Shown here one piece after another: positions 1 through 64,000 of a DNA stretch of 64,000 bases. The position numbers were made by a program, and so were the translations under genes. Position 1 is the first letter of the stretch, and each line of letters opens with the position of its first letter. Origin of the DNA: Scolanthus callimorphus (lineage: Eukaryota > Cnidaria > Anthozoa > Actiniaria > Edwardsiidae); assembly GCA_033964015.1 (NCBI GenBank), contig CM066924.1, positions 10,079,077 to 10,143,076 on the forward strand, given 5' to 3'. The notes below the pieces were generated by a model that saw only the letters and a list, made by a program, of their open reading frames with translations, did not search any database and was not told the origin of the DNA.

Positions 1-85
1 GTTGTCATGAAGATAACTTTGTCCAAGTTTGGTCACCTAGCGATGTACCATTCTCGAGATATTAATTTTTTTAGTTTAGATGATG
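1..85. repeat. Fragment of dispersed repeat
   Basis: This short stretch resembles the inner arm of the inverted-repeat element at 936-1909: both contain the phrases AAGTTTGGTCA and TCTCGAGATATT followed by a TTTTTAGTTT-type tract and a GATGTCAT or GATGACGTC site. It is probably the edge of another copy cut by the window start. No coding potential is seen. Confidence 0.5.
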
Positions 86-225
86 TCATGAGCTAACACT
101 TAAGGATACAGTGCACCTTCAGGGACAACTTTTTGCAAAAAAAATTTTTGCGTGCATTCGATTTAGAGATTGTTTAACTAAGTATTAGAAGAAGAAAAAT
201 ATTTTTTCCCCTTAAAGCGAACAAG
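86..225. other. Unannotated sequence
   Basis: AT-rich sequence between the repeat fragment and the LTR retrotransposon. I see nothing recognisable in it. Confidence 0.4.
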
Positions 226-230
226 ATATT

Positions 231-367
231 TGTAATGAGTAGCCTTATATGGGAGTCACGCCATCACGTGACTATCACTATGTCAGCCTGTTGTGTAATC
301 TTAATAAATGAATTTGAATGATCTTGTCGTAGCCTGTAGTCCTGTGCTGTCGACTATAAACATTACA
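231..367 (+). repeat. 5' LTR
   Basis: A 137-bp LTR, unusually short. It shares the 3' LTR's stretch through GCCTTATATGGGAGTCACG and ends CATTACA. It contains AATAAATGAATTTG, a plausible polyadenylation signal. It differs from the 3' LTR by a small insertion and a few substitutions. Confidence 0.85.
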
Positions 368-401
368 TGGTACCAGGAGCTGGAAGTCCAGGGCGACGAT
401 C

Positions 402-937
402 ATGGAGAAAATCAAGCCTCCATCAGAACTCGATATGGACAGTCGGAACTTGGCAGAAGCGTGGAGAGAGTGGGCTGCGAGTTGGGAACTCTATGAGATC
501 TCAAGTGGTCTCAAAGACAAGGAAGAGAAGGTTCAAGTGGCCACGCTATACAGCGTAATAGGGCTGAAAGCCCGACGAGTATTGAAAACACTACCCGGAT
601 ACCTGAGGCATTAGCAAGTAGAAAGGTTAAGGACACCCTGAAGGCGTTACAAGATTACTGTATGCCCCGTACAAATGTCACTTACGAAAGGTGTATTTTT
701 CGTACAACAACACAGGGGGAAAGACCATTTGATGCATTCTTAACCGAGTTAAGACAAAAGGCCACGCTGTGTGAATTTGGAGAGATAAAGGCTTCCCTCA
801 TACGTGACCAAATCGTGATCGGCACAAATAGCCCTGCATTGAGAGAGCGACTTCTTCGAGAACCAGATCTAAACCTCACGAAAGCAGTAAATCTGTGCCG
901 AGCGTCAGAACAGGCAATTGCGCAACGGACGGAGTAA
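402..937 (+). pseudogene. gag remnant of LTR retrotransposon
   Basis: Two open stretches, 402-614 and 662-937, lie in different frames. Together they look like the capsid part of a Ty3/gypsy Gag: a WREWAASWELYE-like start, an AFLTELRQKATLCEF stretch and a closing ALRERLLREP...CRASEQA block, a layout usual in metazoan gypsy Gag. A stop after the first stretch and the frame change between them show it is dead. No zinc knuckle is present; the sequence runs straight into the GC-rich arm of the inverted-repeat element at 936. Assignment is from family resemblance, not a search. Confidence 0.7.
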
Positions 938-1909
938 ACTGCGGGGTGCGGGGTGCGGGGCGCGCGGTGCGCGGGGTAGGTGGGGTGCAGTTGTGAGGGG
1001 GAGGTGGAGGGGGTGGGATGCGGAATGCAAGGGAGAGCGCCAACGACGTCATCAAAACTATAAAAATCAATATCTTGAGAACGGAACAACGTCGGATGAC
1101 CAAACTTGGGTAAAGTTATCTTTGGGGCAAGGGGGGCACACCAACAGGGTCACGTGGTATGACGTCATCAATGACTAGAAAAATCAATATCTCGAGAACG
1201 GAACAACGCCAGGTGACCAAACTTGGGTAAAGTTACCTTTGAGGCAAGGGGGGCACACCAACAGGGTCACGTGGTATGGCGTCATCAATGACGTCATCAA
1301 AACAAGAAAAATCAATATCTCCAGAACGGAACAACGCCAGGTGACCAAACTTGGGTAAAATTATGTTCAGTTTGACAATGAAAAAAAGGTGCACTTAGTT
1401 AAAACAACATATTAATATGTTCGAAAATTCGAAAACTAGCAAACTGGATTTTCATGTTAAGCGGTCCACATATGTGATTATGTTTTTTTTTTAAATCATG
1501 ATTTTCACGGCTTTGTGCAATAACGCAAAGCCACCCAAGGCTTAATATTAAAGATATATCAAGAAAACATCATTGGAGACATTATTTAGCCCCCAAACCA
1601 CCCGCATCCCATTGGTGGTTATAATGATGTATTGCTGTCGTCGTGCCACGTGACCTCGTTCCATTCTCGAGATATTGATTTTTTTAGTTCTGTTGATGAC
1701 ACCATACCACGTGACCCTGTTGGTGTGTCCCCCTTGCTCCGAAGATAACTTTACCAAAGTTTGGTCATCCGACGTTCTTCCGTTCTCGAGATATTGATTT
1801 TTATAGTTTTGATGACGTCGTTGGCGCTCCCCCTTGCATTCCGCATCCCACCCCCTCCACCTCCCCCTCACAACTGTACCCCGCACCCCGCGCCCGCGCC
1901 CCGCAGTTT
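936..1909. mobile_element. Inverted-repeat (foldback) element inside the LTR element
   Basis: The ends are inverted copies: AAACTGCGGGG at 936 and CCCCGCAGTTT ending at 1909. The arms continue through a GC-rich tract and a GAGGTGGAGGGGGTGGGATG block and its complement near 1845. The left arm holds about three tandem units of roughly 115 bp (about 1060-1350), each with ATCAATATCT, CAAACTTGGGTAAAGTTA and GGTCACGTGGTATG. Inverted units occur at 1640-1810. No transposase is encoded. A target duplication is not clear. Confidence 0.75.
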
Positions 1910-2069
1910 AAACAAATCTAAGGAACCACCACTTTATGTCAGTAAAGATAGTATGTTAGATAGCTCCATGGAAAGTGAACATGTTGAAATCACTCCAGAG
2001 GAGCCACGTAGATCTAGTCGTGCCAAATCAGCACCAGTCTGGCACAAAGACTATGTCATGGACTCATAG
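1910..2069 (+). pseudogene. C-terminal pol (integrase) remnant
   Basis: The open frame ends with an ITPEEPRRSSRAKSAPVW stretch, then a stop, just before the purine tract and 3' LTR. Proline/arginine-rich tails of this kind end gypsy-type Pol proteins. Only about 50 codons remain and the upstream part has been replaced by the inverted-repeat element. Confidence 0.6.
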
Positions 2070-2126
2070 TTCATTTATATCTCACACTTTATTACATTGT
2101 TTTGTTAACTTAACTTGAGAGGGGGA

Positions 2127-2275
2127 TGTACGTAATGAGTAGCCTTATATGGGAGTCACGCCATCACGTGACTATCACTATGTAAGCCTGTTGTGTAATC
2201 TTAATAAATGAATTTGAATGATCTTGTCATAGCCTGTAGTCCTGTAGTCCTGTGCTGTCGACTATAAACATTACA
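2127..2275 (+). repeat. 3' LTR
   Basis: A 149-bp copy of the 5' LTR. It carries a CG/TA insertion near its start and a duplicated CCTGTAGT near its end. The target-site copy ATATT follows directly. Confidence 0.85.
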
Positions 2276-2280
2276 ATATT

Positions 2281-4221
2281 TAGGAAAAACGAAAAAGTAG
2301 CAAGGATCAATAAAGCTCACGAGGCGCGATAGTCTCTTAATCCTGTTTACTCTAGTGTGTCACTCGAGGCCGACATACGGGCACTATTTATGTTGTGCGA
2401 AATGCGAGAGCTTCATTCAAGCCATTTTGTAGCTAGTCGTCACGCCCAGAAGAAGTAAGCAATATTTGCCAATGTATCGTTCGAGAAAAAAGCATGGTCC
2501 ACACAACCAAAAGAAAAAGAAGTTAGGAACCCCAGAGAACTAAAGGAGCTTTAGCTTTGGTTCTTCTAGCGGACTTTGAAGGTGCATCAGACTTCACAGA
2601 CTTTCACTTCATAGTTTTAGACTTCGCGGCTCGCACTGTAGTTTTTTTAATAGTTTGTTTTACCGCACGCTTTGGTGGTTGAGGAGGCTTCGCCATTCTC
2701 GAAAGCAGTCGACTACAACCTCATTCAGCGCACGAAACTGCGGCGAAATCATGAACTTGCATGAAAATGAGTTTTGGCTGTGAAGCTACTTCTACCATCA
2801 TGCGATTGGCTCAAGACGTGACAAACCTATACTTCGATTAGGTGTGAATGTCAATCACTGTCGTTGAAGGTGTCTGCGCTGAATTTCTTTAGCCTCGCGT
2901 TTCTCAAAGAAATTATCAGAGCTGTTTATGACTATTCTTTTGAGTTTTAGGTCAGGTTCCACTTGTTCAATCTCAATGAAATTTGGCAGGCTGCTAGAAT
3001 AAGAATCTATGCCCAACTTCTGAAGGAAAGTTGGAAAGAAAAGAACGTCTTTCACGCGCGGAAAAAAGTCTTTGCCGCCATATTCGATAGATAGGGAATG
3101 CTTCCCAGTTTGTACTTGTCCCTTCTAAGACAGAATCTCCATAATTTTCTACTGATTTTGACTGTTAGTTCAATCACGTATCAGGTTCAACTTTGTACAA
3201 TCACACATTGAGAGTAATACAAAGAAAATTATTTGTAAGAATAAGTGATTTTATGCTTTTCATCTGTTATTATGTAATAAGAAAGATAAGTCTTAAAATT
3301 GTGCACTATAATCTCGACATAAGGCAATAGAAGTATGCTCACCTCCCCTGACGGGAGCACATTTTGTCATGGTGGCGTTTGTGTATGACGTAACAAGTTT
3401 GCGTGTGTCATGATTTGGGCCACCATTTTGTTTTCGCCTCTGGAGGTGCCAAGAAGGAGTTACCCTCTGCCTCCCCTTTTTCTCCACCATGACTGATGTG
3501 TTTGTATTTTTTCTCATTGTAACTGGTAATGTTTGAGTTACCCTTTTTTGTGCCTCCGCCTTTGCGTGGTAGGAAATACATTGTCACTTTTTAACTATTT
3601 AAGAATGAAGTTGATATTAAAACGGCTACATGCACAGATATAGCCATATTTATACCAAATTGGTGTCTGTCCTCTCTAGCCCCGCAAACAGAGCTCAGCA
3701 GCAATAGCAAAAACCTGTTTGGGAATTGTGTCATTCAAAGAAAAGGCATAAAGGATGTTGGCGATACGGGATAAGTTGAGCTTGCATCGACGCGCAACTT
3801 TTGCCAAAACCTGCAACTTTCCCTAACATATCTAATGAAATCCCGGAACAAAACGGTATAGTTTAATAAACGTTTCTCAAAAATGGTACATATAATATGC
3901 ATGTTGAATAATATGTTTAGAGTTTCTCTATGGGTTTTTCCTAAGCCTCAAATAATATTCGAAGATCCGCAAAAAGTAACAACTAGGCTTTCCAAGCTTG
4001 GTCTAGCTCATTCCAATGTGTTTTCCTATTGGTTATATTTGGAAAAATTGTTTTAGAAAGCGATTGAAAATGTGTGTTGCAAGTGAATAGCTTCCACACT
4101 TCATTTGAAATGTCTATTCCCCCATTTCACGATCGAATGGCGAAAGTCTCAAGTTTTTCCATGATAATATCATCAGATTCTTTGCCCCTACAATTCAAAT
4201 CTTACAAAATAGCCAATTAGC
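2281..4221. other. Intergenic stretch, no clear gene
   Basis: I find no confident gene here. On the minus strand at about 2696-2523 a lysine-rich frame begins MAKPPQPPKRAVKQ. It has an in-frame TGA after 30 codons, so it may be a broken fragment of a basic nuclear protein, but I cannot name it. Short open frames at 2855-3055 and 3293-3517 (minus) show no recognisable motif. The rest is AT-rich and unique-looking. Confidence 0.4.
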
Positions 4222-4223
4222 TA

Positions 4224-4883
4224 CCGTATTTACCTGTATATAAGACGCACTTTTTTCACTCCAAAATGACCTTCAAAATTGGGGTGCGTCTTATACACGG
4301 AACATCACTTTTGGGAATTTGCATAACAACAAATACAAAAAGATCCTTTACAAATTTGGTGATTCATGGTTGTGTGGTTCAGTTGCACATAATAAAGCTA
4401 GAATTTCGATCCGTGAAACCTGCCAGCAGGCGTTGGAGGCTGTTTTTATTGCCAAAATCACGGAGGTCGTAGTCGCGAGCGCCATTTTGGATTTTGTCAC
4501 TCGGCCCAGGAAGCACGTCCAAAAATCCAAGATGGCGCTTGTCGACACTCGCAGGATTTTTGCGATAAAATCAGCCTGTAAACGCCTGCTACAATGCATA
4601 GAAATATTAGCACAACTACTTAAATTTTGCATGAAATCGTGTGTAGCACAAGATTTATCTCAAACAAACAAAATAAAATGAAGAAACGGTCGGAATATTT
4701 TACTCATTTTACGTCATTTTCCACTTACTGCCAGTCTATTTCTCTTGAGATTTATTTATGGAAGTGCTGCTTGCATGCAATACAAATTGAAAATCTTTAG
4801 AAATTGATTTTTTTTGCCAAAATGACCTCAAAATTCAAGGTGCGTCTTATATACGGGTGCGTCTTATATACGGGTAAATACGG
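4224..4883. mobile_element. Foldback MITE with TA target site
   Basis: The termini are inverted: CCGTATTTACCTGTATATAA at 4224 and a near complement ending GGGTAAATACGG at 4883, each flanked by TA. TA duplication with this terminal motif suggests a Tc1/mariner-type non-autonomous element. The interior is a second imperfect palindrome around 4500, so both strands give look-alike reading frames (CCATTTTGGATTTTG against CAAAAATCCAAGATGG). That explains the two mirror ORFs here; neither is taken as a gene. Confidence 0.75.
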
Positions 4884-7191
4884 TACTAGTTACACCAGTA
4901 CACGCTAAAAATGTAGAGCTCATATTCAGTGGATGTTGTGAATGCCGGTGTTATTTTTTTCTTCAAAATCAAACTATCATGCTCTGTATTAATATTCTGA
5001 AACAAGATTATGCGCTTTTTGTGTTTTCTTTACTTTGCAAATTTAATAAATTCCCACAACAATCCCCGCAACTTTTGCCTTTTTCTCCGCAATGTTTCCC
5101 TCTCACAAATTTTTACTTTTTCTCGCAATAATAAACAAGGTGGTGATTATTTGGATTCCGGAGGAGGAGGGGGGAAGTTGAAATTTCTGAATGGGAGGTT
5201 GGTTTAACCTGCCCGGAATTCTATATGCATGGGGGGGGGGGGGGGGGGGGGGAATAAACTATTTTGGAAATTCTGGATGCATGGGGGGGTCTAAAACTAG
5301 TGCCGTCCGTGGGGGGGTACCTGTATTTTCTGGAATTGCTCATTATCACTTAAATGAAAGCTCTTACACCTATGTCTCCTTCTCTATATCTGCTTATTTC
5401 ACTAGTGGAAAGCCGGCTTTGGCTTGACGAATGTGTAATAAATTGAATTGAATTTAAATGGTTTCTAGACGAGCACCACCAACCGAAAAATGGGAGTCCC
5501 CTCCCCCCGGGCTGATAAAATTTAGCAATGCAAATAATAACATATTTTTACAACTAATATATAGATTTAGGCAATGCCTAAAAGCGGAACTCCAATCATA
5601 CACACCCCACGTCTTACTCACAGGGAGCTCACCTTTACAGTTTAAATTAAGAAAATTCATGTTACCATTATATGGCAATGATAGTATTAGCACGTTCTGA
5701 TATGCTAACAAGTCGCAGTTCACGACCGATAAAAGATCTCCTTGAAATAAAAATGAAAAATTAGATTTTCAGCGAAATCCACAACAAAGAATACTTGACA
5801 TAGTATTTGTCTCATTGTACTAACTAAATCTAACATGTGACAAAGGAAAATCAAGGCTAGAATATCAGAAGTGACCTGTTTACATAAGAATAAGGAAAAG
5901 CAGGGCCAAAAAGTCAAGCTTACTCAAAACTATAATTTGAGTTTAGCCGGAGAAAAAGAAACCTTGAGGGAGCCAACTAAAGCAGCAAAATGTAAAAGTT
6001 ACATGACTGTAAAGTCAGAATTTTCTCATCAGGAATGCAATAAACTTGGAAGCTAAAGATATAAATAGCATAAGAAGCAATTTTAAGCTTTGTGCTTACC
6101 GATAACTGATAGTGAAGTCGTTTCTTTCCTCCGAAAGTCTCCGTCGTGTTGAGTTGAATTCATTCTTACTTGGCAAGCTTTTGCACAAAGCCAATTTTCC
6201 TAAATATATTATTCGGCTAAAAGAAGAACATGTCGTTTGAAGCTTTTACGAAAGAAACTGTTGTTTTTCTTCAGAAGAACGCCAAAGTCTTGCTTCGCCG
6301 TGGGCCGGGTATTCTGCAATCTACTAGCCTTTGAATCTTTTGCAACTCCCTCATAGTTTCTCCAAAATGACTAAACAACATTGTGAACCCTATCGGCGAA
6401 GGAATCGAATCCGAAGTATTTTGACAATCATTAGAGAATTCTTTTGAGCAAATTTGGCATGGTTCGCACCCACGAGTTTGTCTCAGTTTGAGTGAGCCGA
6501 CGCGGGCGCGTGTTTTGTGAGTTTTTTCGGCGGGAAAATGAAGGAGCGACTTCCGGTCCATGTCCTCTGCCAAGCGCCTCAAAGCACCGTGGCGCTGTGC
6601 TGGAGGACAAAATGATGCATGCGCTCAGTGATCCAAGACGGACTGTGATTGGCTGTGTACACGGGTCGCCACTAACGCAAGTGCGCATGCGTAAATAAGA
6701 GCCCGCAATGTTTTCGTAAGCCGCTGAACGTATCGTTTTGGCTTGGATGGGTTGCTTTCTAGCTCATGTGATGTTGAATGATACGTATGGGGCTCCACTC
6801 CGTAACTTCGGCACGGGGAGTTCCGCTATTAACATTATCATAATTTACAAAAACAAATCTAAGAGATGCAAACACTGTTTGTGTGAACTTACTGTATTCA
6901 CAGGCAAAGGCTTCTTTTTCCTGTACGTCGGGTAACCATAGGACGCCAAGGCTCTCCTGCACACCATCAGCGGATCAGAATTCTATAAATAATCGCAAAT
7001 CGGGCGCAGATCATTGTCAAACACCTTATTGATATAGAAAACCTGCTATAGTTGAGCGATGTGACTTGCCTTACCTTAGCTAATCTCCCTACTGATAGTC
7101 GCCTAAAAATGGAAGACAACATTTTATACTTCTTTCAGTTGCACATGTGTGCAATTGAGCCCGCGTTACAGGAGCTCAGAGGCGCTGCCAA

Positions 7192-7253
7192 CCTCGTCCC
7201 CAGAGTCTTCTCGGTCGCGGTTAGAAACGACCGAGAAGACCCTGGGGACGAGG
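7192..7253. repeat. Short hairpin MITE
   Basis: CCTCGTCCCCAGAGTCTTCT and its near-perfect complement ending GGGGACGAGG form a stem of about 25 bp around a 12-nt loop. Hairpins with this sequence are abundant in cnidarian assemblies as I recall them. No coding content. Confidence 0.7.
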
Positions 7254-7323
7254 CTAATCCGACTGCGTGCGCATTTTTACTCTTCTCCCGCTGTTTATAC
7301 CGGCAGGCTCAAGGCACATGGAT

Positions 7324-7441
7324 TGCAACAACAACTTGCCATTAGAAACAGCGCGTCTCCCAAACAAAATGGCCGACAAAATGACCGAAAAGGACTGGAA
7401 ACCATCGACAATATCATAGGGATTCCTGTGTGTTTTATACT
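7324..7441 (-). repeat. Inverted duplicate of the MYBBP1A 5' region (copy 1)
   Basis: Roughly 118 bp matching the reverse complement of 8671-8790 almost throughout. Shared blocks include AAACAGCGCGTCTCCCAAAC and ACCGAAAAGGACTGGAAACC. The two copies are inverted and about 1.2 kb apart, and the partner lies at the start of MYBBP1A. Confidence 0.8.
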
Positions 7442-8670
7442 GATCACTTTATAGGAACGCCTGCTGATATTCGCAGACTACGGAAGAATGACAACAACGC
7501 AACGGATTAGTTTATTTATACCATTTGCATTTATCTGCTTAACGTCCATACCATCAAGCACAGAATAACTTGGGACTACATGAAGTATAAAATTCGTCAA
7601 CATTCTCGGATAAGGACGTTAAACCGTAGGTCCCGTCTCTCACATACACTACACTAACCGGAACCAGAGGGACGTTAAAGAACCACAGGGACGCGGGAGT
7701 GACCATCCCCAGTGTACAGGGCTCACACTCAAACTAACATGGTCGAGCGTTTCATACATGAGCTTCTAGCTCGGGAGATTGGGTGCTACTCCCCACGTTA
7801 TCGACTTAAAATAAATCATTTACAACATAGTATTCAATACAGCAAACATAAGGCACGCGATCGTAGGAACCTCTAGGAAACTTGAATCGGATTTAAAAAG
7901 AATAGAGGAAAACTTGTCTAAGTCATCGTCTGGAGCACTCCAGGAGGAATTACGAAAAGGAATATGAATATTTAACGTGAGACTCAATTATTCGCTCTCG
8001 TGCAAAGGATTAAAACACGGTGAAAAAATTCGAGTTATTTCCTCAATCTTGAAAAGTCAAAGGAAAACAAATCATGTGTTAGAAAAATGTTTCTGAAATG
8101 TGGAAAGGAATGTGTGTGTCCCAAAGTTATAATGGTTATAAATCGAAGGTACTATCAGGGCACATTGATATTGCTCCACTTTCGTAGTCATTTTTTGGCC
8201 CTATCTTGTACTGCAATATTTCGCTCGTACAATTCAGTTCTCCAAATTTGAATGACAAAAAAAGAAGGTCCAATGACCCCAAATCAGAAGTTTCAGAAAA
8301 AACGCGCGAAGATTTTCGCAAAGGAGGGACTTTTGTAAAAATACCACTGTTAGAATATCAACTCGCATAAGCAAATGCGGCTCTTAAAATAAATTCGAAC
8401 GAATATTTAAAAGCACCAATAGTCGAGGTTTAACATTTTCAGAGCTCAAGTCAAAAATATCCGACCATTTTTGACGCGACGCAAGCGAGTTAAAAAAATT
8501 CTGAAAAACGCGTTTCGTTTTGTTGGAGTCACCTCTGCAGCAGTGTTTTAAAAGTATAAAAACTTGTACTCTCCTTTGTACTTTGTATTTTATTCCACAT
8601 TCGCACATCCATGGGCGAAAAGCTAGAAAAATTCAACTGTGCAAATGGTCCGTTGTTGTCTCTTTCGAAG

Positions 8671-8790
8671 TATAAAACACACAGGAATCCCTATGATAGA
8701 GTTGTTGATGGTTTCCAGTCCTTTTCGGTCATTTTGTCGGCCATTTTGTTTGGGAGACGCGCTGTTTCTAATGGCAAATGCAACAACAAC
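8671..8790 (+). repeat. Inverted duplicate of the MYBBP1A 5' region (copy 2)
   Basis: Partner of 7324-7441. It includes an in-frame ATG at 8778 and lies directly upstream of the preferred MYBBP1A start at 8856, so it probably covers the promoter or 5' UTR. Whether the pair is a duplicated promoter or two copies of a dispersed repeat cannot be decided here. Confidence 0.7.
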
Positions 8791-8855
8791 GAGGAACATC
8801 AAATAGACTAATTTCAATCGTCGACAGTGAGACTTTGCATAAATTTGTACTAAAA

Positions 8856-8993
8856 ATGAAAAAAGAGGAATTGACGTCGGATGAGAAGGGGCTGTCTTAT
8901 TACTGGGACTTGGCGTCAATAGATGAATCCGTGCGACTAAAAGCAGCTCGAGGGCTTGTCGATTACCTGGCCAAAGCTCAGGAGGAGCACGTG
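8856..8993 (+). CDS. MYBBP1A: MYBBP1A/POL5-like protein, exon 1
   Basis: First of seven in-phase exons of a Myb-binding protein 1A / DNA polymerase phi (POL5) family gene, a nucleolar HEAT-like repeat protein of ribosome biogenesis and transcriptional control. The exon encodes a stretch ending YYWDLASIDESVRLKAARG then LVDYLAKAQEEHV; a 'W-D-L-A ... R-x-x-A ... L-x-x-Y-L' opening is typical of the family. I choose the ATG at 8856 (MKKEELTSDEKG). An in-frame ATG at 8778 would add 26 residues, but these come from duplicated sequence. The exon ends in phase 0 at a GTAATG donor. Downstream exons (9494 to 26927) read on in phase with matching family blocks. The remaining 3' exons are not in view. 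Confidence 0.75.
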
Positions 8994-9007
8994 GTAATGG
9001 TAAACTT

Positions 9008-9155
9008 GCAGGATGTTTCAAATACTTAATTGCAGGATGTTTCAAATACTTAACCATTATCCTGCGAGATTGCGCAGAATATCGTCTGATACATAGCCGA
9101 CGAGGGACGCAGTCCCGAGTTGGCTAAATCAGACGATATTCTGCAATAATGGTTT
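9008..9155. repeat. 22-bp tandem duplication and foldback hairpin in intron 1
   Basis: TGCAGGATGTTTCAAATACT occurs twice back to back (9008-9053). It is followed by an imperfect hairpin from 9052 to 9155 with arms AACCATTAT and ATAATGGTT and inner arms CAGAATATCGTCTGAT and ATCAGACGATATTCTG. This is probably a small foldback element. Confidence 0.65.
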
Positions 9156-9493
9156 TATTATTCAGCACATCGATAGCACAAAAACCCCTGAAAAACATTA
9201 CTTTTGTGTATTATTTTGAGCTCAACACATCATATTTCCCTCAGAGACGGATATCGCAGGATATCTGTCATGTACAGAAGACAGCTATTGGGTTCCAATG
9301 ACCATATTTGTGCAGTGCACACAGATATTACAAGTTTGCAATTTTACATGCAACAAACTTATGACAACATCCCATGGATGGGTTTCTGCAGAATTTTCCT
9401 GTGAAAAAATCCTGTGTGACTGGTTTTATTCAGGACAGAAAATTATTACAAATCAGATATCTGGAAAGAAAGTTATTTCTCATTTTGTTACAG

Positions 9494-9784
9494 GGAGATT
9501 GGGATGAAAAAAGTTTATCGCCAGAGCTTGAGTACAGCCTTAAGAGGCTGACGAAAGGCTTGGCATCTTGCAGAAAGGGGGCTCGCCAGGGCTTTGCCAC
9601 TGTGTTAACTGAAGTCCTGCGCCAGTTTGAATTTATAGAAGCCCAAAATGTACTAGAATTGTTGGCCAACAATCTACAAGTGACAGGCAATGCTAAGAGC
9701 CAAGAAGAAAGAGATGCATACATTGGTCATATTTTTGGGTTGATGGCCATAGTCCGAGCCCAAGACTTGGATGCTATGAAAAAG
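9494..9784 (+). CDS. MYBBP1A: MYBBP1A/POL5-like protein, exon 2
   Basis: 97 codons between a TTACAG acceptor and a GTAGAA donor, both phase 0. It encodes LEYSLKRLTKGLASCRKGAR, QGFATVLTEVLRQFEFIEAQ and IGHIFGLMAIVRAQDLDAM. The family signature is a 'L-K-R-L-x-x-G-L-A-S-x-R-x-x-A-R-x-G-F' block followed by a 'G-L/V-x-A' helix, and both are present. This is the most diagnostic exon. An inverted-repeat element begins about 8 bp into the following intron and leaves the donor intact. Confidence 0.85.
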
Positions 9785-10204
9785 GTAGAAGTGCATGGGG
9801 CGGCAGGTACAAAACGCAGGTCAATGGTCACAGGTCACATCCCTCCCACCCACGCCCGTTGAAGATCGCATTCAACCTTTTCGGCTTAATGGACACATGT
9901 GGGATGTGGATGTGTGTGAACCGCTGACTTGACGATTTTCAATTTTTTTTTTACATGCCATCAATCTTCCTTGAGTGTTCTGTGCATCCTGGTATGACTC
10001 TCCATCGGTTAACCGTTCAGAACAATTCTGTCCAATAGACGCGCAAATTTTCCCTTCTAATAATGGTGTTTTAGAAGGAAAATCTGACCACGCGCTCGGG
10101 AATGTAAAACTGTTCTCATGACGGAATGTTTTTGCTATCAGTTATCGCTATTTATAGCGATCACTTAGATTACTTCTTAACTGCGATGATCATTTACTTG
10201 TTTA

Positions 10205-10415
10205 CCATTCGTCTTTTGGATGAGACAATAAACCGGGTCCCATCTCGCCCTTATTACTCTATCCAGAAGTACGTTAAAAAAAACACCCTCGGTGTCTGTG
10301 CTTATGAATGCTTGGCTGCCAGTAGCGCTGTTGAGACTCAGCGCAATTCAGCTTACAAGCAGCATGTCTGGGGAGTCCGTCTCAAACATTTACATTTTTT
10401 TATTCATACACTGCA
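10205..10415 (+). repeat. SINE fragment (3' part)
   Basis: It matches the body of the SINE at 15376-15768 without the tRNA-like head. Shared phrases are GGATGAGACAATAAACCG, GTGTCTGTGCTTA, CTTGGCTGCCAGT and CGCAATTCAGCTTAC. Copies at different loci support a dispersed family. Confidence 0.75.
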
Positions 10416-10564
10416 GTTCTAACCATTAATTAGAATCCATTTGGGGCAGAGAGATTTGAAGTCCACGCTTTTTTCGTTCAATTTGGAATATACTGCATTT
10501 GTGTTTTTTTTTTCAAAAAGCTCTCGGCCTCACCGTCGACAGTTCAATACAAATTGAATGGGAA

Positions 10565-10795
10565 AGTTGTATGTCTCGAACCCAGAGCTCCCCGGCTCGT
10601 ATCCTCGCGGGGGAGGCTCTGGTGACAGCCACTCAGACGCATGCGCGTGATTTGATACAGTGTTGTTGAGAGAAACAACTTTCTGCACATGCCCCAACAT
10701 TCAAAATGGGCCAATCTGCGACGGCCCTCAAATGGATGTCCCCACAGCCTCCCTTGCAAGCAGACGAGCCGGGGAGCTCTGGGTACGAGAATGAT
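10565..10795. repeat. Foldback MITE
   Basis: Inverted arms TCTCGAACCCAGAGCTCCCC...CGGCTCGT near 10570 and ACGAGCCGGGGAGCTCTGGG...TACGAGA near 10775 enclose about 170 bp. Non-coding. Confidence 0.7.
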
Positions 10796-11382
10796 GTCGT
10801 ACTACACAAATGCCATTCGATGAGGTGTTTCCATATAGTAAATGGGCAGATTAATTGCGGCTGCAGCACAGTAATCGCACCAGGCATTAAGGAAAAGCTC
10901 TGGAAGAATGGAAAAAGTACGCATGGAAAAGTATGGAAAAGTAACATTTTTCTATATCAGAATTAATATAATTTTAATTACATTTTTGAATATTGTAAAT
11001 TCTAGATATATTGTATTTTTTAGTCCAAACGCCCCTTGTGGAAATCAGCTGAGGTTGTCGGGGCAAGTGTGTTTAAATAAAGTGTTTACTACTACGACGT
11101 ACTACTACTACTACGCCAAAACATGCCACTACGTTAGGAGATAATAAGTGAACAAAATAGGATAGGACAGGACCACAGCTGTATACCGTAATTGAATAAA
11201 TGCAAAGCACTCGAACAAGTAAGATGACATGCGTACACAAAAAATAGAAAATCGTCAAGTCAGCGGTTCACTCACATCCACATCCCACATGTGTCCATTG
11301 ACACGAAAAGGCTGAATGCGATCTTCAACGGGCGTGGGCGGGAGGGATGTGACCTGCGTTTTGTACCTGCCGTGCATGGGCA

Positions 11383-12894
11383 GGTACAGGTACCCAAATC
11401 GGAAATTCCAGGGGGGTGGGGGGTCATTTCTGAACACCCTTCCGGGGGGGGGGGATGGATATTTTCTGGAACCACACAATGAAGATAAAAGTAACACATT
11501 ATCTTTTGGGATAATATAAAATGTTCCTGGAGAGTCAACTTTTTACCCCTCCCCTTTGAAGTTTCCAAGCGCCAGACACACACACTCTCCTAACACGAAT
11601 TTCCAGGCACAGGCCCCAGAAGGAATAAAATAATTCTGGGGCACAGACAAAAATGCCCACCCTTTAAAAAGTTCAATACTCGGCCCCCTTATTAGACAGC
11701 TTCCATTGATTTTGGATGTTGCCAAAACCCGGTATGGTTTCAGCATAATACTTGCGGGAAATTCTTCATTGATCCACAGGGAGTCTGAGAACTTCAGATC
11801 ATGTTACTGCTTCCAATATGGTGCCCAGCGCACGGAAAATGACACTGTAACAAAGTTTCTTTGCCAACATATTTCGTTTGATCAACAAAACAGAGACAGA
11901 ATGCAATTAAAGGCATACAAAGGAGATTATCGCTGGAAGAAAGTGGTTTACTGAGGTCTGGAAAAGCTACAAATCGCCCATCGGGAAAAGTCAGTAATTC
12001 AGCTGTCGGTGTCTCGGTTGTCACATCACTGCCTGGCAAGAAAGCAGCTAAAGTTTAGTTATGGTACACTTTAAGAAATCATCCATCCAGAGTTCCTTTT
12101 AAGGCATCTTAGTTTTCTGTCTTTCCTTTCTAGTAATCTTATGTTTCGCATCTTAGCTTTCTATGGAATCTGTGTTTTTGATCTTCGCTTTCTAGTTATC
12201 TTAGGTTTTCATCTGTGTTTTCTAGAAGATTTTATTTTTCGTCTTAACTTTCTACAATTGTAGATCTGCGTTTTCTAGATCTGCGTTTTATTTCTTCATT
12301 CTTTGTTCTTCGCTTTCTAGACACCCGAAGTGCATGTACTGTAACCTTGAATCATTGATGACATATTATTCACTATGCAATTGTGTTCTTGGGCCGCTAG
12401 TATAGTAATGTGTAGTTCCAGAAATTATCCATACCCCCCTACATGAGGTCATCCATTGTTATTGATTTGCCAACCAGTGACTGACAAAGCACACTAGTCA
12501 AATTCTGGAGTAAGTTATTCAAAAAGTATCACTATAGTGGGTGTCGAATAAGCCCTTTGGTAACTGCTTCATAGCAATGAGAAAGTACCATTATGGTCCT
12601 TATACACTCGTTCTCAGTCAACTGTGCATTCATGAATTTGTTTCACATGCCGCAACTGGTTTTCATTGGATGTCAATCAAACTCTGTTTCTATTACATTT
12701 CTAAGCAAATCTCGCCCCCCAAGCCAGACCAATGTCTCAATTTTGACTTTGCTTGCACAAGTCACCTCTAGTGCATGTCTAGGAAGTATAGTCACTGTCA
12801 CCTCTAGTGAGGATAGTAGTCAACTATAGTGAGAATAGTCCTCTCTAGTGACTATTGCATTGAATAATTGCTCTTTGTCTTTTTTCACATAAAG
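11383..12894. other. Intron 2 remainder
   Basis: Holds G-rich MITE-like sequence at 11405-11475 and a T-rich, loosely periodic stretch at about 12080-12310 in which TTTCTAG recurs. No exon or gene is seen before the acceptor at 12894. Confidence 0.45.
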
Positions 12895-13008
12895 AAAGAC
12901 ACTTGTGAGTGGCTGTTGCATGTGGTAGAAACCTTAAGGCAGTTAACCGAAAGGAAAAGCTACCTCCAAGAATTGGGAATTAAAGCAATTGTAGATGTTC
13001 TAACTTTG
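12895..13008 (+). CDS. MYBBP1A: MYBBP1A/POL5-like protein, exon 3
   Basis: 38 codons, phase 0 at both ends, with a CATAAAG acceptor and a consensus GTAAGT donor. It encodes CEWLLHVVETLRQLTERKSY then LQELGIKAIVDVLTL. This continues the helical repeat from exon 2, as in family members where the 'G-L-x-A' block is followed by a basic helix and an 'L-x-E-x-x-x-K/R-A-I/L-V/L-D-V/L-L' motif. Confidence 0.75.
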
Positions 13009-13242
13009 GTAAGTGCTTTTATCCCTTATTATTTTTTTTACTTGCTCACCAACACCAAGGTCAACAATTTTTATTCATTCAGAGACAAAAAATGCAATAA
13101 ACACACTACCTGAGGTAGCAAATGTTAATCTCGGCAGGCAGTGTGGGGTAACCCTGATACTAAAAAAAAAACTAGCATTACAATGGTACTGGTACATATG
13201 TATTACTTACAGTTACAGTTACGTAAGAGTAACAAAAAAGTA

Positions 13243-14154
13243 GGGTGTATGGAAAACGCAGACCTGAAAAACGAAGACCCAAGACCTGAAACCCAGGAAA
13301 AACGCAGACCCGGAAAAACGCAGACCCAGGAAAAGCACAGACCCGGAAAAACGCAGACCCAGGAAAAACACAGACCCCATACAAAACGACGAATGAGTAT
13401 GTTTTAGCTCACCTCAGTCGCGATGCCCTCAGCGTCTTGATTTTCTTCCAATTTGAATGCCTATTTAAGTCACCATCTACTGCTCTATTCTCTCCAACTC
13501 TCGTTAAGACACATGTACTTTTTTTTGTTAAATATTCCAGGAAATGTGAGGGAATATGTAGGCATACACAGCTTCGTTTTCCTTGGGCGCCATTTTGAAT
13601 GATAAACAGGTACACAGGAACCCCATAAATAACTCTTATTTATGACAAATAGAAAAGACCGCCAGCCCCCAAAATGGAGAAAAAACTTTCTTTTGTGCAA
13701 AGTAAATAACTGTTCTCCTTGCTTAGAAATATATGTAAACTCCTTATTCTAATTGTTGCTTGAGGGGGCAGAATTTACATGAAAATGCGGAGTTGGGCTT
13801 CCTTTGCTATAGGCCATGTTTATGGGGTTCCTGTGTAACTGTTTATCATTCAAAATGGCGCCCAAGGAAAACGAAGCTGTGCGTCTACATATTCCCTCAC
13901 ATTTTACTGGAATATTTAACAACAGAAAAGCACATGGGTCTTAACGAGAGTTGGAGATAATAGAGCAGCAGATGGTGACTTAATAGGCGTTCAAATTGGA
14001 AGAAAACCAAGATGGCGAGGGCATCGCGAGGTGAGCCAAAACATACTCCGACATTCGTCGTTTTTTCCGGGTCTGTGTTTTTCCTGGGTCTGCGTTTTTC
14101 CTGGGTCTCAGGTCTCGGGTCTTCGTTTTTCAGGTCTGCGTTTTCCATACACCC
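13243..14154. mobile_element. Mutator-like MITE with 10-bp target duplication
   Basis: The ends are inverted: GGGTGTATGGAAAACGCAGA at 13243 and TCTGCGTTTTCCATACACCC ending 14154. They are flanked on both sides by the 10-bp duplication CAAAAAAGTA (13233-13242 and 14155-14164). The arms extend inward as tandem units of about 17 bp built on GAAAAACGCAGACCC, and a second inverted pair (GGCGCCATTTTGAATGATAA and complement) lies inside. A 9-11-bp duplication points to the Mutator superfamily. No transposase. Confidence 0.85.
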
Positions 14155-14275
14155 CAAAAAAGTAACAGAAAATAATATAAAATTAATTTTTGACATGAAA
14201 GAAAAACGTATCTGTAGCTCTGCTATGCTTTGTAATTAGACCAAGGCTGAAGCAAATCCATTTTTCCTGCCTCAG

Positions 14276-14398
14276 GTATCATTTAAAGTGTTTGCAAAAT
14301 ATGTGGAGCCAGTAATTAAGGACTACATTTACTCTGGATGGAAAGGAGCAACTCCTGCATCATTGCTGATTGCTCTTGCTGCCGAGAAGCAATTCAAG
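14276..14398 (+). CDS. MYBBP1A: MYBBP1A/POL5-like protein, exon 4
   Basis: 41 codons, phase 0, with CTGCCTCAG acceptor and GTATGT donor. It encodes FKVFAKYVEPVIKDYIYSGW then KGATPASLLIALAAEKQF. The 'W-x-x-A-T-P-x-x-L-L-x-A-L/L' arrangement is characteristic of this part of MYBBP1A. The next intron is about 9.2 kb and packed with repeats. Confidence 0.75.
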
Positions 14399-15375
14399 GT
14401 ATGTTTACTTTAAGTTTTATTTCTTATTATTAGCAAAGCAGTATTTTAACAAACAACTTGACTATGAGATCTAGTTTACTATGAATCATTCAATAGAGAT
14501 GAGATGACTATTTGACTCATAGAAAAAAAGTAATTGTTTTAGTAGAAACCCACTAGCATACTACCTTTGATTTGCTGCTAAAACGTATTTACTTCAATGG
14601 TTTTGGAGAGTTTAACAGTAGATTGTTTGCTGCTCACTAGGAGTCTTCTATGAGTCAATAGATATGTAGTTAACAAGGCATGTAGCCTTATTTGTTTAGT
14701 AGAAACCTACAGTACTAGCATACTACCTTCGATTTGTTGCTAAAACGTATTTATTTCAATGACTTTAGTAAGTTAAACTTAAGCATTTTCGCTATTCACA
14801 CTATCTATGACATGATAGATAGTGCGTATCAGAGCCAATCAGATTGCAGGATTTGTTATAGTATGCGAGTAGGTTTCTAGTAATAAGCTACATGTATATG
14901 TATTGTATGCTATACAGTTACAAAAGTATCCCAGGGATTAAACGTAACCCCAAAATAGGCAAGGACAAAACGCTCACCCCGGATCCATGGACTCCTAGTC
15001 CATGGACCCCCTGGCGGACTAGTCGCCAAAAGCAATTTTTAGATGAACAAACAAATATTTTAATCATCTATATTATAATATTTTAAGCCATTTGAAAAGG
15101 CTCCGAGGTGGAAAACCTGTTGAGCTAACTACTGCTGTGGATGTGCCATCACTCACAGGGTTGCAAGCTGGTGTTAGTTTTTTTTTTAAATCGATGAGAG
15201 TAGAGAAGCTGCCATACAGACATTTTCTTTATTAGCGGGGAGATGCTGTCTTCCATGCAGTTTGGCATTGCTTTACAAACAGATAAATCTTTAGTGAATG
15301 AAAGCTTGAATATTTAGAACATTTCATTTAACAGGAACTGCCCATTTAAGTTGACTTAGTTTTGTTTTTATTTTA

Positions 15376-15527
15376 GCACGGTTGGTCCAGCGTTACGGCG
15401 TTGGGTCTCTCACCGGGTTGTGATCCGGGTTCGACTCCTGGCCGGGACAGAGGAAATTTTCTTTCTGTTCGGGTCTCGGTCGAAACTGGTTCATATTGTG
15501 AGTTGAACTTTGTTCTACTGTGTTTCA

Positions 15528-15559
<32 letters not shown>

Positions 15560-15768
15560 CGTCTTGCCTTTCTACCCTACCCAGTTCCAGGGGGGACAAT
15601 AAAGAACCACTGGGGACGTAACAAACCCTCTGGCAGTGACCACCCTCAGTGTCTGTGCTTAAGACCGCTTGGCTGCCAGTGGCGCCGTTGAGACCCAACG
15701 CAATTCAGCTTACGAGCTGCGAGTTTGGGGAGTCGGTCGCACATACGTTTTTATTTTATTTTATTACA
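15376..15768 (+). repeat. tRNA-headed SINE
   Basis: The head has pol III box A-like (TTGGTCCAGCGTTACGGCG) and box B (GGGTTCGACTCC, about 15427-15438) sequences at tRNA-like spacing. It is followed by a non-tRNA body (CGGATGAGACAATAAACCG ... CGCAATTCAGCTTACGAG) and a T-rich TTTTATTTTATTTTATTA tail. A body-only copy lies at 10205-10415. The missing acceptor-stem pairing and the long tail mark it as a SINE, not a tRNA gene. Confidence 0.75.
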
Positions 15769-16137
15769 ATTTGTAGCTCAAACCCGGGCAAATGTTGTTG
15801 TTTTAGGCTTAGCAAGAAAGTGGTCTTGCTAAGCTCCATGTCTCTTTGCACGGACGTGCCTAGGGAAGCCATTCAAGTGTGCGCGCCAAGAAAAAACTCT
15901 GTGATGAGCTGCTTGCTGCTTAAGCCCTGGCTAAACTAGGACACATGTAGCATGAAACATTGTAGCCGGAAACATGTTTCCTTCATGTTTCCCAGTTTAG
16001 CCACACGAGAAACATTGTCGCGCATGACAAAATTTGTAACTGGGACACAAAGAAATGTTTCTTTGCAAGACAAGAAACATTTGATGTGTCCGAGACACAC
16101 CCGTGCGATGTTTCCTAGTTTAGCCACTCGAGGAAAC

Positions 16138-16376
16138 ATGCACCCTGCACTTTTCGATTCCCAGTTGGGACTGGTGTTTGGTGGACGTCAATCAAGACTT
16201 TCGACCTAGCCACGGGCCCACAAGCTAGCAAAATATTGCCGACCGCGCTTTTTAGGTTTAATAAAGCTTGGTTGGTCACATTTTGCTAGCCCGTAGGCCC
16301 GTGGCTAGGTCGAAAGTTTTGATTGACGTCCACCAAACACCAGTCGCGACTCGAAAACAAAAAGCGCAGGGTGCAT
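16138..16376. repeat. Foldback MITE
   Basis: Arms ATGCACCCTGCACTTTTCGA and the near complement ending CGCAGGGTGCAT, extended inward through GACTGGTGTTTGGTGGACGT and complement, give stems of about 100 bp around a short loop. Imperfect GAAACATGTTTCCTAGTTTAG repeats lie just to the left (15950-16137). Confidence 0.75.
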
Positions 16377-16676
16377 GTGTGACTGAAAACGAGTGTAAAA
16401 CTGAAGTCGATGTTTTGGGGTTTTGAGATCATTAAATCGTTAGGCAATCATGGTGCTCAAAACCCACTAAAAGGGGTGATTTCAAAAGTCAATGAACGTT
16501 TTTTGGAAGTAAATCCCCATCAAAGATTGACTTTGAAGCTTCAAATACATTTAAACTGGAATTTCCAAAAGGGGTGGGGGGTTAACTGCCGAAAAAAAAA
16601 TTCCAGATGGTTAGCAAACCGCATTTCTCGTACCGAGTCGAAAACGCGCCAAGTTTTGCGTGAATGTTTTTTTTTT

Positions 16677-16946
16677 AAGTTTTGAGTAATGTTTTTTCAT
16701 AGTCGTAATTTTACTGGAATAGTTCAGCAGGGAAAGGGTGGGGTTGATGAATAATAACAATAGTTAATAGATCTATTAGTATTCTGTAAATATTTATAGA
16801 ATACTAATATCGATATTAGCATTCTATGTAAGGGTTAGAGAATGCTAATAGATCTATTAATTGTCATTATTTATCAACCCCACCCATTCACTGCTGAACT
16901 ATTCCAGTAAAATTACGACTATGAAAAAACATTACTCAAAACTTTA
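16677..16946. repeat. Long near-perfect hairpin (foldback MITE)
   Basis: AAGTTTTGAGTAATGTTTTT at the left and its complement at the right are continued by TCGTAATTTTACTGGAATAG and complement. The stem is about 120 bp with an AT-rich centre (TAATAGATCTATTA). No coding content. Confidence 0.8.
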
Positions 16947-17534
16947 AGCAAGAAAAGCATTTGGCAAAACAAATGTTACAACAATTAGGCTAGTTGGTTT
17001 GACAACAATAATAAACTGTATAAGAATAAGTTCAAGAACGGCTGCAAGCAGACTAGTGTTCATTTGACCAGAAAGCTGTCTTATTATATAAAACTAACAG
17101 CATTAAAAAAGACGCATTTTCAATAAATAACCAGAGAGTCTGACTCAGTTGAACTGCTTTCCCTCCACTGCCTTCCAACAATTTCTTGACCTCGTCTTGT
17201 TCACTTGCTCCATTGTTGTATCTTTTCCAATCCCTCTGCGTGCAATGCTTTCGAAACCAGTTTGGAAACCTTAAACACATGGAAATAGTTCGATATTTAA
17301 TGTATTTGCTGCGACGTTAGGAGCAGGAACATATTCGCTACACGAAGGATGAGATTTGCAGGGGCGCGATTTGCATAACACGATTTTATTCGAGTCGCGT
17401 GTTTCAACCGGCTGGACGGCTTTTCAGCCTCACAATCACGATGACACATTTTGCGATGGGGGGTGTAGACAGGAAATAGCACTCGTCCAGCGGTACATTT
17501 CCGCTGTTGTTGCCGGTTTTACTGCATTTTTTAA

Positions 17535-17718
17535 GCAATAAAAGTGCTTTCCGCGTGCTCTCTGCTTTCTTACAAACACGAGGGGGATGTTGGGAGAACT
17601 GATCAAAACTTGAAAGACACGAGCCGGAGGCGAGTGTCTTTCAAGTTTTATCAGTTCGACCAACATTCCCCGAGTGTTTGTAAGAAACCAGAGAGCACGC
17701 AGAAAGTATTTTTATTGC
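17535..17718. repeat. Foldback MITE
   Basis: Arms CGTGCTCTCTGCTTTCTTAC and GTAAGAAACCAGAGAGCACG enclose an inner stem of ACTTGAAAGACACGAGCC against GAGTGTCTTTCAAGT. Non-coding; the mirror reading frames here are by-products of the palindrome. Confidence 0.75.
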
Positions 17719-18277
17719 TTTTAGAAAATAACATACAAACGCGCGACAGCGTTGCGTGACAATCGTGTTTCTCAGGTCTCTTACAAACACGCTTTTTAAC
17801 CAATCAGAATGCGCACATTCGCAATACAACATAGGTGTTATTTTCTAAATGCCTTTCAAGGTACGCCTGCGACCATGTAAATGTTCACAACGATGAGATA
17901 TACGTTTATTTTACCTATTTGTGTCAATTTGTGGTGTGCTGTTTGCAAGATAAGCGCTATTTTCACGAATAAGTTTAGTTTCATTCAGTGTTTGTTTATA
18001 ATGCAGTCGCGTGGCAAAGTGACATATCAGATTAGCCGATTGTCTTGTGTTCGAAAAAGCTGAAGCTGAAATGTAATTTCTGCTAATAGCTTTACGGTGA
18101 ATATCAATGTTGAAGATGAAACCAGATATCGCCGATCTCAGTGTATAGAATTTCTACAGTCAGTAAACACATGTTTATTGTAATTCCTCGGTTATAACTG
18201 TTTGCCGATGCAAACGTTTCTCACTCACCATTATGTGTAAATGGTCTCAGACTTTACTTGAAAGGCCCAAAATGCAG

Positions 18278-18349
18278 TAGCCTGCGTTGACAGCCGAACT
18301 AACCTGGGTTGAGTCCGACCCAGGTTAGTTCGGCTGTCAACGCAGGCTA
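18278..18349. mobile_element. 72-bp hairpin MITE with 9-bp target duplication
   Basis: TAGCCTGCGTTGACAGCCGA and its exact complement form a stem of about 32 bp with a loop of about 8 nt. AAAATGCAG flanks both sides (18269-18277 and 18350-18358). Very small for a transposon, and with near-perfect arms. Confidence 0.85.
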
Positions 18350-19049
18350 AAAATGCAGTAAAACACCGCAACAAAGGCGTCAGTCGATGAATGAAAAATT
18401 AGCATTACGACGCCAACAAGATGACTCAGTCGCTTATTTTTAAAAAATAAGACCAATGTCATGTAGATTGTAAAATCGCGTTCGCAGCATTTTACTTTCA
18501 ATTGAAACCGCTAGTTTACATTTAATTTAACAACAAGTCTGATAAAGCAAAGTCGCTATATACTCAGAATAAAACTAACCTTCATTTCTTGCTCGATTGT
18601 TGTCTCAAAAAGCTCGACCATATAGTTCGCATCTCCTTTTACTCGTATCGGTACGAATGCCTCCAACTGCTGTCCTGCCGTGTTTTAGACTTTCGGAAAG
18701 TCCCATCCCGACACACGATTTTGAAGAGCAGAGAAAGCGACTTGTGACAAGTTTGGCGTACCAAAAGCGCTACGCTGCATTTTTTTTTACAGTACTTAGC
18801 ATCGACTGAATAAATTTCATTGCACAACTTTCGGCTAAAGTTGATAACAAAAGCCAGGTTATTATTTTGTGTATTACATCATTTACAACAAAAGGCCTAT
18901 TCATTGTCATCAATAAAACAAAAGAATCCTAAAAACCTTTTCAACTGAATGAATTCATCCTGCCTTGGATTTTCAATAGTACTTCAAAAGGAAACAAACA
19001 AAGAATTTTCATACAAATCGGCCGCTCATATTGTAAATAGTTTGTATAC

Positions 19050-21240
19050 ATGGTGATATGGGGGGCTATTCCGATCGTCCGATGGACCATCAGACTCCGA
19101 TGGAAAGAGGGTAATGTAAGACGGAAATGTGCATATCATTATGGGCACTTGTACCATAAACATGTTCATATGGGGGCTATTCCGATCGTCCGGAGTCGGA
19201 AAAGTAGCAGACGTCTTAGCCGTCGGACGAAGAGACGACTAAATCAAGACGACCTTGCAGTAAATTGCGTAGCTTATTTTAAAACTAGACACTTTTTTTT
19301 TCAGAATTCACTTTTATCAAGAGAACTATATACGCTTAGCTAGTTTCCTGCAGTCGTCAGTGGTCAACGAATTTATACTTGACGTCGACCTTAACGAAAA
19401 AGTTAAGGCCGTCTGGACGGCTTAGCCGTCTCCTAATAGTATTTAGTAAGGCCAATGATATCAAGACTCTACCGCGCACCACGGTGCCAGTGATCATTTA
19501 TCTTCGTTTTAAATAATTCATCATTCGACCACTACGGCACCGCGGACCACAGTGCCAGTGATTAGAGTATCTTCGTTCTTAAATAATTGATCTTTCGACC
19601 GCAGCACCGCGGACCACAGTGCCAGTGATCAGAGCATCTTCGTTCTTAAAAAAAAATCGTATTTGCGACCACGGCACCGCAGACCAGCACATGAAATACC
19701 AAATTGTTATTTTTGCCCCCGCAGGGTTTTGGCCCAGAGGCCAAAACCCGAGGAGGCATTATAGAATCCCCCGCGTAAAGAGAAAATATAAGGGTATATG
19801 GTACATATGCCAGAAAAAATCTCGATTCGTCGGAGCAGGGCCCGCAAAAGGTCTTGGGTAAGGTTTATGATTGGATGATCAGATCACGTGACTCGCAAAG
19901 GGCCCGCAAAAGGTCTTGGGTAACGTTTATGATTGGATGACCAGATCACGTGACTCGCAGCGTGGGTTTGAGACCTCTACTGTTGTCACTGGCGGACAAT
20001 AAAAATTCTAAACATCACAACAAACTGGTCGTGACATTTAATAAATCACCAAAAACTCTAAGGAGACGCTCAGCCGAAGTCAGTCAGTGCAATCCATAGT
20101 TCAGAATTAGCAAATGTTGAGCTGCTGTGGCTGTGTAGTCTAGAGAAAAACTTGAATGTTCAAAAAGCTAAGAGCTCTAAACCTCATAATAGTAGTAAAG
20201 CATTCAAAATGGTTGCTATTGTGCTTAACAATAGGTCAACTCTATAAAATCCTCTCTAGCTTTCGCTACGAAAGAATGTGATAATTTACCGACAAGATTT
20301 ACATTTCATAAGTTCACAAAAACTCAGAAAGAGGACTTTAGAATTATTATTTTTTGCATCAGCACAAGGGAGAAGTAGGCGTTTTTGTCTTCTTCCGATG
20401 TGTGCGCTGTCTGCTGTGTAATGGTTGCCGCTAAAGAGTCGTTTTGGAATTGTGACACAATAGTTTTCAGAAGAGTTTTCGGTATTTCGCTAGAGTTTCG
20501 TAAGAGTTTTGACGGCTTTTAGTACTTTTGGTTAGAATTGTTTGTAGAGTTTCGGCTTAAACTCCGACAAGCTGATAACGGTGGGTTCGCGTGTTGTCTG
20601 AAACAGCTGTAAAAATGTTAATTGAATACTTATTACATCTGCAGTTTAAAAAGCACGGGGGCAGCTCTAGTGAGAACTATTACTAGTACAGTACTTGAGT
20701 AAAACCTAAAATTCGAACATGGAGCACACGGCTGTTCTTAAAAGATGCCCCCTGATATTAAGCCCTGTCACATTTTCCTAATTCTTAAAACATGCACTCA
20801 AATCAGAGAAGTATCATCCCATAACAATGGCCAGCAAAGGCTAACAATATTGCTATGGAACACTCCAGACAGACATTTCCGTCTTTCGGTCGGCATCGGA
20901 TGGTCCATCAAACGATCAGACTCCGTCGGACGATCGGAATAGAGCCCCATATGAACATGTATACGGTGGAATCTTTCTAAGTACCCATAATGATATGCAC
21001 GTTTCCGATGGACATTAACCTCTTTCCGTCAGAGTCTGATGGTCCATAGGACTCCATCGGACGATCGGAATAGCCCCCCATATGAACATGTATACGGTGG
21101 AATATTTCTAAGTACCCATAATGATATGCACGTTTCCGTCGGACATTAACCTCTTTCCGTCGGAGTCTGATGGTCCATCGGACTCCATCGGACGATCGGA
21201 ATAGCCCCCCATATGAACATGTATACGGTGGAATTTTTTC
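19050..21240. repeat. Tandem/inverted repeat cluster (GATCGTCCGATGGA units)
   Basis: Units of about 122 bp containing GACGATCGGAATAG, CATATGAACATGTATACGG and TAATGATATGCACGTTTCCG occur about three times at 20880-21240. Inverted units occur at 19050-19200, so the pair brackets about 1.7 kb. Between them are a ~68-bp array ACCACAGTGCCAGTGATCA (three units, 19470-19690) and a ~61-bp duplication (19841-19960, GCCCGCAAAAGGTCTTGGGT). It may be one element with subterminal arrays; no gene is seen. Confidence 0.6.
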
Positions 21241-21551
21241 TATACCAAGTGTTTAAAATGTGATACCAATTTCGTGGTTTCCTTTCGTAGTACGTGGTTC
21301 ATATCCTTTATCCATTTGCATCTATCCGATGGAACACCATCAAACTCGTTGGAATCTGATTGAGTGTATGGGACAACCAATTTTTGGGTAGTTTCTTGGT
21401 GTTACGGAGCACCAAGATGGTGTCCTCACTCACATTCTCACTGCACCACATGCATCCCTTTTCTCGTAGCATATGTTACAGAGCACCAACATGGCGTATC
21501 GTAGTTCAAATGCGTTAATCAATACCAGCAGCGAATGCCACTCAGTTTTGT

Positions 21552-22212
21552 CGGCAATGACAAACCGACAAAATGGTCAGACACTTATCCCAGGCACGTA
21601 GCTACTGCAAAGAGGACCGACAAACCGACAAAATAGATTTTGTCAGTTTTGTCGGCACTGACAAACCGACAAAATGGTTAGACACTTATATCAGACACGT
21701 AGCTTATTGCAAAGAGGACTGACAAACCGACAAAATAGACTTCGTCAGTTTGTCAGCACTGACAAACCGACAAAATGGTCAAACACTTATATCAGACGCG
21801 TAGCTATTGCAAAGAGGACTGACAAACCGACAAACCGACAAAATAGATTCTGTCAGTTTTGTCAGCACTGACAAACCGACAAAATGGTTAGACACTTATA
21901 TCAGACACGCAGCTATTGCAAGAGGACTGACAAACCGATAAAATAGATTTTGTCAGCACTGACAAACCGACAAAATGGTCAAACACTTATATCAGACGCG
22001 TAGCTATTGCAAAGAGGACTGACAAACCGACAAACCGACAAAATAGATTTTGTCAGTTTTGTCAGCACTGACAAACCGACAAAATGGTTAGACACCTATA
22101 TCAGACACGCAGCTATTGCAAGAGGACTGACAAACCGACAAACTAGACAAAATAATCAAACACTTATCTCAGACACGCAGCTATTGCAAAAGATGACTGA
22201 CAAATCGACAAA
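21552..22212 (+). repeat. Minisatellite, ~110-bp units
   Basis: About six units carry GACAAACCGACAAAATGG, GACACTTATATCAGACACG and TAGCTATTGCAAAGAGGACT, with internal length variation. The CGACAAA core gives repeated open frames, which are not genes. Confidence 0.85.
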
Positions 22213-23643
22213 CACTTCGGCTGGCACAAACAACTTGAATATCAGCAGCTTTTGACGTTATTGAGCCAATATTTTCACTGAGCCAGCTTATTCTATGACC
22301 TTAAATCTGTATTTGTGTGAGGTTTGCTTATTTAGATCCAGACTTTTCTCCGGAAAATTTACACCAATTCAAATCGCTTTCAAATCATAAATGGAACTGA
22401 TCACGTGACTGACGAGAGCTAATGGCAGCCTCTGGGGAGCCTCAAATCGTGACAGACGGAGAAAAAGAAAAATAGTACCCTATGGGTACAGTAGTCTTCG
22501 GCACTTTTATTACTGATCTGTTCGGACGATCTTATTGTTTCATTCTTACTATTGAAACTAACCAAGTAAGAATTAGACAACAAGCTTCCAAATGTTATGG
22601 AAAACGAGGCTACAATAGCATGGCAGAAGCTAGTGTAAACTAATTTAAAGTTAACAACAATAGAAAAAATAAAAGCACAAGTTAAATCCGTTAAATTGTC
22701 ATATATCTTTAATATGCTTATTACGTTCAACTACATATTGTTGCTTTTTTGTTCACATTGTCCTTTCCAATGAATGCATCAGTTGAGAATTCTTTGTTCT
22801 AAATAAGCAATTTCAAAAAATAAAATCTGCACCTCTTTACAACTCTTCCCAGTAGACCGTTAGTATACCTCAAACGAGATGTTTTGTCAAAATCAATTCC
22901 AGAAATACAAAGAACCAATTGATATTAGTCAGAAACCGAAGTTTCAGCATAAAACCTCTAACCTGACGCAAATGGCAGCGAGTTGAATTTTCAAGATATT
23001 ACTCAGAATGTATTGGTTTTGGGCCACGTGACCCAGTTAGTGCAAGTGGCTGTGGCGCTTATTTAATTTCCCGGCCTTTCACCGAGCACAAATCTACTTA
23101 AAACTGTACATAACAAATTGACCGCAGTCATTACCGAATAGCTTCATTTTCGATCGCAATGCTCAAAAAAGGGATACGGAGGGTTTTCGGGGGAGGTGCT
23201 TATTAATTTCTTGGGTCAAGGTGCGGCGCTTATTCGAGAGCGGTGCGTATTGGCAAAGCTTGTATTGGCCTGCATCTCGTTTGCTCCGGGTTTACTGCGG
23301 TTTTCATAATACTGAGAACTCTGCACCAACGAATTCATTGTGTCTTCAAAGCGTTCCCTGGAAATCAAACGTCTTAGCAACGGTAGCTTTTACAAACCCT
23401 GTGAGCGGCGTTTGCGATTGCTAAGTGTTGTGCGATCAAAGGCTAACACATGGTTTGAATGTTGCTCCACAATTATGAAAACCGTTCAGTGTCAGTTCAT
23501 TTGTATTAGGAGTGGCTGATGGTAATAAAAGAGTGAAACACAGAGGTCATTTAATAGTGAATATTATTCTGCATAGAATACTGCTGCAGTAATAACCAAC
23601 AGTAACCTCACAGCCCCTGTTATTTTGTGTTTTCTGAGTTCAG

Positions 23644-23730
23644 ATGGACTCTGAGGCTTTCAAAAATGCCTGGACGCATATTCCATTGATGGCACCGGAA
23701 AACAATATACATCTGTCCAAAGTGTTGCAG
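23644..23730 (+). CDS. MYBBP1A: MYBBP1A/POL5-like protein, exon 5
   Basis: 29 codons in phase 0 between a GAGTTCAG acceptor and a GTATAG donor. It encodes SEAFKNAWTHIPLMAPENNI then HLSKVLQ. The fit rests on phase, splice sites and position between the exon 4 and exon 6 blocks; the sequence alone is less diagnostic. Confidence 0.65.
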
Positions 23731-25723
23731 GTATAGTAAATAGCATGGTTTAAGTAGTGTAGGTTAGTGTTACATAACGGGTTTTAGCAGTTAGTGTTTA
23801 ACAGAGAGCAAACTTGTTTTTAGCAATTATGTTAAACAGAGAACAAACTTGTATGGCATTGACATTGGTATTTAGAAAAGTTCTTGAAAATTAGTCAAAA
23901 TTTCGGAAATGAAAAATGATCTTCGGGAAAAATGGAAGCTGGGTTAGGTTTACAAACGACCCTTCACCTCGCAACCTTTTTTACCCCAAACTCAAGAGGT
24001 TTGGATAATCAGATTACGCAGGGTCGGGGTCATGGCCTACCCTGTGGCCTACTATGGCACATATCAATGAAAATGTGATGACGTCATCGATCACGTGATT
24101 TTACAAAACTGCTTATAACTCCGCCAATTTTTATAGTAAGACCGTCAAACTTTGTCAACATCCCCTCTGGCACAGTGCCAATTGGCACACATCAATCACA
24201 ATGCGATGACGTCATCGATCACGTGATTTCACAAAACTGCTCATAACTCCGCGAATTTGTAGAATACGGCCATCAAACTTTGACAACATCCCCTCGGGCA
24301 CTCTGTAATTATCACATATCAATCAAAATGTGATGACGTCATAGATCTTATGATTTCACAAAACAGGCAGCAACCCAGGCCCTGAGAATTGTCATAAAGT
24401 TTCGGCTCATTGGCTTACAATTTAGAAATAGTAAAAAGCATGGTCTTTGTTAAAAGCAACGCTTCACAATAGACGGGCTCGCGCTCTTAGGTGCATCAAA
24501 GATAATCACGGAAAGATGGCGGAAATAATTCACAATCGTACGCGAAATGGAAGCTGAAAATCATCACTCAAAAGACACTCGCCAATCAAAACATTTTAAA
24601 TGGGTTTCATGTCCATAGCTGTTCGAGTGAGTTTAAGTTTGTAAACATAATTTTCATACCTTTTATGGCCGTCCAAATTCACAAGGATTGTTGGAAAAAA
24701 AGTTTCTTCGTGATCACAAATGCTTATCAATCCGCAACTATGAACTTGAAATTAATATTGTCACTTCATAACACTTAATATAGTGAAAAGATGGGTATTT
24801 ATGACTTCTAGTCAGGATTCAACACTTGTCTATTGATGAAGGAAGTTTGTTCACATTGACCAAAAGGACGTCCTATTTTCTGTGAAGCAATAGAACGAGG
24901 AGCATCACAGTATATCTATGCCTCTATCACAGTATATCTATGCCTTTATTGTTTCACAGACAATAGGACGTTCTTTTGGTCAATGTGAACACGAGTGCAA
25001 ACCCTTTACCTGTGTGCCTAAGAACCCACATTGCCTTGTTTTTAACAGAGGTGGGGTGGGGGGGGGGGGATATGCCGCACGGATCACGAGTGCAAAAAGT
25101 GAAAAATCACGAGTCACGGATGTCGAAAGTTAGCTTCCACGGATCACGAAATTGGATCAATTGACTGATTACAAACAGGCCTGATAGTTTGTCATGGTTA
25201 ACGCTATAAGTATCTGAACGAAGTATCCTCAAGATCAAAATGCGCGTGACTTTGACAAACAATGTGACCATTGATATTTTTGACATTGATTTTTGACGTT
25301 GATATTGGCCAGGCGCTATGACTCGCCTCACTGCTTGACGAGGAGTGGCGCATCTCAACTTGAATACCACGGACAATCACAAAATACCACAAAAATCACA
25401 AATAACCATTTTATCAGCTCAAAATCACGACTCTCGAGCATTTCAAAACGACTTTCATGGGTCACGCCACGATTCTTGTGCACGGAAACGAAAATAGGTT
25501 GATCACGGTTCACGAAAATACCCTGAACGCCCCTGTTTTTAACGAAATAAAGGTGTCGCGCATGTCTCCCAGGTAGTCAATATGTGATTGGCTTTGGGAT
25601 TTACGTGCGTATTCAAACTATTGCGCTATTCAAAGCCATGAAGCTTGGCTTTGCTCAACTCCAAATAAATGGGTTGCTCAAAAGTAATTGTCTGATTGAC
25701 TTTTTGTTTCATTTTAATACAGG
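23731..25723. other. Intron 5 with tandem and inverted repeats
   Basis: Three units of about 119 bp at 24030-24365 share GATGACGTCATCGATCACGT, ACAAAACTGC and CAACATCCCCTC. An inverted repeat at 24838-24990 has arms CACATTGACCAAAAGGACGT and complement. A G-run lies near 25050. The 25080-25500 stretch is rich in TCACGA phrases typical of decayed transposon sequence. No gene seen. Confidence 0.55.
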
Positions 25724-25835
25724 TGTCAACGGTAGTTCATCCTAAAATTCACTGTGTTTGGGGCGAGATTTTGGCCCAGGTATCTTACAAGCAGTGTTCA
25801 GACTTTAATGCGTTCTGGACGGCAGTTATTGATGG
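25724..25835 (+). CDS. MYBBP1A: MYBBP1A/POL5-like protein, exon 6
   Basis: 112 nt from an ATACAG acceptor to a GTAAGA donor, ending in phase 1. It encodes VVHPKIHCVWGEILAQVSYK and a following FNAFWTAVID. The 'H-P-x-x-H-x-x-W' block followed about 15-20 residues later by 'F-W' is typical of the family. Confidence 0.8.
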
Positions 25836-26841
25836 TAAGAGTACAACAGTAAAGATGTTGAATGTGGCTTTGTCAAATGCGAGCTGCATTTCCAGTAGCA
25901 AGTCGTTAGTATTGTTTTGTCAGAGAAACTAAAAGAACATCGAGGTGGATTAAGTGACTAACAATGAACAATTATGTCCACCCTACTTATCCTATTGATT
26001 CCTGGCAATATTTGAAAATGATGAGCTAAAATACTTCAGATACTGGGAGCACGGCTACGAGGCAAATGGAACCTCAAACGCTAGACAATCTGATACATTT
26101 GGATGATCTGAGGTCTCTGTATAGGTATTCTAGAAAAAGCGTGTAAAGTTAATTAAATTATTGAAAATGAGCGTCGGGCAATACAAAAGAATGGTCTATT
26201 GAAACCTAGGGAAACAGTTGACGCGTCATTTGAGGTTTTAGAAATATACTTTAGGACTCTATGAAATGAATTGCAGGAGAAAAAAAAGGCAAATTTGGAT
26301 TTTTAATTCTTATTAAATCTATGATGGACTAGGACTGTGAGCTGTTCTTTAGTCTGGGTACGAATGTCTACATACATATAATGTCCAAGGACCATTTCTC
26401 ATCCGCGTCAGTCCGCGTACATTATTCGTCGAAAACCCAGTGAGCTGAGAAGGAGTTTATTTTTTTATATCCCAACAACTTCACAGAAGTTTGCTGAGAG
26501 TGTGAAAACTACCAAATGTCTGACTTCCGAAAACTAACTTGTGAAAATGTTCCTTATAAAAAAACAATGCTGTTAATTGATATTCTTACACAAATATATT
26601 TATTTTAATTTCCTTACCTTCTCCACCCAAACCATGTCTCTCAGCACCCTTCCACATCTACCCTCATATTAGCCGAAGCCACACTAGAGACGAGTTTTCC
26701 GTCTGAGACGAGTTTCTCGTCTCTCGTTTCCTGTCTAGTCGCGGAAAACAGTCGGTATATTCGCGGGCCGATTTATGGAATATAGAAAAAAGTAAAATAA
26801 AATCATGGTTTTAAAATATATATTTGTGTTTGACATTACAG

Positions 26842-26927
26842 ACGGGCTTTTTCAATCCACCCATGAGAGAAAATACCTTGGATTCCAAGTGGTGTCCAAG
26901 ATTTTGCCAGATCTAAAAGCACATCAG
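26842..26927 (+). CDS. MYBBP1A: MYBBP1A/POL5-like protein, exon 7
   Basis: 86 nt, joined in phase to exon 6 (112 + 86 = 66 codons). It encodes GLFQSTHERKYLGFQVVSKI then LPDLKAHQ. 'S-x-E-R-K-Y-x-G-F' is the strongest family motif in the window. No further exon is apparent before the Polinton at 28,945, so the gene is cut off or continues beyond the transposon stack. Confidence 0.85.
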
Positions 26928-28944
26928 GTATAGTACTCTCTTAACGGTCCATATGGTGAGAATTAAGGTAAATTATTATATGGCAACCTCTACTTGCGAT
27001 CAAATGGCGCAAAGACAATTCCAGTCATGGCTCAAAAAACGGTCCGGAAAATCCCGTAGCTCTGATAAAATCACAAAATAAGAGAAGCTGCAAAAGACGC
27101 CGTCCACTAAAAAAGAGAAAATCATTAAGTGAGGTCACTGAGAATTTCTAGCGAAATAGGTTTTAGTGTACGCGGTTATAAAATCAATTTACAAGCACTT
27201 CACTTTATTTACGTTACAAATACTCTACAAACACACATTCCCATCGATCTGGGCGCGTACGCTTGAGCGCTTTACCGACAACGTTCCTCGACAAAGGTGT
27301 ACAACAAATAGTGCTTACACAACGTTACACATGCTGGACTTTATACAAATAGGGCGTGTTTTTGTTGGAAAAGATTCACCTTGGCCAAAGTTCTAATTCA
27401 AGCAATTTCTTAAGCGAGGGACAAAGCCGCAATCGCCGCCATGTTGAAAATCTCCAAAAGAAACTAAAAAAGAAGGTCTCGGTTCGCGCAGCCGAAAGCA
27501 CCAAAGACATTGGAACCTAAATGGTTCTCTTACAGATTACATACAGGAATGTGCAGGGATAATTCTAACTGGAAAGATTTGAGCTGAGAAAAATTTTCAT
27601 TCAAGTTTCAACAAACGTACACTACCTTGCTTCCCTCAGAGCACGCGCTAAGTCGAAATGACACATTTACAAAACAAAGTCCGTGAAAGTCATGAATAAT
27701 ATTCTTTAAGTATAAATCCTGACGGCTCTATCGCAAAACGAAGGACACAATGCCGAAGAGAATTCGAAGGAGGAAATCCCTCCAGTGGGCATGTTTTTGT
27801 TGGAAAAGATTCACTTTGGGCTAAGTTCTAATTCAAGCTATTTTTTAAGCGAGGGATAAAGCCGAAAGAATATAAATAATATAAATTAAAAAACATTCTT
27901 AGTCCTTAGACCATTTTTACTTGACCTGTTTCTTCTCTTCCCTCGCTGAGATATGATAAACATACAAACAATTTCGAAGTCAAATTGCGCTTTCGATTTT
28001 CACGGGTTCTTTGACCGATTTGAGAGACGGACACACGCGTGATTTTTGTCGCACCAATCAGGGAGACCAGTGCAAAAAAAAATCCTTTTGGGCTCACTTC
28101 ATTTATTTCCGCATGGTGGGACGGGGTACTCATGCTGATGGGAGGTTATTAGTAATGTAAATCCAGCAGTTTATGGAAGGGGAAAATCATGAACCCCTCC
28201 CCACATCCATATGGCCATTGTGATTTTTCCCCCGTTTTTTTCTTAAACAGAGAACACTTTAAGTAAAATAAATTTCCCTCTTACACTCCGTGAATTTTTC
28301 ACGGGCATCAGCTAGTCTTGTATATAATACGTGATGTGGGCGGGGTGAAGGTCAAACTGTTGGCAGAGAAACCACGCCATTTTCTTGCAAACTTGGGGAA
28401 CTGTGTTTTAGGAAACATTTTATTCGAAAATGATAAAGTGGACAGAAGATCTAATTCAAGCGTTTTCGTAAGCGAGAAGATCGAGTTCGCAAAGGCGCCA
28501 TTTTAAGTCTACAGAAACCAAAAAATAAACAATTCCTCGCAGGCGAAAGCAACAAAGACGTCCAAACCTACAAGATTCTCTCACAAATAACACAGTAATG
28601 TTCAGGCAAAAGTCGTTTTTCCAAAAAGATTAGAGTGGACAATATATCCCATTCAAAGGTTTTGGCGCGTTGCACGAAGCCGCGCGCCATTCTTATAAAT
28701 AAACACTAGGTTCACAAACAACAGTCGTTTGACAGCCTTTTGAGCCCGGTATAAAACTTTCGAAATCTATACTAAACACAGGGATGTTGGAGTCGAAAAA
28801 ACGAAGTTCAGAAACCTGATCAGAAGGAGAAAATCTCACCAGTGTGCATGTTTTATGTTGGAAAAGGGTCGCCTTGAGCTAAGTTCTAATTGAAGCGATT
28901 TCTTATGCGAGGCACAAAGCCGCCATGTTTGAGTCTCCCATGAG
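26928..28944. repeat. Dispersed direct repeats
   Basis: Partial copies of one sequence recur near 27356-27480, 27790-27860, 28400-28500, 28640-28690 and 28845-28940. Shared phrases are TGTTGGAAAAGATTCACCTT, AAGTTCTAATTCAAGC and AAGCCGCCATGTT. The outer Polinton begins in the last copy. No exon of MYBBP1A and no other gene is recognised. Confidence 0.6.
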
Positions 28945-29200
28945 AGTAGTATGTATAGTGGAGCGAGTACAGCAACCACGTGGTATTGGATTGAGTACAG
29001 CAACCACGTGGCGCGCCGTCACGGGTGTGGATTGAGTACAGCAACCACGTTGGAGGCGATTGAGTACAGCACTTTTTACACTAGAAATAGTTGGATTGAG
29101 TACAGCAATTGGATTGAGTACAGCAACCACGTGGTATTGGATTGAGTACAGCAACCACGTGGTTGTGGATTGATTATCTATAAAAGCTGGGGTGAGAGAT
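28945..29200 (+). repeat. Outer Polinton left terminal region with subterminal array
   Basis: After the 17-bp terminus come seven or more units of GAGTACAGCAACCACGTGG in slightly variable spacing (about 28970-29165). A promoter-like TCTATAAAAGCTGG follows at about 29180. In the inner element the same place is filled by a completely different array. Confidence 0.8.
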
Positions 29201-29237
29201 GTGAGGAACTCAGTTGCCAGAGGTTGTGCGTAGAGTA

Positions 29238-29560
29238 ATAAAGTGTTTTTGTGATTACGAAGCAAAGCAAGTAGGAAACATGTACAAGTGTGGTTGTCCG
29301 TTGGAATATTCGAAGAAGGTGATTGGTTGTCATTTTTACTTTACGGAATCGGACGCTAAAGCTGTACGAGAAGCCATCCCTGAAGGCACGTCATTGAGTG
29401 TGTTTCCAACGTGTGACTTGATTTGTCGCGTTGGTGTCGGAAGCGAGATTGGAACGAAGGTCGTGTGTATTTTGCTTGTGACGTCCGTGCTCCAAATCCC
29501 AAGTGTCATTTGTTTGTTTGGGCTGAGGAACCTCAGAAGAACGGAAAGAAAGTAGAAGTA
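29238..29560 (+). pseudogene. GRF-like zinc-finger gene, broken copy
   Basis: The copy matches the intact gene at 44530-44877 from KCFCDYEAKQVG through EAIPEGTSLSVFPTCD. The start ATG is ATA here, the second part has shifted frame after the CDLICRVGVG region, and the GRF-like cysteine pair is lost. Not expected to make a functional protein. Confidence 0.85.
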
Positions 29561-29590
29561 TAGAGTCCGAAGCAAGAGCAGAAAAAAAAG

Positions 29591-29830
29591 CAAAAGTTAG
29601 ATGACGATGAGCAAGCGGAAATGGATGTGTTGGATTCGTATTCGATCATGGAACTATTGGACGAATTTGTAGTAGCCATGATATGGGAATGCATGCATCG
29701 TCAAAGGAATGTGGACCGTGAAGGATGCAAAGTGGACCATCCCTGTCAGAATCGTCATCAGTGTTTGAAGTTAAGCGGTAACGACCTGTGGCTAGAGTAT
29801 TGCAAAGTGGTACGTGATATGTTTCGCAAT
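29591..29830 (+). pseudogene. CxxC-HPSQ gene, 5' fragment (outer copy)
   Basis: Matches the first half of 44853-45323, with the conserved EGCKVDHP and HQCL positions, but HPSQ is changed to HPCQ and the upstream ATG is lost. It is cut at 29830 by the transposon 29831-33767 and resumes at 33768. Confidence 0.85.
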
Positions 29831-29909
29831 TCACCGATCCCTATCTGACTATAGCTCCGCCCACTCATAGCAACGCATAGCAACGGACAGCCTCGGACAT
29901 TATTCCAAT

Positions 29910-31380
29910 ATGGCGGCCGCTGGTGGTACATCTCTCTGTATTTTGCCAAGAGATTTCGGCTTAAATTTCTTCGGTTCAAGAGGTTTAACAAGAAGATCGA
30001 AAGAAAGAGGGTATAATTACTTTCTTGATTCTTACATACACGATGTTAGTTTAGAAAAAGTCAACGACAATCGCATAGTAATTACATGTAATTGCTACCG
30101 CTCGATGTGGAAAAGTCTTTCTGCACACAAGATTAACTTGGAGATTGCATCTAAAGATCGCAAAATTATCGACGGCCGGTGCTCATGTAGAGCAGGGTAA
30201 GAGTTCTGCTTTTAGTCACAATTGCGTTCGGAGGATCCAACAATAATTTAAACAGGTTTTACAATTTTTGATTGCAGCTTGTCTGGAACTTGTTCTCATG
30301 TGTTGGGCTTGTGCTACACACTCATTCACTATCAACAGCTGGGCCTGAAGGAAGTCCCAGCTCGTTTGTTGTGCACTAGTTTGCCTCAGCAGTGGCACAA
30401 ACCCTGTGGTGCGAAGATAAAGCCCCGATCAGTCGTTAACATGATATTAGCCAAAGCTAAGGGACAGAGCATACGGAAAAGAAGACCTGTCGTAACCAAA
30501 CCTACCAAACAAAGGTACTTTATTTCACCACCAGCAGATTTCGGGTTGCAGGGATTTTCTACAACGTTTATTCCAAACTGTCTCGTAATTTTAGCAGAAT
30601 CTAAAATAAGCTTAATACATCAAATAATGCGTGGGAATTTCTTTGGGGGCTAATTATAATATCCACCAATAAGTTTTATGCCCCACACAATGTTAATAAT
30701 TTATAAAGTACTATAAATAAAATCTCATCTTATCAACAGGCTACTAGCACCTGGGAAAGACGAAATAAAAATATTAAAGAACAGCTTAAAGGGCAGTGCA
30801 CTGGAGTATCTCTTGCAAGATGATGAGCCCCTGGTCACAACTGTATTTGGGGATGTGCAAGCTGGATCTTCATTAATTTACCAGGTACCAATATCCCCAG
30901 ATATCCCCCCAGCCCATATCCACGCCCCCCTGAGTAACAGCATCAAGTTATTTTCTGATTATTAAGGCATTTTACACTATTTTTTTTATTTCCAGGCTGC
31001 AGTGTATAAGGAACCAAAAAGTGCAGGCAACATGAAATGTGGAGATGTGAAATTTCCCCAGAAGAGGCAGTAAAATTAGAGCAAGCAACAGTTCAGCAGT
31101 CAGACTGCCAGTTGTGGTACAAAGAAAGAAAAAACCGGATTACAGCCTCACCTATGGAAAAAATCACGAGGGAGAAGCAAAGGGTGAATATGCATCTAAA
31201 AACACTAATGTTCATATACATGATTGTGGTTTGGTCGTAAATCCATGCTTTAGCTTTTTAGGGCATCACCGGATGGTAAAGTTTGTGAGAAAGAAGTTCC
31301 TGGCATTCTGGAAGTGAAGTGCCCATATTCAGCACGAAACATGACTCTAAAGGAAGCTACTGAAACTTGCACAGTTATTT
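29910..31380 (+). pseudogene. SWIM zinc-finger + YqaJ-type exonuclease gene (broken)
   Basis: Exons can be traced at 29910-30196, 30278-30514, 30740-30884 and from about 30996. Exon 1 ends and exon 2 begins around the SWIM pattern C-x-C ... C-x-H (DGRCSC, then GTCSHVLGLC). Later come LWYKERKNRITAS, the usual YqaJ-like entry motif, and PGILEVKCPYSARNMTLKEA, which carries the nuclease E-x-K. A frame change near 31050 and lost sequence between about 31200 and 31255 break the nuclease core. Such proteins probably process transposon or viral DNA ends; for this copy that is history only. Confidence 0.7.
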
Positions 31381-31539
31381 TAAATATATATGCAAGATCT
31401 TTAATGTGAAAACCATTCCTCAGTCTGCATAAAACCATAAAAAGTTGGTCTTTCAAATCAAGTGCCTTGCATAACCCTGATTTCTCTTGATACTGAACTG
31501 GGTTCTCATTTGCATTGGGTACAAGGTAATGAAATAAAA

Positions 31540-31851
31540 CTAAAAGGCTTCATTACTCAAACCAGTATAGTATGTCAACAAGTTTTTCACCCTTGACTTG
31601 TTAACATTTTCAGCACTAAAGGCTTCACATTTTGCTCTTAACATCAGTTTCCTATTAGTTGCCTGAACCTGTATTAGTTTTTGTCTAGCAACTGCAACCT
31701 GTCTTCTGGATTTTTCTTCACATAAAATTGCTGATGATAGTTGCTGCTGCAGAGTCTTCTGGGATGCATCTCTCTCTTCAAGTTTCTGTTTCAGTCTTTG
31801 AATTTCGTCTTCAAGATGAGCAATTTGACAAGCAGTGGCTATAACATTCAA
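31540..31851 (-). pseudogene. Coiled coil + transposase HTH fragment
   Basis: A heptad-rich helix (HLEDEIQRLKQKLEERDASQ and following) ends in LLTYYTGLSNEAF. A 'Y-T-G-L-x-x-x-x-F' signature marks the helix-turn-helix just before the DDE endonuclease of Harbinger/THAP-type transposases. No DDE domain follows downstream on this strand, so the transposase is truncated. Confidence 0.65.
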
Positions 31852-32892
31852 CCCACAGGCGTCATAGGCTGTTTCTATAAAACAAAATCAAATGAGATTA
31901 TCCTGGGGGGACTCCATATTTTGAAACAGGGGTGCTTGTCCTATCCCTTAGGGTACACAATGTGCTTCTCAAAGGGGTGTTGAAAGTCAGTCTTATCCCT
32001 TTGGGGAGTCTCAGACCAATTCTGACTTCAGAACTGATTGTACTTGACTGCTGTCTCTAAACATATTTCCAATGACAGTAAAATTGATGAAAACTCCAAA
32101 ATTAACTTACTTTATTTGCAATGACCATACCAATTTTGCTATCTTTTAGGGGTAAATTTGCTGATGACCACGCCCGATTTGCTATCCCTTAGGGTTAAAA
32201 TAAATTTTCCTGGCAAGCACCCCCTTCTAAACATATTATTTTTCTTTCTTAGCTGCGGTTATGCCTTTGCGATATCATTGCCAGGTAACTACAACAACAA
32301 CAGCAACAAATACTTCCTAACTAGATGTTCTCTGCCAATTTCACTTGATAGTTTCTTTATGCACATACCCTGAGTAGAAGAAGGCTGATCAGTTGGAATA
32401 GAGTTCACTGGAGCACTCTTCTCATGAGTAGAAGTGTCTTCGATGAACTCAGGAGATCTCTCCTGGAGAGGAATTTGTGCAGCTTGCGTTGCATCATTGC
32501 TTCGATGTGGTCGTTTGTGTAGGTGTTTAGAAGTGCTGCTGATTGCATTGCGAAAATATAATATATTTCACATAAGAATGGCAGCACACAAGAGCTAGAG
32601 TGTAAGTATAGAGACAGTAAAAAACATTTAAGAAACGTTTCCATTGAGTTTACCTATAGACCCCTTAAAAAGCCTCCCCCTGGATGGATGCCCCCCCCCC
32701 TGAAAAGCTTATAGTGTTTTGAAAAAGTAAAAAATGAACCTGAACAAAAAAAGATGGCTAAAAGAACTGGAATTTTGAACGATGCAAGTGCTATTGATTT
32801 AATATTTGGGACAAAATGTGTTTCAAGAAAATACCCATCACAGAATGAAATTGAAGAATTGTCTTATTTGATACTTCAATGTACGTTTCAAA

Positions 32893-33562
32893 GGCAACTC
32901 CCTGGATTGATCGCTTCTGTGGATTTTTCCTTCCCTTTCGCACTGGCGTCCCATCAGCTGGAATAGGGTAAGGATACTGCTCAGTGGGTTTTCCGTGTAC
33001 AAAGTGCTGGAAAATATCAGTGAAGGTCATGTAAACGTAGGGTTATTGCAAATTGCAACATTTTGAAATCGTAACATTTCCAAATCAATCATGATTGAAA
33101 CAAGAGTAGCTCGAATCAACAACACACTTCTAATTCTTTGGCTCACCTTTTCTTTTAGCCTATTGATCCGCTTTATCACGGCTGCAATCCCACTATTTTT
33201 TTTCCTCTGGGAAGCTAAGCGGTAACAGTTCAAAAGGGGAGTTTCGAAACTATATCGATGGACGAGTGTTATCTTACGGGAGGGGTTTCATGGTTTGTGA
33301 ACCCTTCCTCGTACAGTTTTCAAACTGATAATTATGAAGGAATCTGAAAGAATCTTACCTTTGAGCAGACATAAGTGTCTTTGTTGATGCTGTTGATGGT
33401 AAATGTTTTCCGGTCACAACACCAAATCCAGTACAAACAGTCATCAAAGCGAGTTTTCGGTTTGGGAAAAGGTATAAATTGAACACTTGGGTCATTTTTT
33501 CTCGTGTCTGACGAGCAAACGCCATAACAGCAATGCTTAACCATTGCCCAGAGGAATAACAA
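32893..33562 (-). pseudogene. THAP DNA-binding domain of the transposase (two exons)
   Basis: 33544 down to about 33358 encodes MVKHCCYGVCSSDTRKND, then a tryptophan-bearing stretch to DTYVCSK. About 33011 down to 32893 continues with FQHFVHGKPTEQYPYPIP. Together they give the C-x4-C ... C-x2-H pattern and the 'G-K-P-T' turn of a THAP domain, split by an intron. In such transposons it binds the terminal repeats. Confidence 0.7.
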
Positions 33563-33767
33563 ATGTCAACGTTTTGATTTTGAAATAATTTTTCGGAACG
33601 AACGTCTTGCACCTGTTGGAACTGAAAAGGCGCGAGAAGAACGCGGAGGAAGAATGTCCGACAAGATGGCGGCGATCCTAAACCGGAAATAACTCTTTGT
33701 AAACACGAGCTCTGATTGGTTAAAAATTGGATCGCATTGTTTGTTGATTGACGGGAGGGATCGGTGA

Positions 33768-33985
33768 ATTCCATGGAGAAGGTCTGGGAAGGAGTGCAAA
33801 AGTTGTCGGCTGGCATTAAAGTAACGATTCAAGAGAATTGGCGTCGCTACATCGAAGGCGAATTGGAATTCCTTGGCGAAATGAAAGCAAAGGAACTGTT
33901 TAGCGAGTTATTTACTCCTCACACGACTGCTATTGCGAAAGCAGCCGAGGTATTGAAGTGTATGTATTGAAGTGTTTCAGGACGA
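33768..33985 (+). pseudogene. CxxC-HPSQ gene, 3' fragment (outer copy)
   Basis: Resumes the gene broken at 29830: MEKVWEGVQKLSAGIKVTIQ, then the ENWRRYIEGELEFLGEMKAK helix, as in 44853-45323. The last codons carry a local duplication (GTATTGAAGTGT twice) that shifts the end. Confidence 0.85.
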
Positions 33986-34084
33986 TTAAGAACAATGAAC
34001 AAATAAACATTTTTTTATTAAGTATAAGTTGTAATACAAAGAAGTATCAATAAAAGTGTTCTTCTCAAATGTTGTTGTTTTTTA

Positions 34085-34640
34085 TCGACGTAATACGCGA
34101 TTAAACATAGTGTTCATTATAGTAGAGAGACGTTCATGTCGATGGCGACGACGACGTGGAACACCCATCAGAGGATAATCAGAATTCATGAATAATGCTT
34201 GAGATGCAAGTATGGCGAATACAATGTCAAACGTTCCATCGTCAATGTCAAAAGCAATGGTTGCAATATCTATAAAGAGATAGAAAAGAAAAGTCTCAGT
34301 TCAGAGAGAGAGAAGAGTTCTCACTTCAGAGATGGCTTTAAGTCTGATACCCCATTTGGATGCTGGTTGTGCATGTGTATAGATAGGCCGAGCATGTAGA
34401 CGTAGACTTGTCACGGGGATTCTGACATGAAGCACTTTATAATAAGTTAGTTGCCATAGCCCATCAGATGATGAGGGGATTAACCGATACTTCTATATTC
34501 CGACAACACCTACTGTACCTCCACGCTTTTTACTTGATGATGGGCATGAAACAGCTAGTGATGTTAATGATCTTGTTGACCTGTTCAGTCTATCTCCTTC
34601 CCGATTGAGAAGCTGTCCGATCTTGCTTGCTCTACGATGC
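34085..34640 (-). pseudogene. RING-associated gene relic (outer copy)
   Basis: Corresponds to about 45410-45990 of the inner element (the 150-residue minus-strand gene and flank). Shared anchors are ATCGACGTAATA, TTCATGTCGATGGCGACGAC and GACTTGTCACGGG. It is riddled with small indels. The RING-bearing neighbour and the divergent promoter have been deleted, so the sequence passes straight into PolB. Confidence 0.75.
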
Positions 34641-34649
34641 GTAGGTCCA

Positions 34650-35570
34650 CGTTAATTGTGGTTCAATTTTGCCATAAAGGAACTGAGGAGGAGATGGAAT
34701 GGTAGCGAGTTTAGAATCCACCCCAATTACATCATCTCGTTTCCTGCTCCAGCTCTGAAGAATCCCATGAAGATGAAGATGAGTATAGTTCGAGTACGTG
34801 ATCGGGATAATCTTTGTGCTGCACGTGCTTTTGCGATTGGAATCGCTTTCCATACCGGATCAAAACGGGATTATAGGTAGTCATGTATCGCCCATGGCAA
34901 AGAAACAGCGATAATCTCACTCAACGTAAAAAAGCGAAAGAGTTGCATCGACAGGCTTGCGTACCTGAAGGAGAGTGTGGTCTTGAAGAACTGAAAATGT
35001 TCCAAACGTATTTGGCTCCAGAAGGGATTAGGCTCTACGTCGTGTCCAGAGAACATATGAACGCCTTTATTTGGCAAGGTGATTTGGAAGATCCTGCACA
35101 TCATTTGTACTTGTACCTTGAAGAAGGCCATTACCATTTTATCACTAGCATGAAAGGTCTCCTGGGTAAAAGCTACTTCTGCACCCAATGTAACATGGGA
35201 TACTCAAGTCATGACAAGCACAAATGCATTGACCTATGTTATTCCTGTGGTGAAGGGAACTGTTCTCCTGCGAGTGCACCAGAAGATGAAAATGGTACCA
35301 TACGATGGAACTGGCAACAATGTACCGATTGTCGTCGTCGCTTCCGTACCCAGCAATGTTTTGACAACCATCGTCGCGTGAAAAAGCATGGACCCGCGAA
35401 TAATGAAAAGGAATGGTCGCGGTGTCAAAAGTTACACAAGTGTGAAGAATGTGGTGATATGGTGGATGTCTTAGACAAGAGACGGCAAGACAAACCTCAC
35501 AAGTGTGGCGAATACGTGTGCCACGTCTGCAAAAAGATGGTTGACAAAGATCACTTACGTTATGTTCCCA
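34650..35570 (+). pseudogene. DNA polymerase B N-terminal relic (outer copy)
   Basis: Only the OTU-like and zinc-finger part of PolB remains. RVRDRDNLCAARAFAIG is followed by a stop (34877), and a second frame continues from LTQRKKAKELHRQACVPEG to CHVCKKMVDKDHLRYVP. It then fuses abruptly at about 35570 to integrase sequence (FAWIRFQPSYTLNKP). Relative to the inner element about 3.07 kb, containing the whole exonuclease and polymerase domains, is deleted. Confidence 0.85.
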
Positions 35571-35619
35571 TCTTTGCTTGGATACGGTTTCAACCGTCAT
35601 ATACACTCAATAAACCGTA
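35571..35619 (+). pseudogene. Integrase relic, first fragment (outer copy)
   Basis: Corresponds to about residues 57-72 of the inner integrase. It ends at the GTA target site of the element at 35620. Confidence 0.8.
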
Positions 35620-37581
35620 GGCCATGTGCACGATGTTGATACCCAATTCAAAACAGCCTGCGAGCCGAGACAATATATTTAATATTTTCCCATAGTGTGA
35701 ATATTAAAGGCCCATTTTCAGCATGCAAATAGTTCTATTGCTGATGCATATTTTTATGTAAAACATTTGGCCATATATAGAAAATAGTGAGAAAAGTAGG
35801 CGTTTTTAGTCCCAGAAATGAAACAGTCAGCGTTACAATTTCTAGACAAAAAATCTAAAAAGTTAAATATTTCATTCCTGCTTCGTGTTTAGAAGAAATG
35901 GTACCACTCGCTGAGATAATAATAATAATAATAACTATTTTTAAAATACGCATTTTGCTGAACGCCTCAATGCGCTTACATTTCAAAGAACTATAAAATT
36001 ATATATGCATAAGATATAAAAATGGCATAAAAAGATTAAAAAGTATAAAAAATAAAATGGGTGGGAGTATACATTAGGAAAATCAGTTGATACACATGAA
36101 CTATAGATAAACACAAAGTGGTTAGTTTGATGGGACCTTTGATACTAATGTGTAAAAAAAGCGAAAATGTAGCGTGAGAACGATGTCAGCTTTATGCTAC
36201 CGATTGCTGTACGCCAAATTTCATACCGCTATGAACTTTTTTCAGCAAAGCAGATAAAGAAAAAAAAACACGGTGATAAGGTGCAAATGAATTGTTGTTT
36301 CAAATTCTGTACGTATTATCCTGGGACCACGTTTCAGTTCTGTACAAAAATGTCAAAACTAGCGTGAGAAAGGGTTTGCGTTGGGTTTGGCGTTCAGTTT
36401 TTAAATGGTATCCGTAGCGTTGCAATCTGGCGTTGCACTATCGCATTGCGATTGTTTAATTTTAGCGTTGCGTTTTAAGCGTTTTTTTGGCGTTGCATTC
36501 AGCGTTGCATTTACGCGTTGCGATTGCTTGGAGTGTTTTTTATTTGGCGTTGCGTTTAACGTTGCATTTAGTTTTCATTGATTTCAGCGTTGCATTTTTA
36601 TGATTGCCTTTGTAAAATGAAAGACAAATGCACAACGCTTACTTGAATCAAGGCAACGAAAAAAGTAGGACAGCAAAACAGGTCAAAGAAATATTATGAA
36701 AAGAAAAAAACAACAAATAATCGAAAAAAGGAAGCTTTTTTATACCCCTTCAGCAGAATTGTCTGTATCAAAAAATAGGAGAGCAGACATAACTTTTAGA
36801 GCAATGGTATTAATAGAGAAAAGGGTTATGTGGTGTATGAAGCAGAATGAGACCCTCACTTTTGATAATGTGGTGGCTCTTAAAAGAGCCGTTTATTGGA
36901 TGCACTCTCAATGCACGAGCCCTTAAAGACGATCTATCTCCTCTAACTCCGAGATAACAGTGCTCTGATAATTTGTCATTGACTTGAGTATTGGTTTGAT
37001 GTCGTAAATGAATTCTCTGGAAGAAAGTACAACCAACATTTCTTGCGTGTTCACATTTTCTTGACAGGCCCATTCCAACACGCGTAAATATGGCAAGAGG
37101 CTGGGCAGTCTTTCTTGTACATAATTTATAAAGTTTAGCTCATCGAAACATACAAGTCTCTCATCCGAAAGTTCTGACATCTCTGATTCTTCGAATTCAC
37201 CACAATGTGATAAGTAAGCTTATAGTCAATCAAAACGGTTAAAAAAGAAGTCGCCTTCAACAACAATGATAAAATGCAACGAAAACGCAACACTAAAATA
37301 CAACGCACCAATACAACGGTAAAAGATAACGCTCATTTAAAAAAAATGCAACGTTTAATTCGACGTTCAAATGCAACGGCAAAAGGCAACGCTAATTTAA
37401 ATGTAACGCTAAAATGCAATGCGAAAATGCAATGCTAAAATGCCACGCTAAAATGCAACGCTAAAATGCAGCACTAAAATGCAATGCTAAAATGCAACAT
37501 TAAATACATGCTAAAAGACGCAACGGTCGCAACTGATTTTCGGGTGTAACGCAGTTGGGTACCAACATCGTGCACATGGCC
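35620..37581. mobile_element. Harbinger-like inverted-repeat element with GTA duplication
   Basis: The termini GGCCATGTGCACGATGTTG are inverted copies over about 27 bp with one mismatch. GTA flanks both sides (35617-35619 and 37582-37584). A 3-bp duplication and GG-start suggest PIF/Harbinger, though GTA is not the commonest target. The interior has GCGTTGC-rich sequence at 36400-36600 and an oppositely oriented array of about 14-bp ATGCAACGCTAAA units at 37265-37515. Two short frames between (36696-36926 plus, 36923-37180 minus) are unrecognised. Probably non-autonomous. Confidence 0.8.
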
Positions 37582-37584
37582 GTA

Positions 37585-38694
37585 CCGTCGTCGTTTTCCA
37601 CGCAATCGTGTGGTGGTGCAAGGTATCGACGAACAATGGCAAGCGGATTTGTGTGACATGCAAGCGTACAGAGCCAAAAATAATGGCTACAACTACATTT
37701 TAACCGTCATTGACGTGTTAAGGTTACTGAGAACCTTCGCGCACGTCCTCGGAAAAACAATCATACTCGTCCTTAGTTTAACCAAAACATGTCAACCTAT
37801 ATATCGTTGGAAAGCTTATAGAATGGACTAGCGGGCTATGGCAAAAAGAAGCAACTTTTTAGTAAATATACTTTTTATGAAGGTTTTATAAACAATTTCA
37901 GTGTGACATTTTCAAGAGCTATCGCTGCAGAACTGCTTGCCCTTGACTCTCAAGAAACACATTGTTTTAATCCTTAAAGGTGTTTCTCAAAAACCGTGTC
38001 TGCGTTTTTTTAAATTTTGTTTAGTTCAAAAGTTAAGAATTTTTTACATTTTTAGAGCGTGAAAATTCTATAAAATTTGACCTTGGAAATTTAAAAGTTC
38101 CATAACTTTTAAACTAAGCAAAATTAAAACGTTAAAACATGGATGTGGCGATGGTTCACCTACAATTAAACACGACGTTACATTGACGTGCTTCCGCAAC
38201 TGATGCACAATTACAATCATTCGTATCATCGAAGCATTCGTCGTGCTCCTGTTGACGTCACGTTAGCCAATGCTCAAGACGTGTGGCATACCTTGTACCA
38301 GAAGAAGAAGAAGACCAAGGCTAAGAAGAGGAAGCCAAAACCTAAATTTCAAGTGAAAGATTTAGTACGTATTAGCAAGGTCAAACACGTGTTTGCAAAA
38401 AGCTATTTACCGAACTGGACGGAAGAAGTGTTTACGATTGCTTATCGGATGACGGCATGGGAGTCCTATGCGTATCGACTACGCGAATACGATGGTGCGT
38501 TGTTGGAAGGACAATTTTATGAACAAGAATTGCAAAAAGTCAGCATGGATGAACAAAAAGTTGTCTTTCGTATCGACAAAATTGCCAAGAGCCGTGGGAA
38601 AGGACGTCAAGAAGAGTACTTGGTTCATTGGCGTTGCTGGCCTGATAAGTACGACAGTTGGATCTTAGCTAGTCAAGTGCATAAAATCGTCTGA
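37585..38694 (+). pseudogene. Integrase relic, second fragment (outer copy)
   Basis: Reads RRRFPRNRVVVQGIDEQWQA and the first catalytic Asp. At about 37720 foreign sequence of some 410 bp replaces the part that holds the second Asp and the Glu. Homology returns at about 38131 and the C-terminal part with chromodomain (EEYLVHWRCWPDKYDSWI) is open to 38694. The replaced segment has no clear inverted ends. Catalytically dead. Confidence 0.85.
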
Positions 38695-38724
38695 GATACC
38701 ATCAAGGACATCAAATGCATCAGG

Positions 38725-39570
38725 ATGTCTACTCGATCTGACCTGGTGATTACGCTGGCAAGCAATGCTATCGAAGATGCTCTGCCCAACAACAAAACAG
38801 GCGATTTTACCATACGAGCCAAATATCCTATCGATGTGCTTGAAGGATCATGGGAAATGACGCTTACCAACATCATCTATTCCCATACGTGGAGTTTGCT
38901 GCGTGAAGAAGATCTTGACCTGTGGATCCTTACCACCAAGGATTCAGACAAAAGCAATATATGGATAAAATACAAGTTACCCAAAGGAAAGTACAACAAC
39001 GTGCAAGATGTTGTGAAAGGCATGAAGAACGTTGCCAATCGTTTTAAAGCGGATGAAGCCAAACGAAGAGCAAGACCAGGCGAATCAGACAAAACGAATA
39101 AATTTGAATTTGAGTGTACTCATCTATCCACGATTAGCATGGGCCTTAGGATTTCACACGGCAAGACCAATCACACTCAATATACTCGAGAAACCTCTAG
39201 AGTTTGAAAAGGGTACTGTTAGCACTATTAGACTTACTACTGATAACGTTGGAGATTGGTATGCGATTATAGCGGATAGATAGCCTTCACCTCATGCCTT
39301 CGAGTTCGTGAAGATGTACATCCGTTCCAAAGCTTTTACGTGTACACAGACATTGTGGACTCGCATATTGTGATGGGAAGTGACGCCAACAACTTATTAC
39401 GTACCTTTGTTCCTGAAGGAAAACCTGGATTCCCTGTGGAACGAAACTTTCTCAATCCTTACTACTTGCCACTACCGTACTCAAATCATCAACAAGATCC
39501 GTGTCATTTCAGGCGCCGTACAGGTGACACTACATTTGCGTCGTGTGCGATTTGCCTAGAAGAACTGGAA
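38725..39570 (+). pseudogene. Penton (minor capsid) relic (outer copy)
   Basis: Begins MSTRSDLVITLASNAIEDAL like the inner penton. A deletion and frame change occur near 39110 and another near 39285, and a further indel near 39470 shifts the conserved C-terminal strand region. No complete capsid protein can be made. Confidence 0.85.
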
Positions 39571-39571
39571 T

Positions 39572-39973
39572 ATGGTGTGGTACAACGATATGTTGAATAT
39601 GGCTCGCGGTGCTTTAGGATCTCTACCACCACTACAGAAAGGAAAGGGGCCCTTTATCTATGTTCCACCTCGTCTACAAAAAGGAAATGGAGTGTTCCGT
39701 GGACGCCCTGTACCACAAGTAGGTTATGGACCTTTCCGTGGGTACCCTGTGCCAGCACAAATGGGATTTGGTATAGGTGGTGTCGGAGGCGTATTACGTT
39801 CCATTGGAAGAGACTTTGTTCCTTACTTGCCTTCTGGTGGACTCGCTACCCAAGGTCTACGTAAACAACAAGGGGGTGGTGCTTGTCAACCCCTAAAACG
39901 TCGTCGTCGTCGTCAGCCTAAGACCGTCATGACTAAACGTCGTCGTTGTCATACCAAGGACATTTTTGATTAA
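39572..39973 (+). CDS. Basic Gly/Pro-rich virion protein (outer copy, still open)
   Basis: Unlike its neighbours this gene is uninterrupted (133 residues against 139 in the inner copy). It has the same VPQVGYGPFRGYPVPAQMGF run, a GGVGGVLRSIGRDFVP helix and the arginine-rich tail KRRRRRQP. With both flanking capsid genes dead it is unlikely to serve a virion; it may be open by chance or be recent enough not to have decayed. Confidence 0.7.
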   Translation: MVWYNDMLNMARGALGSLPPLQKGKGPFIYVPPRLQKGNGVFRGRPVPQVGYGPFRGYPVPAQMGFGIGGVGGVLRSIGRDFVPYLPSGGLATQGLRKQQGGGACQPLKRRRRRQPKTVMTKRRRCHTKDIFD

Positions 39974-41055
39974 GGAAAAACAGTTATAAAAGACTTGGAC
40001 ATGGATTAATTCTAATCAGTTGGACATCACCTCAACTACTGTCAAGAGCTCCTCAACATGAGTGTTCATTCAGATTCGCTTGCTGCTGCCAATCTAGGCA
40101 TGGTACCACCAACAGATGTGGCTGTGACATCAGGCCGCTACGTTGAGTATTCACCCACGGACAAAGGGGCCAAGTACTATAAGTTCATCATTCGTAGGGG
40201 TCCTACAATGATTGATTTGAAAAAGAGTCATTTCCGTGTCGTGGCCAATATCACCAAAGCTGATGGTACTTCTGCAATTGAAGCAGCCACTAAAGTGGAA
40301 CCTGTCAATAACTTTCTTCACTCAATGATCCGAAGTGACTGTGAAATTGAACGATCAAGCCGTCACCTTGCAAACCGACGCGTATGCGTATCGTGCCTTC
40401 ATCGAGACGTTGTTGAATTATCCTAGAGAAGCTCAAGAATCGTATCTGGAATGTGCCATGTGGAAAAAAGACAGTGGCACCATGGATCAATTTAATCCTG
40501 GAGCCACAGGCGCTAATAAGAATCCAGGGTTAAAGGCACGTGCAGAACGTATTAAAACCGGTCAAAAAGTGTGCATGGAAGGCCCCTTGTGTTGTGATCT
40601 CTTTCATTCCGGACGCTACCTTCTGGACGACAAAAATCAAGTTTGATATGCATCATACGTCCTTCTCTCTGATGTCGGCACCGAAAAGATCGTCATCGAG
40701 GACTTTATCCTACGCATGTATCACGTGAACCCTGCCCCTAACGTCAAGTTAAACCATCGTGAACTCATGACAGGATCTAATGCACGTACTGCCAAGTACC
40801 CTGTGACGTCAGCCATTGTGAAGACCCTACAAATTGGTAATGGATCCTTGACCCATTATGAAGGAGACTTGTTCCAAGGACTCGTTCCTAAACGTATGAT
40901 TTTAGGGATGGTAGAGAATGCTGCCTACAATGGCGACAAGGGGAAGAATCCATTCAATTTCCAAATGTTTACCTTGTCTACAATCAAAGTAACCGTGGAT
41001 GGACAAGAGACCCCCTATGGAACACTGTCTACCATTGATGACAAGGATATAGATA

Positions 41056-42023
41056 CACCTATTTCAATTAACGTTGCTCTGCAAAACGTAAAACCATGAA
41101 CCATGCATCATAATGAAGACGCTATTTCTCGTATTTTCCTCGAGTTTGGCAAACCAAACTAAACTAAAACCACCCCATGGCACTTTGTTTACTACTTTGA
41201 GACACACTTTGGCGTGAACCGCTTCGTTTTAGGCAGGAATTACCATTTCGACTTATGAACCATGGTTCATGGTTTTACGTTTTGCAGAGCAACGTTAAGG
41301 TATGAGTATACCTTTGCGTGAGGGATGTGAATTTTTTGCGAAAAAAATCACTGTCGCGTCATTATTTACACTACAAGGGCCATTTATATATCGTTTTAAA
41401 GCTTATGGAACGGCCTTACTTACTACGTGGTATATTTCTATGCAACGTTACTTTGATAGATCGTTTTTGTCGTTTTGTGCTTCAAACGAAAAGTACCAAT
41501 TTTTGCTTTTTAAGAGCTCCTGCCACTTCCAGTTAATGTTAAAAGCTCCAGATTTCCGCAAGCTCCAGATTTCCTTAGGGGGCGATTTGAAAAAGGTGTG
41601 CGGGATTATTGATATTTTACGTATTTGCAGAAATATCGCGTAAAACAGGTTGGAAATCGATATTTTTGGCAATGCTAACACAAAAATTAGCATAGAATTT
41701 GTTTTGAAATTAAAATCAAAAATCCCGCACACCTTTTTTTAGATCGCCTTCTAAAGAATAGATTTTGCTTAAATTTGGAGCTGTGCAATTTAATTGGAAG
41801 AAGCTGGAACTTTTTAAAGAAAGTTGGTACTTTTTTCTTTAGAGCTAAAAAAATGTATGTTCATGTACAATATAATGAAAACAAAACCATTCATCAGATA
41901 GACCAACCTTTTAGCTTTAAAATGATATATGAACGACGCTTGTGGTGTAAATTGTGACGCGATACGAATTTTTTTCCCGCAACACCCCTCAAAGGTATAC
42001 TCATACCTTAATTGAAACAGGTG
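41056..42023. mobile_element. TA-flanked DNA element in the outer MCP gene
   Basis: Ends CACCTATTTCAATTAA and, inverted, CACCTGTTTCAATTAAGG, flanked by TA (41054-41055 and 42024-42025). Subterminal AGGTATGAGTATACCTTT occurs at both ends. At its left end the repeat is split by the TTAA-flanked MITE at 41072-41294. No transposase frame is recognised. It could be Tc1/mariner-like or another 2-bp-duplication family. Confidence 0.8.
41072..41294. mobile_element. 223-bp MITE with TTAA duplication
   Basis: Inverted ends CGTTGCTCTGCAAAACGTAA extend to about 35 bp. TTAA on both sides (41068-41071 and 41295-41298) suggests piggyBac- or Kolobok-type mobilisation. It lies inside the left terminal repeat of the element at 41056, making a third level of nesting. 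Confidence 0.85.
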
Positions 42024-42287
42024 TATGTACCACATGTTGTTCGATAACGTGTGTGGTAACTACCGGGGCCAAGGACTCAACCTTGCGTTTGACGAGTTCA
42101 AGGAAGGTTATGCATTGTTTGCCTACGACTTTACAACAGCAGGCAATGCCTCGTCAGGGTACTTCCAACCTCAATATAAAGGCAACCGACCTGCCACCGC
42201 CCAAGTGAACACCATTGTCATCTACGGCGAGTTCAACAACACCATCGAGGTGGACCAATTAGGCCAAGTGATTTACGACATTCAAGG

Positions 42288-42798
42288 ATGAACACGGATC
42301 AGTTGGAACTGCTAGTACACAACGATCCAAAGTTAAACCCTGTGTTTGGTGGCGTGTTTCCATCGGATTTGCTACCTACTAAAGTACCATTTCCCAATCA
42401 AGCCCACTTCATGAACGTGGATCCAAGCGATCGTCCAGGATCTCATTGGTTAGCCGTGTACTTTACACCTAAGACGTATGGTCATAGTGTATGGTCAAGC
42501 CATTGCGAAATTTTGCAAGTTACGTCCACAACTTGTGTACAACTCTCGTAGGATTCAAGCCATGGACTCTGACGTATGTGGACAACATTGTTTGTTCTTC
42601 TTGTGGAACCCTGTACGTGGCAAACATCATGGAACGGTAGTTGCTATGTTTACACCTAATTTACAATGGAACGATCAGAATGTTCGCACCTTTGTGCGTG
42701 ATCGATTTTTACGACAACGACAAGTACCTTGTAATCCTAAGCGTCGTCGTCAATGCGCTCTTGTTCAGCGCTCTTTGTTACGTATGTTAAAGTTATAA
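42288..42798 (+). pseudogene. PRO: Adenain-like protease relic (outer copy)
   Basis: Overlaps the MCP end as in the inner copy and keeps the active-site His (GSHWLAVYF) and the Q...CGQHC block. A short deletion with frame change around 42475 removes the segment with the acidic catalytic residue. Inactive. Confidence 0.85.
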
Positions 42799-42894
42799 TA
42801 AAATTGATGTTTCATCACCAATGTTGTTGTTGTTGTTGTTAGGTATATAGTAAGGTGTAGGTTAAGGCAAAGGTCCATATGGTATCTAGACGTC

Positions 42895-43510
42895 TGCTTT
42901 GACGATCGTCGTTTTCGTTGTCCATGTAGCATTTTGGTAGAATCGGGTAAAACCACGTTTACACACCAATTGCTTCAACAAGTAGCTCATGCGTTTAACA
43001 AACAATTTCGAAAAATTATGTATTGTTACGGAGAATTGCAACCGTTGTTTACGTCTATTCAACAAAAACTGGGTGTGACATTTCATCAAGGACTCCCAGA
43101 CAACGTCACCGACTTGGTTGGTCCTCACGATACTCCAAGCCTCTTGGTGATGGACGATTAAATGGATCAAATGGATCGTGTGGTACGCGTGTTTATACAG
43201 GAATCCCATCGTCACAACATCACCACGTTGTTTTTAACACAGAACTTGTTTCCGCCCAATAAGCACGCACTTACCATTTCGCTCAACACGCATTACATCG
43301 TGTTGTTCAAGAATCCAAGAGATCGTTTAGGCGTACAGATGTTAGCCCAACAAGCGTTTCCTGGACGTGTTCCTTACGTGATGGATGCCTTTCGTCAAGC
43401 CACCGAAGAAATACATGTTGGATTTTTTTAATCCAATGACACCAGAACAATGTCGTTTACGATCCCATATTCTTCCTAAACAGTTTCCCATGTACGTCTC
43501 CACTGATGGA
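42895..43510 (+). pseudogene. ATP: Packaging ATPase relic (outer copy)
   Basis: The start ATG is replaced by TTG. A 12-bp deletion removes the first part of the Walker A loop, leaving ESGKTTF. A stop follows the Walker B aspartates (VMDD then TAA at 43159), and a frame change lies near 43415. Cannot hydrolyse ATP. Confidence 0.9.
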
Positions 43511-43570
43511 TAGATCTATAAAGAGTAGGAGACGATCCAGGATCACTTCATTTGTGTACAACCATTCTCC

Positions 43571-44249
43571 ATGGCAAGAACTCGAGGTGGTGCTAATGCA
43601 GGACAACGTGCTTTAGCTGCGTGGGATCAAAGACTTGGTTTAGCAACAACGCCTGCTGGTCGTGGTCGTGCACGTCTTCCAGCAAGTACACGAGCCAATC
43701 GAGGACGTGGAACTGTTAGCGTTGTTGGTGGAACACCACGACCCCAACGCCCCATTGGAAGAAAATCACCACCTGCAAGTTATCGTTCCCCAACGTTAAC
43801 ACCTGCTGCTCGTGCTGCCTTATCTGCTTTAAGTGGTAGCAGAAGCAGTAGCAGCGGTGGTAGCAACCAAAGGAGTAGTACTCCAAGTTCAACAAGTCCT
43901 TTAGTTGGCCCTCGATTCCAACGATTGATGGTTGCTATAAGTCAAGATGCTCGACGTACCACAGCTGCTGCTGCTAAAAGAAGACAAAATGCTATTGCTG
44001 CCATTTCCACTCCACCACCTCTAATCTCTCCAATTGGTACTTCAAGACGAAGTGGTTGTTCTGCTAGCAGTGCTAGAAGAAGTCTTTTTAGTACTACTCC
44101 AAGTCCAGCTGCTGCTGCTTCTGGTGGTAGACGAAGTAGCGGAAGTAGTAGACGAAGTAGTGGTAGACGAAGTAGTGGAACTAGTAGACGAAGTGGTGGA
44201 AGCAGTAGACAAAGTAGTGGAAGCAGTAGACGAAGTAGTGGAAGCAGTA
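43571..44249 (+). pseudogene. Ser/Arg-rich core-like gene, split by the inner Polinton
   Basis: Open from ATG 43571 and about as well preserved as the inner copy, with tandem RRSSG-type repeats towards its end. The inner Polinton enters at 44250, so translation would run only two codons past the target site to TAG at 44252. Matching downstream sequence (AGACGACGTGGTGGTGCCAG) resumes at 63959, in the same frame. Confidence 0.9.
44244..44249 (+). repeat. Target-site duplication, left copy (GCAGTA)
   Basis: Six bases directly before the inner Polinton terminus, repeated at 63953-63958. Polintons make 6-bp duplications. Confidence 0.95.
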
Positions 44250-44507
44250 AGTAGTATATAGAGTGGATATACGCCCCACATTTATACGCCCCACTTTATA
44301 CGCCCCACTTTATACGCCCCACATTTATACGCCCCACATTTATACGCCCCACTTTATACGCCCCACTTTATACGCCCCACTTTATACGCCCCACATTATA
44401 CGCCCCACATTATACGCCCCACTTTATACGCCCCACATTTATACGCCCACTTTATACGCCCCACATGTCATCTATAAAAGCTGGTGTGTGAGCGATGTGA
44501 GGTATTC
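44250..44507 (+). repeat. Left terminal inverted repeat
   Basis: Terminus, then 14 units of TACGCCCCACATTTA/TACGCCCCACTTTA (about 44270-44465), then CATCTATAAAAGCTGG and GTGTGTGAGCGATGTGAGGT, identical to the right end in reverse. Identity stops at 44507, just before the GRF-like gene. Confidence 0.95.
44471..44480 (+). promoter_or_regulatory. TATA box in left TIR
   Basis: TCTATAAAAG about 50 bp before the ATG at 44530. The same box in the right TIR faces the orphan gene at 62014-63744, and a copy survives in the outer element near 29180. Confidence 0.75.
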
Positions 44508-44529
44508 AGTTGGCAGAGGTTGTAGAGTA

Positions 44530-44877
44530 ATGAAGTGTTTTTGTGATTACGAAGCAAAGCAAGTAGGAGACGTGTACAAGTGTGGTTGTCCTTTGGATTA
44601 TTCAAAGAAGGTGATTGGTTGTCATTTTTACTTTACGGCATCGGACGCTAAAGCTGTACGAGAAGCTATTCCTGAAGGCACATCGCTGAGTGTGTTTCCA
44701 ACGTGTGACCACGACTTGATTTGTCGCGTTGGTGTCGGGAAAAGAGACTGGAACGAAGGTCGTGTGTATTTTGCTTGTGACGTCCGTGCTCCAAATCCCA
44801 AGTGTGATTCGTTTCTTTGGGCTGAAGAACCCAAGAAGAAGCGCCAGAAAGTATGGAACCCGATGCAAAAAAGTTAG
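44530..44877 (+). CDS. GRF-like zinc-finger protein (115 aa)
   Basis: A small protein starting MKCFCDYEAKQVG. I chose this ATG because it follows the TIR TATA box and avoids an upstream GTG frame through the array. The N-terminal part has a C-x-C ... C-x-C cluster (residues 3, 5, 18, 20) and C31. The C-terminal part has C59, C65, NEGRVYFAC (75-83), C92 and FLWAEE, which resembles the GRF zinc finger ('G-R-x-F/Y-x-x-C ... C-x-x-F-x-W'). GRF domains bind single-stranded nucleic acid in repair and topoisomerase proteins, so a DNA-binding early role is plausible. It ends in a basic KKKRQK tail and overlaps the next gene by 25 bp. A dead copy is at 29238. Confidence 0.75.
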   Translation: MKCFCDYEAKQVGDVYKCGCPLDYSKKVIGCHFYFTASDAKAVREAIPEGTSLSVFPTCDHDLICRVGVGKRDWNEGRVYFACDVRAPNPKCDSFLWAEEPKKKRQKVWNPMQKS

Positions 44878-45323
44878 ATGATGATGATCAAGCGGATATG
44901 GATGTGTTGGATTCTTATTCGATCATGGAACTGTTGGACGAGTTTGTAGTATCCATGATATGGGAAGGAATGCATCGTAAAAGGAATGTGGACTGTGAAG
45001 GATGTAAAGTGGACCATCCCAGTCAGAATCGTCATCAGTGTTTGAGGTTGAACGGGGACGATCTATGGCCAGAGTATTACAATGTGGTTCGTGATATGTT
45101 TCGCAATTCCATGGAGAAGGTCTGGGAAGGAGTGCAAAAGTTGTCGGCTGGCATTAAAGTAACGATTCAAGAAAATTGGCGTCGCTACATCGAAGGTGAA
45201 TTGGAATTCCTTGGCGAAATGAAAGCAAAGGACCTGTTTAGCGAGTTGTTTTCTCCTCACACTACTGCTATTGCGAAAGCAGCCGAGGAGACATGTATTG
45301 AAGTGTTTAATAAGGACGATTAA
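44853..45323 (+). CDS. CxxC-HPSQ protein (156 aa)
   Basis: No named family. The ATG at 44853 overlaps the previous gene; MDVLDSYSIMELL at 44898 is an alternative start. A predicted zinc site is formed by C48, C51, H55, H61 and C63 within EGCKVDHPSQNRHQCL. The C-terminal half is helical (VWEGVQKLSAGIKVTIQENW, then RRYIEGELEFLGEMKAK). Similar 'C-x-x-C-x4-H-P-S-Q' proteins occur, as I recall, beside other invertebrate Polinton-like sequences; their function is unknown. A polyadenylation signal AATAAA follows at about 45370, converging on the minus-strand genes. The split dead copy (29591 and 33768) keeps the same helix. Confidence 0.7.
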   Translation: MEPDAKKLDDDDQADMDVLDSYSIMELLDEFVVSMIWEGMHRKRNVDCEGCKVDHPSQNRHQCLRLNGDDLWPEYYNVVRDMFRNSMEKVWEGVQKLSAGIKVTIQENWRRYIEGELEFLGEMKAKDLFSELFSPHTTAIAKAAEETCIEVFNKDD

Positions 45324-45604
45324 GAACATTTGAACATTTTATTAAGTATAAGTTGTAATACAAAGGAGTATTAATAAAAAAGTGTTCTTCTCAAATGGTG
45401 TTGTTTTTTTATCGACGTAATAGGCGATTAAACATAGTAGAGAGTCGTTCATGTCGATGGCGACGACGACGAGGAGGATAATCATAATTCATGAATAATG
45501 CTTGAGATGCAGGTATGGTGAATACAATGTCAAAAGTAATGATTCCACTGTCATCAATGTCAAAAGCAATCGCTCCATTATCTATAAAAGAAATAAAAAA
45601 AAGT

Positions 45605-46057
45605 TTACATAGGTACAATTCTGATACCCCATTTGGTCATTGGCTCTGCCTCTGTATAGATAGTCCCATGTCGTAGACGTCGACTTGTCACGGGTATTAT
45701 GACATCAGTCACTTTATAATAATGTCGTTGATATTGTCCATCATTACGGTGTACACGAAAGGAGATGGTGTTATCGCCATAGATTAAAATTCCATCGTCA
45801 CGAAATCTTTCCCTCAGTATACTAGAGGAAAATGTATACCATACACTTCTTTTTCCTATGCGTAGCAGATTTAAAAGATACGGGCAGCTTCTCATTTGTG
45901 AAGGAATAAAATTGAAGAGTTCATCAAGATCATTATTTGATCGATCATCCAGTATAAATGGTGGAGGTTCATCATCATCATCATCATCATCCGTAGGAAT
46001 ATAATCAGTAGTATCATCATCCGTAGCATTCCTACCTACGGAGAAAACAGAGTTCAT
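45605..46057 (-). CDS. Paralogue of the RING-protein C-terminal domain (150 aa)
   Basis: It lacks the RING but matches the rest of the 242-residue gene upstream: an acidic GRNATDD linker, then LDELFNFIPSQMRSCPYLLN, a W(Y/A)xFSSxxL helix, RFRDDGILIYGD and a closing YYKVTDVIIPV...GTIYTEAEP strand-rich part. The two look like a tandem duplication in which one copy lost its RING. Its ATG overlaps the stop of the upstream gene as TGATG. The shared C-terminal domain is not one I recognise. Confidence 0.75.
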   Translation of the reverse strand: MNSVFSVGRNATDDDTTDYIPTDDDDDDDEPPPFILDDRSNNDLDELFNFIPSQMRSCPYLLNLLRIGKRSVWYTFSSSILRERFRDDGILIYGDNTISFRVHRNDGQYQRHYYKVTDVIIPVTSRRLRHGTIYTEAEPMTKWGIRIVPM

Positions 46058-46785
46058 CAGATGGCATCATATGTGATTAACCATTCGGATTCTGGTAGTA
46101 CATCTATATAGAGGACAGTCCCTTCTGGACATGCAGTTACCACTGGGATTTTGACATGAGTCACTTTTAAAAAATTTCGTGGCCATCGTCTACCATCGAG
46201 GTATACAGGTAACGAGATGCCGTATTTGTCGTGGTATATTTCAACTCCATCCACACGAAATCCCTCCTCACGAAATCTATTCAACAGTTCCCCAGCTGAA
46301 AATTGTGCCCACAATCCTCTTGTTCCCATTTGTAGCAGTCCGGTTAGATAGGAGCTGGTTCTCAATTCTTCACGAGATAAACCGAATAGGTCATAGCTAC
46401 GTCTTCGATGAATATCATCAAGTAAAAATTGTGTAGGTTCGATAGGTTCGAATGAAGGCATGGAGGAATGGATTGGAACGGCGGAGGGGTGCTCGTCATC
46501 ATCCTCATCATCTGTAGCATTCCTACCTTCGAACGGCGACGAGGGTGGTGATGGTGGTTGCGTTGGTGGATCTCCTCTTCGGCGCTGTACACGTCTACAA
46601 TGAGGGCATGTGGTTTCATGTTGCTGTCGTTGATGCCATTGTGTCAAGCATCGTAGATGACATTGCTTATGACAGCATTCCATAACTTCGAGTTTGTTGT
46701 CGCCATCTTTTTCTTCTTCTCCTTGTTTTGCTAAACAAATAACACAACAAAGTTCTGAAGCTTCTTCTTCCTTGTTGTCACTCAT
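46057..46785 (-). CDS. RING-type zinc-finger protein (242 aa)
   Basis: The start is the ATG at 46785 (MSDNKEEEAS); the frame extends 9 nt upstream to a GTG. RING: C14-x2-C17, an acidic insert, C37/C38, C42, H43, C46, then C60-x2-C63 (TCPHCRR), with the LxQW turn typical of E3 ligases although the inner spacing is unusual. After a proline/acidic linker comes a domain repeated in the next gene. Viral RING proteins commonly redirect host ubiquitination; that role here is inference. It is transcribed away from PolB from a shared divergent promoter; the TATA (GTATATAAAG on the minus strand) is at about 46842-46850. Confidence 0.8.
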   Translation of the reverse strand: MSDNKEEEASELCCVICLAKQGEEEKDGDNKLEVMECCHKQCHLRCLTQWHQRQQHETTCPHCRRVQRRRGDPPTQPPSPPSSPFEGRNATDDEDDDEHPSAVPIHSSMPSFEPIEPTQFLLDDIHRRRSYDLFGLSREELRTSSYLTGLLQMGTRGLWAQFSAGELLNRFREEGFRVDGVEIYHDKYGISLPVYLDGRRWPRNFLKVTHVKIPVVTACPEGTVLYIDVLPESEWLITYDAI

Positions 46786-47297
46786 GATCTTCACGTCTCG
46801 ACGTCAGCTCCAGAACTGAACTGAATTCGTCAAATTTCTCCTTTATATACTTTTTTGGATGATGTCATCGGATCGAAATCCACCAATCAGAAGGCTAGAA
46901 TTTGGATTTCAACCAATCAGATGGCGTGCTTAACGCACCAATCAAATTACAGGGATTTCGAGTTCCAAAGGTCAGGGTCCAAAGTCCAAAGGTCAATTTA
47001 TCAGCGGATCGAAATCCACCAATCACATTTGAGTATTTTGATGCGGACGTCCGAGGAAACAGGATCAAGGTCATCGAAGGTCATCAGAGTCCAAAGGTCA
47101 ATTTACAAGCGGATCGAAATCCACCAATCAGAAGGCTAGAATCTGGATTTCAGCCAATCAGAATGCGTCCTTAACGCACCAATCAAATTACAGGGATTTC
47201 GATCCGATGACGTCATCCCACTATTATAAAAGGCGTGAGCTCAGTTTGAGATCACAGTCGTCCTCTGCTCGTCGTGATAGGAAGAAGAAGAAGAAAG
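46786..47297. promoter_or_regulatory. Divergent promoter between RING and PolB genes
   Basis: TATA boxes face both ways (about 46842-46850 minus, 47225-47231 plus). Inside them are palindromic TGATGTCA (46861) and TGACGTCA (47208-47215) sites of CREB/ATF type. Between lie two long direct units (about 46867-46960 and 47111-47205) that each carry GGATCGAAATCCACCAATCA, CAACCAATCAGA-like and CGCACCAATCAAATTACAGG, giving several CCAAT boxes. A third partial unit sits at about 47000-47035. No gene. Confidence 0.75.
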
Positions 47298-48447
47298 ATG
47301 TCGGGAACAAGTGAAGAGGATGATGTAGAAGATGCACTTCGAATATTTAAGAAAATGCTAGAAGAAGAAGAAGAAGAAGAAGTAATGGCGGCGAGAGAAG
47401 AACAACAACAAGAAACATCTCTGGGGGATTTGTTAGAAGGAGAACAGAGAGAATTGTATGATTTAATCGAGGAACTACAACCTACGTGGATGGAACAATT
47501 TGAGTTGGGAGAATTCATTGATCAATCACAGCCACCACCACCACCACCACCACCGTCACCAGAGCTTCCTACTAATGAGTTCCTCGATTGGATTCTACAA
47601 GACGATGGTGACGTCGATATGACACAAAGTGTCGAAGAGCTCTTTGAGCGGCATTTGAATGACCAACCACCACAGCCGTCGTCACCACAACCGTCGTCAC
47701 CACAAGTGGAAGTAGTAGAGGAAGGATTTGTTGATGATTTTATCGCGTGGATGATGCAAGACGATGCTGATATGACAAAAAGTTTTGAAGAGCTATATCA
47801 ACAGTATTCGGATATGACGGCTCATAGACCACAAACACCAGGGCCACCACCACCACCGTCACCACCCCAAGATGTTGACAATCAACCACTGCCATCACCA
47901 CCACCGCTACCATCACAGCCAATACCGTCACCACCACTACCACAGCCGTCACCACAAGATGTTGACAATCAAATTGGAAGAGGTGTCAAGCGTACCCATG
48001 ATGAGCAAGAGGAGGAGGAGGAAGAGAATGATGGTATTTCGTACCAATTGAATGAAGTCCACAGTCGGCATTCGCGTAAGATGAAAACCGATTGTTCTGA
48101 TTATGATTTAAACATCAATCTTCCTTTACGGTCAACTGTCCAAGAGGCCATGCAAGATGTAGAGCGTGTTCTTGACAGTGTGCTAGAAGAAACGCTCAAA
48201 GGTGTACCTAACAAGGACTTTGCTCGCGTGACCTTGAATGCTCCAGCTCTGAAGAATCCCATATCGTTACCGTTTATGCTACGGGAACAGTTGACACCGC
48301 AAAGGATTATGGGACAGATTGAAACCATTGTGCAATCTAACGAGGAATTTGTTATCAATGGACAGTTTCAGTTGCACGTGATACGAGCACGTACACCCCG
48401 TGGTGGTCATGGTGGATATGATGATGATGATGATACTACTGATGACG

Positions 48448-48479
<32 letters not shown>

Positions 48480-51400
48480 GACGACGATGTCCCAGCGGGT
48501 GAGAAGAAGAAAAAGCACTCTAAGAAGAATAAGAGGACCTTGGATTGTGCGGATGCGGAGACATGGGCAAAGATGAAGAGATCTATAGTTCGAGTACGTA
48601 ATCAGGATAATCTTTGTGCTGCACGTGCGATCGCGATTGGAATCGCCTTCCATACCGGAACAAAACAGGAGTATAAGAATATGTATAAACAGCGGTCAGG
48701 AAACAGAGATAATGGTCCACAACGTAAAAAAGCGAAAGAGTTGCACCAACAAGCTGGCGTCCCTGAAGGAGCGTGTGGTATTGAAGAACTGAAAAAGTTC
48801 CAAGCGTATTTGGCTCCACAAGGGTTTAAGCTCTACCTCGTGTCCAGAGAACATATGTATGGTATTATTTGGCAAGGTGCTTTGGAGGAGGAGCCTAAAT
48901 ATCATTTGTACTTGTGCCTTGAAGGAACCCATTACCATTTCATCACTAAAATGAAAGGTCTCCTGGGAAAAAGCTACTTCTGTATCAAATGTAACAAGGG
49001 CCACTCAGATCAAGGCAAGCACAAATGCAATATCCTATGTAGTGCTTGTGGTGAAAAGAACTGTTCTCCTCAGAGTGTCGATGATGATGGTGCCAAACGA
49101 TGGAACTGGCAACATTGTACCAACTGTAACCGTTACTTCCGCACCCAACAATGTTTTGACAACCATCGTCGCGTGAAAAAGCATGGTCCCGCGAATAATC
49201 GGAAGGAATGGTCGCAGTGTCAGAAGATACACAAGTGTGAAGAATGTCTTACGAGGTTTGATGTCTTAGACAAGAAGCGGCAAGGCAAGCCTCACAAGTG
49301 TGGTGAATACGTGTGTCACGTCTGCAAAAAGATGGTCGACAAGGATCACTTATGTTATGTTCCCGTAGGAGCAGCAGCAGCAGTGACCGGACGGAAGAAG
49401 AAGAACGAGGAGGAGGAGGAGGAGGATCAATTGCGACTCATCATCTTTGATTTTGAGGCTCAACCCCTGGGTACGCAACATCGGGTCAATTTTGTGGGTG
49501 TGCAGAAACTGTGTGAGGACTGTCGTGATCTACCCTTAGACTCACATCCTACTTGTGACACGTGCGGATTGCGTAAACGTGGTTTCCAAGGGGAACAAGC
49601 TCTGGACGAGTTTTGTCAATGGTTGTTTGGTGGAAGCAATGCAGGATACACGTGTTTGGCACACAACTTTAAAGGGTACGATTCCTATCCTATCTTGGAG
49701 TACTTGTTCAAGAATGCATTAAGGCCTACTGTTATTTTTAATGGAGGAAAGATAATGATGCTTGGACTCCCCGATCTCAAGATCAGTATGAAGTGCACGT
49801 TGAATTATCTCCAGATGGCATTGCGTCAACTTCCCAAAGCTATGGGATTTGATCAAGAGGTGCGCAAAGGCGACTTTCCACATTTCTTCAACACCCCAGA
49901 GAACCAAACGTACGTGGGACCTATGCCTGATCTCAAGTATTATGGCATTGAAAACATGATGAAGAAAGATGCTGATGCGTTACGCACGTGGTACGAGAAC
50001 GAAGTCGCACGTGGTGCCGTGTTCAATTTCCAAGAAGAACTTGCGTCTTATTGTCATCAAGACGTTGAAGTGCTGAAGAAAGCTGTTTTGGCCTTTGACA
50101 AGCTTACCATGGCAACGGGTGACGTCCATCCGTTTCACACGTCGGTCACCATTGCATCGTTGTGCAGTCTTATTTTGCGCACCAAATTTCTCAAGGCCAA
50201 CACCGTTGCTGTGATTCCTGCTCAAGGATACCGTGGACGCGACGTGCACTCGCTCAAAGCATTGCAGTGGCTCGAGTACAGGCACATCACTGATGGAGTG
50301 CACATTCGTCACGCTGGCACGAGCGAAGGGGAATTCAAGGTGGGGCGATACAAGGTCGACGGGTATGCCGAGAGTACTCATACCGTGTACCAATACCATG
50401 GATGTCTCTATCACGGATGTCCCAAGTGCTACACGAAGGACACGAGGAATCCTTTCTCTGGCACTACTATGGGTGATCTCTACCATGACACGTGCAACGT
50501 ACGCACCTTTATTACTCGGGCTGGTTACCACCTCGTGGAAGTGTGGGAATGTGAGTTTGATCGTGAACTGACAGCAACTTCTAGGATACAAGCGATGGTC
50601 GGTGACGTGGAGAAGTGCAAGCCCTTGGAACCCCGGGACAGTTTCTTTGGTGGACGTACCAATGCGATCCGTTTACGATGCGAAGCCAAGGATGACGAGC
50701 AACTCCACTATTACGATTTCACGTCGTTGTATCCGTACGTGAATGTCACATGTGAGTACCCTGTGGGACATCCAGAAGTTCTGGTGAACGATGAGATCCA
50801 ACAAGACCTGCATCTGTATCGCGGATTGATGAAAGTACGTGTCCTTCCACCCAAGGATGTTTACTTCCCAGTGCTTCCCGTACGCATCAACGGAAAGCTG
50901 ATGTTTCCCTTGTGTTACACCTGTGCTCAAGAAGAGAACCAAGATCATCCATGCACGCACACTGAGGAAGAACGCGCTTTTACCGGCACATGGACGCACG
51001 TGGAACTGTTCAAAGCTCTGGAGAAAGGGTATAAAGTGATGAAAGTGTATGAGGTGTGGCACTGGGCTCAATGGGAACGCTTGTTCGAAGAGTACATCAA
51101 GACGTTTCTCAAGTACAAGCAAGAAGCTTCAGGATGGCCAAGTTGGTGCGAGACGGAAGAAGACAAGGTCCGGTACGTGGAACAGTACGAAGAACATCAA
51201 GGCATTCGATTGGATCGTGAACGTATCGAGAAGAATCCAGGTCTCCGCTCTGTCGCCAAAATGTTCCTGAATTGCATGTGGGGAAAATTTGGCGAGCAAT
51301 CGAATCGGAGACGTACCGAGTACGTGGAAAGTCCAGAAAAGTACTTCGAGCTGATGACAGACGACAGCATCGAAGTGAGTGATGTGTTGATCGTGAATGA

Positions 51401-51965
51401 CGATACGGTGCAGATTCACTACAAGATGGCTGAGAAGTTTCTGAAGACGAAAGCACACACCAACGTTGTCTTTGCTGCTTACACCACAGCGTATGCGCGT
51501 CTCAAGTTGTATGACGTCATGGATGGTTTGGGGGATCGATGTTTGTACCACGATACAGACAGTGTCATCTTTACGTGGCGTCCTGGTCAATGGAAACCAC
51601 CACTTGGCGATTACTTGGGAGAACTGACCAGCGAACTCGATCCAGAAGAACACATCGTGCACTATGTGGCCACAGGACCCAAGAGTTATGGGTACAAGAC
51701 CAACTTAGGGAAGACCGTGTGCAAAGTCAAAGGACTACGCATGAATCTACGTACCACAGAAACAGTGAATTTGGATAGCATGGTGGAACTGTTGGAAGGA
51801 CATGGGAACCCTGTGCGTCAAGTGACCAACCCCCACACCATTCGACGCAATGTGACGACCCGTACGTTGCATACCGTATCAGAAACCAAGTCCTTCAAGG
51901 TCGTGTACAACAAACGTGTACGACGTGGCATGTACACTTACCCTTATGGGTATTATGGACTTTGA
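47298..51965 (+). CDS. POLB: Protein-primed family B DNA polymerase with long zinc-rich N-terminus (1555 aa)
   Basis: I start at ATG 47298 (MSGTSEEDD), about 70 bp past the TATA; the open frame begins 24 nt earlier at a GTG. Order: an acidic and proline-rich region (1-240) with a duplicated W-x-x-Q-D-D-x-D-M-T motif; a poly-Asp/Lys tract (about 370-415); an OTU-like segment (DNLCAARA about 436, HYHFIT about 544); zinc-finger modules (about 560-700); 3'-5' exonuclease with Exo I IIFDFEAQ (714), Exo II HNFKGYDS (788) and Exo III YCHQDVEV (917); polymerase motif A YYDFTSLYPYV (1137), B KMFLNCMWGKFG (1321), C YHDTDS (1416) and K-x-Y KSYGYK (1461). All catalytic residues are present. It replicates the linear element using a terminal-protein primer. 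Polyadenylation signal near 52060. Confidence 0.95.
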
Positions 51966-52255
51966 ACTTTTGTTAAGCTTCGTGTACAACAAACGTGTAC
52001 CCTTATGGATATGGACTTTAACACTTTTGATAAGCAGTGTATATATAAAGTTATGTATAATAAAGAACATATAAAACCCAAATAGTGTGATTTTTGTCTA
52101 TAAAGGGGGATGACCCAGCATTGGACTAATCATTTGGTGTTGAACACCGCCAAGGATGGTATGTTTTAAAGACCGTCCCATACTAACGTGCCGTAACTTA
52201 TTGAAACGTATACGTTGTATGCTAGCGTGTTGTGGTGGGCGTATTGTGGTAGTCG
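51966..52255 (+). promoter_or_regulatory. PolB terminator region and integrase promoter
   Basis: Contains AATAAAG at about 52060 for PolB and TATA-like sequences at 52030 (TATATATAAAG) and 52098 (CTATAAAGG) ahead of the integrase ATG. The first 60 bp partly repeat the last PolB codons (CGTGTACAACAAACGTGTAC). Confidence 0.6.
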
Positions 52256-53386
52256 ATGGCACCCAGGAAACCCAAGCAGACCGTAGCACAGAAGAAGAAG
52301 AAGAATATCGAACGTCTACTCCAGCAAGCCTATTACGATCCAAACAATGTTGCTGCTTTGGGCGGTGTTGCCAAACTGGCAAGGGCTATGCGCTCAAAAG
52401 GCATAAAAAAGAGCACAGTCTTAGCTTGGATACGGTCTCAACCGTCATATACACTCCATAAACCGTACCGTCGTCGTTTTCCACGCAATCGTGTGGTCGT
52501 CCAAGGTATCGACGAACAATGGCAAGCGGATTTGTGTGACATGCAAGCGTACAGAACCAAAAATAATGGCTACAACTACATATTAACCGTCATTGACGTG
52601 TTAAGCAAGTACGCATGGGCAGTACCCTTGAAGAACAAGACGGGGCACAGTTTGATCAAGGCGTTTCAGAAAATATTCAAGGAAGGTCGTGTGCCTGAGA
52701 AATTGCAGACGGATGATGGATCCGAGTTCTTAAATCGAAACTTTCAAGCGTTTCTCAAATCGAAGAACATCCATCACTTTACCACCAAGAGCGAAACCAA
52801 AGCTTCCGTCGTCGAACGATTTAATCGTACGTTAAAAACATGGATGTGGCGATGGTTCACCTACAAAGAGACAGTACGTTACATTGACGTGCTTCCGCAA
52901 CTGATGAACAATTACAATCATTCGTATCATCGAAGCATTCGTCGTGCCCCTGCTGACGTCACGTTAGCCAATGCTCAAGACGTATGGCAAACCTTGTACC
53001 AGAAGAAGGCTCAGAAGAAGAAGAAGCTAAAACCTAAATTTCAAGTGGGAGATTTAGTACGTATAAGTAAAGTCAAACACGTGTTTGCAAAAGGGTATTT
53101 ACCCAACTGGACGGAAGAAGTGTTTACGATTGCCTATCGGATGACGGCACGGGATCCCTATGCGTATCGACTACGCGAATACGACGGTTCGTTGTTGGAA
53201 GGACAATTTTACGAACAAGAATTGCAAAAAGTCAGCATGGATGAACAAAAAGATGTCTTTCGTATCGACAAAATTGTCAAGAGCCGTGGGAAAGGACGTC
53301 AAGAAGAGTATTTGGTCCATTGGCGTGGCTGGCCTGACAAGTACGACAGTTGGATCCTAGCAAGTCAAGTGCATAAAATCGTGTGA
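52256..53386 (+). CDS. INT: Polinton integrase (RVE family) with C-terminal chromodomain (376 aa)
   Basis: Inserts the element into host DNA and makes the 6-bp duplication. A basic N-terminus is followed by an RSQPSYTLHKPYRRRFPRN entry motif, then the RNase H-fold catalytic core with D92 (WQADLCDM), D153 (QTDDGSEF) and E187 (SVVERFNRT). The core's tail runs to NNYNHSYHRSIRRAPADV. An SH3-like segment (FQVGDLVRISKVKHVF) precedes a chromodomain, EEYLVHWRGWPDKYDSWI (about 350-370), which could steer insertion towards marked chromatin. The stop is 30 bp before the penton ATG. The outer copy has lost the second Asp and the Glu. Confidence 0.95.
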   Translation: MAPRKPKQTVAQKKKKNIERLLQQAYYDPNNVAALGGVAKLARAMRSKGIKKSTVLAWIRSQPSYTLHKPYRRRFPRNRVVVQGIDEQWQADLCDMQAYRTKNNGYNYILTVIDVLSKYAWAVPLKNKTGHSLIKAFQKIFKEGRVPEKLQTDDGSEFLNRNFQAFLKSKNIHHFTTKSETKASVVERFNRTLKTWMWRWFTYKETVRYIDVLPQLMNNYNHSYHRSIRRAPADVTLANAQDVWQTLYQKKAQKKKKLKPKFQVGDLVRISKVKHVFAKGYLPNWTEEVFTIAYRMTARDPYAYRLREYDGSLLEGQFYEQELQKVSMDEQKDVFRIDKIVKSRGKGRQEEYLVHWRGWPDKYDSWILASQVHKIV

Positions 53387-53416
53387 TATACCATCAAAGA
53401 CCTCAGTTGCCTCAGG

Positions 53417-54358
53417 ATGTCTACTCGATCTGACCTGGTGATTACGCTGTCAAGCAATGCTATTGAAGATGCCCTTCCCAACAACAAAGCAGGCGATTTT
53501 TCAATACGAACCAAATATCCTATCGATGTGCGTGAAGGATCATGGGAAATGGCGCTTACCAACATCATTTATCCGCATACGTGGAGTTTGCTGCGTGAAG
53601 AAGATCTTGACCTGTGGGTCCTTACTACCAAGGATTCAGACAAAAGCAATATATGGATAAAATACAAGTTACCCAAGGGAAAGTACAACAACGTGCAAGA
53701 TGTTGTGAAAGGCATGAAGAACGTTGCCGCTCGTTTTAAAGTGGATGATACCGCACGAAGAGCAAGACCAGGCGAATCACCCAAAACGAATAAATTTGAA
53801 TTTAAGTTCAATACCAAAGAGGGCAAGGCCACGATCTCACTGAACAAAGACATGAGTCTACTCATCCATCCACGACTAGCATGGGCCTTAGGATTTCACA
53901 CGACAAGACCAATCACACTCAATATACTCGAGAAACCTCTAGAGTTTGAAAAGGGTACTGTTGGCGCCTTTAGGCTTACTGCTGCTAACGTTGGAGATTG
54001 GTATGCGATTATAGCGGATAGATATGCTGTTGGTGATGAAATACAAGCCTTCACCTCAAGTCTGCGAGTTCGTGAAGATGTACATCCGTTCCAAAGCTTT
54101 TACGTGTACACAAACATTGTGGACTCGCATATTGTGATGGGAAGTGACGCCAACAATTTATTACGTACCTTTGTTCCTGAAGGAAAACCTGGATTCCCTG
54201 TGGAACGAAACTTTCTCAATCCCTACTACTTGCCACTACGTACTCAAATCATCAACAAGATCCGTATCCATATAACGGACGACACAGGCGAAACCGTATC
54301 ATTTCAATCAGGCGCCGTACAGGTAACACTACATTTGCGTCGTGTGCGATTTGCCTAG
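53417..54358 (+). CDS. mCP: Penton / minor capsid protein, single jelly roll (313 aa)
   Basis: Forms capsid vertices in Polinton and adintovirus virions. Recognised mainly from its last 90 residues: FYVYTNIVDSHIVMGSDANN, LLRTFVPEGKPG, a PYYLPLRT turn and IRIHITDDTGETVSF followed by a VQVTLHLRR end strand, the standard C-terminal pattern of this family. The N-terminus (MSTRSDLVITLSSNAIEDAL) is less conserved. It lies between integrase and a small basic gene, 17 bp upstream of the latter, the usual morphogenetic gene neighbourhood. An intact frame contrasts with the broken outer copy. Confidence 0.85.
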   Translation: MSTRSDLVITLSSNAIEDALPNNKAGDFSIRTKYPIDVREGSWEMALTNIIYPHTWSLLREEDLDLWVLTTKDSDKSNIWIKYKLPKGKYNNVQDVVKGMKNVAARFKVDDTARRARPGESPKTNKFEFKFNTKEGKATISLNKDMSLLIHPRLAWALGFHTTRPITLNILEKPLEFEKGTVGAFRLTAANVGDWYAIIADRYAVGDEIQAFTSSLRVREDVHPFQSFYVYTNIVDSHIVMGSDANNLLRTFVPEGKPGFPVERNFLNPYYLPLRTQIINKIRIHITDDTGETVSFQSGAVQVTLHLRRVRFA

Positions 54359-54375
54359 AAGAAGAAGAAGAAGAT

Positions 54376-54795
54376 ATGGTGTGGAATGATATATTGAATA
54401 TGGCACGTGGTGCTATAGGAGCTATAACACCACGACAGAAAGGAAAAGGACCCTTCATCTATATTCCACCTCATCTACAAAAAGGAAATGGAGTGTTCCG
54501 TGGACGTCCTGTACCACAAGTAGGTTATGGACCTTTCCGTGGGTACCCTGTACCAGCACAAATGGGATTTGGTGTAGGTGGTGTCGGAGGTGTATTACGT
54601 TCCATTGGAAGAGACTTTGTTCCTCACCTGCCTGGTTGGGACCTCGCTACAAAAGGTATACGTAAACAAGCGGAAGTCGCTACACGAGGTATGCCACAAA
54701 TGGGTGGTGCTCGTCTAAAACGTCGTCGTCGTCGTCAACCTAAGTCTGCCATGGCTAAACGTCGTCGTCGTCATACCAAGGACATTTTTGATTGA
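54376..54795 (+). CDS. Basic Gly/Pro-rich virion-associated protein (139 aa)
   Basis: A glycine/proline/aromatic run (VPQVGYGPFRGYPVPAQMGF) leads into an amphipathic GGVGGVLRSIGRDFVPHL helix and a very basic tail (LKRRRRRQPKS, AKRRRRHTKD). A glycine-rich hydrophobic segment followed by R-rich sequence between penton and MCP resembles the adenovirus pX/pVI-like position in adintoviruses, which bind DNA or disrupt membranes. That is inference; no defined domain is seen. The outer copy is also open. Confidence 0.65.
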   Translation: MVWNDILNMARGAIGAITPRQKGKGPFIYIPPHLQKGNGVFRGRPVPQVGYGPFRGYPVPAQMGFGVGGVGGVLRSIGRDFVPHLPGWDLATKGIRKQAEVATRGMPQMGGARLKRRRRRQPKSAMAKRRRRHTKDIFD

Positions 54796-54802
54796 AAACA
54801 GT

Positions 54803-54809
54803 TATAAAA
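54803..54809 (+). promoter_or_regulatory. TATA box upstream of MCP
   Basis: GTTATAAAAGAC begins 7 bp after the stop of the basic protein and lies about 75 bp before the MCP ATG at 54882. It is conserved in the outer copy near 39985. Confidence 0.7.
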
Positions 54810-54881
54810 GACTTGGACATTCATGCCTTCTAATCAGTTGGACATTACCTCAACTACTGTCAAGAGCTCCTCATCGTCAAC

Positions 54882-56192
54882 ATGAGTGTTCATACTGCTT
54901 CACTTGCTGCTGCCAATCCAGGCATGGACTTGTTTACGGTACCACCAACAGATGTGGCTGTGACATCAGGCCGATACGTTGAGTATTCACCCACGGACAA
55001 AGGAGCCAAGTATTATCAGTTCATCATTCGTAGGGGTCCTACAATGATTGATTTGAAAAAGACTCATTTCCGTGTCGTGGCCAAGATCACCAAAGCTAAT
55101 GGTGATAAAGTTGTAGTAGCCGATAAAGTGGGACCTGTCAACAACTTTCTTCATTCGATGATCCAACAAGTGACTGTGAAATTGAACGATCAAACCGTCA
55201 CCTTGCAAACCGACACGTATGCGTACCGTGCCTTCATCGAGACGTTGTTGAATTATCCTAAAGAAGCTCAAGAATCGTATCTGGAATGTGCCATGTGGAA
55301 AAAAGACAGTGGTTCCATGGACCAAGTTGATCATGCCGCTACAGGAGCTAATTTGAATCCTGGACTCAAGGCACGTGCAGCTCGTACTAAAGCAGGCGAA
55401 AAAGTGTGCATGGAAGGCCCCTTGTTTTGTGATCTCTTTCACTCAGGACGTTACCTTCTGGACAACACCGAGATGAAAATCAAGTTTGATATGCATGATC
55501 CAGCGTTCTGTCTGATGTCGGAACATGGTACCGAAAAGATCGTCATCGAGGATTTTATCCTACGCATGTATCACGTGACTCCAGCCCCTAGCGTCAAGTT
55601 AAACCAACGTGAACTCATGACAGGATCGAATGCACGTACAGCCAAGTACCCTGTGACGTCAGCCATTGTGAAGACCCGGCAAATTGGTACTGGATCCTTG
55701 TCCCATTATGAAGGAGACTTGTTCCAAGGATTGGTTCCTAAACGTATGATTTTAGGGATGGTCGAGAATGCTGCCTACAATGGTAACAAAGGGAAGAATC
55801 CATTCAATTTCCAAATGTTTGCTTTGTCTACCATCAAAGTAACCGTGGATGGACAAGAGACCCCTTATGGAACACTGTCTACCGTTGATGACAAGGATAT
55901 AGATTTGTACCACATGTTGTTCGATAACGTGTGTGGTTCCTACCGCGGACAAGGACTCAACCTTACGTTCGACGAGTTCAAGGCTGGTTATTCATTGTTT
56001 GCCTACGACTTTACACCAGCAGGCAATGCCTCGTCAGGGTACTTCCAACCTCAATATAAAGGCAACGTTGACCTGTACCTGACATTTGGGGATGCCACCG
56101 ATCAGGTGAACACCATTGTCGTCTACGGCGAGTTCAACAACACCATCGAAGTGGACCAATTAGGTCAAGTGATTTACGACATTCAAGGATGA
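54882..56192 (+). CDS. MCP: Major capsid protein, double jelly roll (436 aa)
   Basis: Builds the icosahedral shell as pseudo-hexameric trimers. Family features in order: PTMIDLKKTHFRVVAKI strand, then VGPVNNFLHSMIQQVTVKLN, TYAYRAFIETLLNYPKEAQE, a KKDSGS turn and, in the second jelly roll, GPLFCDLFHSGRYLL, RELMTGSNARTAKYPVTSAI, FNFQMFALSTIKVTVDG and a YHMLFDNVCGSYRGQGLNL block with a closing VVYGEFNNTIEVDQLGQVIY. 'P-V-N-N-x-L-H-S ... Y-x-Y-R-A-x-x-E-T-L-L' is the most recognisable Polinton/adintovirus capsid pattern. The stop overlaps the protease start (ATGA). Confidence 0.93.
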   Translation: MSVHTASLAAANPGMDLFTVPPTDVAVTSGRYVEYSPTDKGAKYYQFIIRRGPTMIDLKKTHFRVVAKITKANGDKVVVADKVGPVNNFLHSMIQQVTVKLNDQTVTLQTDTYAYRAFIETLLNYPKEAQESYLECAMWKKDSGSMDQVDHAATGANLNPGLKARAARTKAGEKVCMEGPLFCDLFHSGRYLLDNTEMKIKFDMHDPAFCLMSEHGTEKIVIEDFILRMYHVTPAPSVKLNQRELMTGSNARTAKYPVTSAIVKTRQIGTGSLSHYEGDLFQGLVPKRMILGMVENAAYNGNKGKNPFNFQMFALSTIKVTVDGQETPYGTLSTVDDKDIDLYHMLFDNVCGSYRGQGLNLTFDEFKAGYSLFAYDFTPAGNASSGYFQPQYKGNVDLYLTFGDATDQVNTIVVYGEFNNTIEVDQLGQVIYDIQG

Positions 56193-56725
56193 ACACGGAT
56201 CAGTTAGAACTGCTCGTACACAACGATCCCAAGTTAAATCCAGTGTTTGGTGGCGTGTTTCCATCTGATTTGCTACCGACCAAAGTCCCATTTCCCAATC
56301 AAGCCTACATCATGAACGTGGATCCAAGCGATCGTCCAGGATCTCATTGGTTAGCCGTGTACTTTACACCCGAGACGTGTGAATTCTGGGACAGTTTTGG
56401 ATTTCCTCCACAAGTGTATGGTCAAGCGATTACGAACTTTTGCAAGTTACGTCCACACCTCGTGCACAACACTCGTAGGATTCAAGCCATGGACTCTGAC
56501 GTATGTGGACAACATTGTTTGTTCTTCTTGTGGAACCGTGTACGTGGCAAACGTCATGGAACAGTAGCTGCTATGTTTACGCCAAATTTACAATGGAACG
56601 ATCAGAATGTTCGCACCTTTGTGCGTGATCGATTTTTACAACGACGACAAGTACCTTGTAATCCTAAGCGTAGTCGTCAATGCGCTCTTGTTCAGCGCTC
56701 TTTGTTACACATGTTAAAGTTATAA
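56189..56725 (+). CDS. PRO: Adenain-like maturation cysteine protease (178 aa)
   Basis: Cleaves capsid and core precursors during virion maturation. The Ulp1/adenain active site is visible: H53 (GSHWLAVYF), D68 (EFWDSFG), Q99 (oxyanion) and C106 within DSDVCGQHCLFFL. The Q-to-C spacing of seven and the His-to-acid spacing of about 15 fit adenain. The C-terminus is basic (RRQVPCNPKRSRQCALVQRS). The ATG lies inside the MCP stop (ATGA overlap), suggesting coupled translation or a separate transcript. Polyadenylation-like AATAAAA follows at 56724. The outer copy has lost the acidic catalytic residue. Confidence 0.92.
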   Translation: MNTDQLELLVHNDPKLNPVFGGVFPSDLLPTKVPFPNQAYIMNVDPSDRPGSHWLAVYFTPETCEFWDSFGFPPQVYGQAITNFCKLRPHLVHNTRRIQAMDSDVCGQHCLFFLWNRVRGKRHGTVAAMFTPNLQWNDQNVRTFVRDRFLQRRQVPCNPKRSRQCALVQRSLLHMLKL

Positions 56726-56819
56726 TAAAAATGATGTTTCATCACCAAATGTTGTTGTTGTTGGGTATATAGTAAGGTGTAGATGTAGGCTACGGTTCAT
56801 ATGGAATCTAGACGTCAGC

Positions 56820-57464
56820 ATGGACGATCGTCGTTTTCGTTGTCCATGCAGCATTTTGGTGGTGGGCCCAAGTCAATCGGGTAAAACCACGTTTACACAC
56901 CAATTGCTTCAACAAGTCGCTCTTGCGTTCAACAAACAATTTCGAAAAATTGTGTATTGTTATGGCGAATGGCAACCGTTGTTTACGTCTATTCAACGGG
57001 ACCTGGGTGTGACCTTCCATCAAGGACTCCCAGACAACGTCACCGACTTGTTTGGTCCTCACGATACTCCAGGCCTCTTGGTGATGGACGATTTAATGGA
57101 TCAAATGGATCGTGTGGTACGCGTGTTTACACAGGAATCCCATCATCACAACATCACCACGTTGTTTTTAACACAGAACTTGTTTCCACCCAATAAGCAC
57201 GCACGTACCATTTCACTCAACACGCATTACATCGTGTTGTTCAAGAATCCAAGAGATCGTTTAGGCGTACAGATGTTAGCCCAACAAGCGTTTCCTGGAC
57301 GTGTTCCTTACGTGATGGATGCCTTTCATCAAGCCACCGAAGAACCTCATGGTTACCTCATGTTGGATTTTCATCCAATGACACCAGAACAATGTCGTTT
57401 ACGATCTCATATTCTTCCTAAAGAGTTTCCCATGTACGTCTACACTGAAGGAAAAGATCTATAA
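56820..57464 (+). CDS. ATP: Genome-packaging ATPase, FtsK/HerA type (214 aa)
   Basis: Pumps DNA into the capsid. Walker A is GPSQSGKT (16-23), Walker B GLLVMDD (85-91), and the sensor strand is TTLFLTQNLF (about 118-126), followed by HYIVLFKNPRDR, the usual order in A32-like viral packaging ATPases. TATATAG-like sequence at 56765 precedes it and the stop codon sits inside the next gene's TATA box. The outer copy lacks part of Walker A. Confidence 0.93.
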   Translation: MDDRRFRCPCSILVVGPSQSGKTTFTHQLLQQVALAFNKQFRKIVYCYGEWQPLFTSIQRDLGVTFHQGLPDNVTDLFGPHDTPGLLVMDDLMDQMDRVVRVFTQESHHHNITTLFLTQNLFPPNKHARTISLNTHYIVLFKNPRDRLGVQMLAQQAFPGRVPYVMDAFHQATEEPHGYLMLDFHPMTPEQCRLRSHILPKEFPMYVYTEGKDL

Positions 57465-57467
57465 AAA
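57460..57467 (+). promoter_or_regulatory. TATA box overlapping the ATPase stop
   Basis: TATAAAAA includes the TAA stop (57462-57464) of the ATPase gene and lies about 50 bp before the ATG at 57514. The outer copy has TCTATAAAGAG at the same place. Confidence 0.7.
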
Positions 57468-57513
57468 GAAGGAGACGATCCATATCCACGTCATTTGGAT
57501 ACAACCATTCACC

Positions 57514-58356
57514 ATGGCAAGAGTTCGAGGTGGTGCTAATGCACGACAACGTGCTTTAGCTGCATGGGATGAAAGACTTTTAGCAACGCCTGCTGGTCGT
57601 GGTCGTGCACGTCCTACAGCAAGTGCACGAGCCAATCGAGGACGTGGAACTGTTAGTGTTGTTGGTGGAACACCACGAGGCCAACGCCCCATTGGAAGAA
57701 AATCACCACCTGCAAGCTATCGTTCTCCAACGTTATCACCTGCTGCCTTATCTGCTTTGAGTGGTAGCAGCGGTAGCAGCCGGAGAAGTAGTAGTACTCC
57801 AAATTCAGCAAGTCCCTTAGCTGGTTCTCGATTCCAACGATTGATGAATGCTGTAACCCGAGATGCTCAACGTGCCACTGCTGCTGCTGCTAAACGAAGA
57901 CAAAATGCTATTGATGCCATATCCACTCCACCACCTCTCATCTCACCAATTGGTAGTACTCCAAGACGAAGTGGTAGTGCTGCTAGCAGTCGTGGTAGAA
58001 GACGCCTCTTTAGTACTACTCCAAGTCCAGCTGCTTCTGGTGGAAGAAGTGGAAGTAGTAGACGAAGTAGTGGAACAAGTAGACGAAGTGGTGGTAGTAG
58101 TAGACGCAGTGGTGGCAGTAGTAGACGTGGAAGCACAAGTAGCGGAAGACGACGTGGTGCCGCTGGTGGTGGTGGTGGTGGTGGTAGTAGTAGTAGTGGG
58201 GGTAGCAGCACTCCTCGTGGACGACCCGGAAGAGGAAGACGACCACGACCACGAGGACCAACAAGAACCGTTACAGATACGAAAACCGTGACTACCACTT
58301 ACAGGGATGGTCGTCCACCTTCCGTGGTACGTGTTTCACGTCGTCGTAGTTCATAA
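57514..58356 (+). CDS. Ser/Arg-rich core-like protein (280 aa)
   Basis: Highly basic and low in complexity: ARVRGGANARQRALAAWDER at the start, a GRKSPPASYRSPTLSP stretch, ATAAAAKRRQNAIDAISTPP, then tandem SSRRSSG/SSRRSGG repeats (about 180-215), a GGGGGGGSSSS run and an RGRRPRPRGPTRTVTDTKTV end. Composition and late-gene position suggest a DNA-condensing core protein, comparable in role to protamine or adenovirus core proteins. Repeats vary in number between copies. Two other frames across the repeats are open but are shadows. The outer copy of this gene is the one the inner Polinton invaded. Confidence 0.75.
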   Translation: MARVRGGANARQRALAAWDERLLATPAGRGRARPTASARANRGRGTVSVVGGTPRGQRPIGRKSPPASYRSPTLSPAALSALSGSSGSSRRSSSTPNSASPLAGSRFQRLMNAVTRDAQRATAAAAKRRQNAIDAISTPPPLISPIGSTPRRSGSAASSRGRRRLFSTTPSPAASGGRSGSSRRSSGTSRRSGGSSRRSGGSSRRGSTSSGRRRGAAGGGGGGGSSSSGGSSTPRGRPGRGRRPRPRGPTRTVTDTKTVTTTYRDGRPPSVVRVSRRRSS

Positions 58357-58392
58357 ATACCCGTGTCATATGTGGAACATCATCAGTTCATC

Positions 58393-58743
58393 ATGTCACA
58401 GCGACTGAGAAGGAACGCAGATTTTCTCCGGCTCTTGCATCGTACCAGAGGGAAAACACGACAACGACTCATTGCTAATGCTACTCCTGAACAAATCAAC
58501 ACGTTGAGTGAAGTAGCGATGAACCTGTTGCGTGGCAACGTACCGTTGTCGTCAGCACGGATACAACAACTGAAACGCTACAAGCAACAGTTACGCAAGT
58601 TGGCCAATCGGAAAGTCTCCAGCAAAAGCCGGAAAGCCATGTTGGTGCGTCAACGAGGAGGATTTTTATTACCTGCTCTTCTTGGTGGAATAGCAACGAC
58701 GTTTGTACCGAAAGTCCTGAACAGGCTCATCTCTAAAATATAA
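58393..58743 (+). CDS. Small basic late protein with RGGFLLPALLGG segment (116 aa)
   Basis: Start at ATG 58393 (MSQRLRRNADFL), not the GTG 30 nt upstream. A long basic helix (QQLKRYKQQLRKLANRKVSS) precedes MLVRQRGGFLLPALLGGIAT and a hydrophobic C-terminus. An 'R-Q-R-G-G-F-L' turn followed by a hydrophobic stretch is, as I recall, common in small late genes of Polintons and adintoviruses; a membrane-active or capsid-internal role is inference. The stop lies in the next TATA box. Confidence 0.7.
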   Translation: MSQRLRRNADFLRLLHRTRGKTRQRLIANATPEQINTLSEVAMNLLRGNVPLSSARIQQLKRYKQQLRKLANRKVSSKSRKAMLVRQRGGFLLPALLGGIATTFVPKVLNRLISKI

Positions 58744-58745
58744 AG
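58739..58745 (+). promoter_or_regulatory. TATA box overlapping a stop codon
   Basis: TATAAAG overlaps the TAA (58741-58743) of the preceding gene and lies about 50 bp before the ATG at 58792. Confidence 0.65.
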
Positions 58746-58791
58746 TGTTGTTAAACAAGACTTTTACATCAGTTGCTTTCAAGACGTCATC

Positions 58792-59247
58792 ATGTCAACA
58801 ACAGCAAAAGGTGGTGGAGCTCATCGCATGGCTATGGTTCCTGATTATTTAGTAAACATGCTGCGTACCAAGCAAAAAGTGGAAACGGCACCCCAATACC
58901 GTGTACTGGCACGACTCGATGGAGAAATGCAAGCCATCTTGAATGACACTTCACTTCCTCCTGATGTCAAAGTACGACGTTACGATCAGATTTTACAACG
59001 TTATAATCGGCTGGCAAGACAAGTAAAAGACACTAAACCATTGTCTTTAAAAAGAGTCCAACAACAACAAGATGATGACATTGAAGAAGCAGGGGAATTG
59101 GTTTTACCATCCCCTCCTACCAAGACACCTGCTACTCCAAAAACAAAGCGTTTACCAACACCACCATCCGGGACACCACGAAGACGTTCCGTTAGTGTAC
59201 CAAGAAGAAAGCCTCGACCCTCCGAGAATGGCAACCGTTTTAACTAA
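58792..59247 (+). CDS. Conserved Polinton late protein with LDGEMQAIL motif (151 aa)
   Basis: RVLARLDGEMQAILND and VKVRRYDQILQRYNRLARQ form a helical pair seen in many Polinton late proteins ('L-D-x-E-M ... I-L ... K-x-x-x-Y-x-x-I/V-L-Q-R-Y'). The second half is a proline/serine/arginine-rich tail (TPPSGTPRRRSVSVPRRKPR). Function unknown. Last gene of the + strand late block; polyadenylation signals follow near 59370. Confidence 0.7.
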   Translation: MSTTAKGGGAHRMAMVPDYLVNMLRTKQKVETAPQYRVLARLDGEMQAILNDTSLPPDVKVRRYDQILQRYNRLARQVKDTKPLSLKRVQQQQDDDIEEAGELVLPSPPTKTPATPKTKRLPTPPSGTPRRRSVSVPRRKPRPSENGNRFN

Positions 59248-59389
59248 AAAAGAGACAATGTTATGCTCTCAATAACTTTTATTATTAATTTCATTGGTTA
59301 CAAGAAGAAGAAGAAGAAGAAGACAAAGACGAAGTTTATATAACAGTTAACTTAAATGTCCTTGTATTATTATTAATAAAAAAGAGTTC
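59248..59389. terminator. Convergent 3' ends
   Basis: Polyadenylation signals for both strands lie here: TTTATTATT (AATAATAAA on the minus strand) at about 59278 and AATAAAAAAGAG at about 59375. A (GAA)n tract separates them. Confidence 0.65.
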
Positions 59390-60025
59390 TTACACCTTGT
59401 ATCGTGTTTGCTTGAGCCACTTCCAGAATACGGCCACTTCTACACGTGGGCAATGATAGGCTGTACCCACGGCGGATAGTACGTGAAAACCACAACTTAC
59501 AGCAGACATATCAAACAAAAAGTTCATATCATCATCTTGATCATATTGCTTGAACAGATCTTCGAACTTGGGGCATCCATAGTCCTCCAAATTAACATTG
59601 GGAATGCTGAGTTTATCCAACAGCCGTTTTTCATGACAACCCCCTTTGTATGCGATTGTTCCATTGGACTTAAGGTCTTTCTTGTACCAGTCTTGTACCA
59701 CTTCCTCAAGATCTGTGTAGGGCAACGAGTGTTTCCACGTGAAGTCAAAGCGCAATCGATGAATCATGTAAGCTTTCTTGGCCCCTGCAAAGTCCTTTGC
59801 GTCTTTTAGTTCTCGAAATTTGATCGGAAACGTAAAGTGCTGGCCCTTGGTAGCCTCGTCTTCAAATATAATTCCGGCCTCCTTACACCAGAATTCTTTC
59901 TGCACGTAATAGCCATCGAAATCAATAATGGCTTTGATGTCCATCAATGTGCCTACGGCACAGTCAAAGCAATGGTGATTCTTCTCGGTGTTCTTCCACC
60001 CTGCTGGGTAAATTGTTGCCATCAT
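59390..60025 (-). CDS. Predicted RNase H-like/nuclease-family orphan (211 aa)
   Basis: Start at MMATIYPAGW (60025); the frame extends into the neighbour's repeat region, where translation gives meaningless QFRxHHLLHS repeats. Motifs: AIIDFDGYYVQKEFWCKEAG near the N-terminus, TIAYKGGCHEKRLLDKL, NVNLEDYGCPKFEDLFKQ, and a C-terminal CGFHVL ... YHCPRVEVAVFWKWL. The order 'D-x-D-G, K-E, Y-K-G-x-x-x-K, N-L-x-x-x-G-C-P, C-x-x-H ... H-C-P' matches, from memory, a widespread uncharacterised invertebrate family often next to mobile elements. An RNase H-like fold is a guess from the acidic start and terminal His/Cys. It overlaps the upstream gene by 62 bp in another frame. Confidence 0.65.
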   Translation of the reverse strand: MMATIYPAGWKNTEKNHHCFDCAVGTLMDIKAIIDFDGYYVQKEFWCKEAGIIFEDEATKGQHFTFPIKFRELKDAKDFAGAKKAYMIHRLRFDFTWKHSLPYTDLEEVVQDWYKKDLKSNGTIAYKGGCHEKRLLDKLSIPNVNLEDYGCPKFEDLFKQYDQDDDMNFLFDMSAVSCGFHVLSAVGTAYHCPRVEVAVFWKWLKQTRYKV

Positions 60026-60305
60026 CGTAAATTGTGTGTGAAGCAGGTGATGCTTGCGGAATTGGCTGTGAAGCAGGTGATGCTCGCGGAATTGACTGTG
60101 AAGCAGGTGATGCTTGCGGAATTGGCTGTGAAGCAGGTGATGCTTGCGGAATTGGTTGTGAAGCAGGTGATGCTCGCGGAATTGGCTGTACAGCAGACGC
60201 TGCAATATTATTGAAGAATAGAATTGTAAACCCTAGCCCAATACCTAGAGTTGTCCCAAGTGCTGTCCCGAATGATTTTGCAAGTGACGTTAAGAAACTG
60301 TCCAT
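59964..60305 (-). CDS. Small membrane protein with 10-residue repeats (113 aa)
   Basis: ATG at 60305 (MDSFLTSLAKSF). One predicted transmembrane helix, rich in small residues (FGTALGTTLGIGLGFTILFF), is followed by five or so copies of PIPQASPASQ encoded by 30-bp DNA repeats (about 60044-60195), and a charged tail. The TATA (TATATAAAG on the minus strand, about 60403-60411) and TGACGTCA (60422) lie upstream. The last 62 bp overlap the next gene in a different frame. Function unknown; possibly a virion or host-membrane factor. Confidence 0.65.
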   Translation of the reverse strand: MDSFLTSLAKSFGTALGTTLGIGLGFTILFFNNIAASAVQPIPRASPASQPIPQASPASQPIPQASPASQSIPRASPASQPIPQASPASHTIYDDGNNLPSRVEEHREESPLL

Positions 60306-60981
60306 AAAATATCTCTTCTTCTTCTTCTTCTTCTTCTTCTTCTTCTTGTAACTGACGGTCGAGAGCTTAGCGAAAGTGAAGATGATCGGCTTCAGCGCAC
60401 TCTTTATATACACTTTCTGAATGACGTCATCAAGATACTGTTCTCTGATTGGTGGATCCATGTTTAAAGGGACTCATCTGTTTTCTCGGTGGTAAACCCT
60501 CTATAAAAATATGTGGGTGAGATGGGTGGGTATCTCCCCCTCACACATCCCCTTAATATTTATATTCCTATATACCATTATAGACATGGATCAACAATAT
60601 ATTTCTAAGGGGGAGATGGGTGGGTATCTCCCCCACTCATAATCTTTTTAATTGCGAAACCCTGAACGTAGAATGGATCAACAATCTATTCCTAAGGGGG
60701 GAGATGGGTGGGTATCTCCCCCACTCATAATCTTTTATATTCGTAAAAACCCTAAACATGCATCAACAATCTATTCCTAACGGGGGAGGGGGGTGGGTAT
60801 CTCCCCACATGTTTAATAGGAACTTACCACCGAGAAAACAGATGAGTCCCTTTAAACATGGATCCACCAATCAGAGAACAGTATTTTGATGACGTCATTC
60901 AGAAAGTGTATATAAAGAGCGGTGCGCCATCGATCCCTCGGTTTTTTTTTAGTTTGGCCGTCGAGACCCCAACAACAAACT
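60306..60981. promoter_or_regulatory. Divergent promoter with inverted arms and central G-rich array
   Basis: Arms at about 60397-60495 and 60824-60918 are inverted copies with about one mismatch. Each contains CCAAT (CACCAATCAGAGAACAG), TGACGTCA (60422-60429; 60890-60897) and TATATAAA, all pointing outward. Between them are three to four units of about 87 bp with ATCAACAATCTATTCCTAA and the palindromic GAGATGGGTGGGTATCTCCC. The left arm serves the membrane protein, the right arm the RING protein. Confidence 0.8.
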
Positions 60982-61911
60982 ATGGAGGACAGTGTGATTT
61001 GTGTAATTTGTCAAGAAGAATGGGAAGACCTAATAGAAATTACAGAGTGCTGTAAAGCACCGTGCCATTTTCAATGTTTGAGTCAGTGGCATGCCAGATG
61101 CCCAAGAACCAACCCCAGCTGCCCGTACTGCCGCGGAAAGCAAACCAGGAGGGTGCCTAAAATTGAAGTAGATGATACTGTCGCTGCTTATACTACTGTT
61201 TATGACATAACGGAAGAACAATTACAGATCCTCAGAGCTCAAGTGGATGCACTCCAGGCAGCATTAAATAGACCAATAGATGATGATGCGTCGTATGAAA
61301 CCCCGACGTTAGAAGATCTTATACGCCTACGCAACGATTATGAATTTGTACCCATCGGGGCTAACGACGATTACGCTGCTGCTGCTGCTGCTGATGCTGC
61401 TGATGCTCTTACTACTGCTACTATTGCTGCTGCTGCTGATGATCCCCGCCTAATCAACCCCTTCATAGAGCAGGACTCTGATGATGATGATGATGATAAC
61501 GATGACTCAGGATACAACTCTGATGATCCTCGTCCACATACACCTACCATACAGCAGGACTCTGATGATAGTATGATGGAACCCATGTGGGAACTAAATC
61601 AGCCTGTAGCGGGGGACTTTATAGACTATTTAGATAATGATGATGATAATGAAATGGCAGAGGCTAGACTTGAATACATTGAGGAACGTCAGGATAATGA
61701 AGACCCAGATTTTTTACCTTCACAACCAAATGTAAACCCTGGAATAATTTCCATAAGAATATTTAATTCTTTTACACTGTTCTCCATAGTTTGTTGTTGT
61801 TGTTGTTTTAAAAGTTGGAAACAAAGTTGTTGTTACTTTAAACAATGTGTCTTTATTGAACTCTTGCGCACGCAAATACAAAGCATCATAATAAAAGGGG
61901 TAAATAAGTAG
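60982..61911 (+). CDS. RING-type zinc-finger protein, right arm (309 aa)
   Basis: Start at ATG 60982 (MEDSVICVICQEEWEDL), about 70 bp past the TATA; upstream extension of the frame is in the promoter. RING: C7-x2-C10, C23/C24, C28, H29, C32, then C47-x2-C50 (SCPYCRGK), with the same ECCxxxCHxxCLxQWH spacing as the left-arm RING protein, so the two are paralogues at opposite ends of the element. The rest is acidic, with alanine and aspartate runs (DDDDDDNDDSG). It ends in a Cys-rich hydrophobic stretch (SIVCCCCCFKSW) that may be a membrane anchor. Likely an E3 ligase-type host modulator (inference). AATAAAAG at about 61891. Confidence 0.8.
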   Translation: MEDSVICVICQEEWEDLIEITECCKAPCHFQCLSQWHARCPRTNPSCPYCRGKQTRRVPKIEVDDTVAAYTTVYDITEEQLQILRAQVDALQAALNRPIDDDASYETPTLEDLIRLRNDYEFVPIGANDDYAAAAAADAADALTTATIAAAADDPRLINPFIEQDSDDDDDDNDDSGYNSDDPRPHTPTIQQDSDDSMMEPMWELNQPVAGDFIDYLDNDDDNEMAEARLEYIEERQDNEDPDFLPSQPNVNPGIISIRIFNSFTLFSIVCCCCCFKSWKQSCCYFKQCVFIELLRTQIQSIIIKGVNK

Positions 61912-62013
61912 GACTTATATGTCCTCCCCCTTACAACAATAATAATAATAGTCTCTCTCTCATGTTCAGTTTTTTTTTTATCTCGAAGAAGGGGGAGATG
62001 GGTGGGTATCCCC

Positions 62014-63744
62014 TCAAAAGAGTCCATCAATAGGACGTCTTCGAAAGTCCATCCCAACAGGATAGATGTATTTACTCCACTCTCTGTCCACGAGGTGTCC
62101 ATCGTGAGTGTACAAGTTCTTCCAGAAGGTACCATCCCTGCGCATGAGATACGCCTTGCGTGGATCTGTATACTGACTGTCAAACACCTTGCGCGTATCC
62201 ACGATCAGATGCTGGTACTGGGGTGTGGCTGAAAACAGGGTTATACGCAGCGATTGAATGGTATACCCCTTACCCCATCCCCCTGCTACATCATCGTACA
62301 CGTAGACCACTTCCTTCATAGCTTCGCGCAAGTATCGTCCCCAGTTCTCCTTGGTAACTTTACTCCATTCCACTTTCTTTTTGTCGGGCGGTGATGTTGC
62401 AAATCCACCACCACTACCAAAGGATTGAGGTGATGACGGTGTAAACCCATCCACGAAGGTAAAATATGCATTGGCGAAGATCGCACGTGATAACGTAGCA
62501 AGATACACTCTACGATCATCCATTCCCTCGACGTCCTCTTTCTCAGGGTTGGTCAGCGGTATTTTCACCTTTTCCTCCTTCTCCTTCTCTTGTCTTATAC
62601 AGGCCATCTTGAACCATTCCTCCATCTTGACACGAAGCATGTTATGCCCTTGGGTCATCAACGTTGTTAACGTGTCCATACCGGCACGACGAATTGAGCT
62701 GGTATTACGTATAACGCGACAACCCAATCGATGTAACTCTTTCAGCAGGCCTGGTACAATCATGCGTGGAGCTATAGCCTTTTGCAGTTGCTGTAGGAGC
62801 TCCGGTGAGAAGTCATCCCACAAATACACATTTTTGTCATCTCCCTTAAAGTAGGTGAGCCATGAACTCAAGTCTGGATTAGTACCGTGACGTTTCTGGT
62901 ACGCTTCTCTCCATAAGGGCTGCGCCAAATGATCACACAACTCGTAAAAGATCCCTGTCACCAACTGACTCATCACAGTCTCGCCACTCTTCGTCCAACT
63001 CTGATTGTATTTACGCATCTGGTTTTGATGTGACTCTTTCAGTTTAAGACGCTCCCGTATCGCCATCGCTTCGGATGCACTTCCAAGCATGCTTTGAAAC
63101 TGTTCTCCAACTTCAAGGATCTCGTACGTCTTCTCATTTCTATCACCATCAACGTGTTCCACAGTCATACCGCCAAATTCATCCTCGACGTAACACACCG
63201 CTGTCTTGGCCAACTTCACCACTTCTTTCCACAAATCCGCTGCCACAAAAGGAATGTCCTTAATCTCTTCTTCACCTCCTCCTTCTTCCTCCTTCACTTT
63301 TCTCACTCTCTTACAGTACTCTGTCTCAGCTGCTTCACCTTGACGTAGAACCCATCGCGCCACGTAATCCGCTAAACGGAACAGGTACAACGTACGATCC
63401 CCATAATACATCTCTTGAGCATACCATTTCTTTGCTTGACCCATGAACAATGTTTTCTCTTCTTCCACGTTCACTCTCTCCATACGCAGGACCTCAAGCT
63501 TTGACACAACGTTCTTGATGCATCGATGACAAGATAAACCATGAAGACATCCTACCGATACAAAATCGGCAAGAAATACTTCGCCAAGCAAAATCACATA
63601 ATCTTTTGGCTTCAAATGGCTCGTCAACAAGAATGGACATCCAATACGACCATTATAATGTACACAATAGTGCATCAAACTTCGTGTAAAATGCTCCATC
63701 TCCCATTGCAACTTCCATTCTTGCTCAAACTGAGTTCCACGCAT
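62014..63744 (-). CDS. Large orphan protein from the right TIR promoter (576 aa)
   Basis: I take ATG 63744 (MRGTQFEQEWKLQW) as start; the frame extends to a GTG at 63774 inside the TIR. The TATA (TCTATAAAAG on the minus strand, about 63777-63786) lies about 35 bp upstream. The N-terminal third has a possible zinc site (VGCLHGLSCHRCIKNV). The middle is helical and charged, with a poly-Glu insert (EEEGGGEEE). The C-terminal part has DKKKVEWSKVTKENWGRYLR, a VYVYDDVAGGWGKGY stretch and LMRRDGTFWKNLYTHDGHLV. I recognise no family. It is among the longest genes of the element and mirrors the early GRF gene's promoter, so an early replication or host-interaction role is possible. Confidence 0.75.
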   Translation of the reverse strand: MRGTQFEQEWKLQWEMEHFTRSLMHYCVHYNGRIGCPFLLTSHLKPKDYVILLGEVFLADFVSVGCLHGLSCHRCIKNVVSKLEVLRMERVNVEEEKTLFMGQAKKWYAQEMYYGDRTLYLFRLADYVARWVLRQGEAAETEYCKRVRKVKEEEGGGEEEIKDIPFVAADLWKEVVKLAKTAVCYVEDEFGGMTVEHVDGDRNEKTYEILEVGEQFQSMLGSASEAMAIRERLKLKESHQNQMRKYNQSWTKSGETVMSQLVTGIFYELCDHLAQPLWREAYQKRHGTNPDLSSWLTYFKGDDKNVYLWDDFSPELLQQLQKAIAPRMIVPGLLKELHRLGCRVIRNTSSIRRAGMDTLTTLMTQGHNMLRVKMEEWFKMACIRQEKEKEEKVKIPLTNPEKEDVEGMDDRRVYLATLSRAIFANAYFTFVDGFTPSSPQSFGSGGGFATSPPDKKKVEWSKVTKENWGRYLREAMKEVVYVYDDVAGGWGKGYTIQSLRITLFSATPQYQHLIVDTRKVFDSQYTDPRKAYLMRRDGTFWKNLYTHDGHLVDREWSKYIYPVGMDFRRRPIDGLF

Positions 63745-63750
63745 CTTTGC

Positions 63751-63952
63751 GAATACCTCACATCGCTCACACACCAGCTTTTATAGATGAAATGTGGGGC
63801 GTATAAATGTGGGGCGTATAAAGTGGGGCGTATAAATGTGGGGCGTATAAAGTGGGGCGTATAAAGTGGGGCGTATAAAGTGGGGCGTATAAAGTGGGGC
63901 GTATAAAGTGGGGCGTATAAATGTGGGGCGTATATCCACTCTATATACTACT
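63751..63952 (-). repeat. Right terminal inverted repeat
   Basis: Reverse copy of the left TIR: terminus, ten array units (GTGGGGCGTATAAA), TATA box and GTGTGTGAGCGATGTGAGGT. It ends precisely at 63952 and is followed by GCAGTA. Confidence 0.95.
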
Positions 63953-63958
63953 GCAGTA
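63953..63958 (+). repeat. Target-site duplication, right copy (GCAGTA)
   Basis: Identical to 44244-44249 and directly outside the right terminus. Confidence 0.95.
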
Positions 63959-64000
63959 GACGACGTGGTGGTGCCAGTGGTGGTGTAGTAGTGGTGGTAG
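63959..64000 (+). pseudogene. Outer Ser/Arg-rich gene, downstream fragment
   Basis: AGACGACGTGGTGGTGCCAG resembles the inner gene at about 58148-58170, where RRRGAAGGGGG is encoded. It keeps the frame of the fragment ending at 44249. Cut by the window end. Confidence 0.85.

Follow-up and report, generated by a model that had tools for sequence, protein, structure and literature searches.

The inner Polinton and its genes

The window, i.e., the whole stretch of 64,000 nucleotides that was analysed, corresponds to C14:10079077-10143076 of a genome assembly of 597 Mb in 302 contigs, and towards its left end the frame 9374-9862 contains a DNA polymerase phi match. Positions 44250-63952 (forward strand) hold a complete Polinton of 19,703 bp, here referred to as the inner Polinton, whose orientation matches that of the outer element surrounding it. 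The inner Polinton starts with AGTAGTATATAG and ends with CTATATACTACT, both junctions are exact, and the hexamer GCAGTA stands on either side as left (44244-44249) and right (63953-63958) copy of a target site duplication (TSD). The terminal inverted repeats (TIRs) begin with AGTAGTATATAGAGTGGA, which is followed by an array of a 14-bp unit (TATACGCCCCACTT) and a TATA-like base; the left TIR spans 44250-44507 on the forward strand and the right TIR, possessing fewer array units, 63750-63952 on the reverse strand. Next to this difference in array copy number, the arms differ by one base, namely one mismatch in ~202 positions, whereby the raw alignment counts three in 204, two of them past the TIR end. 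AGT-type TIRs combined with a 6-bp TSD are a feature of Polintons/Mavericks.

All identified frames of the inner Polinton are uninterrupted, these being the genes for PolB, integrase, capsid protein, protease, ATPase and a Ser/Arg-rich protein, each on the forward strand. The DNA polymerase (47298-51965, 1555 aa) matches PF03175 at 8.8e-43 and was assigned to family B (protein-primed type) on account of its sequence. The integrase (52256-53386, 376 aa) matches PF00665 (rve) at 4.7e-15, over the cut-off, and carries a C-terminal chromodomain (PF00385, 1.9e-08, residues 336-372). The capsid protein gene (MCP; 54882-56192) was identified by predicted fold comparison and by its sequence relatives; Pfam gave no sequence match, nor did the PDB when searched with the MCP profile. 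Its AlphaFold model (pLDDT 84) has the Sputnik capsid as best PDB fold match (E 4.1e-17, TM 0.66/0.58), with the mavirus and PBCV-1 capsids also among the fold matches, so that the predicted fold is double-jelly-roll-like, as it is for Polintons/Mavericks. Weaker matches define the candidates for an adenain-like (C5) protease (56189-56725), scoring 19.7 bits against PF00770 and hence under the cut-off of 21.3 while matching viral proteases including adenain in the PDB (E 0.003-0.005), and for an A32-like packaging ATPase (56820-57464), scoring 19.4 bits against Pox_A32 (cut-off 22.8). Finally, the intact Ser/Arg-rich gene (57514-58356, 280 aa) is the counterpart of the interrupted gene of the outer element; no homologue of its protein was found at E <= 0.001 among 8000 candidates scored.

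PHROGs gave no matches for three proteins of the element, and when the MCP protein was compared with viral contigs, 11 stretches fitted a pattern, none of which encodes a relative. The closest named relatives come from Nematostella (56% for the MCP, 68% for the integrase), with corals lower in the lists, which makes a cnidarian host probable; according to PMC10120064, MCPs of cnidarians fall outside the principal cluster of Maverick-Polinton sequences. Taken together, PolB, the rve integrase, the predicted double-jelly-roll-like capsid protein, (AGT)2 termini and the 6-bp TSD liken the element to Polintons/Mavericks, for which PMC8097293 describes the same end motif and TSD. The C-terminal chromodomain of the integrase adds a likeness to adintoviruses, whose integrase was reported to carry a chromodomain as well (PMC11071296).

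The outer, decayed Polinton

The outer Polinton extends from 28945 to extended coordinate 74485 (C14:10108021-10153561) and thus ends 10.5 kb past the window. Its left part (28945-44249, forward strand) was recognized by its terminal tip, by a collinear blastn match to the inner Polinton and by the right end identified beyond the window. The left copy of its own 6-bp TSD, CATGAG, is located at 28939-28944, and the left TIR (28945-29208, forward strand) consists of the conserved tip followed by an array of irregular structure that includes units of the GATTGAGTACAGCAACCACGTGGT type, in part with a period of 28 bp. When up to three mismatches were allowed, the tip AGTAGTATRTAKAGTGGA was found three times in the window (28945, 44250 and, on the reverse strand, 63952), each time exactly, as compared to 0.11 expected matches. 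The left two thirds of the inner Polinton are collinear, with gaps, to 29176-44225 of the outer one; over six aligned pieces 620 substitutions were counted in 7045 positions. As repeats, the outer and inner Polintons share ~79-87% identity, and closer siblings are found elsewhere.

The outer element bears the marks of decay. Frames are broken in its INT, ORF313, MCP, PRO and ATPase genes, ~3 kb of the PolB/integrase region are deleted, and three transposon-like insertions are found within the window part, namely at 29832-33766 (inverted ends CACCGATCCC/GGGATCGGTG, TSD AATT), at 35620-37581 (inverted ends GGCCATGTGCACGATG, TSD GTA) and, inside the MCP gene, at 41056-42023 (inverted ends CACCTATTTCAATTAA with one mismatch, TSD TA). 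A nested insertion predicts that the outer element resumes after 63958 and ends with the inverted tip and CATGAG, and this was checked on the DNA past the window. Here, outer Ser/Arg sequence continues to ~64226 and is followed by 5.2 kb that show no homology to the inner Polinton; outer Polinton sequence is found again at extended 69390-74267, and the right tip (one mismatch) ends at 74485, directly followed by the right copy of CATGAG (extended 74486-74491).

The interrupted gene and its empty counterpart

The gene hit by the inner Polinton is the Ser/Arg-rich gene of the outer element, whose upstream part covers 43571-44249 and whose downstream part covers 63959-64000 (both forward strand) with homology reaching to ~64226. 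The left flank of the insertion aligns to the intact inner gene as far as its nucleotide 635, and the 47 nt of the right flank (63954-64000) align from nucleotide 633 onwards with a score of 50, which was equalled by none of 1000 shuffles (maximum 29); the two flanks therefore correspond to directly adjoining segments of the intact gene in the inner copy. The first-pass annotation had described a Polinton inside the Ser/Arg-rich gene of a sibling, and this description is borne out by the exact TSD and TIR junctions, by the abutting gene flanks and by the outer right end past the window. Its further statement that matching sequence resumes in the same frame has to be narrowed, as it holds for ~9 codons only; from there on, the frames of the outer and inner genes are offset by two nucleotides.

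The outer locus is found once more on this contig, at C14:10230806-10256604, 123 kb in the downstream direction. This second copy shares CATGAG and the mutated right tip with the first and lacks the inner Polinton. In it GCAGTA occurs once (C14:10246146-10246151): window position 44249 corresponds to C14:10246151, the counterpart of extended position 63953 is C14:10246146, so that the two flanks overlap by exactly the six bases GCAGTA. A complete element with its TSD thus lies inside an older element of which the empty site is preserved, i.e., the locus is a nested transposon insertion. The 2-nt shift is present in the unoccupied copy with the same letters, hence, with the inner gene as reference, the Ser/Arg-rich gene was broken before the inner Polinton arrived.

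The duplicated segment starts at window position 1 or before and extends to ~84.7 kb (extended coordinates) or beyond, and the two locus copies differ by 45 substitutions in 41,513 aligned positions (0.11%), a count to which each 2.5-kb chunk contributed its best match, provided that this was 98% identical or more, and which so covers the more alike stretches; less alike, repeat- and indel-rich stretches fall outside it, and some stretches are only 93-97% identical. The doubling of the locus reflects either a segmental duplication or a pair of haplotypes placed one after the other in the assembly. In both cases the presence of the inner Polinton in one of the two copies implies that its insertion is younger than their split, barring precise loss.

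Two ways of obtaining such a structure other than by integration have to be considered. Wrong joining of two separate Polintons during assembly is conceivable insofar as the similarity of the elements and the existence of closer siblings make a collapse possible, and the second copy could be an unremoved haplotype; both versions of the locus are known from one assembly. Yet TSDs and TIR tips match for both elements, occupied and empty versions of the site were both assembled, and no N was found in nine stretches checked, which renders an assembly artefact exceedingly improbable. Recombination or gene conversion between siblings could draw on the sequence common to the two copies; it is not expected, however, to produce exact ends with a 6-bp duplication, and being contradicted by the empty copy with its single GCAGTA, its probability is practically negligible. 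Integration is thus the reading followed here: we consider it nearly certain that a young and complete Polinton, from a family that expanded recently, used its own integrase of retroviral type to insert into a sibling that was already old and decayed. The earlier proposal that a family member had landed in an older relative is in line with this, given the empty site, both TSDs and the collinear homology.

Order of events

As the sequence shows, the outer Polinton was inserted first and has decayed by frameshifts, by the deletion and, in its window part, by the three further insertions. The outer locus is present in two copies, by duplication or as two haplotypes, of which one only was entered by the inner Polinton with duplication of the 6-bp GCAGTA. 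Joining of the ends may be attributed to the integrase using retroviral strand-transfer chemistry, and the Ser/Arg-rich gene may have served as target by chance. Judged by the TIR arms, which are mismatched at 14 of 235 aligned positions in the outer Polinton as compared to the single mismatch in the inner one, the outer insertion is far older. The first-pass annotation had stated that the nested pair dates the two elements; what it gives is the order of events and not absolute dates. The one mismatch in ~202 positions between the inner TIR arms exceeds the 0.11% between the locus copies, one base being a small count.

Nested transposition as such is already known, and the present case is unusually well resolved. 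According to the respective reports, Ngaro elements are found within EMALEs (PMC8547959) and retroelements inside polinton-like viruses (PMC12220804, PMC12747079). These cases are alike in that one mobile element interrupts another and thereby marks relative age, but the intruders described there are retrotransposons, whereas here a Polinton resides in a Polinton of the same family and the empty site is preserved. Among the open-licence papers searched, none was found to describe one Polinton within another, and such a report may still be in print. The locus represents a natural experiment in which a single site is available both with and without the insertion and two generations of a virus-like lineage stand in a fixed order.

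Target sites of the family

A genome-wide search for the tip (at most one mismatch) gave 100 matches, with seven for the reversed-pattern control. Seventy of these tips were combined into 35 TIR pairs using matching TSDs (at most one mismatch) as pair criterion, all 35 TSDs being exact 6-bp duplications; removal of the duplicate of the outer locus left 34 distinct sites, to which the TSD statistics refer. The 30 other tips, which these statistics leave out, include five facing pairs no more than 200 kb apart. In four of these the TSDs agree exactly once an additional AGT is allowed at one end, which corresponds to three distinct sites (TSDs GACATC, GGCATG and AACATT), and the fifth is without a matching TSD.

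At 22 of the 34 sites the two central bases of the TSD form a pyrimidine-purine (YR) step, with 8.1 expected and none of 5000 random-position sets reaching this count, while RR is found eight times, YY four times and RY not at all. The proportion is 21/32 without the two window elements and 25/37 when the three extra-AGT sites, likewise YR, are included. The family's sites hence favour a pyrimidine-purine centre and are free of purine-pyrimidine centres. The TSD of the inner Polinton itself, GCAGTA, has AG (purine-purine) in its centre, which is not the preferred step. For retroviral sites, PMC4422553 reports that a flexible YR centre is favoured and/or a rigid RY centre avoided, which the TSD centre of this family resembles. 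The same source infers a weaker need for central flexibility in retroviruses with a 6-bp TSD, as opposed to the 22/34 YR and zero RY sites of this Polinton family, a contrast drawn between separate data sets. Together, the 34 sites characterise which targets a Polinton integrase prefers, and this preference resembles the retroviral rule of a flexible YR centre.

It had further been suggested that the AGCAGTAG-rich repeats of the Ser/Arg-rich gene may be favoured targets and that other insertions of the family be compared for enrichment in AGCAGT-type sites. Several counts point in this direction: GCAGTA occurs four times in the 679 nt of the outer upstream part, as compared to 32 times in the whole 64-kb window when both strands are counted (21.4 expected), five of the 34 TSDs are within two mismatches of GCAGTA/TACTGC (2.2 expected), and the 26-bp contexts of the 34 sites, the window's own included, contain AGCAGT twice (0.3 expected), GCAGTA twice (0.24), GCAGT four times (1.2) and AGTAG four times (0.95). 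However, only one of the 34 TSDs (0.26 expected), and still only one of 37, is within one mismatch of GCAGTA/TACTGC, and this one is the inner Polinton's own; AGCAGT remains in a single one of 33 contexts once the window site is set aside, and when 389-1500 bp of sequence outside each of the 100 tips were searched with the Ser/Arg protein without masking, no locus but the nested one was returned. Repeats of the AGCAGTAG type in the Ser/Arg gene are therefore very improbable as preferred integrase target: on 34 distinct sites a preference for AGCAGT or GCAGTA is unsupported, and the mild over-representation of related short motifs concerns few sites, too slight an excess to carry the claim.

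Nesting among family members

Outside flanks of 389-700 bp, in some cases up to 1500 bp, were compared for the 100 tips with the inner proteins and with pieces of the inner DNA. This survey identified a second Polinton within a Polinton at C6:16913360-16929079 (TSD TTCGTC), located between the protease and ATPase genes of its target. An integrase at C6:16908100, 57% identical to the inner integrase, probably belongs to this target and marks it as a member of another Polinton family; within the stretch examined, the ATPase frame of the target is open.

A possible role of the chromodomain is to direct the element to silenced chromatin rich in transposons, and chromodomain-guided Polintons might then enter resident silenced Polintons above chance. 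In favour of this, next to the chromodomain itself, two of 34 distinct sites (the window locus and the C6 site) are nested, with ~0.1 expected for ~109 copies of ~18.5 kb (P ~0.006 by our arithmetic), a lower-bound density resting on 109 of 1374 integrase candidates scored. The expectation rises to ~1.5, though, if all 1374 candidates were Polintons, the C6 target is of a different family and with its open ATPase frame lends no support to the attribute silenced, and the survey covers flanks of limited length. Self-targeting is accordingly regarded as possible but rather unlikely; the family lends itself to testing whether elements of this type seek out the remains of their own kind.

Family expansion and turnover of subterminal arrays

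The integrase search of the genome gave at least 112 matches (109 of 1374 candidates scored), of which 61, the inner copy included, span residues 1-376 at 97% identity or more; a stop is present in eight of the 61, and some represent duplicated versions of the same locus. The near-identical integrases point to a recent burst, with the outer copy stemming from an earlier wave, and the many family copies agree with the repeated invasion by one lineage proposed in the first-pass annotation.

Directly behind the invariant tip, 37 different 16-mers were found among the 100 tips, some being near-variants of each other. Within a copy, left and right ends are mostly alike: in 29 of 35 pairs, 57-60 of the first 60 bp are identical without gaps (60/60 in 19 pairs), and the remaining six pairs reach 47-51. 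Different arrays are carried even by copies that have, at printed precision, an integrase 100% identical to that of the inner Polinton (e.g., C10:19711173, C102:92802, C144:15692 and C7:23775426), and outer and inner Polintons likewise differ in their subterminal arrays. Array turnover thus seems to be faster than protein change, and a regulatory role of the arrays beside the TATA-like base is a guess. Going further, arrays might be exchanged wholesale between copies, both ends being mostly alike, with the 18-bp tip and the TATA-like base kept fixed; they would then act as swappable regulatory cassettes, e.g., for escaping silencing aimed at older copies, and together with chromodomain guidance young copies could colonise dead, silenced siblings as safe sites, a scenario which we regard as improbable. 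As compared to Polintons/Mavericks, the family described here is set apart by its subterminal arrays of short repeats, which differ strongly between copies.

Second copy of the locus and further insertions in the outer Polinton

The entire window (1-64000) has a recently duplicated partner on the same contig (C14:10203123-10266805), whereby the substitutions between the two locus copies amount to 0.11% within the compared chunks and the second copy is either a real duplication or a haplotype. Common to both copies is a 5.2-kb stretch (64227-69389, in window numbering extended beyond 64000), which directly follows the Ser/Arg-rich gene of the outer Polinton and stands in place of part of this element. 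Within the window, transposon-like insertions in the outer Polinton were located at 29832-33766 (TSD AATT), 35620-37581 (TSD GTA) and 41056-42023 (TSD TA).

Beyond this locus, a second case of a Polinton lodged in a Polinton was identified at C6:16913360-16929079, directly upstream of the ATPase gene of its target, which belongs to another family than the intruder. Moreover, four Polinton copies (C4:27113017-27171452, C2:38271560-38314183, C11:10743850-10786256 and C32:280675-316906) span 36-58 kb, i.e., roughly double to triple the usual length, each with an exact TSD, and these may harbor additional nested elements.

Polinton termini and coding capacity

The 18-bp tip and the integrase are nearly invariant among the family copies, with the subterminal TIR arrays being strongly divergent between copies, as is the case for those found in the window at 28945-29208 (outer element) and at 44250-44507 and 63750-63952 (inner element). 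Right behind the 100 Polinton tips identified genome-wide, 37 distinct 16-mers were found, some of them near-variants. The E-box-like palindrome ACCACGTGGT is present inside the first 60 bp in 11 of the 35 Polinton pairs and was seen at the outer left TIR as well as at the tips of other copies. For four other pairs (C14:12327694, C14:7918578, C12:23722250 and C26:469961) the TSD is exact only when one of the two ends is permitted an additional AGT, as though one repeat could be added to the (AGT)2 terminus.

The inner Polinton codes for one GRF zinc-ribbon-like and two RING-finger-like proteins, the frames of which (44530-44877, 46057-46785 and 60982-61911) gave weak matches, each scoring under the Pfam cut-offs.

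Other sequences with Polinton ends

Tandem units of ~1.9 kb, 98-99% alike and containing Polinton right-end sequence, were identified at C1:23001400-23011390 and 23051900-23061800; among the matches listed, those at ~1.9-kb spacing span at least about 22.99 to 23.05 Mb of this contig, and the array seems to be a satellite of transposon origin. A palindrome at C127:251200-258700 is built of 3.15-kb arms (99.4%), each representing a Polinton right end, and no tip was found in it when allowing for up to 3 mismatches. Finally, the 216-bp element at C7:10021877-10022092, which possesses both tips and the exact 6-bp TSD GATGTC, is a TIR-only, MITE-like Polinton derivative.
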